From Pomacea canaliculata (Eukaryota; Mollusca; Gastropoda; Architaenioglossa; Ampullariidae): 64,000 bases of DNA. The position numbers and the translations under genes are program-made. Numbering within the stretch: position 1 is the stretch's first letter; every line of letters begins with the position of its first letter. Where the stretch lies: NCBI RefSeq assembly GCF_003073045.1, contig NC_037592.1, forward strand, positions 13,696,384 to 13,760,383, written 5' to 3'. The notes under the pieces were generated by a model, which did not search any database, had not been told where the DNA came from, and saw only the letters and a program-made list of their open reading frames with translations. Shown piece by piece: positions 1 through 64,000 of this stretch.

Positions 1-281
1 TTGTTATATATTTACATGGTCATTAATGTTCAATCTGCTGGTGGTATGTAGTCCAATAATCATTGGTATATATATATCTGTCCCTTAACTGTGACCTTGA
101 CTGTGTGTAGGGAGGACATAGTGAGACAATAATGATAAATCATTAGTGATTATTCTTAAATTCATGAAGCTGGCACTTTCTTCTGCCATATTTATTGAGG
201 CACCTTTGACTATTACCGAAATACCTGATAGGTTAAAAAAAATAATTTTTTTAATATTCTCCCTTTTTTATACAATTTCAG

Positions 282-3200
282 CAATTTTTTCCTACCTCCA
301 TCACGTCCCAGTACGACGGAGTGTGGGAAGCAAAGTCGTCATGTGCCCTACAGAAACTCACTTCTTACCATGGTTCTTCGTGACTCTCTTGGTTAGTTGC
401 AGACCAATTTATGTTTCAGCTTCTGCTGGAAGTTGCTGCAGTACTTAGTAGTTTGTTTCTTTTCATTACAGCCATTGTAATTATACACAACAACTTCAAC
501 TGTACCTGTATCAGTTTCATGCATTTTGTTAATTCTTTTTGAGCAAAATTGTGTTTCGTCTTGATGCTTCCCTTATAAAAACAAAGAAATGTCAGCCCTG
601 TGGAGCTTTGCACCTTGGACATATCAGAAGGTTAGTCCTTCTGATGTTGAGTAACAGGAGAAGCATCAGTGAAAAGAAGAAAGTGAAAAGTTATTCTTCA
701 CAAAGCGTTTGTTCCCAAATAGTTACAGTTCAGTCAAACATGCGTAATCAAAACATTTACTTGATAGCAAAAGATTCAGAAGTGTAAAGAGTGTACTTGA
801 TATTCTGTGAATTACATAGAAGCAGAGAAAATAACTTTTTTAAACAAATATTATTTGTCTTTCTCACATATTGTAGGAAGAATATTGGAAGAATCTTTCA
901 GGTACATTACCTAGGTTTCTTTTTCATAATTGTTTTTCATTCAAGGTGGCAATTGCTTGACTGCTATGATAGCAACTATTTCACTTGAAATCCATAACAT
1001 TGGAGAAACTTTGTCCACCTGCCGATTTGCCCAGCGTGTGGCTTGCATAGCAAATCACGCAAGGTATTATTACTCATGTTTTTTATTTAACTTAATCTGA
1101 AACCAGTATTGGCTGATAGGTTGATATGATAATTTTAGCATGATAAATAACTGCACACTTTTGTTCATAGATTTTGAGACAAAATCTTGGACTTGAGAGA
1201 CATAATCTTGCTTGGCTTTGAAGTGTTCATCATCCTGTTCAGAATATTCAGATGTCTATCACAAACAAAATGTTTCTTTCTGTGTTAGTCATCAAAACAT
1301 TGCCCTCTCTTAAAACTTTTTATGCTTAATGATAACAGGAGAAACGAAGAGGTTGATGACAAGACCCTTATTCAGCAGCTGAAAAAGCGTATTGCAGAAC
1401 TTGAAGCCAGCATGGCCTGCATGAAACTTTTGCAAGTATGTGGAGGCAGATTTGATTCAGACTACTTCTATGTATATGTTCATGCTAAGCTTTAGGTTCA
1501 TATTTCCCTGTGCTTAGGCTAATTTTATCAAATTCTTTTGTACACTAGTATATTATCACTAGTGGATGTGTTTTTTTGGTTTACAAGAAATGCAGTGCAC
1601 TCTGCTTATAAGCACAACTCATGGGCCAATGTCCTTATTGCAGCAGAATAGTTTGGCCTATCAAAGTTAACTGAATCAACAAGACTGGATGGTGATTTTG
1701 CCTATAAATAAAGTATGCTTATAACTAATGTGCAATGAACAGATGCACTGTATGTACATGGATGGATGCTTTTGAAGGTACCTAAATAATATCTATTTGG
1801 CTAAGACACAGAATGGCACCAAAAACCTTGACTTATTTTCTCCAAAACAGGACCAGGATGGAAGAGGAGGTGGGAGTGATGAAGAGGACACAAATGGCAA
1901 GCTGACAGATGAGGATAAACTCGCTTGTGCACAGGTGGTGCAGGAATACATTGCTGGCCGTGTGACTGATCCTGTAGTTGCAGGTAAACTGACACTCCAT
2001 ACAATGACTGTATAACAGTGATGCGAATATGCACATTTTTTTATGGAATATTCCTGTGGTTAAGAAATGAAGCATTTTGTCCAGCAGCTTTGCTTTTCTT
2101 GGTACTTTGCTTGTAAATATTCTTCCCATACTTACTACATTTACAGGTATTACTAACCCATTCAGATTCAGAGAGTGCCTACGGATCCTGAAGAAGATGG
2201 TGATCAACAAGTACTTCCAGCAATTTATCAACCTTCCCGACCCTACATCAAGTGGAAGCACTATGGCTAAGTCTTCAAGCAGTAATAATGTACGTCATGA
2301 AGTGTCATCTACTGATGACCAAAGAAGCAGACCCTTCAGAAGACCAAGCAGGATGTAATAATATACAGGTTCACAGACTAGACCAAACTGGAAGAAACTC
2401 TTCTATGATGAGGTACACAAAATAATTTTGAAGTAGATGTATATGTAGCACATTTCTGCAATGTAGAGTAGATCTAATGCACTTTACAGAAGTAAAAAAG
2501 AAGCATCTAAAATAAAAACAACATATATGTGATAGTATAATTGTGCAAATGAAATTTCACATAGGAAATTCCTTCACCTCATTATTGGTAAATGAATCAT
2601 TTGTGCACTCTTAGTGAATTATTAAAAATCCTTAACTGATCTGCAAATTACAGTTATATCTGAAATAAATAAAACACAATTAGTGAACAAAGCAGCTGAG
2701 GTACATTTTTGAATTTACATAGCTCATTGATAATAATCAAGATGTCTGATTTGTTCCAACAATGATTTTAAAGGCATAGAGCTCTTATGCTCCGAGTTGA
2801 AATAGCTATGGTTGGAAAGAAAAAAAGAGAAACATTTGACAGGTATTATGACAGGTAGCGATAGTTTAACAGTTGTCTTATGACATTAGTTTACAGCACC
2901 TTAGTGTAATCATTAAATCTGTTATACATGAGCATCTCTTTCTTGCATTGGACTATTTAACAAGTACTTATAAATGAAATGCATTATCATATATATATAT
3001 ATACTAGATGCCTGTTTTTTTTGTAAATCTTTGCACATTCTATGTTTATGTGGAACTTCTTTGGCTTCAGACTTAGGATTTAGAAAATTTCAAACTTACA
3101 AACAAATATTGAAAGTCATTGTCATGGTTTTGTCAAAGGGTTGGGGATATGCAGGCCATAACAAATGAGTCTGCTATCCATTCATTTGCTGGTTCAGACA

Positions 3201-6200
3201 AGTTTTTGCCAGCGTGCAAATGCTGTATGCTGCATCTCAAACAGGTAGTTCCTTGTTCTCAGTCTAGTAGTTAAAATAATTTTGTTTTGACATGACTATT
3301 TTATTTATTTATTTATTTTTGAATCAGTACTGTGGCCTGTGATTATCTTTGCCATCTGTACTTAAATATGTGTATACAACAATCATTTGATATTATTACC
3401 TTTACCTATGTGAAAGAGCAATTCAGTTTTAATAATTTTAGTTGATCATGTTGATTGAGAAGTATTTTGATTTTAAAGGTCAGAAGGGGAAACCACTATC
3501 AGCGGAAAATGAAATGTTGACCAATGTTCCCAGAGTATCTGTTTCTTCTGAACACTATAAATCTCCGTATGAGCGAAAGCGTGAAAGAGAAATCAGACGT
3601 CTTGCTCGCAAGGTGGATAGCATGAAAGACAGTCAAGCTATTCAAGAACAAAATGTACAAGCTCTGCAAGTAAATACTGTTTAGAAGAATTCAGAAGTAT
3701 GGAATCCACTATTAGGCAAGCAATCATGACTGTTCAGAATGCATAGACAATGTTGAAAATACTTTGTTTACAGTGTCCTCTGTCAATGGGGTTAAATATT
3801 GTCAAACAATGGTGAAGACTATTTAAGATTAGCATTTATTGAGTGTGTGTTCTGTTAATTTTCTTCTATCCTTTATGATGGAGTCAAATAACAAGGAGAA
3901 AAAAAAAAGACCTCGAGATTTTCTCTTCTTACAGCAATGAAGAAACTCTAAGTAAGCTTTAAATAAAATCCTACCTGAAGAAGAAGTTACAGAAAGATAT
4001 AAAGAATTACATAAGATAATGTTTGCATAGGATCTTTGGACCAAAAGCAATTTTAATCCACTTACTGTTTTCAATAGAAACAAGATAAGTGTCACACGAG
4101 AACAGATTGCAGACCAGCATGCATACATCCAGCGCCTCAGACATACAGAAGCCAGCCCAGAGATCTTGGCCCAAGAAAAGTTAATTGCAAGCCAGCTAGT
4201 TAAAAAAGAGGTAAGCTAGGTTAATAAAACTTTTGCCTAATTGAAGCAGATGGATTTATGTGCTGTACATGTATAGTGGAATAAAGATGTTTAAAAAAAA
4301 GGTAAGCTTAACCACATTCACTGGGTGGGAGGGGGCAACTGCTATTAATCATGGAATAAATTAGCAAGTTCCACATATCAGCTTACAGCAAAAAAGTTAT
4401 TGGATATTTTTGCTCTTCTCCAATGGTTGTAACCTTTAACAGCTTTAAGGAGAGAAGAAAAAAAAATCTATTCACATGAAAAGAATAAAAGCCAATGGGC
4501 CTCTAATAACATATGGAGGATGTGAAAATGCTCTTTGTGTGTGTGTGAGAGAGAGAGAGAGAGAGGCATGTACCACATACATGTAAAAGAACAAATCATT
4601 CTGTTTTCTAAAGACATGCACGTGCCTGTGAGAAGTAATTATCATGGATTTCTGGTGCTGGGTTAAAGTCATGAAAAGTCCTCCAAAAGATAACTCTTAA
4701 CCTTGGCAATGCAATTTTCAATTATAGGGAAAACTACAGAAAAAATTGGAGGAGATACTTCAACATAAAGCTGAACATGAGTCACAGATTACTGGGACAG
4801 AGGAAAGAGAACAGCTTCAGGCCAAGCCTGCAGAGAATCGCTCATTAGAAGAACAATTTGCTCAGTACAAAAAGCGTAATGGCACCTTGAACACTCGACA
4901 GGTGTTTGAAATGCTTAAATCAGAAGAGAAAAAACAGACAAAGGTGATGATGCTGAACTGTATATTGTCAGATGTTTAAGTAGAGTTAATTTACATAAAT
5001 GACATGCAAAAAATGAATGTGTTTCATATCAGGTCCCAGTTGTGGGTACACGTACAGCCATTGTGCATTCCTCCTTGAAATATTTACATGCAGCATTCAC
5101 ACACACCCTTGTTTATTCAGATGTCTTCTTAATTGTTAAATATGTCTTTATATTTTTGGTCATTAATCCCAAGATATTTGCATTTTGCATATTAAGTTTG
5201 TATAGAGTTCCTGATGAACTTTGCAATATTTACATACAAACATTTGTTGATGTTATCAATGTGTTTTGTTAACAAGTACAGATGTAGGCATAAGTCAGAT
5301 ACAGCTGTAACTTCTTATAGTAGGATGGCAACTCACAGATGACTTGTATTTGCAGATTATAGCCAAGACAGAAAAAGAACAGAAAATATTACTAACAAAA
5401 CAGGTGGCTGCAAGAGAAGAAGCTACTCGAGAGAAGCTCCATCTCCTGAAAGAAATGCTGCATAAAGCTCATCAGGAACAAATAGAGAATAAGCCATTGC
5501 CTTTTGGTCAGAAAACGGATGGTTTGTTTGCAACACACATGGGGTCTGTGCCGCAAGAATCAGCTTACTCAGCTGTATCCAATTACACTGCCAGGGATAT
5601 GCAAGGAGAAGAAAATGTTCTGTCATCCGCTATTAATGGATCTCACAAACAAAGACCATCTGATGATACTGGATCTCAGAACACTGCCCTTAGAGGGAGC
5701 AATGGTGCCTCTGATAACCGGTTATTGCACAGTCCAAAAAAACACAGAGTTAGGGTACAAGACTATGAATCTCAGCTGCCATCAGGACTTCTCAAAACAG
5801 AACAGATGCAGGTATCTGGGAGCTGTATTCAAGGGACACAGGAAGCTCTAAGCCCACCGTCATTCCTAGTGAATATGTTCGATGCATGGCTAATGGTGAG
5901 AAATTTGATGCCAGAAAGATGGGCTTGTCATCAGAAACCTTTGACACTGCCCTTCTGTCCATGCTGAATGGTGGGACACTACAGGTGTCATGTGATGCAG
6001 AATTTTATGACAAGTTTGCTAGATCACCACCACCCAGGAAAAGACCAGGACGAAGACATTTGAAACTCAAGAGTGCAGTTATACCAAAAGATTACCAGGA
6101 GCAAAATGAAAAGTTCGGGGAAGCCTGGGATCCAAAAGCTAAGGTTTGTACTTAAGTTGTGTTTACTACACCTTTGCATTGTCTCATTCTCTTTATACAC

Positions 6201-7013
6201 TTACAAACTCAGAGTAAACACATACTGGATGTCAGCACTCTGATAGAATATACCTTTTGACTATAACACTTTTCACCATCACTTTGCAAGGCCATTGTTT
6301 TGTTTCAAAGTAAAAAAGAACAGCTTCCCTTTGGCTTATTGCTTAACTCACTGTAAATATTGCTTTAAACCACAGAACTCACCTGTATCACAACGCCTTG
6401 CTCAATTCCTGGGTGACGATATTTCAAAGCCTAAACCTGTCCCACCATCAAAGCAAGGTATGTTTTATTGGCTTTTGATGATCGAGGCTATTCTGACACA
6501 TTTTATCAAGAAGCATTTAATTGGGATATTGCTATCGTCTCACATTTAGACTTCTTGCTTGAATATTCCAGGTTCTGTATTAAGCAACTGAAGATGGCTA
6601 TCATAGAAAAGATATTTGTTATATGACAGAAAAAAAACAATTCCTGTACATTTCATTATCAGTGAGAGTCTTGTTTCTCACCACATGTAAATGCATAGAA
6701 TGTGTATGTGCATTTTTTGTTAGGATGTATTATTTTTAAAAAATGAAAGTATATGTAATTGAGTTTTGATTTCTTGCTTCCAGATAATTCTTTTCAGCAG
6801 CGATCATATCTGCATGCAGAAAATAATAATTTTGTTGATGGCTTAGAAGTCGTCTCTCCACGAATACAGGCTCTTGAAGATAAACAACGAGAATTCACTT
6901 ACATGGGCCGAGTGCAAGCAGAGCGAGAAAGAATAGCAAAGATTCGCAGAGCAAGGAAAGCAGCTGAAACTATACAAAAAGCATGGAGGCTTCACAGAAC
7001 TCGCATCAAATGA
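282..7013 (+). CDS. KIF6: Kinesin-9 family motor, KIF6-like (3' part, cut by window edge)
   Basis: Plus-end microtubule motor of the KIF6/KIF9 group, which is linked to cilia. Only the end of the motor domain and the tail lie here. Exons, from splice sites and matching phases: 282-391, 946-1063, 1339-1435, 1851-1983, 2147-2289, 3442-3669, 4085-4210, 4728-4943, 5356-6143, 6376-6457, 6784-7013 (stop). The first two give the end of the motor: HVPYRNS, VLRDSLGGNC and STCRFAQRVA, which resemble KIF6 more than KIF9. Next come the neck and short coiled coils (RNEEVD, KKRIAELEAS), a charged coiled-coil tail, a Ser-rich linker, a block starting near WELYSRDTGSSK that resembles the KIF6 tail, and a final helix with an IQ-like motif (AAETIQKAWRLHR). 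In the 788-nt exon the frame changes by one base near 5800, since the linker reads in one frame and the block from 5817 in another. Start of exon 1 and the 2289 donor are less sure than the rest. Confidence 0.85.
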
Positions 7014-8613
7014 ATCTGTGGCTTCTCATTGTGATTAGTTTACCTATCATGATCAGACGATTCTTCTCTCTCCACTAAACATGGAAAAATATAGATTTCC
7101 TAGATTCAGGGTAAGTGCCTTAACCAAAAAACACTTTGGCCGTATGCATGTTCCATGCCTGATGGTACATGGCATTAGGTGGAGAACTAATAGCTTATGC
7201 TTTGAGAACAAATGTCTCATCTATATAATTATGATTATCTAAAATGATTTTCAATTTTGGTTAAAAGTTGATTTGGATAATCGTTTGGAAAACATTTAAA
7301 AAGGACATGTGCTGCGAAACATTTAAAAGGGACAGGTGTAAGAATTTATCTGGACTGCTTTTTTTGGTTTGCTATTATGATTACTGTCTCAAAATATCTG
7401 CTGTATAAATAGCATGATTGAAGCTTATAAAAAGGAAGCAACAAAAAAAGAAAGCAATCCAGATAACTTTTAATCTTGCTTCATGTCATCACATCAATAT
7501 ATTTTTTATACTTGATATTTGGGCTTCTCACATATTTTTTTCTTCCATATGGGTGGAACAAGCTCAGGGGAAACGTTAGCCAGTTTCTAAAGAAAATTAA
7601 ATACGTTTAAGAATGAAAAAGATGATTTAGCTATTCCTGAATGCATTGTGATTTGTCAAATAATTTCGTGTTGCTTCTAACAAATTTTCTGAGGTAAATC
7701 AATAAAATAGTTGTGCTATAAAACTTGTCTTCTGTGAATGTTTACAAATGATGTACTAAAACACTCATCATGTTCACTTTACTACTATTTTTACCCCTGA
7801 ATCTCCAGGTTTGCCTTGCAACAGTATATGTACACATTTAAACTTCCACACTGTGTGCTCTGTTCCCTTTTCCACCCCTCCACAAGTATGCATGTACAAA
7901 CACAAAGCCAGAATGAGACACTAAACACTAAATTTAATGGACAGCCTGCACAAAATCTTATTGCAAATATCAACAAATGGTAACATTAAAATATGCCCTC
8001 ATAAAATATTCTCCTCATGTAAAATTCTAACCTGAGAAAGTAAAATACAAAGCAATTTGGTTAAACAACTTTTATATACCATGATGTAATCTTTCTTGAA
8101 AATTGTGCCCATGCACAAAAAAGCTCTAGCAAATTTTGTCCCTGAAAATGTAAGTGAACCAGAAAAAATTCCACGATCATGCAGTCGTCCTTATTTGGTT
8201 ACACTATAATACCAAAAAAAAAAAGTGAGCGCCAAGTCCTTTCTAATGATAGCGCCTTCAAGCTGATGAAGATAAAAATTGAGTGCACCTAGAAACTTTC
8301 ATGATTCAAAATGAAGTTATTCAGACATTGTTTACGCCTAACGCATTGCGAACAACATCCTTAATCGTAAAGCTTCTTCAAAAACAAGGCTGACAATATT
8401 TTAAAAGAATGATAAAAATATGAACATGAGATTTTTTTAAAGTAAACATTTTGCTTTGAAACATTTAGCATTTTGCTTAAAAGCACTTTCAAGATTTAAG
8501 GATTTTGTGGTAGGAAAAACAAAGTAATAATCCTGAGAGAAAATGTTTCTAATCAACAGACAATAATAAAGCAATTAATAAGTACTTCATGTATGTCTCT
8601 GGAAGTTGCAATT
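7014..8613. other. Tail-to-tail 3' UTR region between KIF6-like gene and ferritin
   Basis: The two genes converge here. The stretch is AT-rich with no coding signal that I can see on either strand. It should hold the 3' UTRs of both; I could not fix the ferritin poly(A) site. Confidence 0.5.
7701..7706 (+). terminator. Candidate poly(A) signal of the KIF6-like gene
   Basis: An AATAAA hexamer about 690 nt after the stop codon. It is the first clear one downstream; an ATTAAA variant lies near 7596. Position only; the cleavage site cannot be seen. Confidence 0.4.
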
Positions 8614-10137
8614 CTAGGCAGATTGTGATTGTAGAGTTTCTTTATCAAAGAGATATTCACCAACGCCAGTCCCAACACGCTTGAGGTTGGTAACAAAGTC
8701 TGCGATCTGCTTGATGGACTCAACCTGTTCCTTGAGAAATTCACCTTCCAGAAAGTCGCACATCTGTTTCACACAAACATCCATGTTGCAATGAATTAAA
8801 AAAAAACTGTTCTAAGCTAAAAACAAAATAGTATTAGATGTCTGAAGAATTTTCCAAAATTGAAATAGTTTATATAGTTTTGATTAGTTTACATGCAGGT
8901 GAATCATGCATCATTTTATATATAATTTAAATTAATAATTTCTGAGTTACTGCATCCCTTTAACTTAAAAAATGGATCAATACCTGTGCATCGCCATGTG
9001 AATCAGCACACTTGTGAAGGTCAATTAGAGACTGGTTAACACTTTTCTCCAGCTGGAGTGCTGCCTGCATTGCATCTAAACCTGTTCCCCAGTCATCAAC
9101 ATCTGGTTTCTGCAAAAGAGGCATTGAAGCAAATCAAAATCATAAAATGAAAACTGTAATTTTTATTTTGTTTTGAATAATATTACTTTTTCTATATCTG
9201 TAAATGTTTATATCTTTTTCCATGCATTTAAACATGGACCAAAAAAAAAATCTTTTGATTGCATTAAGTACGTTGTGTGACCTTGAGTGAAAATATGTTC
9301 AAATGTTTAGTTTTGTTACTGGTCTATTAAGTCAGGTCCTTTGCTCAGATTGTTATAACATGGTCACAAAGATACCCTGGATATAAGTGTGCATGGGTAA
9401 AAAAAAATGGACAAAAGTTTCCATTTTTCCAATATCATCATGATAAAAAAACAAACCTTAATGTCTTGCAATAAAATTCTTCCACCTCGCATGTTTTGAT
9501 ACTTCATCAGCTTCTCCGCATGCTCTCGTTCCTCATCAGAATTTTTCTTGAAAAAGTTATAGAAACCCTTCAGGCCGACATTATCGCGGTCAAAACTGAA
9601 TGCCTGCAAAAGATCACCAAAATGTATTGTGCAACAATATAATTTGTAATAATGTCAGTTTTAGTGCATGTGATAATACTATGCTGTTGTTTTTGAGTAC
9701 ATTTAAACTGGAGGTTGCATGGTTGCAATCAGAACACGCTACACATTTCTTAAAAGTAATGTAACAATTAAACCAGTGTATTATTACAAAACTCCTTTAC
9801 ATCCAGTTCCGCTGGTACATTTTGTTCCGATCGATTTTTTTTATTTTTATTTTATTAATGCGAACTGAGTAAATGCCTACTAAAACCGATTTTGTACGCA
9901 TGAGAAATTGTTTTCTCCAAACTGAATAATGATCTATCATTTAGTAAAAAGTCTTGAACTAGTTGAAGGAGAAGAGGAGAAATCTGATATTAAAGCCGGG
10001 GAGTATCACGAGGGCACCGCTTTTCATTATACACTTACCATCGACATGTAAACATAACTTGCATATAGCTCAAGATTTATCTGGCGATTGATGCCCGCCT
10101 CGCAATCCTCGTGGTAGTTTTGTCGAATCTGAGCCAT
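8614..10137 (-). CDS. FTH1: Ferritin, cytosolic heavy-chain type (complete, four coding exons)
   Basis: Iron-storage subunit that oxidises Fe(II) and assembles into a 24-mer shell. Exons (- strand order): 10137-10039, 9603-9457, 9109-8984, 8763-8614. All junctions are in phase 0 and give 173 aa. The protein runs from [15 protein letters not shown] to LQSQSA. All ferroxidase-centre residues are present: Glu23, Tyr30, Glu57, Glu58, His61, Glu103 and Gln137 (matching human E27, Y34, E61, E62, H65, E107, Q141), so it should be catalytic. There is no signal peptide, so it is the cytosolic (soma) type and not a secreted or yolk ferritin. The start is the only Met upstream of the conserved N-terminus, and a splice acceptor lies 14 nt before it, so the 5' UTR is split. 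I found no clear iron-responsive element nearby (see findings). Confidence 0.97.
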
Positions 10138-10151
10138 TGTTGATTTTAAAT
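10138..10151 (-). other. 5' UTR part of ferritin exon 1 with upstream splice acceptor
   Basis: On the - strand, a pyrimidine-poor but acceptable acceptor (CACCTACAG, ending at 10152) lies directly before the 14-nt leader and the ATG. This implies at least one non-coding exon farther upstream (higher coordinates), which I could not locate. Confidence 0.5.
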
Positions 10152-10228
10152 CTGTAGGTGAATATCCACCTTTATGTAAAGGCAATGGGCAATAACTGCA
10201 CACACACCACACGTAGAGAGGAGTAGCT

Positions 10229-10278
10229 GTTCCTGGCGGAGGAACACGTTTGTATGTTCACGAACGTATATAGTTCGT
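10229..10278. promoter_or_regulatory. Two short hairpins upstream of the ferritin start
   Basis: Hairpin 1 (10229-10245) has the stem GTTCC/GGAAC and a 7-nt loop. Hairpin 2 (10260-10278) has the stem ACGAAC/GTTCGT and loop GTATATA. Neither carries the CAGUGN loop of an iron-responsive element. They sit about 100 nt above the coding exon and may be in the 5' UTR intron or promoter. No function is shown. Confidence 0.25.
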
Positions 10279-12343
10279 AGGTTTATGTTACTTGCGCAAG
10301 AACAATTTAATTCATAGGTCGCATTCTTAAACGCTACTATTATCACGACTGAATTATATATGTATGATATAAAACTGCTGTGCTACTTTTGGGGCTTTAA
10401 AAATATACTCAAGCGACAGAAAAACGATTTTTTTTTTTTTTTTTTTTTTGAGCGGGGGGACAGTGCTCCACCTTTACCCCAACTAGCTCACTATATATGG
10501 AGTAAGTTGATCTTTATAGTCTCTGATCACCTGTCGTTTTCAGACTCCCATTACTAAATTACCCATCAAGGTTTTTTTTTAAGATAAATAGTTTTTTATG
10601 TTCACATGGTATACAAGAAAATATAAGAAAAACAAGACAAAAACTGAGGTCTTATAGTTTTTAAGATATTTCTGTTTGAAGTTTAATTGTGATTTGCATC
10701 ACAGCTATAATTACTTTATTTGTGACCATGTTTGAAGCTCTCCTATACAGCAGCTTGAAATATATCCCCAAGTACTTCATATGAGAAATTACTAACACTG
10801 ACATTTTACTTAAGTGATTGAAAAACTGATTTGCAAAGTTACACTGGGAAAAAACACATCAAAATATGAAAAATACAGTTTTGTATATATATATTACTTA
10901 CGCATTTTACAAGAGATAGCGCAGGAAAATCCTTTTGTGTTCTGATGGCGTGCTTAGTTCATACATTTTTTGGCTGTAAGTCTGCCCACCATGAGGGTGT
11001 AAAACGAAAATTGTGTCAACAGTGATTTTGAAGTATTTATGTTATTTGCTAAAATATTATGAATATTCTATATTGTAAGGAAATCACACAACTGCATCTT
11101 ACACACAGAAAGTAAAAACTGTTTTCTACGTTGTTTTTAGTTACAAAAATGAGTTTCGATGTTATGAACTTTTATGAGGTAGCAACTTTGTTTTAAAAAA
11201 TGCATTTCAGAAGGCTTTTACAAGCAATGATGTGTCCTCTGTCATAAATTATGTGAACAAAAACAAATTTTCTTAAATAATCATAAGGCTAACCATCTTT
11301 CTTATGACTTTCACTACTGTGCTAGTGCCAGTTTACATAAAGGTTTAAAACCGACTTCAGCAAGTAATGGCACAACTACTGGCTAGTGACATTTGGTAGT
11401 TTGAATATAAGGTAAGCTCTAGATTCAATTGATGACTGGCCATTCAAAAACAGATGCACATCTTCAGCTTCATTCCTATAGTCTTTACATCATAGATCTA
11501 TGTAGATGGATTTATGTTATCCATGATAGCCATAAAACAGAGCACATGGCAAGTGGGAAAAGGCACATCACACTACTTAGTGTGTTTTTACCTCTCAAAG
11601 TTGGTTGATCTGGGAGATCAGGAACTGACATGTCTTTTACCACTTATAAGTGCTTGACTGATTTTGGACTTGCATTAAGAGGACAGAATAAACAGGAGAT
11701 ATGTTCACTTTATGTACCTCCGTAATTTTCATAATTTCTTCGTTTATGGTCTTTAGAACTGTCAATTGTTAAAAATTCTCACCACAGCTACTTACAAGGC
11801 AAGTTTTAGGAAAACAGTAACGGTTTAAATCGATGCCATCATTCAAAGAACCTTTATTTTTGGCAATCTTTCATTTGCAAAAATACATTACTCATAAATG
11901 AGCCAAGATAAATAATGCACATGAAATAAAAAGCTGAAATGATGATGACAATAATGGTAAGTACAGGCAGCTTTTGTTTATCTCTTTTCTCCGCTTTTCT
12001 ATAACTGCAGTTATTAGGTAAAAATAATCATCTAGAACTAGAGGTAGAATACTGGCCAAAACCCAAGTAGTACTGGAAATTACCGGATATAGGCAATGTG
12101 TAAAGTTTGTCAGTTGCTCTCACCCCATCCTTAAGGGGAAACATTTTTAAAAAATAAAATGTGACTAGAAAGTGTTAAAATAATTTTGAGGTAATAATGC
12201 TGAATCATGGTACTTTTTTTTCTAACAGATAAAACGGAAATTGAACAGCTTCTAATAAGTTTCACTTCTTCCTTGGTCCTGCATATGCAGGCACTTAGCT
12301 TGCTTTCTAATATGGTCACACTAATTCCTTGGTCTACCATATA

Positions 12344-12651
12344 CAGGCGGTCCTCGACTTACGACGTTGTTCCATTCCTACGTCGCGTCGTAAACCGATT
12401 TTTGCTGTAAGTCGGAACATACGTACATACTGTACATAAATAAAATACTGTAAGCACTTATCCTATCTAACATCTATCCTAACAAAACATATAAAATATG
12501 TTTAATAATGAAGTGAAACAGGAATAACACAAAGTTCGCGTTACGACACAAAACCACTTAAGTCGAAACAAGGCTTTATACAGTAAATGGGAGATGTGTT
12601 GTAACCACAAAACATTGTAACTCGGGGCTGACGTAACCCGAGGACCGCCTG
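12344..12651. mobile_element. Tigger/pogo-like MITE, TA target site
   Basis: A 308-bp element with perfect 13-bp ends (CAGGCGGTCCTCG and its complement) flanked by TA on both sides. The inner part of each end continues with loose similarity (ACTTACGACG versus GGTTACGTCA). The end sequence and TA duplication fit the Tc1/mariner superfamily, Tigger group. It is too short to code for a transposase, so it is non-autonomous. Confidence 0.8.
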
Positions 12652-13929
12652 TACTGGCTTCCTTGTATTCTTATACCAAGGGTGGGACAAATACAAAGTC
12701 ATCTTTAAGGAAAGAACCTCTGCCAACAACAAAGCAAAATGATAATGTTTTAAAACTAAAATTCACTAAGTGCTTTATATTTTTTCTAGCAAAAAGAGCA
12801 ACGTTTTTTTTTTTATATGGTAAAGTCTATAAAATACATTGCCACAGCATTGATATATATAAACATGAAAAATACGGCAAGGTAGACAATCTCATGAAAG
12901 ATACTGGATATTAGCTGTCTTTTTTTTAAAAAAAAAATGTCAGAAAATGACAGCAGTTGACAAAGTCAAGAGAATTCACTCTTGTGTAGCAGGAAGATGT
13001 ACAGCATTTTTTTAAAAAGTACTTTCTTGCAATGCAGAGAGAAAGAGTATGTTTGTGTGTGCACACACCTATAATAATGGGCAGACAACATAAATTACCG
13101 TGCTCAACAGCCAGACTTTTATAATGCTGCAACATTCCGCATACTTTTCAGAGCAAGGCACCCAGAAACCTTAATTATAATCTATCTGTGAGTATGCAGT
13201 TACCAGAAGGGCTGTATATATATAACCTTGTTAATTTTCAAGAAACATTCATTGTTAGAAAATCCAAAAGAGATTTTCAATCAATTCATACATAAATGTC
13301 ACAATATCATGAACCCCAGATAATCAAGGACATCATGATGTGACTGACATCTCCATATTTTGAAAGAAGAAAAAAAATCTGACTTTGCTTGGTATGATAA
13401 ATTAGGTATGTGTCTTTTTACATGGGTAGAAATATTTTAAACATTAGAAGTAGCAGTATGTCACATAAATTAAAAAAAAATCCAGTAAAAGTTGGCTGCT
13501 TCTGAAAGATACAATGCAAAAGCCAATGCATAATGTGTAATAACAAATAACACAATTGTTTTTACAACAGATTAATTGACTAAGGAAGTTAGCATCCAAA
13601 ATTTAAAAAAAAAAAAAAAGACGGGGAAAGAAAGATTATCATTAGAAAGTGGGAGAGCCTATCTTTTAAAAAAATCAATCATTTACTTGCTAATGTTGCG
13701 TTGTTGTGTAGGGAGAGATCTTTCCCAAACTATTTTCCAAAGACAGAAATATTCCTGAAAAATGTAAGAACAAAAACTCACTGAGCATTACAAAACACTG
13801 GACATTATCTGTATCACTCAGTTGAACACTGGCAGTGGAGAATCATATCGCAGCATGAGTTGGGATAGCCTTTGACACGGTTTATAAAGTAAAAGGAAGG
13901 AGGGGGGGAAGAACTGGTGTTTTATGCTG

Positions 13930-14085
13930 AGGCAGCAATGATGGCAAGGTAACCAGCCCTGTAAACAAAAGCTACATGCAGAGAAAGAACAGCATGCCCG
14001 AGACGAGAGCAGAACCCATGACAGTCAACCTTCACTGTATTAGTGACGGGAGCTAACTGTTGCACCACTGGACTGCCCCTGATGT
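13930..14085 (-). mobile_element. Probable tRNA-derived SINE remnant
   Basis: Read on the - strand from about 14079 it starts GGGGCAGTCCAGTGGTGCAA, followed by a TTAGCTCCCG box and then CATGGGTTCTGCTCTCGTCT. These resemble the A and B boxes of a tRNA-type Pol III promoter. The ends are not sharp and I see no target-site duplication. A family match would settle it. Confidence 0.4.
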
Positions 14086-15556
14086 CAAAGGAAACTACAG
14101 CACCAAGTAATGCTCACGAAAAGGGCAGAAATGAAAATGTTTTCGAGAAAGCCTCAATTTTCGTATAACAAATGATAAGGCAAAACAAATACATACAAAT
14201 TATGTAATGGGTAAACATTCTTGTTGAGGGACAAAAAAAAAAAAAAAAAGATTTCATGTTGCCTATAAATATGTGCATCATAATAAAACATGCAACAACT
14301 AAATATGCAGATAATGAGGGTAGAAGTCTTCAAATTTGTTCAAAGACTTTGTCTAACTGAAAATGATATAGCAAGGCAGGTTAGTTAAACTCAGCTGAAG
14401 GCAGACATTGTCTTCATGAATTTTCTTTGAGGAGAAAAAAAAACTTGTACTTTAATAAAATCTCTTATGCATATAATGACACACATTTTCACAGTCTCTT
14501 TAGTTTGCATGGGCTCAATCTCTCAAACATGTTCCCTTTCCGAAAGATTACATTCAAGATAAAACTGGAATTACACTGATAAAAACTGATAAAAAACAGA
14601 TAATGTCATGGACTAGTCTTACTTATCACAATAAAGATGATCTAACATCAAAATTATAATGAACACATAAAAAGAAACTTCCATACATCCTGCACTCAAC
14701 AAAGCAAACATACAACTTAATTCTCACAGCACATATTCTGTGGGATGAAAACTGAAACTATGCATGACAATAAAGTCATAAAACAGCAAAATCTAATATT
14801 TCTTCAGCAGGAAAGAAACAGTCATTTAACTTGCTCTAATTTAAGAAAGCAGTAAAAGTAAAGCAAATAGTTTTTGCATATGATTGCCTTTTCTAATCCT
14901 TAAGACTTAGACATGTAAGAGAAATGCCAATTGACAAAATTAAGGAGCCAGTGTTTTCACATCCATTTGTATGACAAGCTGCTTCCAGGAATAGGGCCAG
15001 TTATGTGTTTTCTAAGTTTTGGTACCCTAAACCACATTCACAGTTTGAATCTAACTTGTAAGTGAGACAACAGCTTTCTAAGAATAATTAGCAATTTCCA
15101 AATGGTTAAAAAAATTTAACAGCAAGAAAAGCTAAATATTCCACAAACATATAATAATAATGATGATGTAGAAGCCATAATCACTATAACATCATCAATG
15201 GGTATTTGAAAGACTTATAAATTGGCCAGAAATACCCTCATGAAATGTATGAACAAGCTCTGATTACTAGTGTCTTAACTGTGAAGAAACTGTGTAACTA
15301 TACACTGCCACTGCTATTGTATATATTTAAGTCCAATGTTTGCAGAATGGAACAATCACACTCACTTATCACTTATTCTCACACGGCTGCACGCTATACA
15401 CATTCAGACATAGAGGCTTATTTCTCCCTCGTTCTATTGCATTGTCTGAAATGGTCACTTCCATCCAAAGTTTTTCACACAAGCTGCCATAAAGTAGATT
15501 CCCTTTGCTTGGGAACAAGTGTTGCCATTTTGTCTTCATAGATTGAAAGGTGGGCG

Positions 15557-18500
15557 TCATTCTTGTGGACTATTAGGTTCCTGCAAAATGTTTTTTATAT
15601 AAGAGAGAATGATAGAATAATGTACCCAAGTATGAACAATTAAAATAAACTACATCAACATATCACTGAATTTGTAAACTATTTCTTTTGGATTTTTCTG
15701 TAACTCTTCAGTTATGATTTTTCTTTTCATTTTTGCATTAAGCATTTAGAAAAAAATGATCAATGAACAATTGCAAATAAAATCTGACAAGTACGTGCAA
15801 CTAATTGAGAATAACAATTTATAGAGCACATATGTGGAGGCAAGTTCAATGTATTGTGCACAAAAGATTGCCAACAGTTAACCACACAACAAAGAAACAC
15901 AAGCAACAGGTAATGGCAAACATAAAAAATAAGGAATTGGGAATTGTGGAGGAGTTTACTCATGAAAGGCAGAGAAGGGTTTTGAAGCTGGACCTGAAAG
16001 ATTTAAACGTAGATACAGTTCAAACAGAAAGACTTAGAATTCCAAATGCTAGGACATTTTTACCTCCCTCCCTCCAAAAAAACAAAGCAAAAACCTTTAC
16101 CTCTTTCACATTGTCTGGCTCCGCTTTAATGGAGAAGAACCGCCCACCAATACCCCTCATACGTTTCAAGGCATGGTTGTGTCGAGATTCATGTAAGTAT
16201 TTCTATTACAAAAAATAAAAGCAGATTCATTTATAATGTTTTTAAGATGATTTTTTTCCTGCGTTGTAGGTTATTTTTCAAATAATAACAGGAAACCCCA
16301 ATCTTACTCCTTCTTCTGATCATTATTCTGAAGCTCAGAAAGCTGTATTACTACAAAAACATTTGCATATATTAAAGAGGAAGAACATACCCTTCTGTGC
16401 TTTGGAATTTTTCCAGAGGCCTCCAGCTTTGCTCTTGCTTGCCGTCGCTTGAGAATTCGATGATATTGTTTAGCATTAACATACAGTGGCTTGTCATCTT
16501 CTCGTGCATCTTCTACCATAATGGGAATGCGCTGGACTGTAGATGTTTGGGCTGGAGTTGGAGTTGAAGAAGGTGTAGGTGTTGGAGTGAGTGGCGCTGG
16601 TACAGGCATAGATGGTGCTGGAGTGGTGACCGAAGTATTTGTAGAACACGGAATAATCTAGGATACATAATATGCAAATATAAAGTACAGATTGTTTTTC
16701 AGCTGTTAGACCTCTTAGAGACATGATGGTGCCAACGAATAACCCTTCAATAGCCATGCCTGTTGGAAATAGTGTGAATTGTACAGTTTTCTAAAGCAAA
16801 TTTATGTGCTTTAAAAATAGATATCACATTTGAGTGGGTCATCAAACTAACTGCAGTGTTACTTAGTTTTCTCTCAACTTATTTGTGACACCATGCTTAA
16901 GGAACTTTCTGAACAATATTGAGTCTGTATCTATGGAATGAATGAAATTACCATATTTCGAAGTACTTGAAAAAGAACATGACAATGTAGAATAAGCAGA
17001 TAAAAGCTGTTCCTATCCTGAAGAGCACTTTCTTTATAGGTCCATAAGGAATGAGTTGTGTCCAATGGAATTTAGAAAAAAAGATCTTTTACACACAGGG
17101 TTACTCAGATTGTGTTGCCTCTGATAGTTTATTCCTGAAGGCAGTAGACAGGAGACTCTTATGTAAAAAGAGAGTTAAGCAGGAAATGAATTTAAACCAA
17201 AATAACTCTAAGACAATAGATTTTCCTGTTGAATGCAGCAATTCCTTCCCTTCAAAAAGTGACAATACTTGAGTAAAAAAATAAAATTAAAAATTACTGC
17301 AAAGTCTTCCATCTAATATGTGTACACTACCATAATTGATATTATAAGGCACCATGATTAAATAAGCTGCCCTTGAAAGGGGATGAGCAATGTGCATGAG
17401 CATGTACTTTCCACAACACAGCACACATATCACACACAGCATACCAAGCTTGTATCAGTTGTCTGTGTGCCAGATGAATTAGTCTGAAGTGGAACTGGAA
17501 GTTGAATAACTGGGTTCACAGCCTGCTGTTGTGCTTCAATGGAAATCTGTTGACCTCCACTGTTGCACAGGACTGTCTGAGCTGCCCCATTTGTGAATGA
17601 TTCCACTGAACAACACATGGGAGGTAAAAGTGATGCAAATAATAAATGTTAATTATTCAATGTGCTGACTAAATTATAGATCTTGTCTGCAAAGATATGT
17701 CTTTACTTACTTTGTGGATGAACTGTGGTCTGTATAATCTGTTGCTGAGAGGGGTCTATGAGGGTTGGCTGAAAAATAAAACCCCCATTCTCGGTCTGTA
17801 TGAACTGCCCTAATACCTGACCCTGAACTTGAGGTGTAGGTGTTTGTTGCACAAAAATCTGCACAAACAAGAGATGTTTTATTAAAAGGGATCATTTCTT
17901 GTGTGTACACAACTTTTGACATGTTAAGCAACAAACAATGTCAAGTATCAATCTCATCCATAACTTTCGAAACTGAAAATAACATTATTGGATGCAAACT
18001 CAGTGTGTGGTGTATGAAAGACTACCAATGAATTGATGATGAATCAAAGAAACACAAGTATTAGCAAAAAACAAAAATGATGAATTGATTGAATTTTTTT
18101 CTGATATATCACACAAAGAGCACCTTAGCACAAGCAGATTGAAAAAAAAAAACCTGAGGTATAATGCCAGTGACTTAGACAGGTATGCTGAGTTGAGGCC
18201 ATGATAATATTGGTAGCACAGTGTGGCAAACTTGTATTATTACTCATAAGCATATGATGCCTCTAAAGATTACTTTAAAGTAGTTAAGTATTTACATTGT
18301 ACCTGCTGTGGCATAGCCTGCATCTGCATAAAGATTTGTTGTCCATCACCACACAGAACAGGAATCTGTGTGATAAGCATATAAAAAAAAATTACTTACG
18401 ATTAAGAATATAATCTGACTCCGTTTATTACAAGGAAAATCTGAGAAGGGGGAACACATATAGCTCCCCTATCAAAATTTAGTTGAATGTAAATTTACAC

Positions 18501-19178
18501 AACGTTTGAAATATACACCAGAAATATTAGAAATAACCTGGTTCATTTAAATCCTTCAATCCTGCTTTAATCCAGATTAAGTATTTGCAGAACTGAGGTT
18601 TTCTTTCAACCTATGCAATCACATGAAAAGTTATTTAGTTTTCAACAACGTATTGGAAATGAAAATCACATGCATACCTGTTGAATGAACTGGCCACTTT
18701 GTGTTTGAAAGGTCTGCAACTGCTGCATTGACTGCATAGGTATTTGGATTGCCTGCCCTTGGTTAAACGGCAGCATAAACTGCTGGCCATGAAGCTGGTT
18801 TTGAGCTAGCTGAAGAAAGGGCAGTTGCTGGACAAAGCAAGACATTTGTATCTGTAGGAATGTACCATTTCATCACAAAAGCATTCTGCATAATCATCTC
18901 AAACCCCCATGTTTTCTTATTTTTCCATTAAGTACTAGGAAATAAGTGCTACTTGAAATGCATACATTTGTCATGTTTTTATATTTGGCTCAGTATCAAA
19001 ACTACCAGTTAAATTTATTCAGCTACATAATAAAAGGTAGGATGACAAGATGTTCCACCTGCTGGGAAAGCTGGGAAACTTGAACGGGTATAGAGAGGTT
19101 ACCAAGGGGAGCCTGGACCAAACCAGTAAGTGCTTGCTGGTCATATGCGCTGAGGGTCGTCTGCAGTTCCATGACCAT
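15557..19178 (-). CDS. NFYA: Nuclear transcription factor Y subunit alpha (NF-YA), complete
   Basis: DNA-contacting subunit of the CCAAT-binding trimer with NF-YB and NF-YC. Coding exons (- strand order): 19178-19059, 18851-18678, 18365-18303, 17858-17711, 17605-17445, 16657-16391, 16202-16101, 15580-15557 (stop). Phases agree throughout and give 352 aa (human 347). The N-terminal two thirds is a Gln-rich activation region. A Pro/Thr stretch (PLTPTPTPSSTPTP) leads to the conserved core from about residue 279: PLYVNAKQYHRILKRRQARA (A1 helix, binds NF-YB/NF-YC), IPKHRR linker, then KYLHESRHNHALKRMRG and GGRFF (A2 and the DNA-binding Gly loop). The first Met after an in-frame stop (19178) was taken as the start. 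A short ORF beginning MVNLQQ ends just before it and could be an upstream ORF or intron sequence. The last exon encodes only EPNSPQE. Confidence 0.95.
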
Positions 19179-19779
19179 AACATGAGGAGATTTTGGTTAT
19201 CCACCCCTCACAAGAAGCACCTTGTCATTCACGTTCTGCTGCAGATTCACCATGAAAGGAACAATTTATAAGCTAGTGCATAACTACAGGTAATGCTTAA
19301 AATACTTACTGTAGCGATTGAATACATGGCATCAACAAGAAAGGAAACACAGTATTAATATACATAACATTGATAAAAGGTATGCTGTGAAATAAATATA
19401 ATCACTTCAAGAGACAGAAGACATTTAATTCCACTGTTTTTAAGAGGTCTTTTTTGTATGATGGCATTTATGTAGCTGATGGATATATGTCTAAAGTCAC
19501 TGTTGTTAGAAACCATAAGATTGTATATCTCAACTTATCCCTGGCATGTTAAGTGGAAAACTTCCTTAAGGAACACATCTTAGAACTGAAACTTAACTTA
19601 GAACTAAAAGGTCTTGAAACACATCTGCTATATCAACATCTTTCAGTTAGTTAGGCCCTTCTTTCTGAAAAAGGAAGTGGCTTCATATCCAGCTAAATGC
19701 ATGTTGTAGCAGTCTAATCTAAACAACAAGAGGTGATAAGGGTTTTACTGGCATCATCAGTTAGAAATTTTCTAATGCA

Positions 19780-20000
19780 ACTGAGTCACGCAGACTGAAG
19801 GCAGAACAAGTGTAAAATCCATGAAGCCAAGACCTCCTTCATATCTAGAAGATGATATGTCACTTAAACTGTCTGTGAGAAAGGTTGAGAAATCCAGCCT
19901 GGAGAATCCAGAAAACAGTAAAGTCTCAGTTTTGTCACCATTAAGTTTCAACAGGTTTGTCATCCATAACTGGTAGCTTCCACTGAACAATGGTAATACA
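19780..20000 (-). mobile_element. LINE reverse-transcriptase remnant (C-terminal part)
   Basis: The - strand reads SYQLWMTNLLKLNGDKTE, then TLLFSG and, farther on, LGFMDFTL. The WM-N-LKLN-DKTE block followed by LG is typical of the end of the reverse transcriptase in CR1/L2/Jockey-type LINEs. Only about 70 codons are readable and I see no flanking domains, so this is a short dead fragment. It lies in the large intron between the non-coding and first coding exons of NF-YA. Confidence 0.65.
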
Positions 20001-21472
20001 AATACTGCTACAAATGGCTACAACTGGCTTGTGTAGAGTCATTCTGCACTTTCTAAACAATAAACTGTTAATTCTTGCTCTCTAATTTAGAGGTGTGCAC
20101 AATGATGTAAACTTTAAAGGGAAAAGCAGGTTCACAGGTAAATTGGGTTTAAATGATAATGATGTTTTGAATCTTGTCCAAACAAAGTTTTGGGTTGCAA
20201 AATGATTTCCTTAACAGTTATGTCTAAAACACAGCTTTGGGCTGACTCATGAAGTTCCCTCCACCCATCCATACATTGAACCAAAAGAGTGTCGAGAAAT
20301 GCTAGAGTAGTGTCATATCATAAGTTTGAAGACGGATCCATTTGACAAGAAAACTGTTGAGTGATGTTTGCAATATTTAGTAGTCTTATGATCTAGCCTT
20401 GATTTATGGCTTGGAATCTACATGAAGCATGGAAAGTTTGCAATGTCTAAAGGCATAGGAAAGATAAAAAGACTTGTCTTGGTCGCATCCTATACCTTTG
20501 AAAAAGCAGGGTGCATGTGGATCCCTGATATTGCTTGTGTACAAGGAACAGTACATATTCTACTGCCAGTACAACATAAGTCATACCAAAGGATTCAGTT
20601 TTGCGATGGAATTTTTCTACGTTTCAACAGAGATTGTTGGTCTGGCAACTTCTTCAATAACAATTCCAACAACGTGCAATAGCTACATTGAAAATCTTTG
20701 TGTTATGATTTAACCTTCAATTGCAATCAAAATATCTTATTTTATTGACAGAACAATTAAGCAAGGGACAGTGAGCTGGGACTGTATTGACTTAAGTGTG
20801 AAAATAATGTTGTTTTGTAAATTAGTGTTAGACATTAGTCTTGAAAGTGATGAAAGTAGTATGTAGGCTACTATGTATATATCTTTATCTGTTTGCTCTT
20901 AAATCCCGTTAATATACAAATTTTACGCCTTATTACGTAACTTCACAGGTAGTGGTAGAAGAATATTTTCTGCATTATGTAAGCATACCAAGTAAAGAAA
21001 GCTCACTTACACAATTTCCATAGCAAACATAAATTAAAAATGCGCATCTTTGTCGCCCAATCGCGACTGATTCCCATTCGAACCACAGCAAAACTTGGAC
21101 CTTTGTCTGAAAGGTCCTGATTCGCTCACCGCTTTCGAGTACCACATATAAACTGCAGTTTAAACTCATTGCGATAATTTAGTAAAGCAGGTATTTAAGT
21201 CTATCACTGTGTTTGAAAAAGGCCAAAGAAACTCGCACAGCTTCGAAATTCTAAACGTGTAGACATATGATTAACGAACAAAAGGCTCAAAAGAAATGGC
21301 GTTCCACGAGAGAAATACAAAGATTCATAACATTGTTGATCAACATAAACAAGGTTACTAAATCCCGCATAACACAGACATGCTATCATATGAAGGGGCT
21401 GTCACTGTTAAAATCATACACTAAACGTGAATGGTTGTACAGAAATTGTAAGAAGATAATTTGCAGACTTAC

Positions 21473-22130
21473 AACAGGGGCCGGCGTCTTTTCTCCACAA
21501 GTGATTGGCTATGGAAATCAAGTGTATTTGACGACGAATCATGGCGTGCTAGGCTGCGCGAGCCTCTCACCAGCTTGCTTGCAATTGGTGGTGCGGGAGA
21601 GTTCTTTCTCCTCCCGCTGATAGACAAACTCGAAAGTATTTTATGCTGAATTCTGGTTATTTTCAGGCAAAACTGACCAACCACGTCCATTCAGGTAAAA
21701 GATTTTGAACGGTTATGACAGCTGGGTATCACGGTGACTTTGTTTGATTGTTTATTTTTGTGTTGGCACGGAATAGACTTGTTGACTCCCGCCTAGACTG
21801 GGTTTGGGAGGGAGTGAGAACGATTGAAGAGCCGGCTGTGAAGGCTATTGGGTTTCGTGGGAGCCTCTGCTGTCAATAAACTCACTTTCACCACGTGAAA
21901 CTGGCGGCATGGAGGTAACGCTACCGACGACAAGACAGGCAATCGATTCAGCAACGCTTCTGCTGTCGTGGGTAAATCTCTTGCTGTCTGTGTCCTCGTC
22001 TCTGAAAGCTTTAGCAGTCGGGCTCCACCGCTAAGCCTACGTTTTGGCCTATCCCGCTTGGGCTTTGGCGTGTTGCCCGCCCATGTCCACGCGCTTTTCA
22101 AACCAATGCTTCATTGATCAGCTGTGGTGT
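21473..22130 (-). promoter_or_regulatory. NF-YA non-coding first exon and CpG-richer promoter region
   Basis: On the - strand a perfect donor (GTT|GTAAGTCTGC) ends an exon at 21473. No other gene nearby needs it, so it is best read as the 5' UTR exon of NF-YA. The next 600 bp is richer in G, C and CpG than the surroundings. CCAAT boxes oriented along the - strand (ATTGG on +) lie at 21504-21508, 21584-21588 and 21847-21851; CCAAT on + lies at 21057-21061 and 22103-22107. The exact transcription start cannot be seen. Confidence 0.5.
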
Positions 22131-25109
22131 TTCCAACACTACCGTACTTGAACAAGGACACGATGACGCAATAGAGGTGGATTATCATAGCTAGCTTTTG
22201 TCTTCAGGATATATGTTTAGCGAGTATGCTATATATTTCACAGGAAAACTTGCGCATTTAACCACATGGCCGTAGGAAGGCACTGCTTAGTGCAGGTTGT
22301 AGATGCGTGGACCCGTATGTAGGAGTCCATGATTACACCATGGATGTGTATAGGGGATACCGATTCACGATTACACGGACGAAACGATCCGTCGGAGATC
22401 GCGAACCTCACAGCCATTGCTTTGCCTGCAGCAGTGATGGATGCTGGAACTGACTGATCATGTTTTGGTTATCGCTCGGCAGGTCAATTGAGAGGGAAGA
22501 GGGGAAATATGGGTAATTCATTTGCTCAGTCTGCATTCAAAACACATTGGAAGGTCTGTTCTAGTAAAGAAATTCATATCATTGTAAATGTGGCAAATGG
22601 TTCATCATTAGTAATGAAGCAGCATTATGGTAATATTTCTTCCATTTGGGATCTCCTTTTGATTACTGAACGCTTTTTGATATTTTACATGAAAAGAGTT
22701 ACAATAAGGCTCAGACTGTATGGAGAATGATGCTGTAGTTTCTGGTATTTGCAAGCAACGTGTGAAACCAAACTTAAACCTTCTACCACCATAACTTTTC
22801 AGATGAATCTTAAAGGGAACATTTTTCTGATTTTCCTTAAACTTGTTCTACTCAGGTAAAAATGGTTGGTTATTAAGTTTGGTTAAAGGTGCTGCTCTAT
22901 TATAACAAGTATGCCAAAAGAATGGACAGCTGGTAGACAAGTTTTCCATGCTAACTTCTTGAATAAGATCCTAGATAATGAGGTTCTGGTTTTGTTATTA
23001 ATATGAAGAGGAAGATCAGATAATAACAGCTCTCAGTTTGATAAAGATACAAAATCTTAAATTGCATTGTCTCGTTTTTTCGGTTTCTAGGCAGGAAAAT
23101 GGAAGTCTGACTTTTGCCAAAAAGGAAGCAATCATAAAGTGACTAACACATTTCTGGTTGCTATACCACTGATAAGAGGATAATCACAATCACTAAAAAA
23201 ACTAGATCTGACAGGCATGCTCTTTGGAATGCAGAAGATTCTGGCATGGCCCATCCTTAACTAGCTGTGGTTCTGGATATTAATTTCTAAAGAGCATCCT
23301 CCATATAGAGAATGATTTTTGCCACATTACATCAGACAGGCAGCAACACATTAAACTAGGTAGTGAAATTTGAGATCTGGTTGAGGCACAATTAAAACAT
23401 TGACAAGTTTCACAAGTGGGATGGTGGAGTTAGCTATTGTTTAGTGATTCTAATGTACTTTTCAACAACAGCAAAAAGAGTTATTTTACATGGTCTTCCT
23501 GCTGAGGTCTCAGTGTGGTGAATGTTTCTAGCTCTATATTTCTCATACATTTGTCAATCTAATATATTTCAGGAATTTTAATGCTATTCCCATCAATTTA
23601 AAGGGAGTTGAACCTCCAAATCTGTCTAACAATGTTTATTTTTATTTCTCCAATACGTTTTTCTGATATTCCACCTTTAAAAGTCACCTTCTTTACATTT
23701 GTAACATTACTGAGAAACATTCTGCGTGTGGGCAGAGAAGTTAAATGAGCACTTGATTAGTATTATTTCAATTTCCCCTCTTTATAGCATGCCGAAGGAA
23801 AACAAAAATTGTCTTCCTTTAAAAAACGTGGGGTTTATTTACTTTTTTACCATAAATGTGCAATAGTTTTAAGAGATAAAGATTAACATGTAACTAGCAA
23901 CGAAACATTATAGTTTCTCACTTCCTTTTTTGCAATCTGTGCTAAGAGGCGTCTGCGACAAATTCTAGCGACCAGGGGATCACTATTTGTCATCCTCGTT
24001 CACTCATCCAAAGAAAAACAACAAACAAAAACTTCCAAAAAGAGCTGGCGGTGGTCGATGGGGCAAGTTAGCAAGCATGCTATTAAAAGTTACTGTAATT
24101 ACTCTGGTTGGCAGCGTAATCCAGTCACTAGTTGCAGGACTGCAGCTGGATTTCCGTTACAGTGAAAAACCGTGTAACTATGGCAACTGCTATCCAGCGA
24201 ACTCTCTAAAATATGATCGTGGCTGTGAACCCACGGTATAATCACGAACTTGTCCGTGGAAGACTAAACAAAATGTTTACATAAATTAATCAAGCTCCAG
24301 CATCAAAGGCAGAGCTATGGTTGTTGCTGTTTAGCAAGACAAATATAAACGAAGTTGTTTTTGATGAAGGTTGCGCATATTTCTTGTGCATTTATTTGCA
24401 TAGTATCACATTGTTTCATGTGTCGTTATCAAATGACACGTGTTGTTTTAAATTATTAAAAAAAACATGCAAGCCTTTTTTCACTGCATCTTTTGTAGGT
24501 AGAATTTAGTTGTAAAATTTGTCTTCGAGTACACAACCGGACTTGCAAATTTCTTTTCCTGACTATAATCGTTTATAAAGCCAGGAGGGACTAAAAACTA
24601 AGGGATGTCATTACTACAGTTTTATGTGCGCAAGAATTGTCTCCCTTTTTAGAATGTGGCGCGGCGGGGTGACTAATTTGTCATTAGCGAAAAATCACAG
24701 TACCTCATAAATCCATAATTGAATTTAAAAAAGAAAAATCCATTTCAAAAGGACGGATAATTTGATCGTATGTTTTTTAAAGCTTGCTTCTTGAGTGAAA
24801 GCCATTCGAGCTAATACTAATTTTACACACTCACCTTCGTAATAGCGAGAGACAGAACCAAGTACATTTAATAGTATTTCAGTAACCCTTTGCCCAGCGG
24901 AAAATAGGGATATGCTAAAATACTGAAATGAGAAACGTATTGACAAGATAATATACCATTCATTACCTTATTTTCGAGGTTAAAAGTATTTGCATAAGTG
25001 GTTACAAAAATCACTTGAGGATTTCCACAAAATGTGTTGCTGCTTTATGACACATCAAAGTTGATCACGAACAATACAGAGAAACCTGTTGATTTCCATA
25101 TTATTTTAG
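22131..25109. other. Spacer before SERGEF, probably with its missing first exon
   Basis: Mostly AT-rich sequence without recognisable exons. SERGEF needs a short first exon here, coding a start Met and ending with the Trp before GANSYGQL, but I could not choose one. A somewhat less AT-rich patch at 23930-24240 is open for 84 codons on + but resembles nothing I know. Confidence 0.4.
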
Positions 25110-28100
25110 GGAGCCAACAGCTATGGACAGCTATCACTGAGGCCATAAGGAAGACCAGTTGGTTCCCAGAGAAGCAGTGCTTGTTAAAAAATATACCCCA
25201 TGTTTTATCACAGGTGGTGGCGGTCATTCTCTGCTTCAGACAAGTGAGTGTATGAAGATTTTCAGAAACAACAATCTCCTCATCATAATTTATCAAAAAT
25301 AATTTCAGTTAACCGAGTCCAACAGTGGAGGGCCCATTCAACCTACTTCAAAGAAAACTCTATGGAAAAAAAAAGAGGAGGACTGCATCATTCATTCTTG
25401 ACGGGCATGAAAATGCAACTTAAATGGTCAAAAAAAGGGGGGGGTGGACCCCTAAGGCCTATATCAATCAGTTTTATAGACACATAGTAACTTTCACCAG
25501 GTTTAAAAGCCTTCTTTTCAATTAGTTGAATGGGGTCTCTTCCACTAGCCATGGTTTGTCATGTTGCTCATTTATTATCACATACTTTGATAAAACTATT
25601 AAAAATCTTAAAAGAACTTATTTTTAGTAACTTAAAAGAGAAGTTGATGTCCATAGCTTTAATTGGATACTTAGTTGCCTGGATAAATCAATGGTGCAGA
25701 AATTCATTGTTTTCTTTATCAGATTTTTTCATGCTTTAGATGTAGCCATCAATTGTGATAGGCATTCTCTTTCTATTACATTATTAAGACTTAATCTTGT
25801 ACTGATAGTCTTTGTAGCACGAGAGTCAGTTGATTTTTAACCTAATAAATATATATTAAATGAATCAGATGCAGGATAATACAAGGAGAGAAAATTTATA
25901 CAAGATAAATTTATAGAATGATAACTCTTCCCACAGCAGAGAAATGTGCTGATGTCAGCATTTTGAATACAGAAAGTAGGATACAAAAAGCCTACACAGT
26001 GAATATATATTATTATAAATCACTGGCTACAATAGAATTAGTCCTTTTTTAATGAATTTGTAATTTGTACAACTGCAGTTTTTAAAAAAAAATTTGACAT
26101 CTCCAATAATAAGCTTCTTGCCTACCCCAAAAATAACTGATTGGATTTCAGGTGAGAAGTGTGTCTTAGTTTGTAGATCTCACATGATGAGCTAGGTAGC
26201 AGGGCTTCTGCTAAGGCTAAATTCTTTGGGGTCCCAGGGACCCCTTCAGATTTTTTAAGGGGTCCCTGTTCTTCGCCCAACTTTGAATGGGACCCCATTG
26301 ACGAAAATTGAAGGGGTCCTCCGAACTTTTAATGCGTACTGTACGCAATTTTTTGCGTAAGCAGAAGCCCTGAGGTAGTGCTGCAAGTAAAAATCCAGCA
26401 CAATGACTGTACCTTACTTTAAATTCCTTGTAACAGCAGTCCTTTTTCTTTAGTTTTTTTTTTTTAAACTTTGACAGCTTGAACATTAAGGTTATTGCCT
26501 AGCCAAAAAAACTTACTGATTTCAGGTGAGAAGTATATCTTAGTTTGTGGATCTAACTCGCACGGCCAGCTAGGCAGTGCTTCAAGTCAAAATGAAGTCA
26601 TTTTTGTGGAGATTCCATTTCCTTTTCATATGAAGATTGTCCAAGTGGCAGGTGGATGGGACTTTTCTCTGGCTGTCACAGGTATGTACTCATGGTTGTA
26701 TGAGTGAATGCTGCCTTCCTACCCACCTTTTTTCAAAACACCCATAAAAATCTAAGGTCTGTAGTAGGTTCAGTGATTGATGTGAGGCTGCAGGCACATC
26801 AATAGTGGTGTGTGTATACACATCAGCAAATCTTTTTTTCAGTTTTATATAAACATTTTGTTTTTAACAAATTAACAAGAACCAGTTTTAGCCAAAAGAA
26901 ATTATAATTACAGTTAGAATTTGATCATGTGGCCATTTAGCTATAGCATGTGTACCAGCTGAAATGGATGTGGTTGATCTCTTGCAGTGTTCTAAGATTT
27001 GCTGGAACATATTAAGTCAAGAGTCCATTAGATATGAAAATATATGCTCTTAAGCTTCAAAACATGATGCCTAATTTGAGAAAATTTCATGCATACAAAA
27101 TAGCAGATCGATATTTATTTTGTAAGAAATGATAAATGTGCATTTATAAAAATTTTATGTCTAAAAATAGTTATTTTTTTAGACTATATAGACTATAAAA
27201 ACGTTCCAAATGTTCTTGCTATGTAAAATGATTTGTTTAGTCTGAGGACTAAGAAAGGTAGTCTCATATGTCATTTATTCTTTTTTTTTTTTTAGCTGTC
27301 CATTCAGTCTCTCTTCCCTCCTCATCCCATGTCATTTTATCACAAACTCTAAAATAAAAATAACAAAAAATAAAGTATCTGCTTGTTTCATATTTTTTTT
27401 TTCCTTTTTAAACTACTTTCAGTGGAAGGGGAACTGTTTTCATGGGGAAACAACATCTTCTGTCAGCTTGGAAGGAATTCAAGTCATAAGGGGTCTACTT
27501 GTCCAGTAAGTCTTGTATCAGTACTGTATAGTACATCTGTTAGGCATGACTAAGTTGCATTTTGAACTACCACATTATAGAGAACAGAGTTGTGTGTTGT
27601 GCATGTGTGTTAGTAGGCATGTGCATACATTGCCACCCATGTTCGTTTCAGCTGATGCAATTACAAGCTAGCTATCATATCTTTTACCAAGCTTAACTAG
27701 TATTCTAAAGCAGATGCTGAGTTTTTTTCCTTTTTATCCTCATAGGCAAGAGTTGAGTTTCCAGATAAAGTGAAAGTTGCTGGCGTGGCAGCAGGCTTGA
27801 GACATGGCCTTGCTAAAACAGGTAAGCCCCAGGAACAATTTGAAACTTGTTTATGGGAAGTAGAACTCTAAGAGGAAACAAAACTCATAACTAGAATTTC
27901 TTATACAAATGTGTAGACAACACTGTTTCTATAATTGATGGAAATGCTTGGGTCAGAGGTTATTGGAAGATGGTTAGAGAAAGATGAGGACAGTTCTTTA
28001 TTTATGACGATAAGCATTACACACATTTTTTTCATTGATCAGATATTAAATTGTAGATGATACACTTCCTGATACTATGCACTTTCGGTCTTTTTTTTAT

Positions 28101-30694
28101 GTTAGCTTTATTTTATTATCTTTCTTGTCAGATCAAATTTCATGAATCTCCACTGACATTGGTTGTGAGTGACTGCATGTACTGCTGTGTGGAAGTAAGA
28201 AGACATATAGAACTTGTCATTTCAATCAGATTGAGAGATATGTGTACAAGAGATAGCACTATTTGAATGTTTTGGTTGACTCTTGACAGATGATGGTGCA
28301 GTTTATGGCTGGGGAGATAACAAACGTCAGCAGGTTGTGAACTTTGACGACAAAGTGGTATGCAGCAAAGTGCAGAGCCCTATGAGATGTAAACACTAAT
28401 TTTGATTCTAGCATACATAAATGTTTAAATACTAAAATGCAGTAAATGAAATATATGTGGATTATTATTAAAGAAATATTGTATTGTCCTTATTTACTAT
28501 GATCCATTTCTTCAGGTAATCATTAGTCAGGTAATCATTGACTAATCAGCACTGTTGAACTTACAGTGACTCTACCTTTACAAAGCAAGGTAGTCCAGGT
28601 GGCGGCAGGTGCATATCATTCTGGGGCTCTTACAGGTAAGTTCTTAATGATAGATTCTGCACAGTTTAATGATATTGATATCATTACAAATAATGATGAG
28701 AATCAACATATCTAAGGTGTTTATTCAATAGATACTTGATGCATTTATTCAGTCATGCACCATTCAGAAAACAACAACCCACCATTTTAGGCAGGAAATT
28801 CAGGCATATCTGGTCAGACAAGACGAGACCAAATGAAGGCACATTACGAATAGTAGTTTCTGCATAAATACAAATTCGAGTGAGATTTGAAGGTGAGATA
28901 GTGAAGGGCAGAAAATTCCAGAGCTAAAGTCCAAAGTAGAAGAAGGGACAGAATTCAAGAGAGTAATGCTTGAATGGCCTAGACAAAGAAGACAACTGTC
29001 TATGAAAGCATGAGAGTAGTGAGTAACCAGAGCAGAAAGGACTAGGAGCTATGGCAGCAATGATGGTATAGCACCTACAACAAGTTTGTTTATGAAGAGC
29101 TCAGTCCTTAAGCATCAGCATTAAACAAGTGCAAGATGTGTTTTTGAGAAATAGTGGGCAACAGAATAGTGAACTTTGAAAAGGAAGGGAGAGAGATTGG
29201 CCTCAGGACTAATCAAGGAGTCTAACGAAGACAGTATACAGTAAGTGATAAGAGCTTTAATGCCTCCTTCAGGGAGAAATTGTCCGTGCAACTAATCTGT
29301 GGAGGCTCAGGGTAGCACAATTCACAGAATTTGGTGATGTGTTGATTTATCAGCAGTATAATCCAGGAAGAAGCCAAGATTTCTCAAGCCCACTTTTCTT
29401 ATGGAGTTTACTGACTGGTGTCTGCACAAGTGGGCAATGACCAGAGGTTGCTATATGTTGTCTATAGTCAATAGGCAGAGCTTGTTTGTTGAGCTGATCA
29501 TGGTTGAATGGATTACTATTGTATAACACACTGATAGATACTCAAACAAACACACTGTATTATTTGGAAGTGGAAAGGAGGACTAAACATGCACGTGTTC
29601 AAAATTGTTTTTTAAATAGAAATCATGAGCCATCCTGATTAGCATACTTGTAAAGCATTAAACAAATCGAACAACGCTGACCCATTGAGTTTAAGTTTTG
29701 GGCAATTATTTCTAAGCTAATTACTGAGAAGAGTTTATTACTTTTTTTTTCCAGAAACTAGGGAAGTCCATCTTTGGGGTTGCAAAAGATTTGGACAAAT
29801 TTCCGCAAAGGCTGAGGGTAGCTCAAGTCCTGCTTAACTTCCTCTGATTTTGGAGGTGAAACTGTCAAGCATCTTGCAGTTGGCTGGACACACAATATAG
29901 TCTTGACAGGTAGGCGCACTTGAGTCCTTGATCCTTTGCTCTAGGAAGGTTGGTGGTCTTGTTGTTAATGTGCTTAACTGTGGAGCAATTTGTAGTTTGA
30001 GGAAGCCTCTCTTGCATGTTTACTTTCTAAGATATTTCTGGGAAAGGTAAAAGGTCATGAAAGGAGAATGTTAGGAGTGACAGTTTGCTGACCCAAGGGC
30101 AAATATGTTGGGTAACCTATTCCTTTACCTTATTTTTTCAGTGTGAGAGAGAGAGAGAGAAAATTTGAATCAGTTTGAATTTGTGGCAGAGTCAGGAAAT
30201 GTCTACAGCTGGGGAAGAGCAGATTATGGGCAGTTAGGAAGACCATGTGATCAGCCATATGACCCAACTCCAAAACTTATACAATGTCTACAGCATGTGC
30301 AGGCTGTTGTGTGTGGGTCAGAACACACACTTGCCATTTCAGGTAAGGTTTTAATTCTTGTCATTTAGAGGATGTGTGTGTGTGAAGACATGTCTACATA
30401 TTCTTGTGGCTAGAGTTCTATAGAGACTTCAAGGTAACTACATTTTACATGAAAATAGATGGCTGACTGCAAACTTCCCATGTATACTGTTAATGCCATG
30501 TGGTACATCCTGTCACTTCCTGTTTCCTTTCAGGAGATGGTCGACTGTATAGCTGGGGCTGGAATGAACATGGAATGTGTGGAACAGGGGACACAAACAA
30601 TGTTTTCATACCTACTGTTGTGGAACTTCAAGCTGAGAGTATCATGTTGATAGGTTGTGGTGCTGGACATTCTTTTGCATGTGTGAAAAGATGA
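25110..30694 (+). CDS. SERGEF: Secretion-regulating guanine nucleotide exchange factor (DelGEF), RCC1 repeats
   Basis: Seven-bladed RCC1-like propeller protein; the human form is reported to bind the exocyst component Sec5 and affect secretion. Nine exons were found: 25110-25243, 26526-26681, 27423-27505, 27746-27821, 28290-28388, 28567-28635, 29755-29909, 30190-30342, 30534-30694 (stop). RCC1 signatures in order include GANSYGQL, GHKED, ITGGGGHS, VCGSNSHGQLG, GGWDFSLAVT, FSWGNN, AAGLRHGLA, YGWGDN, AAGAYHSGAL, YSWGRADYGQLGR, CGSEHTLAIS, YSWGWNEHGMCG and GCGAGHSFA. GHKED, GGGGHS, WGRADYGQLGR, WGWNEHGMCG and GCGAGHS match human SERGEF closely, which separates it from other RCC1 proteins. Two exons break frame: one base too many near 25140 (between QLSL and GHKED) and one too few near 29835. 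Everything else is in phase, so the gene is probably alive and these may be assembly errors. The first exon is not found. Confidence 0.92.
26130..26440 (+). pseudogene. Decayed duplicate of SERGEF exon 26526-26681, split by an insertion
   Basis: The sequence from about 26130 (a pyrimidine stretch, then TTCAGGTGAGAAG) repeats the intron end and exon start found at 26500-26590, with the same order of words: GGTGAGAAGTxTxTCTTAGT, TTTGTxGATCT, GCTAGG. After the inserted element the copy resumes at 26379 (TGCTGCAAGTAAAAAT versus TGCTTCAAGTCAAAAT). The copy carries in-frame stops, so it is a dead exon left by a local tandem duplication. Confidence 0.7.
26200..26372. mobile_element. Inverted-repeat MITE inside the dead SERGEF exon copy
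   Basis: A 173-bp element with 13-bp inverted ends (CAGGGCTTCTGCT) bounded by the 6-bp direct repeat AGGTAG (26194-26199 and 26373-26378). Taking it out restores the alignment between the two exon copies, so both ends are firm. It contains several GGGTCCC/GGGACCC words that can pair. The 6-bp duplication does not fit Tc1/mariner (TA), and hAT would give 8 bp; the superfamily is left open. Confidence 0.75.
28780..29330 (-). mobile_element. Degenerate LINE reverse-transcriptase fragment in a SERGEF intron
   Basis: On the - strand, frames broken by several stops read fragments such as CILSSLD, VHYSVAHYFSKTH and, nearer 28900, LWNFLPFTISPSNL. Their order and wording recall the end of LINE ORF2 (xLSRLDYCNSLL, NSAARLIFK, LWNSLP). 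Similarity is weak at each point but the order is right. It lies between the exons at 28567-28635 and 29755-29909. Confidence 0.45.
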
Positions 30695-31293
30695 TTGTCT
30701 GTTTAATCTCAAACACACTCAGGTTTGAAGTAAGCCGAATCGTTGCATGTGATTTATAGTGCATGTCTGTGATCTGTTAAAAACAGAAGAGGGTAACTCA
30801 TATTTTCCAGAAGTGACTGCAGCTGCTTGAAGTTGAGGGCAGATGCACTGTACAACTGTTGCATTGTTGCTGTAAAATTAAATTTAGTAGAGTATGACAC
30901 TGATTAGCAAATAATAAGTAAGAAATGTAATGAAATAAGGCTACTTGCATGGGCGACGAGCAGTAGGCAAACAGTGACCGTGAGAACTGCATTCTTTACT
31001 CTGAGGTGTAGTCATCTCTTTATTTGAAGATAAGATCAACACTCTATCCAAATGCATCTTTTCTTTCTCCGATCAGATTTGGACCCACTTTCAGATAATA
31101 GTGTTGACTATACAGTGTCTTACCTCTACTATCCCCACCCCTGGTCCAGGTGTTATTACAGGGCATTGAGTTATAGCACTAGTGTCGCACTTATATGATA
31201 CCTACAATACAGGTTCATACAAGCGTGTGGTGCTAAAGGGTAAAATGGGATGTTTGCAATATTTATCGCTTATAATTATACCATGGATACAAC

Positions 31294-31309
31294 TTTTATT
31301 TTCAAATAA
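31294..31309. terminator. Poly(A) signals of two converging genes side by side
   Basis: AATAAA on + at 31304-31309 lies about 610 nt after the SERGEF stop. TTTATT on + (AATAAA on -) at about 31294-31300 lies about 390 nt after the stop of gene A. If both are used, the two 3' UTRs overlap by a few tens of bases. Confidence 0.4.
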
Positions 31310-31691
31310 AACCTATACACTTTTTTAAATTCATTTTTTTGCATGTACATCTGAAGTTTCAACAAATGGAACAGATTTCTTTAGGCTTAAATTACGCAAA
31401 TGTGCAGTTTGTACGGGTGTGTGATCTCTCACTCTGACACACAAATGACGGCCACTACACAGCATATTCTCATAGCTCCCGCGGTCAGACGTGTCCAGAA
31501 GCATGAATCCCACGAATACAGCGATCTCTGACGACTATGCTTCATTCCAGGCGAACTGTGACGATGTAATACTCGGCGACATTGACCTTTTTTTCACAAA
31601 ATTTCGAGTCATAGAAAACTAGACTTTGCCACCTCGGAGTCCACTACTAGCAAGCTTATGACAATACACGGGCGTGGTAAACAGCGTGGGT

Positions 31692-34600
31692 TTAATCTTC
31701 CACGTAAGGCTCCAGACTGTTTCTGGAAAAAGTTGTCATTTTTTTGTCTTGGAACCGAAGAAACTGGGCTGGCAGATCTTCCGTGGCGTCCTGAGTGGAG
31801 ACACAAAAGAACACCTGACATAATAAACATCAAGAAAGTCGCGACGTAGTACACGTTGCAGTTACACAGCCTGCAAAACTAGTGGGTCCCACTACCCCGC
31901 TAGTTTTCCAGGCTGGGTATCTCGTGATTTACTAATTATTACAGCGAAGACAAGAACTATGACTACAGGGATATCGTGAAGGGCGAGAGAACATGAACAT
32001 TTGCATACTTATTTTTCACCCTAGAACTTTGTTCATGGGGTCCAGCAAGAAACACTATGACGGGATTAAAAGTAATGTTATCATGCAAAAATTCCTGAAG
32101 ATCAAAAGAAACACAAACATATATTTATGCTCTTTTAAGACATTCCTTCCAGTCTGTAGAAGATGGAAATAAATGACCATGAACCTACCCTTTCAGAAAA
32201 GGTGAATTCCGAGCTCTCAAAACTGATGAGACCGTAGCCTGTGTTCGCGACCCCGAGGGTAACCTGAAGAAAAACGAAATCAATTGACATTCCTTATATG
32301 GATAGTTGTTTAAACATCAGCACCATCTTGTCACAGTTTGCTATTCAATTATGAAACAAAGACCATTACTGTCGTCAAAGCTGCTAGGGCAATAGTGAGT
32401 AGTCGAAATGGTCAGTGGGCCCCCGCCTCTCCTTGAAGGTAGAGTGTGGGGAGATCGGTGCAACTAAGGGTATATCACGGCATGGCAGCCACCCTGTCAA
32501 CAACTGCCACATTCAGAGAACGAACAGTGTGTCCTTGAAGGTAGACAGCAAGTTGATATACTACTCCTGTCTGAAGGACTAGACACAACATCGATGAGCG
32601 CTAGATAACACGCTGGGTGAGTGACGAGCAGTGAACAAAAAAAAAAAAATCACCATAAAGCGAGATAGCATTTAACAACAGGAAGTAATGATATCGTACT
32701 GATATGGCGTGTTTGATTTATTTGTTTATTTTGTTATAAGGTATGAAAAAATGTTTACTGATGTGAGTACGAGTGGGAGGAATCAGACAATAAACTGTTA
32801 GAGGCAGTGGACTAGCAGATAAAACGTGGAACCAAAGAAGGAAGAAGCAAGACAGTTTGGAGGTGGGGGATACCACACGCACGCGCACACACAGACACGA
32901 ATGCACGCTGGTACTGACAATATGAATCACAGTGTCATCTAAAGTCATCGACACAACTAACACACTGTTGTAGACTCTATTGTTACCACTACAGGCACCG
33001 AGACAAGGTAATTATTTTGCGTGCTCACATTTGAAACACAAGTCTCTTCGTCCAGTGTAATCTTGTTCTTCCTCTTGATCCTGTAATTACAGCACAAAGA
33101 ACATTTCAAGTGATTGGATATATACAGCAACAACGCTGTCTAGAAACAAGCAACATTTGTGATGTTTATCCACAAGCAAAATGAAAAAAACTTTTTTCTT
33201 TAAACTATGTTTTGTTGGCTTGTATGCCTATCGTAGCCTATACAAAGCGAACCTTGCATGTTTGCCCGGACACTGTCGAGCACATCAGGCATGTAGACTT
33301 AAATGTTTTCGTGCATTTACAATATTTACATATATTTGACGAGGAAAAAACAATGATTATATCGACATTTCATCGTGTGAAAAGTAAAATGGTTTAAGCT
33401 TTTGAACATACATGGACAGTGAGTCTTGTAGGAATAACGTGCGTGTTTATTGGAGTTCATACTTGTAGAGATCGTTTCTAAAGGTTGTTCTTACGAGAGA
33501 ACACGAAGACAATGTGCCTGCTACAGTACGTGATGTACTTTTCGCTCGTTTGAGTAGGTGAGACCCTACTACACCCACCTTTGTTTCCGCCGGACGCATA
33601 TGGCGGTGATGATTATGAAAAGAAAGAGGCCTGCTGCTGCGCCTGCGACTGAGGCGCCCAGTTTCTGTACATCAAGGTCTGAAAAAAAGACAAAGACGAA
33701 TTTTGGGGACAATAAACTAATGTTCGCTCTTTTCTTTACACCACACACACCGGTTCGCCAGCTCGATTCTCTAGTGACTTACCTTCTGTCCGTCTTTCTG
33801 AATTTTTTCCTGACGAGAGCTGCGTTGTTGTCTCCATGACGACAGAAGATGATCTGTTGAATGATGATAGCAGTGAGGAGAAAGAAGTTTTTTCACTGAC
33901 AGTAGTGGCCGACGACGAAACTGTTCCTGTTGTTGCAACAGCAGTAGATGCTGATGGTGCACTTGCTGTGACGGTTGTGTGGAGAGCTGGTTTTGATGGG
34001 GATGATGCTGTGGTCGTGGCAGAGGTAGTCTGTGTCGATGGTGTGCTTATTATGTGTGTTATACTGGACGGTGAAGATGATGGAGTCGGAGACAGGACTG
34101 GTTACGCGGCCAGTTACTGATGTAACTGTTTTCAATGTTGTAAGGAAAGATGAAGTGGATGGTGAAGGGGATGTTTTAGTGAGGGTTGATGATTCCGATG
34201 GTGTAGTTGTGTGAGTAGTAGACATGGATAGTGTGACCGCATGTGTCACATGGGGAGTTGATGCTGATTTAACCTCTGTATTTATTGTATGTATATTTGG
34301 CGTAGACTGCTTTGCTGCTGTTGCTGTAGCAGTACTAAACACAATTGATGTCTTTGGTTTTGCTGTTGCAGCTGTTGTCAACAAAGTTGATGTTGCTAAC
34401 TTAGTTGATGGAGCTGTAAAAACAGGTGACATTGTTGTCCTAGCTGCAATTGTTGTATAAAGACGTGTTGTAGGTGTTGTAAACACAGTTGATGTTTCAG
34501 GTTTAGGTGTAGTAGAGAAAGTTGATGTTGCTTTCGGTTTAGTTGTCTGGATAGTTGTTGCAGTTGTTGTTATGACAGTTGATTTCGGCTTAGCGGTTAC

Positions 34601-37484
34601 AATTGCTGTAGAAGCAGTTGATGCTGATTTAGTTGTAGGGACAGTTTTTGTTATGACAGTTGATGTGGGTTTAGTCGTTGCAATTGTTGTAGAAGCCGTT
34701 GATAATTTCGATCTAAATGTTGTAGGTGTTGTAAACACAGCTGATGTTCCTGATTTTTGTGTAGTAAGGGCAGCTGATGTTGATTTAGGTGTGGTTGTGT
34801 GGGTAGTTGTTGCAGTCGTTGTCAGGATAGTTGATGTCGGCTTAGTCGTTATAATTGTAGATGTTGTAAACACAGCTGATGTTCCTGATTTATGTGTAGT
34901 AACGACAGATGATGTTGACTTAGGTGGGGTTGTGTGTGTAGTTGTTGCAACCTTTGTCGGGACAGTTGATGTCGGTTTAGTCGTTACAATTGTTGCAGAA
35001 GTAGTTGACGTTTTGGGGGTCAGTGTTGCGGATGTTGTAAACACAACTGATGTTTCTGTTTTATGTGTAGTAAAGACAGCTGATGTTAATTTAGGTGTGA
35101 TTATGTTTGTAGTTGTTGCAGCCGTTGGCAGGACAGTTAATGTCGGCTTAGTTGTTACAATTGTAGATGTTCCTGTTTTATGTGTAGTAACGACAGCTAA
35201 TGTTGACTTAGGTGTGGTTGTGTGGGTAGTTGTTGCAGCCTTTGTCGGGACAGTTGATGTCGTCTTAGTCGTTGCAATTGTTGCAGAAGCAGTTGACGTT
35301 TTAGGACTTAGTGTTTTAGATGTTGTAAACACAACTGATGTTCCTGATTTATGTGTGGTAACGACAGATGATGTTGACTTACGTGGGGTTGTGTGGGTAG
35401 TTATTGCAGTTGATGTCGGTTTAGTTGTTATAATTGTAGGTGTTGTAAACACAACTGATGTTCTTGATTTATGTGTAGTAACGACAGATGATGTTGGCTT
35501 AGGTGTGGTTGTGTGGGTAGTTGTTGCAGCCTTTGTCGGGACAGCTGATGTCGGTTTAGTTGTTAGAATCGTAGGTGTTGTAAACACAGCTGATGTTCCT
35601 GATTTATGTGTAGTAAAGACAGCTGATGTTAATTTAGGTGTGATTATGTTTGTAGTTGTTGCAGCCGTTGGCAGGACAGTTAATGTCGGCTTAGTCGTTG
35701 CAATTGTTGCAAAAGCAGTTGATGTTTTAGGATTTAGTGTTTTAGGTGTTGTAAACACAACTGATGTTCCTGATTTATGTGTAGTAACTACAGATGATGT
35801 TGGCTTAGGTGGGGTTGTGTGGTTAGTTGTTGCAGCCGTTGTCTGGACAGTTGATGTCGGCTTAGTTGTTATAACTGTAGATGTTGTAAACACAGCTGAT
35901 GTTCCTGATTTATGTGTAGTAACGACAGGTAATGTTGACTTACGTGGGGTTGTGTGGGTAGTTGTTGCAGCTGTTGTCAGGACAGTTGATGTCGGTTTAG
36001 TCGTTGTAATAGTTGCAGAAGTAGTTGATGTTTTGGGGGTCAGTGTTGCGGGTGTTGTAAACACAACTGATGTTCCTGATTTATGTGTAGTAACGACAGC
36101 TGATGTTGACTTAGTTGGGGTTGTGTGGGTAGCTGTTGCAGCCGTTGTCGGGACAGTTGATGTCGGTTTAGTCGTTGCAATAGTTGCAGAAGTAGTTGAT
36201 GTTTTAGGATGTAATGTAGGTGTTGTAAGCACAACCGATGTTCCTGATATGTGTAGTAAAAGTAGCTGATGTTGATTTATGTGTAGTTGTAGGGATAGTT
36301 GTTGTGAGGACAGTTGATGTGGGTTTAGTCGTTGCAATCGTTGTAGAAACACTGGACCCTGCTGGTTCATGTGACGTAGCCTCAGTTGTAAGATGTGAGC
36401 CTTTGGTGCTGCTCCAAACACTATTCTGGTTTCCATTGCTGACTGTAAAGCGGTAAGAAACAGTAGGATGCATGGATTCAATACACAAGCTTCATGGTCT
36501 TGACAGCTGCAGGGCATCGGACCTTTCACACAAAGTGGCTCGCTACACAATTTTATTGTTTGGTTAGTCTTAGAGAAAAGGTGGCCCTAATTCTTCACCA
36601 TAGCAGAGTGGTGTCAGTGTAATAAAAACTGAACAGCTAGATGTGTTAATCGCATAAAGATATGTTAGCTTTAATAGCTTTAGTTTATAAAGAAAACTGA
36701 AGTGTCTGCTTCGACATAACTGATAAACAGGGAACAGTATGATCCACAACGAGATGATTCCGTTTTCAAGCGAACTAACTATTTATATCACAGTTATACT
36801 TTAGGGATCTGTTGTATGCAGCTTTACTGCGAGCATATGATTTAATTGTTAGCAACCCTTCATCGCGGAATCATGTTGTTAGTAACAGTACTATCATCAT
36901 CATCACATTGGTGGCAAGATGGTGGCCAAATGATGAGCAATAGTGTGACACAATATTATAAAACAAAGAAGCTTTAACAATATTAAGTAATCGTTTTTTT
37001 TAACAGAACAGATAAAATTACATTGACCATATGCTTTACTTTGTGATCTGTAGTTACTGAAGTAGCAATAAATTATTTTTAAATACGTGTCACTTAAATT
37101 ATGCATTACATAAATCATAAACCTCTGTAATTGCTTCGGCAAACGAAAAGTTGTAATTGAAGCTAAATATAGAGTGTTACCAACTTTTACTCATTAGGCT
37201 AGAATTGTCTGTAGGACATCAGTACAAACAGCATGTATACATCAGTTAGTCCAACCTATCTTAATATAGCTAAACCAACTGTTCATCAGTGGTAGGACCA
37301 CGATTCAGCGGTGGAAAAAAACAAAGAAAAGGAGGAAGATAAAGAGGGGAAAACAAATCCCAACAAAAAGCAGAAAGATTAGAGGAAGACCTTCAGAAGA
37401 ATTGATGGAAGTGGTCTTACCTGAACTCCCGAAAACATAAAAGTTAGCAATTAGTGCGATTGTTAGAAACATTAGACTCTCCAT
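31692..37484 (-). CDS. Mucin-like single-pass membrane protein, gene A of the cluster
   Basis: Exons (- strand order): 37484-37421, 36442-33783, 33678-33579, 33080-33029, 32263-32189, 31790-31692 (stop). Exon 1 gives a signal peptide (MESLMFLTIALIANFYVFGSSG). Exon 2 is a Thr/Ser ectodomain with about eleven copies of a ~56-aa unit (HKSGTSVVFTTP..., KTSTTSATIATTKPTSTV..., HTTPPKSTS). Exon 3 gives the transmembrane helix (AGLFLFIIITAI) and CVRRKQR. Exon 4 is a basic then acidic juxtamembrane piece (IKRKNKITLDEE). Exon 5 holds LGVANTGYGLISF, with a YGLI possible sorting motif. Exon 6 ends NSLEPYVED. The expected size is about 1,016 aa. Frame changes are needed near 36247 (two bases missing from a repeat copy) and near 34090, both in the repeat exon. 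No named family is recognised. Confidence 0.75.
34480..36300 (-). repeat. ~168-bp tandem repeats coding the gene A ectodomain
   Basis: About eleven imperfect copies of a unit near 168 bp (56 aa), some with an internal deletion of the KTSTTSAT segment. Each starts near a T-HKSGTS-V-FTT sequence. The copies are diverged enough to align without doubt, so the array is not very recent. Confidence 0.85.
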
Positions 37485-39037
37485 GATGCATGAAGAAAAC
37501 AAGTGCACGACTCTCACCTCGCCAACCCCCTAACATGCACAGGTTGAGGAACGATAAGAGAGCTCGGGTTGGGGTTTCCGGCTGGATAAGCTGTAGGTCA
37601 AAGGTCAAAAGGGTTAGCTGTGATAACTCCTGTGTGTCACTGGGGAAAAAAGTTTCAAAACTTCGCTTTTCCTGTTTTGAATTTTGAATTATAATTAAAC
37701 GACCCACGTCACCTCTGACTTGTAGCCACAGTCCATGCTGTTTTGAAAGGATTTCATGGGCTGACCGCTTTTAAAAGTGATTCAAATATTATTGCGTATA
37801 TTAGTAGGATATTTAATAGGCGATATATTTCAGTAGTCGTATGGCCTACAATTAATGATTCTCTTATTGTTTTGACTGATGCAGGCTGACAAAAGCTGAA
37901 CATTGTAGATGTCACCTGATCTTTATCGCCCATTTTTCTGTTATGTTCTTGTGTCCATCAAGGTCCCAGAACTTTGTCTGCAAGGAGGTTAATGGCAGAT
38001 GGAAATGTTTCAAGATCAAAGTTGATTTTCACTGAGCTCCAGATTGTCGAAAATAAACTGTAATTGTTCGAGAAACGAGACCACAGAAGAAGACTCTCGT
38101 GGCCTCCTAATGAATACTAGAATGGGCTTTTCATGGACACGGCCATCAGATCATTGTAGTTTCTTTTTGACCAAAAGCCGCCATAAAATACAGAGCAAAA
38201 ATTATTGTATCAGTCTAAACACATTATTGTCCTTTCATCTAAGATTTCTATTTCGTAGTTTGAAGGACTTGAATGTTGAGATATATCTACAACTTCCTGT
38301 GAGCCTTAGTTCTGTCGAGAGTTTAAAGTGACTATGATACAGTTCCCGATTCTATGAAAAAAACTGGATGACTCTTCTGTAGCTGTGTTTTAATTTGTCA
38401 TCTCTTCTATAAGGACTCCTTACACCAAGCGATGCGTGTGCAGAGTGTACGTTGATAATGTCGATATTAAGACAGTTTATCATCCAGGAAGCTGTTTAGT
38501 GGGGGCTGGCGAGGTTTGTTGTGAAACAGAAGGTCGCTTGTTCATGGTTTGATTAGGGCTGTGGATGGAATCAGTTTGTAGTTGCTATACGATGGACAAG
38601 AGTTCATTTCTGAATATAAAAGCTTGTAGTTTCTTAAGAGAGAGTGATGTCGCTTCGCCTAACTGGCTAGAGGGCGCTGCTGTCTGTCTTTTTTTGTTGT
38701 TGTTGTTGTTTTTTTTTTTTTTGTCTCATCTGACGTCACCTTTGTGCTGAAGTTGGTGTTGGTGAGTGTTTTTGCCATGCCTGCCATTGTACGTTTGGAA
38801 TCATCATCATCATCATCAATCATCAATCATCAATCATCATCAATCATCAATCATCATCAAATAATTAACTATTTATATCCGTTTCCAATTTATATGCCAT
38901 TAAACTGCAATCTCCGCGTTGGCCTGGATCATAAATACTTATACAAAAGTTCCAGTTGCCGAGGCTAGACTTTGTCACTTCGGGTAGCGCTGCTCACGGT
39001 GACAAACATCCAGGGATATAACCCTGGCATACAAAAG
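37485..39037. other. Spacer between genes A and B
   Basis: Holds the upstream region of A and the 3' UTR of B (- strand). A short AATCATC/ATC microsatellite lies at about 38803-38860 and a T-run near 38708-38721. No other coding signal seen. Confidence 0.5.
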
Positions 39038-41392
39038 TTACAGACTGGTCCTGTAAAAATTGTCCATGGATTGTTCGTCGTCATGACGCTGGACAGGTAC
39101 CTCTGCCTCGTTCTGAGGATCGACACAAACAAAAGAACACGATGTCAAACGTATTACAAAAGTCGTTATGTAACAGTTATTACAAAGCTTTCTCCTAGCA
39201 AAAATTAAACGACAATGGGGATTTTGCAAACTCACGTTTGAAACGACCCTGTCATCTTCCAGTGACATCTTGTTTCTCCTCCTGATCCTGCACATCACAA
39301 ATAACATCGTAGATGATCAAACAGAGAGAGTACCATAAAACTGTTCCTCAGGTAAGCTATTTGTTTGATCCCACGAAAGACAATACCTGTGCTGCGAATA
39401 AATGAGCGAGTGTAAATTGGTGAAAACCTGTTGAAATCCACTTACCTCTGTCTGCGCCGGAAGAAAAAGACAGTTGCGATAATAACGAGAAAGACGCCAC
39501 CTACTGCTCCTCCTACTATGCCTCCGAGCTGCTCCACTCCTGAAAGAGAAGAAGTTTTGTAATTCAACAGCCAGTACTCTCACTAATGCACGCGCGCACA
39601 CACACATACATAAAAGTTAGGACAGATTGTAGTGTGGAAATAATAATAAGATTGGTTACAACGGTTACAAAGAACCTTTAACCCTCTATTAGCTTGTAGG
39701 TAGGAGCATGGTTAATTGATATTTAACTGTCACACCACGATAAAAAAATAACCACAACTTTAGCGATCTATCCTCCAAAACTTCATCGAAAATTACTGAT
39801 GGAAAGAAGCAATAGCGAGCTGCAAGACATTACACACAGACGACAGTACCAAGGTAGGTGGAATGGAGACACTCACAGACAAGAATTAAGTTAAAGAACT
39901 AGTGGGACGGCAATTGTTTTGCTAACGAATGCGAATAATAATATTTCCTAAAATATGGATGATTACACATCTTTCGTTCTCGAGAGACAGACTTACAAAC
40001 ATTACTACCAATGGACAAACATGGGATGAATAAATAAAGAGACGAATAGATGAGTGGTCCGTCTTCTCGATTTCTGTCTCTTACCTTCTACCCATCTTTC
40101 TAAGCTTATTCTTGCCGACGACAGAGGTTTTGTCTCTGTTATTACAGTGACACGTTCTGTCGATGTCCACTGGGGTAATCTGTTGAATGGAGGAGGCAGT
40201 GACGAGAGCGACGTGGCTCTGGTGCTAGATGATGTCGACGATGAAACTGTTATCGTTGTTTTAAGAGAAGTTGATGCTGACAGTGCACGTGATTTGACAG
40301 TCAATGCTGATGGAGTAGAGGTTGTGGTCGTTGTGGATGTAGTTGGTGTCGAGGGTGTACTACTGACTGTGCGCGATATATCCGACACTGAGGAGGATGA
40401 CGTGGGTACTGGGGTGGCTAGACGTGCAGCTAGCGTTGATGTCAATGGTGAAAAGGATGTTTTTGTAAGGGTGGACGATGTCGATGGTACAGCTGTTGAG
40501 GTTGGTGTTGATGACGAAAAAACTGTGTATATTACATCGCGAACTAGTGTTGATGATGTAGTTGACTGTGAGGATTCCTCTGTTGCTGTTGTTGCTGTTT
40601 GACGGGTGGCGTATATCGACATGTGGACAGCGTGCTCGATGTAGGAGCATACGTGGGTGGTTGGGGAGTTGTAGCTGTAGTGGGATAAGGTCTTGGTGTT
40701 TCAGCTGTTGTTTCTGTGGCACGCATGGTGTGTTTCGGTGCTTGAAGACTTGATTCTGTACGGTTGGATGCTGTCGTTGTTGAATTTTCGCTCGTTATAA
40801 ATATTTCCTGATGGTGAACTGATGTTGTATGCGCATTTTGGTGAGAACCTGATGCTGCTTGTGTTTTCTGATGAGAATCTGGTGGTCTGTCCATGTTGTG
40901 ATGAGAATCTGTGGGTCTGTCCATGTTGTGATGATAATCTGTGGGTCTGTCCATGTCATGATGATAATCCGTGGTCTGTCCATGTTGTGATGAGAATCTG
41001 TGGGTCTGTCCATGTTGTGATGAGAATCTGGTGGTCTGTCCATGTCATGATGATAATCCGGTGGTCTGTCCATGTTGTGATGAGAATCTGTGGGTCTGTC
41101 CATGTCATGATGAGAATCTGGTGGTCTGTCCATGTCATGATGAGAATCCGGTGGTCTGTCCATGTCATGATGAGAATCCGGTTGTCTATCCATGTTTTGA
41201 CGAGAATCGAGTGGTCTGTCCATGCTCCAACGAGAATCGGATGGTCTGTCCATGTTCTGGTAAGAGCTTGGTCTGGCCATGTCACCTGAATCACCCATTA
41301 CGCAGCAAATTGAAATAAGTATAACATTCTGCCAGTTTGAACTCATTTGTTTTAGCCTAGATTTATCTACTGTAAAAAGAAATCAAACACCC

Positions 41393-41435
<43 letters not shown>

Positions 41436-41674
41436 CACGTTAATTACACGTCAACTGTTAGACCAGTCTGTATTTACTACACCCCGCCTCCACTCAGTGG
41501 CCAACAAGACATTCCCCTGAATAATAATTCAACAACAATAACGAGCACAACCTCAATAATCCAAGAGAAAGATTCGGAGAGGACAAGTAAAGTAGAAGTG
41601 GTAGACGTGATCTTACCTGAACTCCCGAGAAAATGAACAAACAACACCAGTTCTAGAAAAATCAAGCTACCCAT
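39038..41674 (-). CDS. Mucin-like single-pass membrane protein, gene B of the cluster
   Basis: Exons (- strand order): 41674-41617, 41369-40085, 39539-39446, 39287-39236, 39112-39038 (stop). Exon 1 is a signal peptide (MGSLIFLELVLFVHFLGSSG). Exon 2 begins VDKSRLKQMSSNWQN, then runs through 12-13 copies of a 10-aa unit (MDRPPDSHHD), then a Ser/Thr-rich part ending near LSSARISLERWVE. Exon 3 is the transmembrane helix (GGVFLVIIATVFFF) with RRRQR. Exon 4 is IRRRNKMSLEDDRVVSN. Exon 5 gives the tail NEAEVPVQRHDDEQSMDNFY and the C-terminus RTSL. It lacks the GYGL exon of A and C. Expected size about 520 aa. The reading frame changes near 40970 (a G missing in one repeat copy) and near 40620. All splice phases agree with A and C. 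Confidence 0.75.
40875..41265 (-). repeat. 30-bp tandem repeat coding MDRPPDSHHD units in gene B
   Basis: Twelve to thirteen copies of a 30-bp unit, visible on + as (T/A)CTGTCCATG(T/C)-TGATGA-AAT. The coded unit is MDRP-(P/T/S)-D-(S/Y)-(H/R)-(H/Q)-(D/N). Inner copies are nearly identical, pointing to recent turnover. Confidence 0.9.
41392..41435. repeat. (AAC)n microsatellite in gene B intron 1
   Basis: About 14 copies of AAC between the signal exon and the repeat exon of gene B. Confidence 0.9.
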
Positions 41675-44600
41675 GACATATGAAGAAAGTTCCAACCTCT
41701 GAAATCACATCACCTGCACAGTTCACACCTCCAGGGAAAACTGAGGACGAGTGGTACATCGGCTGGATAAACAGGACTTTACACGAGGTTACAAACACGC
41801 GCTAAGACTGAGATAACACCCAGGTGTCCTTCTCCAAAGGTTTTTTTTTTTTTAAATAAAACGACTCTCACCTGTTTTGATTAAAAAGTTTGATACCACT
41901 GTATGTGAATGTCAGCACAACGAAAGCATTGTTTGGTCCATTTGTGTCAACACCACGCCACAATTGTGAACCCGGGGTAGATAGTCCACTCCCAGAACAC
42001 TTTATTTGTGTTTCACAACAAAAAGTTAACCAAACATGACAATGTGAATGGATTAATTTCATCGAAAGCTCTTAATACTACTAATGACAATAAATAATCG
42101 TACTTCGTCCACGAGATGTAAGATTTGGAACATCAGGGATAAAGCAAGAATGTACGAAGCAAGATCCAAGTCATTTCAGAGATCAAGGTTTATATATTTG
42201 GGTTTTTTTTATATCTGGGTTTTGGTAAATAAAATCTTCAGCTTCATCACAGAAGTAGGTAAGATGTCAAGAGGACACCTCATTAACAGTTACTCGAGGT
42301 TTTCTCATTGGCTGCGGCATTCAATGACGTGGAAAAGTGGAATTTGAGTTAGTCTACAAATGCTTGCCCTGTCCTCACAAAATATTTTATAATCACACGA
42401 GAGGCACTTGACTTTCAGTAAGCTGCTAGCCTATTTCTTGCTGTGTTGTTTAGGGATATTTGCGCGCTATTTGGCATCAAAATTATAAGAAAAATAAATA
42501 AATAAATAAAAGCTGAGGAACGGAAAAGCTTGAACCATACCTTGTTGCTATATGGAAAAAATAGTAAACTACATCAGGGAATATCTTAATGGCTACATGC
42601 TTTTCATGTTTTATAACTTCTTAAAGTGGAAAATTAAATACACAGAAATAAATATGGAATGTAATTTGATAATGATAATGAGAATGAAGTAATTAGTTTC
42701 AAAAACAATAAATTTGAGCAATTAGAAAAATAAACAGCACTATTTCTATTATTTTATTTATTATTATACATTTTATATATTTTATTATAGTAAATCGGTA
42801 ACATAACTGCACGTTATATAAGAGTGAAGCACAGATTGTAAGAAGTATTTGCAAACGCATACTAACGAATAAAAGGCAGACAAGGGTGTTATCAAAGTTC
42901 CAATGATACCCATGTTTTGACTGAGCTACATCTTTCCCTCTCTCTCACTTTCTCTGCCCCTCTCTCTCTCCTTCCTTGCTACAACCTTTATACATTGAAC
43001 AGGACAAACCTCGAGAGGGTTACTCACCCAGGTGCCAACACCTACCCAACACCAGAGGGCGGTAAGTGCCGATTGACGTCAGCCTATGACGAGCGCACTT
43101 CGATACCCTGGTATGACATGACCTTTAACCCAGGTTGGGTCATGAAGTTCTATTTCCGTTGTTATCATACTGTTATGTATGAAGTGTTAACTGATGACAA
43201 AAGATGATGCAGTGGACATGCAGTGGTGAAGCTGCTGCACTCGAGATAGCATTGCTCTGCCCACCCGCAAAGCCACCCCGCTGTGAAAGTACACATTTAT
43301 GTTTAGTCTCAAAATACACGTGTACTTAATTACTACAGCTTTTTACAACTTTGTGAACGGCGCTAACTTGTGAGGAAGTGCAGCCATTTTTTTTTGATGG
43401 CATAATCTCAGGTAATGTAGTGATTACCGGAAGTTGTTGTAAAGTGCGCTTGCTGTAGCGGGGTAGTGCAATAAATGTTTATACATTAATACTGAAATGT
43501 ACCCCGTTCCCCCACTAGGAACCACGCTGTAGCTAAGAGGCTATGGCCAGTGTCACGAGGATCAGGACAAATGTACGAGTGAGGGTTTGCTATGAGGCAA
43601 CCTCTTTACAGAGAACAGGATCGTTGAGTGAAGATACAGACAGTCATGTGATAATTCTTAAAAAAAAAAAACAAACTAATTTCACTAGAGAGCTCTTAAA
43701 ATTGCACGCTTAGATCTTTCGATTATACAGACTGTCTGTCAGCCCACACGTTTCATGTCGAGGAAGTGGATGTGAGAGTTGATAAGACAAAGGAACACAG
43801 CTCTCGGTTTATCCTTTCATCGCTTTAACTGTTAGCAATATGCGTTATTACCCTTTGTTACAGATGGTTACACAGGGATAACAGCCCGCACAGTAATGGT
43901 GGCTGAGTCCACGTCTGGCAGATACTATGAAGAGTTTTGTGTTGTTTTATTTTGTGAATTGTTTAGTTTATGGGTATTCTGGAATATACGGCTCAGGAAG
44001 ACAAAGTCTGACCCCAAGTTGAGTTGTGAGGTCGCTCTTCCCAGAGACAGGACATTAGTGTATACAGTCTGTCCCCAAGTTGACTTCAGCTGTGTTTTGT
44101 GTGGTTGTTTTTTTGCGATTTAAGATAAGTTGTGAGGGTGGATGATATATATATAGATTTATGGAACATTAGTCATCAGTGACTGTGTATACACTGAAAG
44201 CAGTGTTGTGCCGAACCTTGCATTTGTTATTTCTTGAGCTAAACACCAAGAAAGGAACTTTCTTTCAGGACTGAGTTTAGAATTAGAGATCATAATAAAT
44301 AATGATAATATGTCATAGTAGTAAGGATTAATTGATGTATGTTTACTATGAAATTATTTTAACATTTTTGTGTAGTTTTTAAATTATTAAATATATTCGG
44401 GCCTACAAAAGAGGTAGAGTTGTTCTGAGTAGAAAAGAACACGCAAATGTCCAGGCGTTTGTGGGAATGTGAGTGACGGTGACAACCTTCTTATCTTTCA
44501 GTCGCCAATTGTCTTTGTGTGTGTGTGTGTGTGTGTGTGCTTGCGTGTGCGTGTGTGTGTGTGTAGGAGGATGAAACATTATTTCATGTTGATTATCTTT

Positions 44601-44982
44601 ACTACAAGTTATCAGTGAAAGCCCGTATTTACATTTCTTTAAGAAGTCAGTCGCTTGTGATTCAAATGTTTAAAAAATTGGCGGTTCGCATCGTTGATTG
44701 CCTTTCACTGTTGTTTTTACACCATACTTTGTTTTCTTATCAAGCGAAAAACATTATGGTGTAGTCTGACTTTCATACACCAAGCCACAGACTCACTCAC
44801 GGGACTACAGTTGCAGGGATCAGCGCAAACATATTTATTGCTTATGATTATTTTGCAGATAAATATTTTATATTTATAAATAAAATGTTTCAATTGCTTT
44901 TACCAAACACTCTAAAAAACGATGTATATAAGAATTTCCAACTTATGTCACTGTCACAGTTTCTTTAGCAGCTCTTTCTACA

Positions 44983-45035
<53 letters not shown>

Positions 45036-45342
45036 GATGTATGTTGGAGATGTACATTCCTAGATCTCCAGTCGTAAGAATGCACAGAAGAATGAACTTC
45101 CCAGCTGGCGTTCATCGCCTTATCAAGAAGGTCCACATGAACTGTCTGCACAGTGACAGCAGGTCTGTCCATCTTCCCAAGAAGTTTCCATTTGACGAAG
45201 ACTGGACTTGGTCACACCAGGCCACGCTGCTCACATCCATCACATGCGAAGATCGACTTGCAGGAACATCTACTGTGAAACAAACTTACACATCGCTCAT
45301 GCAATACTCGTCTTTGAGCTGTCTTCGTCTTGGAACCGAACA
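41675..45342. other. Spacer between genes B and C
   Basis: No conserved exon recognised. The 3' end is the 3' UTR of gene C. A (GT)n stretch lies at 44516-44564 and a (TCTCTG)n-(TC)n-(AC)n compound repeat at about 44983-45035. An open frame on + at about 42990-43207 is richer in G+C than its surroundings (CRLTSAYDERTSIPWYDMTF) but matches nothing I know. Confidence 0.5.
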
Positions 45343-48300
45343 CTACAGGAAGGAAAGGTCCGCGGCGTCCTGAGTGAAGACACAGAGGAGCGAACATGAC
45401 ATGATAACTATTACAACAATATCTTAGATATTTAGAGATGTTTACTACTGTAAGCACACGACCACCAAGAGCACACACTGCTAGCATGCCTCACTTCAAG
45501 AATAGCACGAAGAGTAAAAGAGGTACATAAATAAGGACATGAATAATTCCCTCACACCTAGACTGAATATGAACGAACATCAAACGAGGCCCCGTATGAA
45601 AAACTGAAAAATGTCAATGTTTAAATAAAAAAATACAGCAGAAAAATTTCTAAAATCCCATCAAAAGAGTTATTGCTGATATGTAATCCTGATCCAACCG
45701 AGACTGGGCATTACAAGAATTGTTTTTTTTTAAAATATGTTTCGTCGTCGTCGTTAAAATCAAATGAAACACTGATACTCTGTGATTTGTAAGATGTAGC
45801 TCGCAGTCTGTAGAACTTAAATAGAAATAAAGTAATATAATACCTGTTTAAAAATAGTCTGTTTCCAATCATGAAGAGCGGTGAGCCCGTAGCCAACATT
45901 CACAATCCCGAGGGATTGCTAGGGAAAGCAAGCGAAAAAAACAATATGACCGGTAATATACACACAGTATTATCTAACATTATCGTACACTTTGTCACAT
46001 CTTCTTAATTAAAACATAAGTGACAAGGGTCACACGATTGTCGCCAACTGTAGGCGGTGTTTCTATTGACAGGTTGCGATTGTACAGGATAGAGAGAAGG
46101 ACGATGAGATGGTGTTGTCAGAAGAAGGACTTTGCTGGATAACCTTTCTGTCAGACGATAGATAACGACTTGTTGTACCACACAACACCTAGTCATAACG
46201 AGGCAACCAAACTCATGTGACCTGGGTTTATCGTCCACGTTATCGCCATTATCGCCACAAACTACAGATCTACATTGTAGATGTCACCAACATTAGCATC
46301 AATCCTGGACATAAAGCTATCATTAAAAAAATAACAAGATGGATTGTATATAGATAAATAGTTCAATTAACGACTGAAATTAAACCTGTAGATAACAGGT
46401 CTACTTTAAACGAATAGAAATAAATTGGCTGCAGTTTGGAGGTGTAGGTAATCTCTCTCTCGCTCTCTCTCTCACACACACACACACACAAACAAACACA
46501 AACACATGCATACCAATCTGATCGCCTGCTTGCGTTGTTGGTGTGATCATCACCAGACCAAACACACATTACCACATCACATCACAAATAAAAATAATAA
46601 AAAATGATAATTTTGCAGACTCACATTCTGTTCATTGTCATCGTCCAGTAGGAACTTGCGAGATCTTCTGATTCTGTATGTATAACATAAATAATGGAAA
46701 CACACCTTTCAGGTGATCAGACAGACAAAAATAAAACATTACGCACATTAGAATACGCAAATACCCCAACCTGTTGGATCAGGTACATCAAAATCTACCC
46801 AAAAATGCTCACGAATATAACTGCATACAGAATATTTTTGTCATTTGGTAAGCAAAAAGATTAGAAGTGTTTTGTTGTGCAAACAACAGGCAGGGTTTCC
46901 TTGACAACGGGAAATCAGTCCTTGTTTGAGGGAGTGAACATTTGCCCTTGTTAAAGCAAAGTAAAAGTAAAGCGATGACAGTTGTTTGAGACTGTCGGGA
47001 ACTAATAGTCGTGTGGCGAGTTGATGTTGATGGATATATGTTGTGGTCGTGGTAGAGGCAGTCTGTGTCGATGGCAGCTGCTAGGATGAGTTGATGTTGA
47101 TGCAGGTTTTGATGTAAGGGTAAGCTGATGTCGATGAAGAAATGATGTTTTTCGACTATGATATTCATGCAACTGTTGATAGTGCAGCTGATGAGTCCGC
47201 AGTCGAGTAGTCCTGTGAGTGTTTAAGTAGGTAAACACTTGTAGAAGTAAACAAACCTGCGTTTGCGCAGAAAGTAGATGAGAGCTGCGATAATGACGAG
47301 GCCGAGGACACCTACTGTTACCCCGACAACGGCCCTTAGCTCTCCACCTCTGAAAGAGACAAAGTTTGAAATGTACTGATGTTCTCTCAATATCTTTTGT
47401 CCTCTCTCCTTCCTCTATTGGCCGACACACGCACACACATGATAGCATGCACGCACACACGCCAGCACACACAGAATTACACACACACAGCGTTATGTCA
47501 CCTTGGTAATGTCATGATGTGGCCATGTGATGCCAGAGCAGTAAATACCAATAAAACAAGACTAAATGTTTAACCATCTACCTGTCCGATCTTAGTGACT
47601 TACCTTCTGTACTTCTTTCTGACAAGAGCGGCGCTGCTGTCTGAGCTGGTGTTTTTACCTTCGGTGTTGTAATTCTTGCATTTACTCCTCGCCTTGTTGT
47701 TTTAGTTGTTGGTCTTGTAGTTCCTCTTGTTCTTGCTGCTTTGTGTGTTGTTGGTCTAGTTGTTTTAGTTGTTGGTCTTGCAGTTACTCTTGTTCTTGTT
47801 GTTTTTTGAGTTGTTGGTCTTGTTGTTTTGGTTGTTCGTCTTGAAGTTACTCTTGGTCTTGTTGTTTTAGTAGTTCTTCTAGTAGTTACTCTTGTTGTTT
47901 TTTGAGTTGTTGGTCTTGTTGTTTTCGTTGTTCTTCTTGTAGTTACTCTTGTTGATTTTTGAGTTGTTGGTCTTGTTGTTTTTGATGTTCTTCTTATAGT
48001 TACTCTTGTTGATTTTTGAGTTGTTGGTCTTGTTGTTTTGGTTGTGCGTCTTGAAGTTACTCTTGGTCTTGTTGTTTTAGTAGTTCTTCTAGTAGTTACT
48101 CTTGTTCTTGTTGTTTTTTGAGTTGTTGGTCTTGTTGTATTGGTTGTTGGTCTTGAAGTTACTCTTGGTCTTGTTGATTTCGTAGTTGGTCTCGTAGTTA
48201 CTCTTGTTCTTGTTGTTTTTTGAGTTGTTAGTTTTGTTGTTTTAGTTGTTGTTCTTGCACTTACTCTTGGTCTTGTTGTTTTAGCTGTAGTTATGCTTTG

Positions 48301-51300
48301 GACAGTTTTTGTTGTTGATTTAAGTGTTGTATTTGTTTTGGCTGTTGGTCTTGCACTTACTCTGGGTAATGTTGTCTTAGTTATTGCTCTTGTAGTTACT
48401 CCTATTCTTGTTGTTCTGGTTGTTGGTCTTGTTGTTACTCCTAGTCTTGTTGTTTTAGCTGTAGTTATGCTTTGGACAGTTTTTGTTGTTGGTTTAAGTG
48501 TTGTATTTGTTTTGGCTGTTGGTCTTGCACTTACTCTGGGTAATGTTGTCTTAGTTATTGCTCTTGTAGTTACTCCTATTCTTGTTGTTCTGGTTGTTGG
48601 TCTTGTTGTTACTCCTAGTCTTGTTGTTTTAGCTGTAGTTATGCTTTGGACAGTTTTTGTTGTTGGTTTAAGTGTTGCATTTGTTTTGGTTGTTGGTCTT
48701 GTAGTTATTCCTAGTCTTGTTGTTCTGGTTGTTGGTCTTGTTGTTACACCTAGCCTTGTTGTTCTGGTTGATGGTCTTGTAGTTACTCCTAATCTTGTTG
48801 TTCTGGTTGTTGGTCTTGTTATTACACCTAGTCTCGTTGTTCTGGTTGTTGGTCTTGTTGTTACTCCTAATCTTGTTGTTCTGGTTGTTGGTCTTGTAGT
48901 TACTCCTAATCTTGTTGTTCTGGTTGTTGGTCTTGTAGTTACTCCTAGTCTCGTTGTTCTGGTTGTTGGTCTTGTTGTTACTCCTAGTCTTGTTGTTTTA
49001 GCTGTAGTTATGCTTTGGACAGTTTTTGTTGTTGGTTTAAGTGTTGCATTTGTTTTGGTTGTTGGTCTTGTAGTTATTCCTAGTCTTGTTGTTTTGGTTG
49101 TTGGTCTTGTAGTTATTCCAAGTCTCGTTGTTTTGGTTGTTGGTCTTGTAGTTATTCCAAGTCTTGTTGTTCTGATTGTTGGTCTTGTTGTTACACCTAG
49201 TCTAGTTGTTCTGGTCGTTGGTCTTGTTGTTACTCCTAGTCTTGTTGTTCTGGTTGTTGGTTTTGTAGTTATTCCCAGTCTAGTTGTTCTGGTTGTTGGT
49301 CTTGTTGTTACTCCTAGTCTTGTTGTTCTGGTTGTTGGTCTTGTAGTTATTCCAAGTCTTGTTGTTCTGGTTGTTGGTCTTGTAGTTATTCCAAGTCTTG
49401 TTGTTCTGGTTGTTGGTCTTGTAGTAATTCCAAGTCTCGTTGTTTTGGTTGTTGGTCTTGTAGTTATTCCAAGTCTTGTTGTTCTGGTTGTTGGTCTTGT
49501 TGTTATTCCAAGTCTTGTTGTTCTGGTTGTTGGTCTTGTAGTTATTCCAAGTCTTGTTGTTCTGGTTGTTGGTCTTGTTGTTACTCTTATTCTTGTTGTT
49601 CTGGTTGTTGGTCTTGTAGTTATTCCCAGTCTAGTTGTTCTGGTTGTTGGTCTTGTTGTTACTCCTAGTCTCGTTGTTCTGATTGTTGGTCTTGTTGTTA
49701 CTCCTAGTCTTGTTGTTTTAGCTGTAGTTATTCTTTGGACAGTTTTTGTTGTTGGTTTAAGTGTTGCATTTGCTTTGGTTGTTTGTCTTGTAGTTATTCC
49801 TAGTCTTGTTGTTCTGGTTGTTGGTCTTGTTGTTACACCTAGTCTCGTTGTTCTGGTTGTTGGTCTTGTAGTTACTCCTATTCTTGTTGTTTTGGTTGTA
49901 GTTTTTGTAGTTACACCTAGTCTAGTTGTTCTGGTTGTTGGTCTTGTAGTTACTCCTAGTCTTGTTGTTCTGGTTGTTGGTCTTGTTGTTATTCCAAGTC
50001 TTGTTGTTCTGGTTGTTGGTCTTGTAGTTATTCCAAGTCTTGTTGTTCTGGTTGTTGGTCTTGTTGTTATTCCAAGTCTTGTTGTTCTGGTTGTTGGTCT
50101 TGTAGTTATTCCAAGTCTTGTTGTTCTGGTTGTTGGTCTTGTAGTAATTCCAAGTCTCGTTGTTTTGGTTGTTGGTCTTGTTGTTACACCTAGTCTTGTT
50201 GTTTTAGCTGTAGTTATTCTTTGGACAGTTTTTGTTGTTGGTTTAAGTGTTGCATTTGCTTTGGTTGTTGGTCTTGTAGTTATTCCTAGTCTTGTTGTTC
50301 TGGTTGTTGGTCTCGTAGTTACACCTAGTCTCGTTGTTCTGGTTGTTGGTCTTGTAGTTACTCCTATTCTTGTTGTTTTGGTTGTTGGTTTTGTAGTTAC
50401 TCCTATTCTTGTTGTTTTGGTTGTAGTTTTTGTAGTTACACCTAGTCTAGTTGTTCTGGTTGTTGGTCTTGTTGTTACACCTAGTCTCGTTGTTCTGGTT
50501 GTTGGTCTTGTTGTTACTCCTAGTCTTGTTGTTTTAGCTGTAGTTATTCTTTGGACAGTTTTTGTTGTTGGTTTAAGTGTTGCATTTGCTTTGGTTGTTG
50601 GTCTTGTAGTTACTCCTATTCTTGTTGTTTTGGTTGTAGTTTTTGTAGTTACACCTAGTCTAGTTGTTCTGGTTGCTGGTCTTGTTGTTACTCCTATTCT
50701 TGTTGTTCTGGTTGTTGGTCTTGTTGTTACTCCTATTCTTGTTGTTTTAGTTGTTGGTCTTGTAGTTACTCCTAGTCTTGTTGTTTTAGTTGTTGGTCTT
50801 GTAGTTATTCCTCGCCATGTTGTCTTTGTTGTTTGACTTGTAGCTATTCCTCGTCTTGTTGTTTTGGTTGTTGGTCTTGTAGTTACTCCTAGTCTTGATG
50901 GTTTAGCTGTAGTTGTTCTATAGACAGTAGCTGTTGCCTGTTTAAGTGTTGCATTTGTTCTGTGAGTTGTTTTTGTAGTTGTAGTAAGTATTCTTCTAAG
51001 GGCAGCTGTTGTTTGTTTGTTGGATGTTGTCGTTTGTGAAAAGACTCTTGCTGGTGCACCGCGCCTTGGTCTAACCACTGAGTAGATGTCGCTGGAGTTG
51101 GTGCCTTGGTTGATGTCAGCCGCAGACTCTGGGTTTTTTATACTTCTCAAAAAAGCTTGGAGGGTTAAAGTCCCTGTGTTGGCTGTAAAAGAGGAAGATA
51201 CAATAATCGGACATCCATGATCTTTAACATTTCTGGGCATGGAATTTTGTGCATGAAAAGTGATGTTATTTTAATTAACGATTGCAACTTGTTTACCCCG

Positions 51301-51858
51301 AGTCAAAAGTAAAAAAGCGATCAGTTAGAAAAAAGTTACGTTTGACAGACTGAGCATGATTCCTACTGCCGTCGATACACACAAACCCACAAATCAGGTG
51401 ATTGAGATGTAAAGGGGGATCACATTCATACGTCACCGGTTGGCACATCGCAATAGTCACATTAGAACGGACAAAGAAATGACAGCAAAAGCATGGTAAC
51501 TTAAGACACATCCAAATATCTGGAAAAGAAAAAAATCATTGACAGCACGAGGTCATGCTTGGCAATTAGAGGCAGCCTCGTCCTCGTTTGTTTACCTGAA
51601 GTGTTGCTGATGACATCGTAGCAGACCTGAACCACCTACTAGGCAAGATGTTGTAACTACTTCGGCGTCAAACTAACTGGCTTCAATCAAGAAGAAGAAG
51701 CAAGAGAAGAAGGGAATGAAGCAATAGAACATCAAAACTGAGCTGCAGGAAACAAACCAGAGGATCTATAGAAGGATGGTGGAGTTGGTCTTACCTGAAC
51801 TCCCGAGAAGACACAGACTAGCCAACAATGTAAACACTAGAAAAATCGAACCCTCCAT
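45343..51858 (-). CDS. Giant Thr/Arg-repeat membrane protein, gene C of the cluster (1,294 aa)
   Basis: Exons (- strand order): 51858-51795, 51182-47604, 47347-47257, 46673-46625, 45918-45844, 45369-45343 (stop). All phases agree and the total is 3,885 nt, so the gene is intact. Exon 1 is a signal peptide (MEGSIFLVFTLLASLCLLGSSG). The 3,579-nt exon 2 starts ANTGTLTLQAFLRS and then runs through dozens of 13-aa units (TTRLGITTRPTTR) with about eight spacer units carrying an N-glycosylation sequon (NATLKPTTKTVQ or NTTLK...). It ends with longer TTK/TTR stretches and APLLSERSTE. Exon 3 is the transmembrane helix (VLGLVIIAALIYF) and LRKRR. Exon 4 is IRRSRKFLLDDDNEQN. Exon 5 is QSLGIVNVGYGLTAL..., and exon 6 only DAADLSFL. 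The ectodomain is about half Thr and about a quarter Arg/Lys, far more basic than ordinary mucins. Function not known; a surface or mucus-binding role is only a guess. Confidence 0.85.
46452..46505. repeat. (TC)n-(AC)n microsatellite in gene C intron
   Basis: A run of CTCTCT followed by ACACAC and AAACACA units, in the intron between the juxtamembrane exon and the GYGL exon of C. Confidence 0.8.
46930..47200 (-). pseudogene. Relic of an A-like mucin exon inside a gene C intron
   Basis: The intron between the transmembrane and juxtamembrane exons of C contains, on +, TGTGGTCGTGGTAGAGGCAG followed by TCTGTGTCGATGG. Gene A's mucin exon has nearly the same words in the same order at about 34011-34043, followed in both by GTTGATG-rich sequence. 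No open frame links it to C. It looks like a leftover from duplication or exchange between family members. Confidence 0.5.
47690..50950 (-). repeat. 39-bp tandem repeats with higher-order spacers in gene C
   Basis: Dozens of 39-bp copies coding TTRLG(I/V)TTRPTT(R/K). Every several copies a spacer of about 25 aa (ANATLKPTTKTVQRITTAK) breaks the run, making a higher-order repeat. Central copies are almost identical, as expected from recent unequal exchange. The end nearest the membrane (47690-48290) has looser TTK-TR units. Confidence 0.92.
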
Positions 51859-54340
51859 GATTTACAGTTTGTGAGAAAGTAAGTGTCTCTGACTTCACAC
51901 CATCTTTTCGTGTGAGTAGGAGAGTGATAAAGCCCGTGTTGATACCTGGGGGCGGGTAAGTGTGACATCAGCTGATGCACCTTTAGCTCGCTGTCTACAG
52001 GGACGCTAATCTCTGGTGGCAAAGTTTGATTAGGTCACGTGTTGTCATCATGATTGGCTTCATGTGCACATCTTAGGGATCAAAATTGGTTTCACTGGAC
52101 CATTTTTTGCACTCGTGATTGTTGTGTTTGAATCATTTTAGCATCGCAGAAAAGCGGGAGGGGAGTGGCTGATAGAGTGGGTCAGGAAGTTCGGCTTATT
52201 TTGTTTTAATTCTAAGATTTATGCGACACAATTTGGTTGATTGATTATATTATTTATTTCTTTATTATAAGACGGTGTAGCAAACGTACAGTAGTGACAC
52301 TGATATACTAGTTTTAGCAACCAATCTCTGGCAAATGTACAATTTAATATCTTATTGATAAGCGCCATCTTGTAACTAGCTTTTTGTGAGAAAGTTCAAC
52401 AACTGTTTGTATAGAAGACAAAACTCTAGTCGTGTAGATGGCCTGCAGTCCTTTAGGACCTTGTTCAGAGTATTTATTGTGATGAAGTATGACAGTTTGT
52501 CATAGATAGTTCAAATTACCATTGAAATATACCTTCACAGGTAACTACGATGCTTCAAACAGTCGGTGTGCATTTTCACACTAATCAGTCCCCAATACAT
52601 TTCAAGTTGATGAACTAACAGTTTGAAAGACAAAAAAACACATAGTTACCTAGCAATCCTTTAAACTCCTCAGGTGTTTATTGTTGTTACTGTTTTAATG
52701 TTATTTGGTATTGATATTTTAGTTGTTTAAGTTTTTGTGATTGTTGAAGTCTAGTTATTGTTGTCGCTGTTGTATGGTTCGTTGGTTTCAGTGTTTTAGA
52801 TGTTGATGGTGTTGTGAGCCAGTACACTTTAAGTTAAAGGAATGGATGACAGTTTGCAAGACAAAGAAACACGAATTTTTCTGTCTTTGAACGCTTCAGT
52901 TGTTAAGAAATATTGTTCATGGCTTTCTGATCTTTCGGTCACACCTTCACTGTTAGTATATATATATATGTGTGTGTGTGCATGCGCGCGCGCTAGTGCT
53001 TGAGGGTGTGTGTGTGAGAAAGTAACTGACCTGATAAAAAGGAACTTTTTTACATTTCACGTATACACAATATTAAAATGTATTTATTTCTATTTATCTA
53101 GTTCAAGCCGATTGAAACAAAAAAGATCCTTTTGTACTCTCGGCCTGAACAAAGGTTCGCTGGCACAATGGCTTTTCGTAACCTTAGCCGTGGTGCTCAC
53201 GTAACTGTCACGTGGTATTTAATTGGTTAACGGATCGATCATTATTGTCACCTGTAAAGCCATTATACCTGTAGCAACAGGCTTTTTTTTGTTTTTGTTT
53301 TTGTTAGTGTGCGTGTGTGACGATTGAGTATACCATTTCAAGTGCAAATAGAAAGAAATGTTCGGGACTGCCCACAGTGAGTTCGCTTCCTGGGAGGTGG
53401 TGGTGGTTCACAACTCGTCAGTCTCAGAGAGGAGGAATTCGGGGTGGGGGAATAGGGGAGGGGAGGTTGACAGCAGTAAACCTCTTCAACCCACCCGTAT
53501 GGCGCTGGGCCAGCAGGTGGTAGCCGGGTGTCTTCGCCTGACTCTAAGGAGATCCGAGACCGGCGATGAGTGTATGACAGAAGCTTCCAGACGACAAGAG
53601 ACGAGGAGTTGAAAGTACATAGCGACTGTTGTCTGACGGAGTGGTTGAACTGAGTACCATTAAAAAAAACTACCCGTATTTATCGATGGAAAGATACCCA
53701 GAGTATGAACTGTTACTGGCAGCGAGAAGAGACTCGTCTGGTGTCAAACCTGTGTTGCACAGAATGACAGAAGGACGCTGTACTGACGTCCAGGCTAGCA
53801 AGGGTCTAGACTACCCGAGGTCAAACTAGCAAGGGTATTAACCCAGGTACCCGGGGTGCCACCGCATGACGTTGTGTGGAAATCAGCTCAGCGCTAGGAA
53901 GTCGTGAGTTGCATGTTTGGCAAAGGCAACGGTACTGTACACAAAGCCAAGATGCGTGGACTGATAAGTATTGTGCTGGCAACAGTACCCTGATGAGGTC
54001 ACAGCATGACGAGCTGATAACACGATCTTCCTGGACTCTGGGTGTCATTCGTGAGACACAAGCTTCATTCCTTTCATTGGTGGAGCAATGCAACGACTAC
54101 ATTCAGTCTGAACTGGTTCTGTCTTATTTCCTCGCTAAGAAATCTTTCCATGTACATTATTCAGCTCTCGACTGTCTTCATGTGAAAACCAGTTACCGCA
54201 GACTCAGATATGATCGTTGGGATTTTGAGGGAAAACGTCTTCAAGCTCTGATTCTATTGAAACAAAAGCAAAGTGGTCAGGAATCTCGATGCCAGCGATG
54301 CAGTGAAAAAATCTTTTCTTCGTTTTAAAAATTTAAAAGA
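51859..54340. other. Head-to-head spacer between genes C and D
   Basis: Should contain the promoters of C (left) and D (right). At about 52680-52810 the + strand has GTTG/TTTAGTTG-rich wording, including GTTGGTTTCAGTGTTTTAGA, which looks like an antisense scrap of an A- or C-type mucin exon. A (TG)n-(CG)n patch lies near 52968-53010. An open frame of 150 codons at 53876-54328 (+) resembles nothing I know and is probably chance. Confidence 0.45.
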
Positions 54341-54443
54341 ATGACACTGTTAAAAAAATATTTTCTGGAGATCATCCTTCTGATCAACGGGATCGTGAAT
54401 ACACTTGAGTAAGTACACGAATCTGAAGCGTTTAAAAGTGACC

Positions 54444-54474
<31 letters not shown>

Positions 54475-54481
54475 CAAAACA

Positions 54482-54517
<36 letters not shown>

Positions 54518-57500
54518 CGGTTACGGGTGCTTGGATAATTTTCACGACAAATCTTCAGTTTTACCTTGTCACTTGTTACGCTATGCACACAAAAGATTAA
54601 AAGGGTTAAATAAATAACAAATAACTATTGCTTTTCATGTCCTGTTATTTTGACCACGAGTACGGGTACTGTCGTTTTTAGTGATCAAGACTAGTGCTTG
54701 CTTTTTATTTTTGTTACAGACAGCAAGGTGACGACAAAAGGTACTCACTTCCACAACAAAGTAATTGTCCTTTTTATCTCGTCGTATCTCCTAGAATATT
54801 CTGTTCTACTGTCGAAATTACTAAAAAGATAATAAAAAAGGGTGACTAATTAAATTACTAACATATTATGAAGAATTACAATTGGGTTATATTTGACAAA
54901 CACACACACGTTCACTCCCTCTCATGCACTTTTATACGTATAGTTATATTAGATAGATAAATGACATGACATTCCACAGACACCATGATAAACATAATGT
55001 AGATGGTTTGTCATCTTGTGTTTCTACAGCCGATTGGGAGGCCGCCTCGTGTCCCTTCAATTCTAGTTTCTGCTCCTACACACAACTCCCTCCGAGCTGG
55101 GACGCCAACAACTGGACCATAAGCAATGGTAAGTAGACGCTGTCAACAAACATTATTATTAAACAACAAACTTTGATTCCCAGGCGCATGGCGATGTCGT
55201 GAACTCATATTTCTACCTAAAGAAATGTTTCCCAACACCTCACGTTTAGTAGTCTGAAGTATTTTACCATTTCCAGAAGAATGATTATGGATAGACGAGA
55301 AAAAGACAAATTAAGAGATACTGTGATTGATCAATTTACTGAGAACATACGACAGAAAACATACTAACCATAAGAAGTGTGGATTTTTAATATCATACAT
55401 ACTGAACCAGATTTTAGTCATTCTAACAGAGAGAGGGGGAGAGAAAGAAACCAGATTTCGAATTTTCTTGACCCCAAGTCATTGAGTGGCTTGTTTGTGA
55501 CTTCCGAAGGTCATGCCACGGTGCAAAGTGGACTAGAGAATTTCGGGGCGACTTCCATCATACAATCGCCCCGCCTGACCTCTGACCTCCCAGCATGCCT
55601 AGTGTACCTGTACACGCAGTCCATGCCCTCCCAGCTCACCGTGCGCGTGACTGACGGCGTGGGAGGCTACTGCGTCCTCATCAAAGAGAGTAACCTCCAG
55701 GTGGATGAGTTCATTGAGCAGAAGATCGACCTGCCCCAAGCTAATGGAAGGGTAAATACGTTGTTTTGGTTTAATTGTATCTCGAGATCCAAAGGAAAGC
55801 ATTCACCTACATTTGAGGAAATACAATCTGTCGCTGAGTTTTACTCAGGGATTAGAAAAAAAATCGCACCCCACTGGTTCTATAAGATAATTACTGTTTA
55901 ATGACTTCTGATATTTAGATTGGTAAAAGATCAATCGAAGAAAAAGAATAAAAATCAATATTGTTAGAAAAAGTAGTAGTGGTAACTTACTATTCAGTGG
56001 TAGTAGAAGAAGAGAAAAAAGAAGAGTTAACAAGAAGCTAAATTTGTGTAAATTATTCACAGGAAATCGTCACTGAAACAATTTGGTAGAATAAAGTCGT
56101 GATTTTGAGAAGAGAATAGTAGCTGACTGTCCCCACTGTCTGACAGATTGCCTTTGTAGCCAAGTCCGGTGCCAACTCGCACGACGGCAACATAACGCTT
56201 AAGAACGTGAAGCTGACGTCAGGCCCGTGCGCAGGCGCACACGCGAACACAAGCACACCTGGCCCCATCCAGCCCCCAGAATGTGTCAACTTTACCACAG
56301 CTACAACAACAACAACAGCGACAACAAGAACAACAGCAACAACAACAGCAGCAACAACAACAACGACAATGACGACGACAGGAACAAGGACGTCTACAGC
56401 GTCAACAACTACTACTACGTCTCCTACAGCTCGCTCCACAGAGTCGACAACTGCCGCTGTGTCTCCTACAGCTAGCTACAAAGGTAAGAAGACTGGAACA
56501 AGAACAAACTAAAAACAAATGTAATTATTGTCTTCTGTTCAGTTTTTTTTTTCAGCGAACAGCATAACGTATTTAAGCATACTCCGCTCACACTACATTT
56601 TACAAATGTGAGAGGAAACAGAGATTTCAGAAAATGAAAGGATGGGGTGGGGGCAAGAACTCAGAAGAACTGCCAGAGGTAGAGAACTCAGTAGAACAAC
56701 TTGGTCTAGAATGTTCTGATACCAGGTAGGTGATAGCGTTTCCAGCTACAACAGTTGTAGCTCTGATGACAAATCTCAGTTAATAATATTTTCAATGAGC
56801 AGAGCAAGGCATCAATATTCAAACAGAAATTGACTTTATTTTCTCTTGAGTATTTGTTATAAATAATAACCTTCTGGAGTGATTTGCTTTTCTTTCAAGG
56901 CGAGGCGAAGGACAGCTCTCGGAACACCGCTGTCATCATTGCGTGTGTCATCGTATTGGTTATCATCCTCATCGTCGTGGGAGTTCTCCTTTGGTGGAAG
57001 ACGAAGAACGGACACAAAAGGTACAGTGTTATCCGACATGAAATGGACTGACAGTAAAAGGAATAATTATTTTATGGGTAAGATAAGCAGAGCACACCTT
57101 CTAACATCTAGCTCTTCCTTAGAGGAAAAGTATGATAAAATATAAAACCACAACTCCATAGGTGGGACAGGACGAGAAGAGAACGGGATGGCTAAAGGAC
57201 AAAGGTAGTGCCTTTTTTACTCACACTCATTATATAAGTATATATAAATCATATCAAAGATATATGTATATATCACATATGTCGTGTAGTAGCTACCTGT
57301 CATTTATACCCAACAAACACCTACTATGTTAGTCCATTGCGCGGCATTACCTAGGCTTGTCAACGGTGAATGAGAGAGTAAAAGAAAAGAGATAGGTATG
57401 GGAAACACACACACACACACACAGAGAATGCGGATGATGATGATGATGAAAAGAAGACTAGGATATGTTTTAATTCTCTGAAATGTCATGTAAGTCTTAG

Positions 57501-58402
57501 AAATGTAAAGACAGTCCTCAAAATATAAACAAATCAGCACATCATGTCACACATTATACTTTATTTCATTTTCATATCAACACTACATCCGCCCTCCACA
57601 TACAAACACACATGTAATATGTGTATATTGCATGTAAACTATATACAAACGTTTGAATGGCATTTGTTTTCTTAGCTCCTGATTAACAGTGGCTAATTTT
57701 AAGCTAAAGGTAAGCCGTTTCTTTCGATGCAGAGATGTGCATCCACTAGAAGATAAGCAGGCAGCGGATCCTCCTGGTCTGGAACCTGCGATCAACAATC
57801 CGCCTCACAGTCACTTCATGGTGACAGACACAGGTATGTCACTTCTCCACTTTGTAAACGGACCTGAACTTCCATAGATGCCGGTTTTTTTTTCCAAACC
57901 AAATGAGTAAATGAGTAGCGTTCAGTCTGTTATTTTTTTTGTTTGTGTGTGTGTGTGGAGTGTATGGGGTGGGGGATGAGTGGGTATATGTACGCGCGGG
58001 GGAGAGAGCGAGGCTGTGTGCACCACTGTGCTATGACTCAGTAACCCCATCAGTTAAAAGGGTTAACAGCTTCCAAGCTGTCATGTATACCTGGTTTTTG
58101 TTTTGGTAGAACTAAGAGAAAAAAAGCAAAAAATCAAAACTGATTTTTACACACTGTGATTTATCAATGACACAGGTCAAAGGTGGGCAGACAAATCGTC
58201 AACAGATGTAACCTCTACCGATGAACTGGTCGCAAACGAACAGCCTACGGATACAACTGGAAATGTTTCTCCGAACGGACACGACCAAGACCAGATCGTC
58301 GACATTGATGAGACTTTGGATTTTGATTACGATACAAATGATGATCCCTATGATTTCGAATATATGAATACAGCCCCTTTTTCAGGGTTATTAAATAGAT
58401 AA
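54341..58402 (+). CDS. MAM-domain single-pass membrane protein with Thr stretch, gene D of the cluster
   Basis: Exons: 54341-54408, 54724-54740, 55030-55128, about 55432-55751, 56147-56483, 56900-57020, 57733-57833, 58176-58402 (stop). The total of 1,290 nt gives 429 aa in frame. The signal peptide is MTLLKKYFLEIILLINGIVN. Next comes a MAM-type domain: SCPFNSSFCSY...W, GLFVTSEG, SPRLTSDLPACLVYLYTQS, LTVRV, INLP-like IDLPQANGRIAFVAKSG, then GNITLKNVKLTSGPC. The same exon then codes a Thr stretch. The transmembrane helix is AVIIACVIVLVIILIVVGVL, followed by WWKTKNGHKR. The tail has PLEDKQ, many acidic residues and three close tyrosines (DYDTNDDPYDFEYMNTAPF), including YMNT. The transmembrane exon starts in phase 1 and ends in phase 2 as in A, B and C, so D probably shares their origin. 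The acceptor of exon 4 is the least sure junction. Confidence 0.82.
54443..54518. repeat. (AAAAC)n then (AAC)n microsatellite in gene D intron 1
   Basis: About eight AAAAC units run straight into about eleven AAC units, suggesting that one repeat grew out of the other. Confidence 0.9.
57396..57445. repeat. (AC)n and (GAT)n microsatellites in a gene D intron
   Basis: A run of AC at about 57402-57422 followed closely by GATGATGATGATGAT. They lie in the intron between the transmembrane exon and the next tail exon. Confidence 0.8.
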
Positions 58403-58799
58403 TATACGTGTGTATATATATATCCTTGCTTATGAGAAAATTATGTTGCCGTTGGTCTTAAAATAAGCTACAGAACTACGAAGACATGAGAAGACATGGC
58501 ACTTGGTAGCCTGGCTTTCTTCACTTTATTCTCTTTGATCCATTGTTGCTGGTTTGTGTACTCTCACACACTCATCCATACTGAGGGTTAGCATCTCTCA
58601 TTCTAGTCCACAATATTTCTGTACAAGTCAGTTGTAAACATTTGTTCACGTGTCTTTTGTGTATTAGTATTTATTATGTATAAATAGGTTAAAACCCATT
58701 GTGCCTAAATCCAAGCAAAGGAAATGGAAAGAAACATCGACTGCATCGACATACATAGACTTCTGTTTATCTGTTTATATAATTACATGTATTTAGATA

Positions 58800-59609
58800 C
58801 AGTAAAACCTCGATTAGATACGTTTCTCAAGGGACCGCCAAACAAAAAGTCAAATCGAGGAAAACATTACATCAAGTAAACACATTTGTTTACTTTAGAT
58901 TACATCCAAACATGGAGAAAGTATGACAGGCTCCGCATATCGCAATCCTGTCTAAATATAATGCGTTGTGAAAGTGTAACAGTTGAACAGCAACATTCTT
59001 ATCATTTTTATATATTTTATTTCCCTGTGTGGATGAACTCATCCAGGAGAGCCTGTCTTGTGCTTTTGTCTGTATTTGCTACACAACATTTTCAGCAGGT
59101 TGCAAGTGTCCGAACATTTCGCCCCTCCCCCCCAGGTGCGCTGAAGGCAAACGTTCCCAACATTTCCATCCCTATGATGTCTACGGACACTGTCCGGTGA
59201 TGGACCTGTTGATTCAGAACAGTCGTCGTCGTCACTTCCGGCGTCGCCATCGACTTCATTACCGCTGTGTCACAGCCTCAGCTTCCTCGCATATTTCCTC
59301 AGTAGAAGGTACACCGCAAGTTTACAAGCTCTCGGTCGCAAGTAACGAAATCGTTGAAGTCGAATTCCCGTGCACCAGAGGTTACCCTGTCCCAGTCATT
59401 CTAAACTTCCTCATTTTCTGATCACATGCGATATGCAGTGGAGGGACCATGGAACAACGAATGTTATACCGAGGAAAGTGATAATTAAAGGAAGTATAAT
59501 CGAAGATTGAAAAGCATTGGGTGCATAGGACTTTCGCCGTGACCGCCGAAAACAAACATTATACTGAGGAAATCGTTACATCAAGGATCGCAAAATCGAG
59601 GTTTTACTG
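58800..59609. mobile_element. Pogo/Tigger-like TA-flanked element, 810 bp, non-autonomous
   Basis: Ends are CAGTAAAACCTCGATT and its inverted copy with a TA on each side. A second pair of similar words follows inside each end: CGAGGAAAACATTACATCAAG near the left and GAGGAAATCGTTACATCAAGG near the right, both in the same direction, so the subterminal sequence is a direct repeat. The inner part is open for 130 codons on + (59029-59421), but I see no transposase motif, so it is best called an internal-deletion derivative or unrelated filler. Family fit: Tc1/mariner, Tigger/pogo group. Confidence 0.75.
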
Positions 59610-60469
59610 TATCACAGAGTTTTATCTTTTTCGAAATCTTGTGACAATTTGTTGACATGATCTTTTTCATATCTGTGGCTGAATCCGCTCGGTGGCGCCC
59701 ATCATCTCTCCAAGATGACGTGCTGATTACTGTTTAAATAATAAAAAAAAAATGAAATTTATAGTAAATAATTTAGTTATCACTAAAGTGACAGATAATG
59801 AGAACAATTTAGGTTGATAGATATATAGCAGAACTGAAATATAAATCCAGTGATTCTTTAATATCGCAATAAAACGAACAATAAAGAGACAGCAATACCT
59901 TAAGATTAATTTTGTTTTGTGGCTCTGATTTTCTGAGAGTATGTCATCGTGAGGTGAGCTTGCTGTTGGCTACCTGAAAACGAAAGGTCAACCTTTCCCT
60001 ACAGAAGGCTTTTTCTACCAGGGTAGTTCCACCTGAGGCGTTCTTTGTGCTGAGTCTCTGCTTACCTAAAAATCAAAGCTATGAACTTGTCACGTGATGT
60101 CTGGATCAGAATTGCAATTTGAGTACTTCCCTGTACATGCTTAGTCACTGGGATTTTTTTTTTGTTTTTGCTCAGCTTACCATAACTGGTGTTTCGAAAG
60201 CCAAGTTGAAGGAAAGAAAAATGTAAGTCAGTATTATCAACGACAGCTCTAGCTTGATAACTGAAGTTTCCAGAAGAGGAGCGTATCATAACTGCATAAA
60301 GGAATATTCAGACAACGCGAGAACTGAATGTCAAACTACAGAGGTTCATGGCTAGTGGTCAGGTCAAGCTTGGTGTAGCTGCTAGGAGCACTGAAGACCC
60401 AACTGAAGACTCCAAGGTGGGGTGGGTCACAGACGATACACCAACTGATTGTTGGAGATCTGCCAGCAC

Positions 60470-60665
60470 CAGACCCCTGTGGTGAAGTTGGTAAAGGTGT
60501 CGGGTCTCGTCATTTGACAGCCAGCACCCGGAACTACACCCGGTAGTTAAGTCGTAGATAGTCCGCTCTGAAATGCTGTCAGCAGTATAAGCTTGTCACT
60601 GACGAATTTGGATTTGAATCCCTGTGTTTCAGGAAGTGGTAGCCATGCAGAGAGTAAATAGAAAT
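60470..60665 (+). mobile_element. Possible tRNA-derived SINE
   Basis: GTGGTGAAGTTGGTAAAGGTG recalls a Pol III A box, and GGATTTGAATCCC at 60610-60622 is a good B-box match. The spacing between them (about 120 nt) is longer than in a plain tRNA-SINE head, so this may be two pieces or chance. Confidence 0.3.
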
Positions 60666-63600
60666 CCCTGATATCTTATTATAACGTACAGTATGGTTGT
60701 AGCCATATAGACAACATATGATGCTGAAGCCAGAAGCCACTGGTCCAGCTCGTAGATCCGATACATGTTGCAGATATTTTGTCTGGCATTAGATATTTCA
60801 TTCTTAATTCGTGCACGCGTGTGTTTTAAGGCGAGCGGCCACAGCTTCAGCGAAGGAAATTTCCTAAGGTCAAATTGTTGCTGTGGTATTTATTCTGTAC
60901 GAACCAGGTGCTCTAGTATTCTCCAAATCTTTAGATCGGTATGGTTTATTGTTAGTGTCATTTTAACCACAAGCATTTTAGGAAGGCACAGGAGCACACA
61001 ACAGAAGTAGGCATGAGATATACACCATACACAACACATACACACTGATTCATGTCCGCACACAGAGAGAGAGAGAATAGGTGGAGAGAGAGAATGTGTG
61101 AACCTTTTGATCATTATGCCACAGTTACACTACAGAAACTCTCAACAAATATGGAGCAACAAATATGGAGACAGGGGAAAGAACTCTGCTTTTCTTATGC
61201 CGAAGCTTACTGTACCGGTTATTCCCCTTACCATACAAGTCACACTGTAACGTTTGTTAATGACGAGCACCAGGAGGTCTGCTGTCACCTCTGGAAAAGC
61301 TCAAGGTTTTCGTTTATTTTTATCATCATCATCATTGACTGTATGAGTGTGTGATTCTGTGCGTGTGTGCAATGGCGTGCATGTGTGTGATTGTGTAGCG
61401 TGTACATATTTCAAGGAAAGCGTTTTCAATTTCCACAAAGGTCCCGACAGAGCTCTGTAATTACTCCTTCAGTGATATTCTCGCTTGTCACAGTGATCTT
61501 CACTGGAGTTATCGTTTGACGGAAGACTAAGCTGTTCACAGTCAGAAACCGGAATTGAGTGAAATAATGAGCGGTGGTTCACAGAAATGTTGTGTCGCTA
61601 AGTAGTCTGTTGTCTTTAAATGTCATGAGTCATAAGGATAGGAGGCAATAAAATGTTTCTTTTGTTTTAGTAGGAAGGAGGAAAATTCGTAAAAGGAGCT
61701 TACACTCGTGAATTTTAGAATCTTTAAATTATTCGTCAAATAAGGATAAAAGCGAAGGGAGAAGGAAAAAATAAAACTGCAATTCACTTCTGTGAACAAA
61801 GTGCATCCTATTGCCCGCATTAGCGGCCCACCCTCGCATTCGAAAAAAAAAAAAGAATTAAAAAAAAAAAAGACAGCCAGAAGTAAGATGTCTGGCCATA
61901 ATAAATTATCCTAAATAACTTCCGTGTCAGAACTGTTAAGTATTTGATTTCAATATAAATAGCAGTAAAGTGTGAACCTTGCCCTTCAATCGCGCAAACT
62001 GATAAACTCTTAAAGGACACTTCAGCAGATCCTCCACCCGATAATACCCGTTTGTGTATCCACTTCATTACTTCTGCTGGAGCAAGCAAAATATTGTATT
62101 GAGCTTTAAGGGGAAAAGAGGGCCGGGGTTGACGATCTGAGACCTTTTAAATCTTTCATTCTTTATCTGTGTGTGTGTGTGTTGAGCACATACTGGATGG
62201 TATCACGAAAAGCAAACACTGAAGCCCACATAACCTCAGGCAGAAAATAGGCCTTTACAATGCATCTCCCTGTATGTTGCAGGCATTGTTTGAAATGAAG
62301 GGAAACACCCAGTTACTTGTTTTTTCTCAGTCTGTGGTGTAAGTCGTCCGTCTGTGGTGGTCTGTGTAAGTTTATTTGCTCAGCTGGGGTAGCCAACGTG
62401 CTTACAAGAAAGGAAGTTTCTGGTTTTATGAAATTTGGCATTAAGAACTAAATTAGGAATATTTTTAATCTGCTTCAGCTATGACTTCATTATTTTAAAC
62501 CGAGAAACAAGATGACAATATGTGATAACCCTGAAAAATCTGCCAAAAAACGTTTTTTTTATCAGCTTGTACTTCAAGCGTGCAGTCCTCATACTAACTA
62601 CTCAGTTCAGTTCCGCGATATTAAGATGCAGCCAGGACCATACTCTGAGTCCGTTAAGTTTATACTGTATTTGTGTGTGTTGATGTATTGGCCTGTTTAT
62701 CTCGGCTGTCAGGAAGCATGAGTACAGTGAGTCAGTGGATTATCACCCGGTAACGACAGATACGTATGTTTAGGTACAACATGTTGCCATTGATATCACA
62801 AAGTGAACACAGCAGCAGTGATTGTAAGTCAAACAATTTTACAAACAGGCCTCGAACTTTGCGCAAAACATCTATAAGTGTAAATGTGTACTAATATAAT
62901 AATAAATGCAAACAAATTAAAATTTTCATTTAAATGATAAATATAACTCACTGAATATGTGTGTGTGTGTGTGCTGAGGGAAGAAGGCGTAAACACACAT
63001 TAATCTCTTATGCAAAACAATCTTGCCTCTTCACTTGTGTATTCAGGTTTGTCTATTCCCTGATTTTATATTTATAAATACCTGCATTTAAATTCATTTT
63101 ATTGTAGATATACCTAATTAATAATATATACAAAGTACTCGATTTTATTTATCTATTTGTATATTTGCATGAGTACAATTTAATGCTTATGTGCATAATT
63201 TGTATGTTTAGGTGTAGATGTATGTACGTATTGAGTATTTATATGTGAGGTACGTAAAGAAATTTGTTTACATATGTAAATTCCCATAGTTAAGTCATGT
63301 TTTTTGTTCAGTTCAACCTCTGACATGTACACGGTTATTGCTGTAGGGAAAGGTGAAGTGCTGAAGTTTCAGTTGCTAGCTATCAAGGCAGTCCTAGATG
63401 TGGCAGAGCGTACCCGACCATCGCCACCCAAGGTGTCTGACCACCGTCGGAAGGTGTGTGTGTGTGTGTGTGGGGGGGGGAACATGTCAAGACTGATGGG
63501 ACCTTACAGCAGAGTGTTGTTAGTAGAGGTCGCTAGACAATCACAAATCCCATCTCTTTCACAATTCATGTCTCTATAGTAACACAGTCATTGTTATAAG

Positions 63601-64000
63601 CTCAGCTCATGTCACTGGACAGATGAAGAACCCGCCCTGACAAAGAATAAAATGCAAACGGTACACAACCCCAGTAGGTACGCAACTGTGAGGACAACTT
63701 TTTTTTAACTTAAACACGTTTCGTGCGGCGAGCAGCGTCCAGGAAGTTTGTCCTACCTACGTATCTTAATAGCGGTTTGCTAGACAGATGCTCAGGATGG
63801 GAGTGAAATGCATTCGTTAGATAAACTTCCTTGTTCCACTAAATAGTAAGGAATAACGCCTCCTTCGTTTTAAAAGACAAAGATTTCATCTGAAACCCTT
63901 GAATGCTTATACTGACTGACAGAAACCTATGCTGAACAGTTAAAGAATTGAGTAACACACTGACTATAAGTATACTTATCGAAACGCCCAAGAATAGGAC

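Follow-up and report, generated by a model that had tools for sequence, protein, structure and literature searches.

A candidate trio of mucin-type membrane genes in the apple snail Pomacea canaliculata, with one anchor module beneath divergent outer repeats

Does a gene cluster of the apple snail Pomacea canaliculata keep one membrane module while the outer parts of its proteins are rebuilt? A preliminary description of four neighbouring genes, here A to D, in a stretch of 64,000 nucleotides (the window, C3:13696384-13760383) had read the locus in this way, with all four in one family of presumably many copies. As developed below, the common anchor and tail beneath divergent, turning-over outer repeats stand, and the membership of D and the many copies find no support. 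We consider it rather probable that A, B and C form a local trio of single-pass mucin-type membrane genes with a retained anchor and an exon 2 that undergoes expansion and turnover. For all four genes, exons were located on the genomic sequence alone and then assembled into models by a single script; the searched genome comprised 440,159,624 bases in 24 contigs. The outer limits first given for the cluster, 31692 and 58402, equal the ends of our models. A, B and C lie side by side on the minus strand (31692-51858), with the following exons.

37421..37484, minus strand, A exon 1, signal peptide, leaving phase 1 (similar to B and C)
33783..36442, minus strand, A exon 2, Thr-rich repeats and stalk, two frame changes (repeat scan, gene model)
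33579..33678, minus strand, A transmembrane exon (gene model, DNA match, shuffle test)
33029..33080, minus strand, A juxtamembrane exon, RIKRKNK...LDEE (gene model, DNA match)
32189..32263, minus strand, A LGVANTGYG exon, common to C (0/10000 shuffles)
31692..31790, minus strand, A last exon with stop (gene model, DNA match)
41617..41674, minus strand, B exon 1, signal peptide (gene model)
40085..41369, minus strand, B exon 2, MDRPPDSHHD repeats then Thr/Ser stalk, two frame changes (repeat scan, gene model)
39446..39539, minus strand, B transmembrane exon (gene model, DNA match)
39236..39287, minus strand, B juxtamembrane exon, RIRRRNK...LEDD (gene model, DNA match)
39038..39112, minus strand, B last exon, RTSL then stop (gene model, DNA match)
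51795..51858, minus strand, C exon 1, signal peptide (gene model)
47604..51182, minus strand, C exon 2, open 3579-bp Thr/Arg repeat exon (repeat scan, gene model)
47257..47347, minus strand, C transmembrane exon, whose frame requires the second AG of CAGAG (gene model, DNA match)
46625..46673, minus strand, C juxtamembrane exon, RIRRSRKFLLDDD (gene model, DNA match)
45844..45918, minus strand, C LGIVNVGYG exon (gene model, shuffle test)
45343..45369, minus strand, C last exon, LSFL then stop (gene model, DNA match)

The models thus hold six exons in A, five in B and six in C, with eight in D, and the parts that had been reported as common to A, B and C are all there. The signal exon ends in CGGGAGTTCAG|GTAAG at three places, and the transmembrane exon, the RI[RK]R...L-acid-acid exon and the similar 3' end were found in each gene, the match between A and C running on past the C stop (31743-31826 with 45324-45407, 72%). 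DNA matches among the three fall at the transmembrane, juxtamembrane, signal and last exons. At the protein level, the transmembrane segment plus tail scored 124 (A-B), 108 (A-C) and 94 (B-C), and no score was reached in 2000 shuffles, whose maxima were 51, 54 and 58; the tail alone was reached in 0/2000, 0/2000 and 1/2000 shuffles for the same pairs. On alignment, A, B and C are tandem paralogues, and the identities to A over transmembrane segment and tail (B 42%, C 35%) make the duplications look old. The LGxxNxGYG exon is common to A and C (0/10000 shuffles) and absent from the B model. Signal peptides were similar between A and B and between A and C (0/5000 shuffles each) and less so between B and C (167/5000); against D, the scores of A, B and C were reached in 507, 79 and 3832 of 5000 shuffles, so that this test does not separate D from B.

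Just inside the membrane, 8 of 11 residues are Lys or Arg in each of A, B and C. CD43, PSGL-1 and ICAM-2, which are sialomucins and adhesion proteins, likewise carry a polybasic stretch just inside the membrane, with ERM-binding tails; the likeness lies in the position and charge of the stretch, and a PDB search up to E 10 with the 25-aa juxtamembrane segment of B gave no match. The C-termini read RTSL in B, LSFL in C and YVED in A. Those of B and C fit [ST]-x-L, the class I PDZ pattern, which is short and prone to chance matches. The polybasic stretch, together with the C-terminal [ST]-x-hydrophobic ends of B and C, could anchor the proteins at the cortical cytoskeleton in the manner of ERM and PDZ ligands.

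The expectation of a many-copy family was not borne out: three copies were found, with no further accepted copy in the flanks or in genome searches of limited sensitivity. Neither the 110 kb on the left nor the 120 kb on the right gave an A-C module with tblastn (E 0.01 and 0.001) or with short-exon blastn (E 0.01). Across the genome, the transmembrane plus juxtamembrane query of B gave six matches (B twice, A and three generic ones), the A module recovered A twice and B, the C module recovered C twice and one generic match, and the exon DNA of B found B itself only. No protein query recovered both of its sisters, so that remote relatives could be missed. Three candidates (L029, L031 and L032) were rejected as generic transmembrane matches without convincing signature exons alongside; L029 was the best of them, at a genome E of 0.008, and L031 is the site of the one extra match of the C module. 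Searching the whole cluster against the flanks with blastn returned intergenic, intron and low-complexity matches only, which we read as dispersed repeats. Within the cluster, an interval near the 3' part of A (31867-31922) has an 86-87% match on contig C6, and an intergenic one (43913-44110) matches L005:3089-3301 on the reverse strand at 78% over 213 bp; both are probably dispersed repeats.

The outer parts differ as strongly as the anchors agree. Of the repeat units first proposed, the 10-aa unit of B (30 bp, 13.0 copies) and the 13-aa unit of C (39 bp, 59 copies) were recovered, the latter with a longer spacer unit at intervals among the 39-bp units, and the single 56-aa unit of A gave way to mixed periods of 117, 120, 135 and 171 bp and longer. 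Thr, Ser and Pro make up a fraction of 0.50 in C (1192 aa) and 0.52 in A (an open stretch of 849 aa). In the first 190-aa stretch of B the fraction is 0.24, so that the B repeat is hardly mucin-like. A long Pro/Thr/Ser repeat ectodomain is thus present in A and C and not in the B repeats. The ectodomain of C (1192 aa) holds 492 Thr, 204 Arg and 72 Lys with 2 Asp, 3 Glu and no Cys, for a computed pI of about 12, and the first 136 aa of B exon 2 hold 26 Asp and 14 His. If expressed at the cell surface, A and C would extend from it as a long and strongly basic brush, probably O-glycosylated, which might serve as a barrier, and B would carry an Asp/His-rich repeat outside the cell. The Lysostaphin_N match to C (70.5 bits for the first 296 aa; 218.4 bits in nine stretches for the whole exon; cut-off 60) was set aside, despite its score above cut-off, as in our judgement one short-period repeat matching another; that model, as we take it, is itself composed of 13-residue repeats.

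Such compositions invite another explanation, namely that A, B and C sit on the cell surface of an epithelium that mineralises or secretes (mantle, foot or albumen gland), where their repeats bind ions or polyanions. The Asp/His-rich start of B exon 2 and the Arg/Thr-rich repeat of C fit this proposal, which draws on composition only; secreted shell-matrix proteins differ from A, B and C in the membrane anchoring of the latter, and we hold it to be unlikely.

For the preferred reading, a trio of membrane genes with expanding outer exons, the growth of the arrays is informative. All ungapped self-matches are offset by a multiple of three (A 49/49, B 8/8, C 795/795, scored over exon positions 241-2340 in A and 3-410 in B, between the frame changes, and over the whole exon frame in C), as expected of arrays grown while coding. 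Mismatches in the A array are distributed over the codon positions as 0.207, 0.155 and 0.156, and this lack of a third-position excess gives no sign of purifying selection on the A repeat protein; the corresponding values in B, from 8 pairs only, are 0.136, 0.138 and 0.211, and those in C were left aside because they combine different registers. Ordinary repeat expansion, too, would be expected to make the repeats of tandem membrane mucins differ.

Are all three genes intact? The proposal that exon 2 of A and of B runs in one open frame failed, each exon changing frame twice (in A near 36250 and 34100; in B near 40970 and somewhere from about 40650 to 40560). Both exons begin in the frame of the signal exon and finish in the one that the membrane exon requires. 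The change near 34100 and that between about 40650 and 40560 lie outside the listed tandem arrays, and the other two inside. No frame change was found in the 3.6-kb exon 2 of C, nor in D. C alone of the trio has an uninterrupted frame throughout (1294 aa), in which hydropathy marks a hydrophobic N-terminal stretch and a single transmembrane segment; a signal peptide and a single membrane segment in one open frame are present in C and, as assembled, not in A or B. The interruptions of A and B reflect either assembly error or real decay and, as assembled, only C is demonstrably a possible protein. In the membrane exon of C (47257-47349), the first AG of CAGAG leads to a stop after a few codons, and its alternative use would yield a secreted form.

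On this evidence C may be the only working gene, with A and B decaying pseudogenes and the variety of ectodomains partly a product of lost constraint instead of an exchange system. The two frame changes in each exon 2, set against none in C or D, speak for such decay, as do the two changes outside the arrays, where short-read polishing should have worked. Nevertheless, the signal, membrane and tail exons of A and B are all retained and bordered by GT-AG, the tail exons lack early stops and the frame is correct at both ends of exon 2. Moreover, between its changes the Thr-rich frame of A runs on without a stop for hundreds of codons, so that any break would be recent, and a PacBio assembly with single-base correction by Pilon, as the available text of PMC6129957 describes it, may leave indels in repeats. 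We regard decay of A and B as possible, though doubtful.

Turnover of exon 2 in the favoured trio can be followed beside the membrane. The middle exons had been called unrelated; their repeats do differ, but next to the membrane A and B have a common stalk of about 110 aa (0/2000 shuffles; best DNA piece E 1.6e-18). A remnant of the same stalk lies in C, between its transmembrane and juxtamembrane exons and with same-frame stops nearby.

47008..47074, minus strand, decayed A/B-type stalk piece in the C intron after the transmembrane exon (57/68 identical to A, 44/57 to B)

The piece scores 67.7 bits; comparing the A stalk with ten other stretches of the window gave no more than 26.9, and 200 codon shuffles no more than 30.0. 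Its presence in the C intron means that stalk DNA moved or was copied within the cluster. It spans only 68 bp, yet is nearer to A (57/68) than the coding transmembrane exon of C is (48/91). That an unconstrained-looking piece is nearer to A than this exon suggests copying from an A-like neighbour after the genes had diverged. At the end of exon 2, C matches A only across the donor, over 30 bases (19 of exon, 11 of intron; 28/30 identical), and B at 73.5% over 34. Three-way counts of informative sites for a mosaic C gave p 0.031 over six segments and 0.023 for a contrast chosen post hoc; by itself, the segment at the donor end (6, 5 and 4 sites) has no preference for A. We have dropped the idea that C is clearly mosaic between A and B, the site counts being weak and the donor end without preference; these counts are suggestive, no more. 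Other Pfam matches to stalk or transmembrane segments (RIFIN, EVI2A, ErbB-type and similar) were all below cut-off and rejected.

Gene D had been placed in the same family through a shared frame of exons, and its tail turned out to be unrelated.

54341..58402, plus strand, D, eight exons, 404 aa: N-terminal hydrophobic stretch, MAM domain, Thr-rich stretch, transmembrane segment, acidic tail (gene model, Pfam)

Of 2000 shuffles each, 1730 reached the score of its transmembrane segment plus tail against A, 415 that against B and 353 that against C, and D as a fourth member was rejected. Its N-terminal hydrophobic stretch is below the hydropathy threshold. The MAM domain (PF00629) scores 27.2 bits for the 142-aa region alone, just over the cut-off of 26.4, and 25.5, below it, for the whole protein; the MAM region has no sequence match in the PDB up to E 1. 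Downstream, nine further copies of the second MAM exon of D follow between 66.5 and 175 kb (window numbering continued), together with five long tail exons, each with 5 or 6 YxxV/I/L motifs such as YSQV, YSQI, YNAL and YDHL (L003-L006 and L009-L016, C3:13760384-13880383, plus strand). These tails come after one or two MAM copies, so that the array would hold a minimum of five receptor genes, each carrying a single MAM domain or a pair. It may be a signalling receptor family, and its tails look suited to SH2-type signalling. D is 21-30% identical to the copies that its MAM region matches, and none of the three Tyr of its tail is in a YxxV/I/L motif; judged by these matches, D is the nearest, diverged member at the edge of a separate tandem MAM array. 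A segment at 62563-62637 matches the third MAM exon of the downstream array (52% over 25 aa) and is perhaps a decayed copy.

With this array alongside, the locus could be a gastropod recognition cluster of hyperdiverse surface proteins, comparable with the GRC/PTC1 and PTC2 clusters of Biomphalaria glabrata, with the MAM array as the signalling part. According to the available text of PMC7494358, PTC2 is a cluster of single-pass membrane genes with paralogues under 50% identical. The GRC/PTC clusters are known for allelic hyperdiversity and resistance. A, B and C, likewise single-pass genes of a gastropod cluster with B and C below that identity to A, and the tyrosine motifs in the tails of the adjoining array agree with this picture. 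Nevertheless, there are three copies only, the tails of A, B and C lack such a tyrosine motif array, and no mucin repeats are described for those clusters in the same text. We give this comparison, drawn by analogy, a low probability. Equally improbable in our view is a bolder version of turnover, in which exon 2 is a swappable cassette exchanged through its phase-1 junctions by unequal recombination, C the product of a swap that brought in the Thr/Arg exon and stranded the old stalk behind the membrane exon, and trio and MAM array together a fast-evolving surface-defence complex of apple snails.

The reading that we prefer, of a kept anchor with rebuilt repeats, has a closer parallel in human. 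In the part of PMC9578598 available, the MUC3 cluster is described as tandem genes whose N- and C-terminal parts are conserved around a giant, faster-diverging repeat exon 2. Like MUC3A, MUC3B, MUC12 and MUC17 at 7q22, A, B and C are arranged in tandem with a large repeat exon 2 between N-terminal and membrane/tail exons; unlike them, their repeats are Thr-rich with Lys, Asp/His or Thr/Arg, and no SEA domain was found. Pfam gave none in A, B and C from the transmembrane exon onward, in the stalks of A (107 aa) and B (144 aa), or in the last 214 aa, the first 296 aa and the whole exon 2 (1192 aa) of C, the repeat array covered being that of C. With no SEA domain in the scanned parts, we do not file the trio as a member of the MUC3 cluster and, with tails of B and C at the identities to A given above, the resemblance is a likeness and no claim of homology. 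Glycosylation repeats arise anew in existing genes (Pajic et al. 2022, as cited in the available text of the review PMC12776774); the recurrent origin described there concerns mammals and proline-rich precursors, compared with paralogues in one snail cluster here. The kind of locus is thus already known from the human MUC3 cluster and from gastropod single-pass clusters, and a literature search combining transmembrane mucin, mollusc, tandem repeat and gene cluster found nothing.

We propose that tandem duplication of one five- or six-exon gene would have given A, B and C. The anchor, consisting of the membrane segment, the polybasic inner stretch and a short acidic tail, would have stayed recognisable while exon 2, set between phase-1 junctions, changed quickly by tandem repeat expansion. 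In C, the older stalk was probably displaced, leaving a fragment in the next intron. If true, the snail would follow the rule of the human membrane-mucin cluster, anchor kept and outer repeat rebuilt, with three repeat chemistries and a fossil piece of an older stalk in one cluster, and would offer a small locus for testing the turnover of cell-coat proteins by comparing apple-snail genomes.

A viral-contig scan gave 207 pattern matches, none confirmed. Elsewhere in the window, an 818-bp element with perfect 20-bp terminal inverted repeats lies at 58796-59613, which we take to be perhaps a pogo/Tigger-like MITE, and two short elements at 12342-12653 and 26200-26372 are bounded by 22-bp inverted repeats that are 91% and 86% complementary. 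On the minus strand at 8628-10138 lies a ferritin gene (Pfam E 2.1e-40; matches to PDB ferritins).
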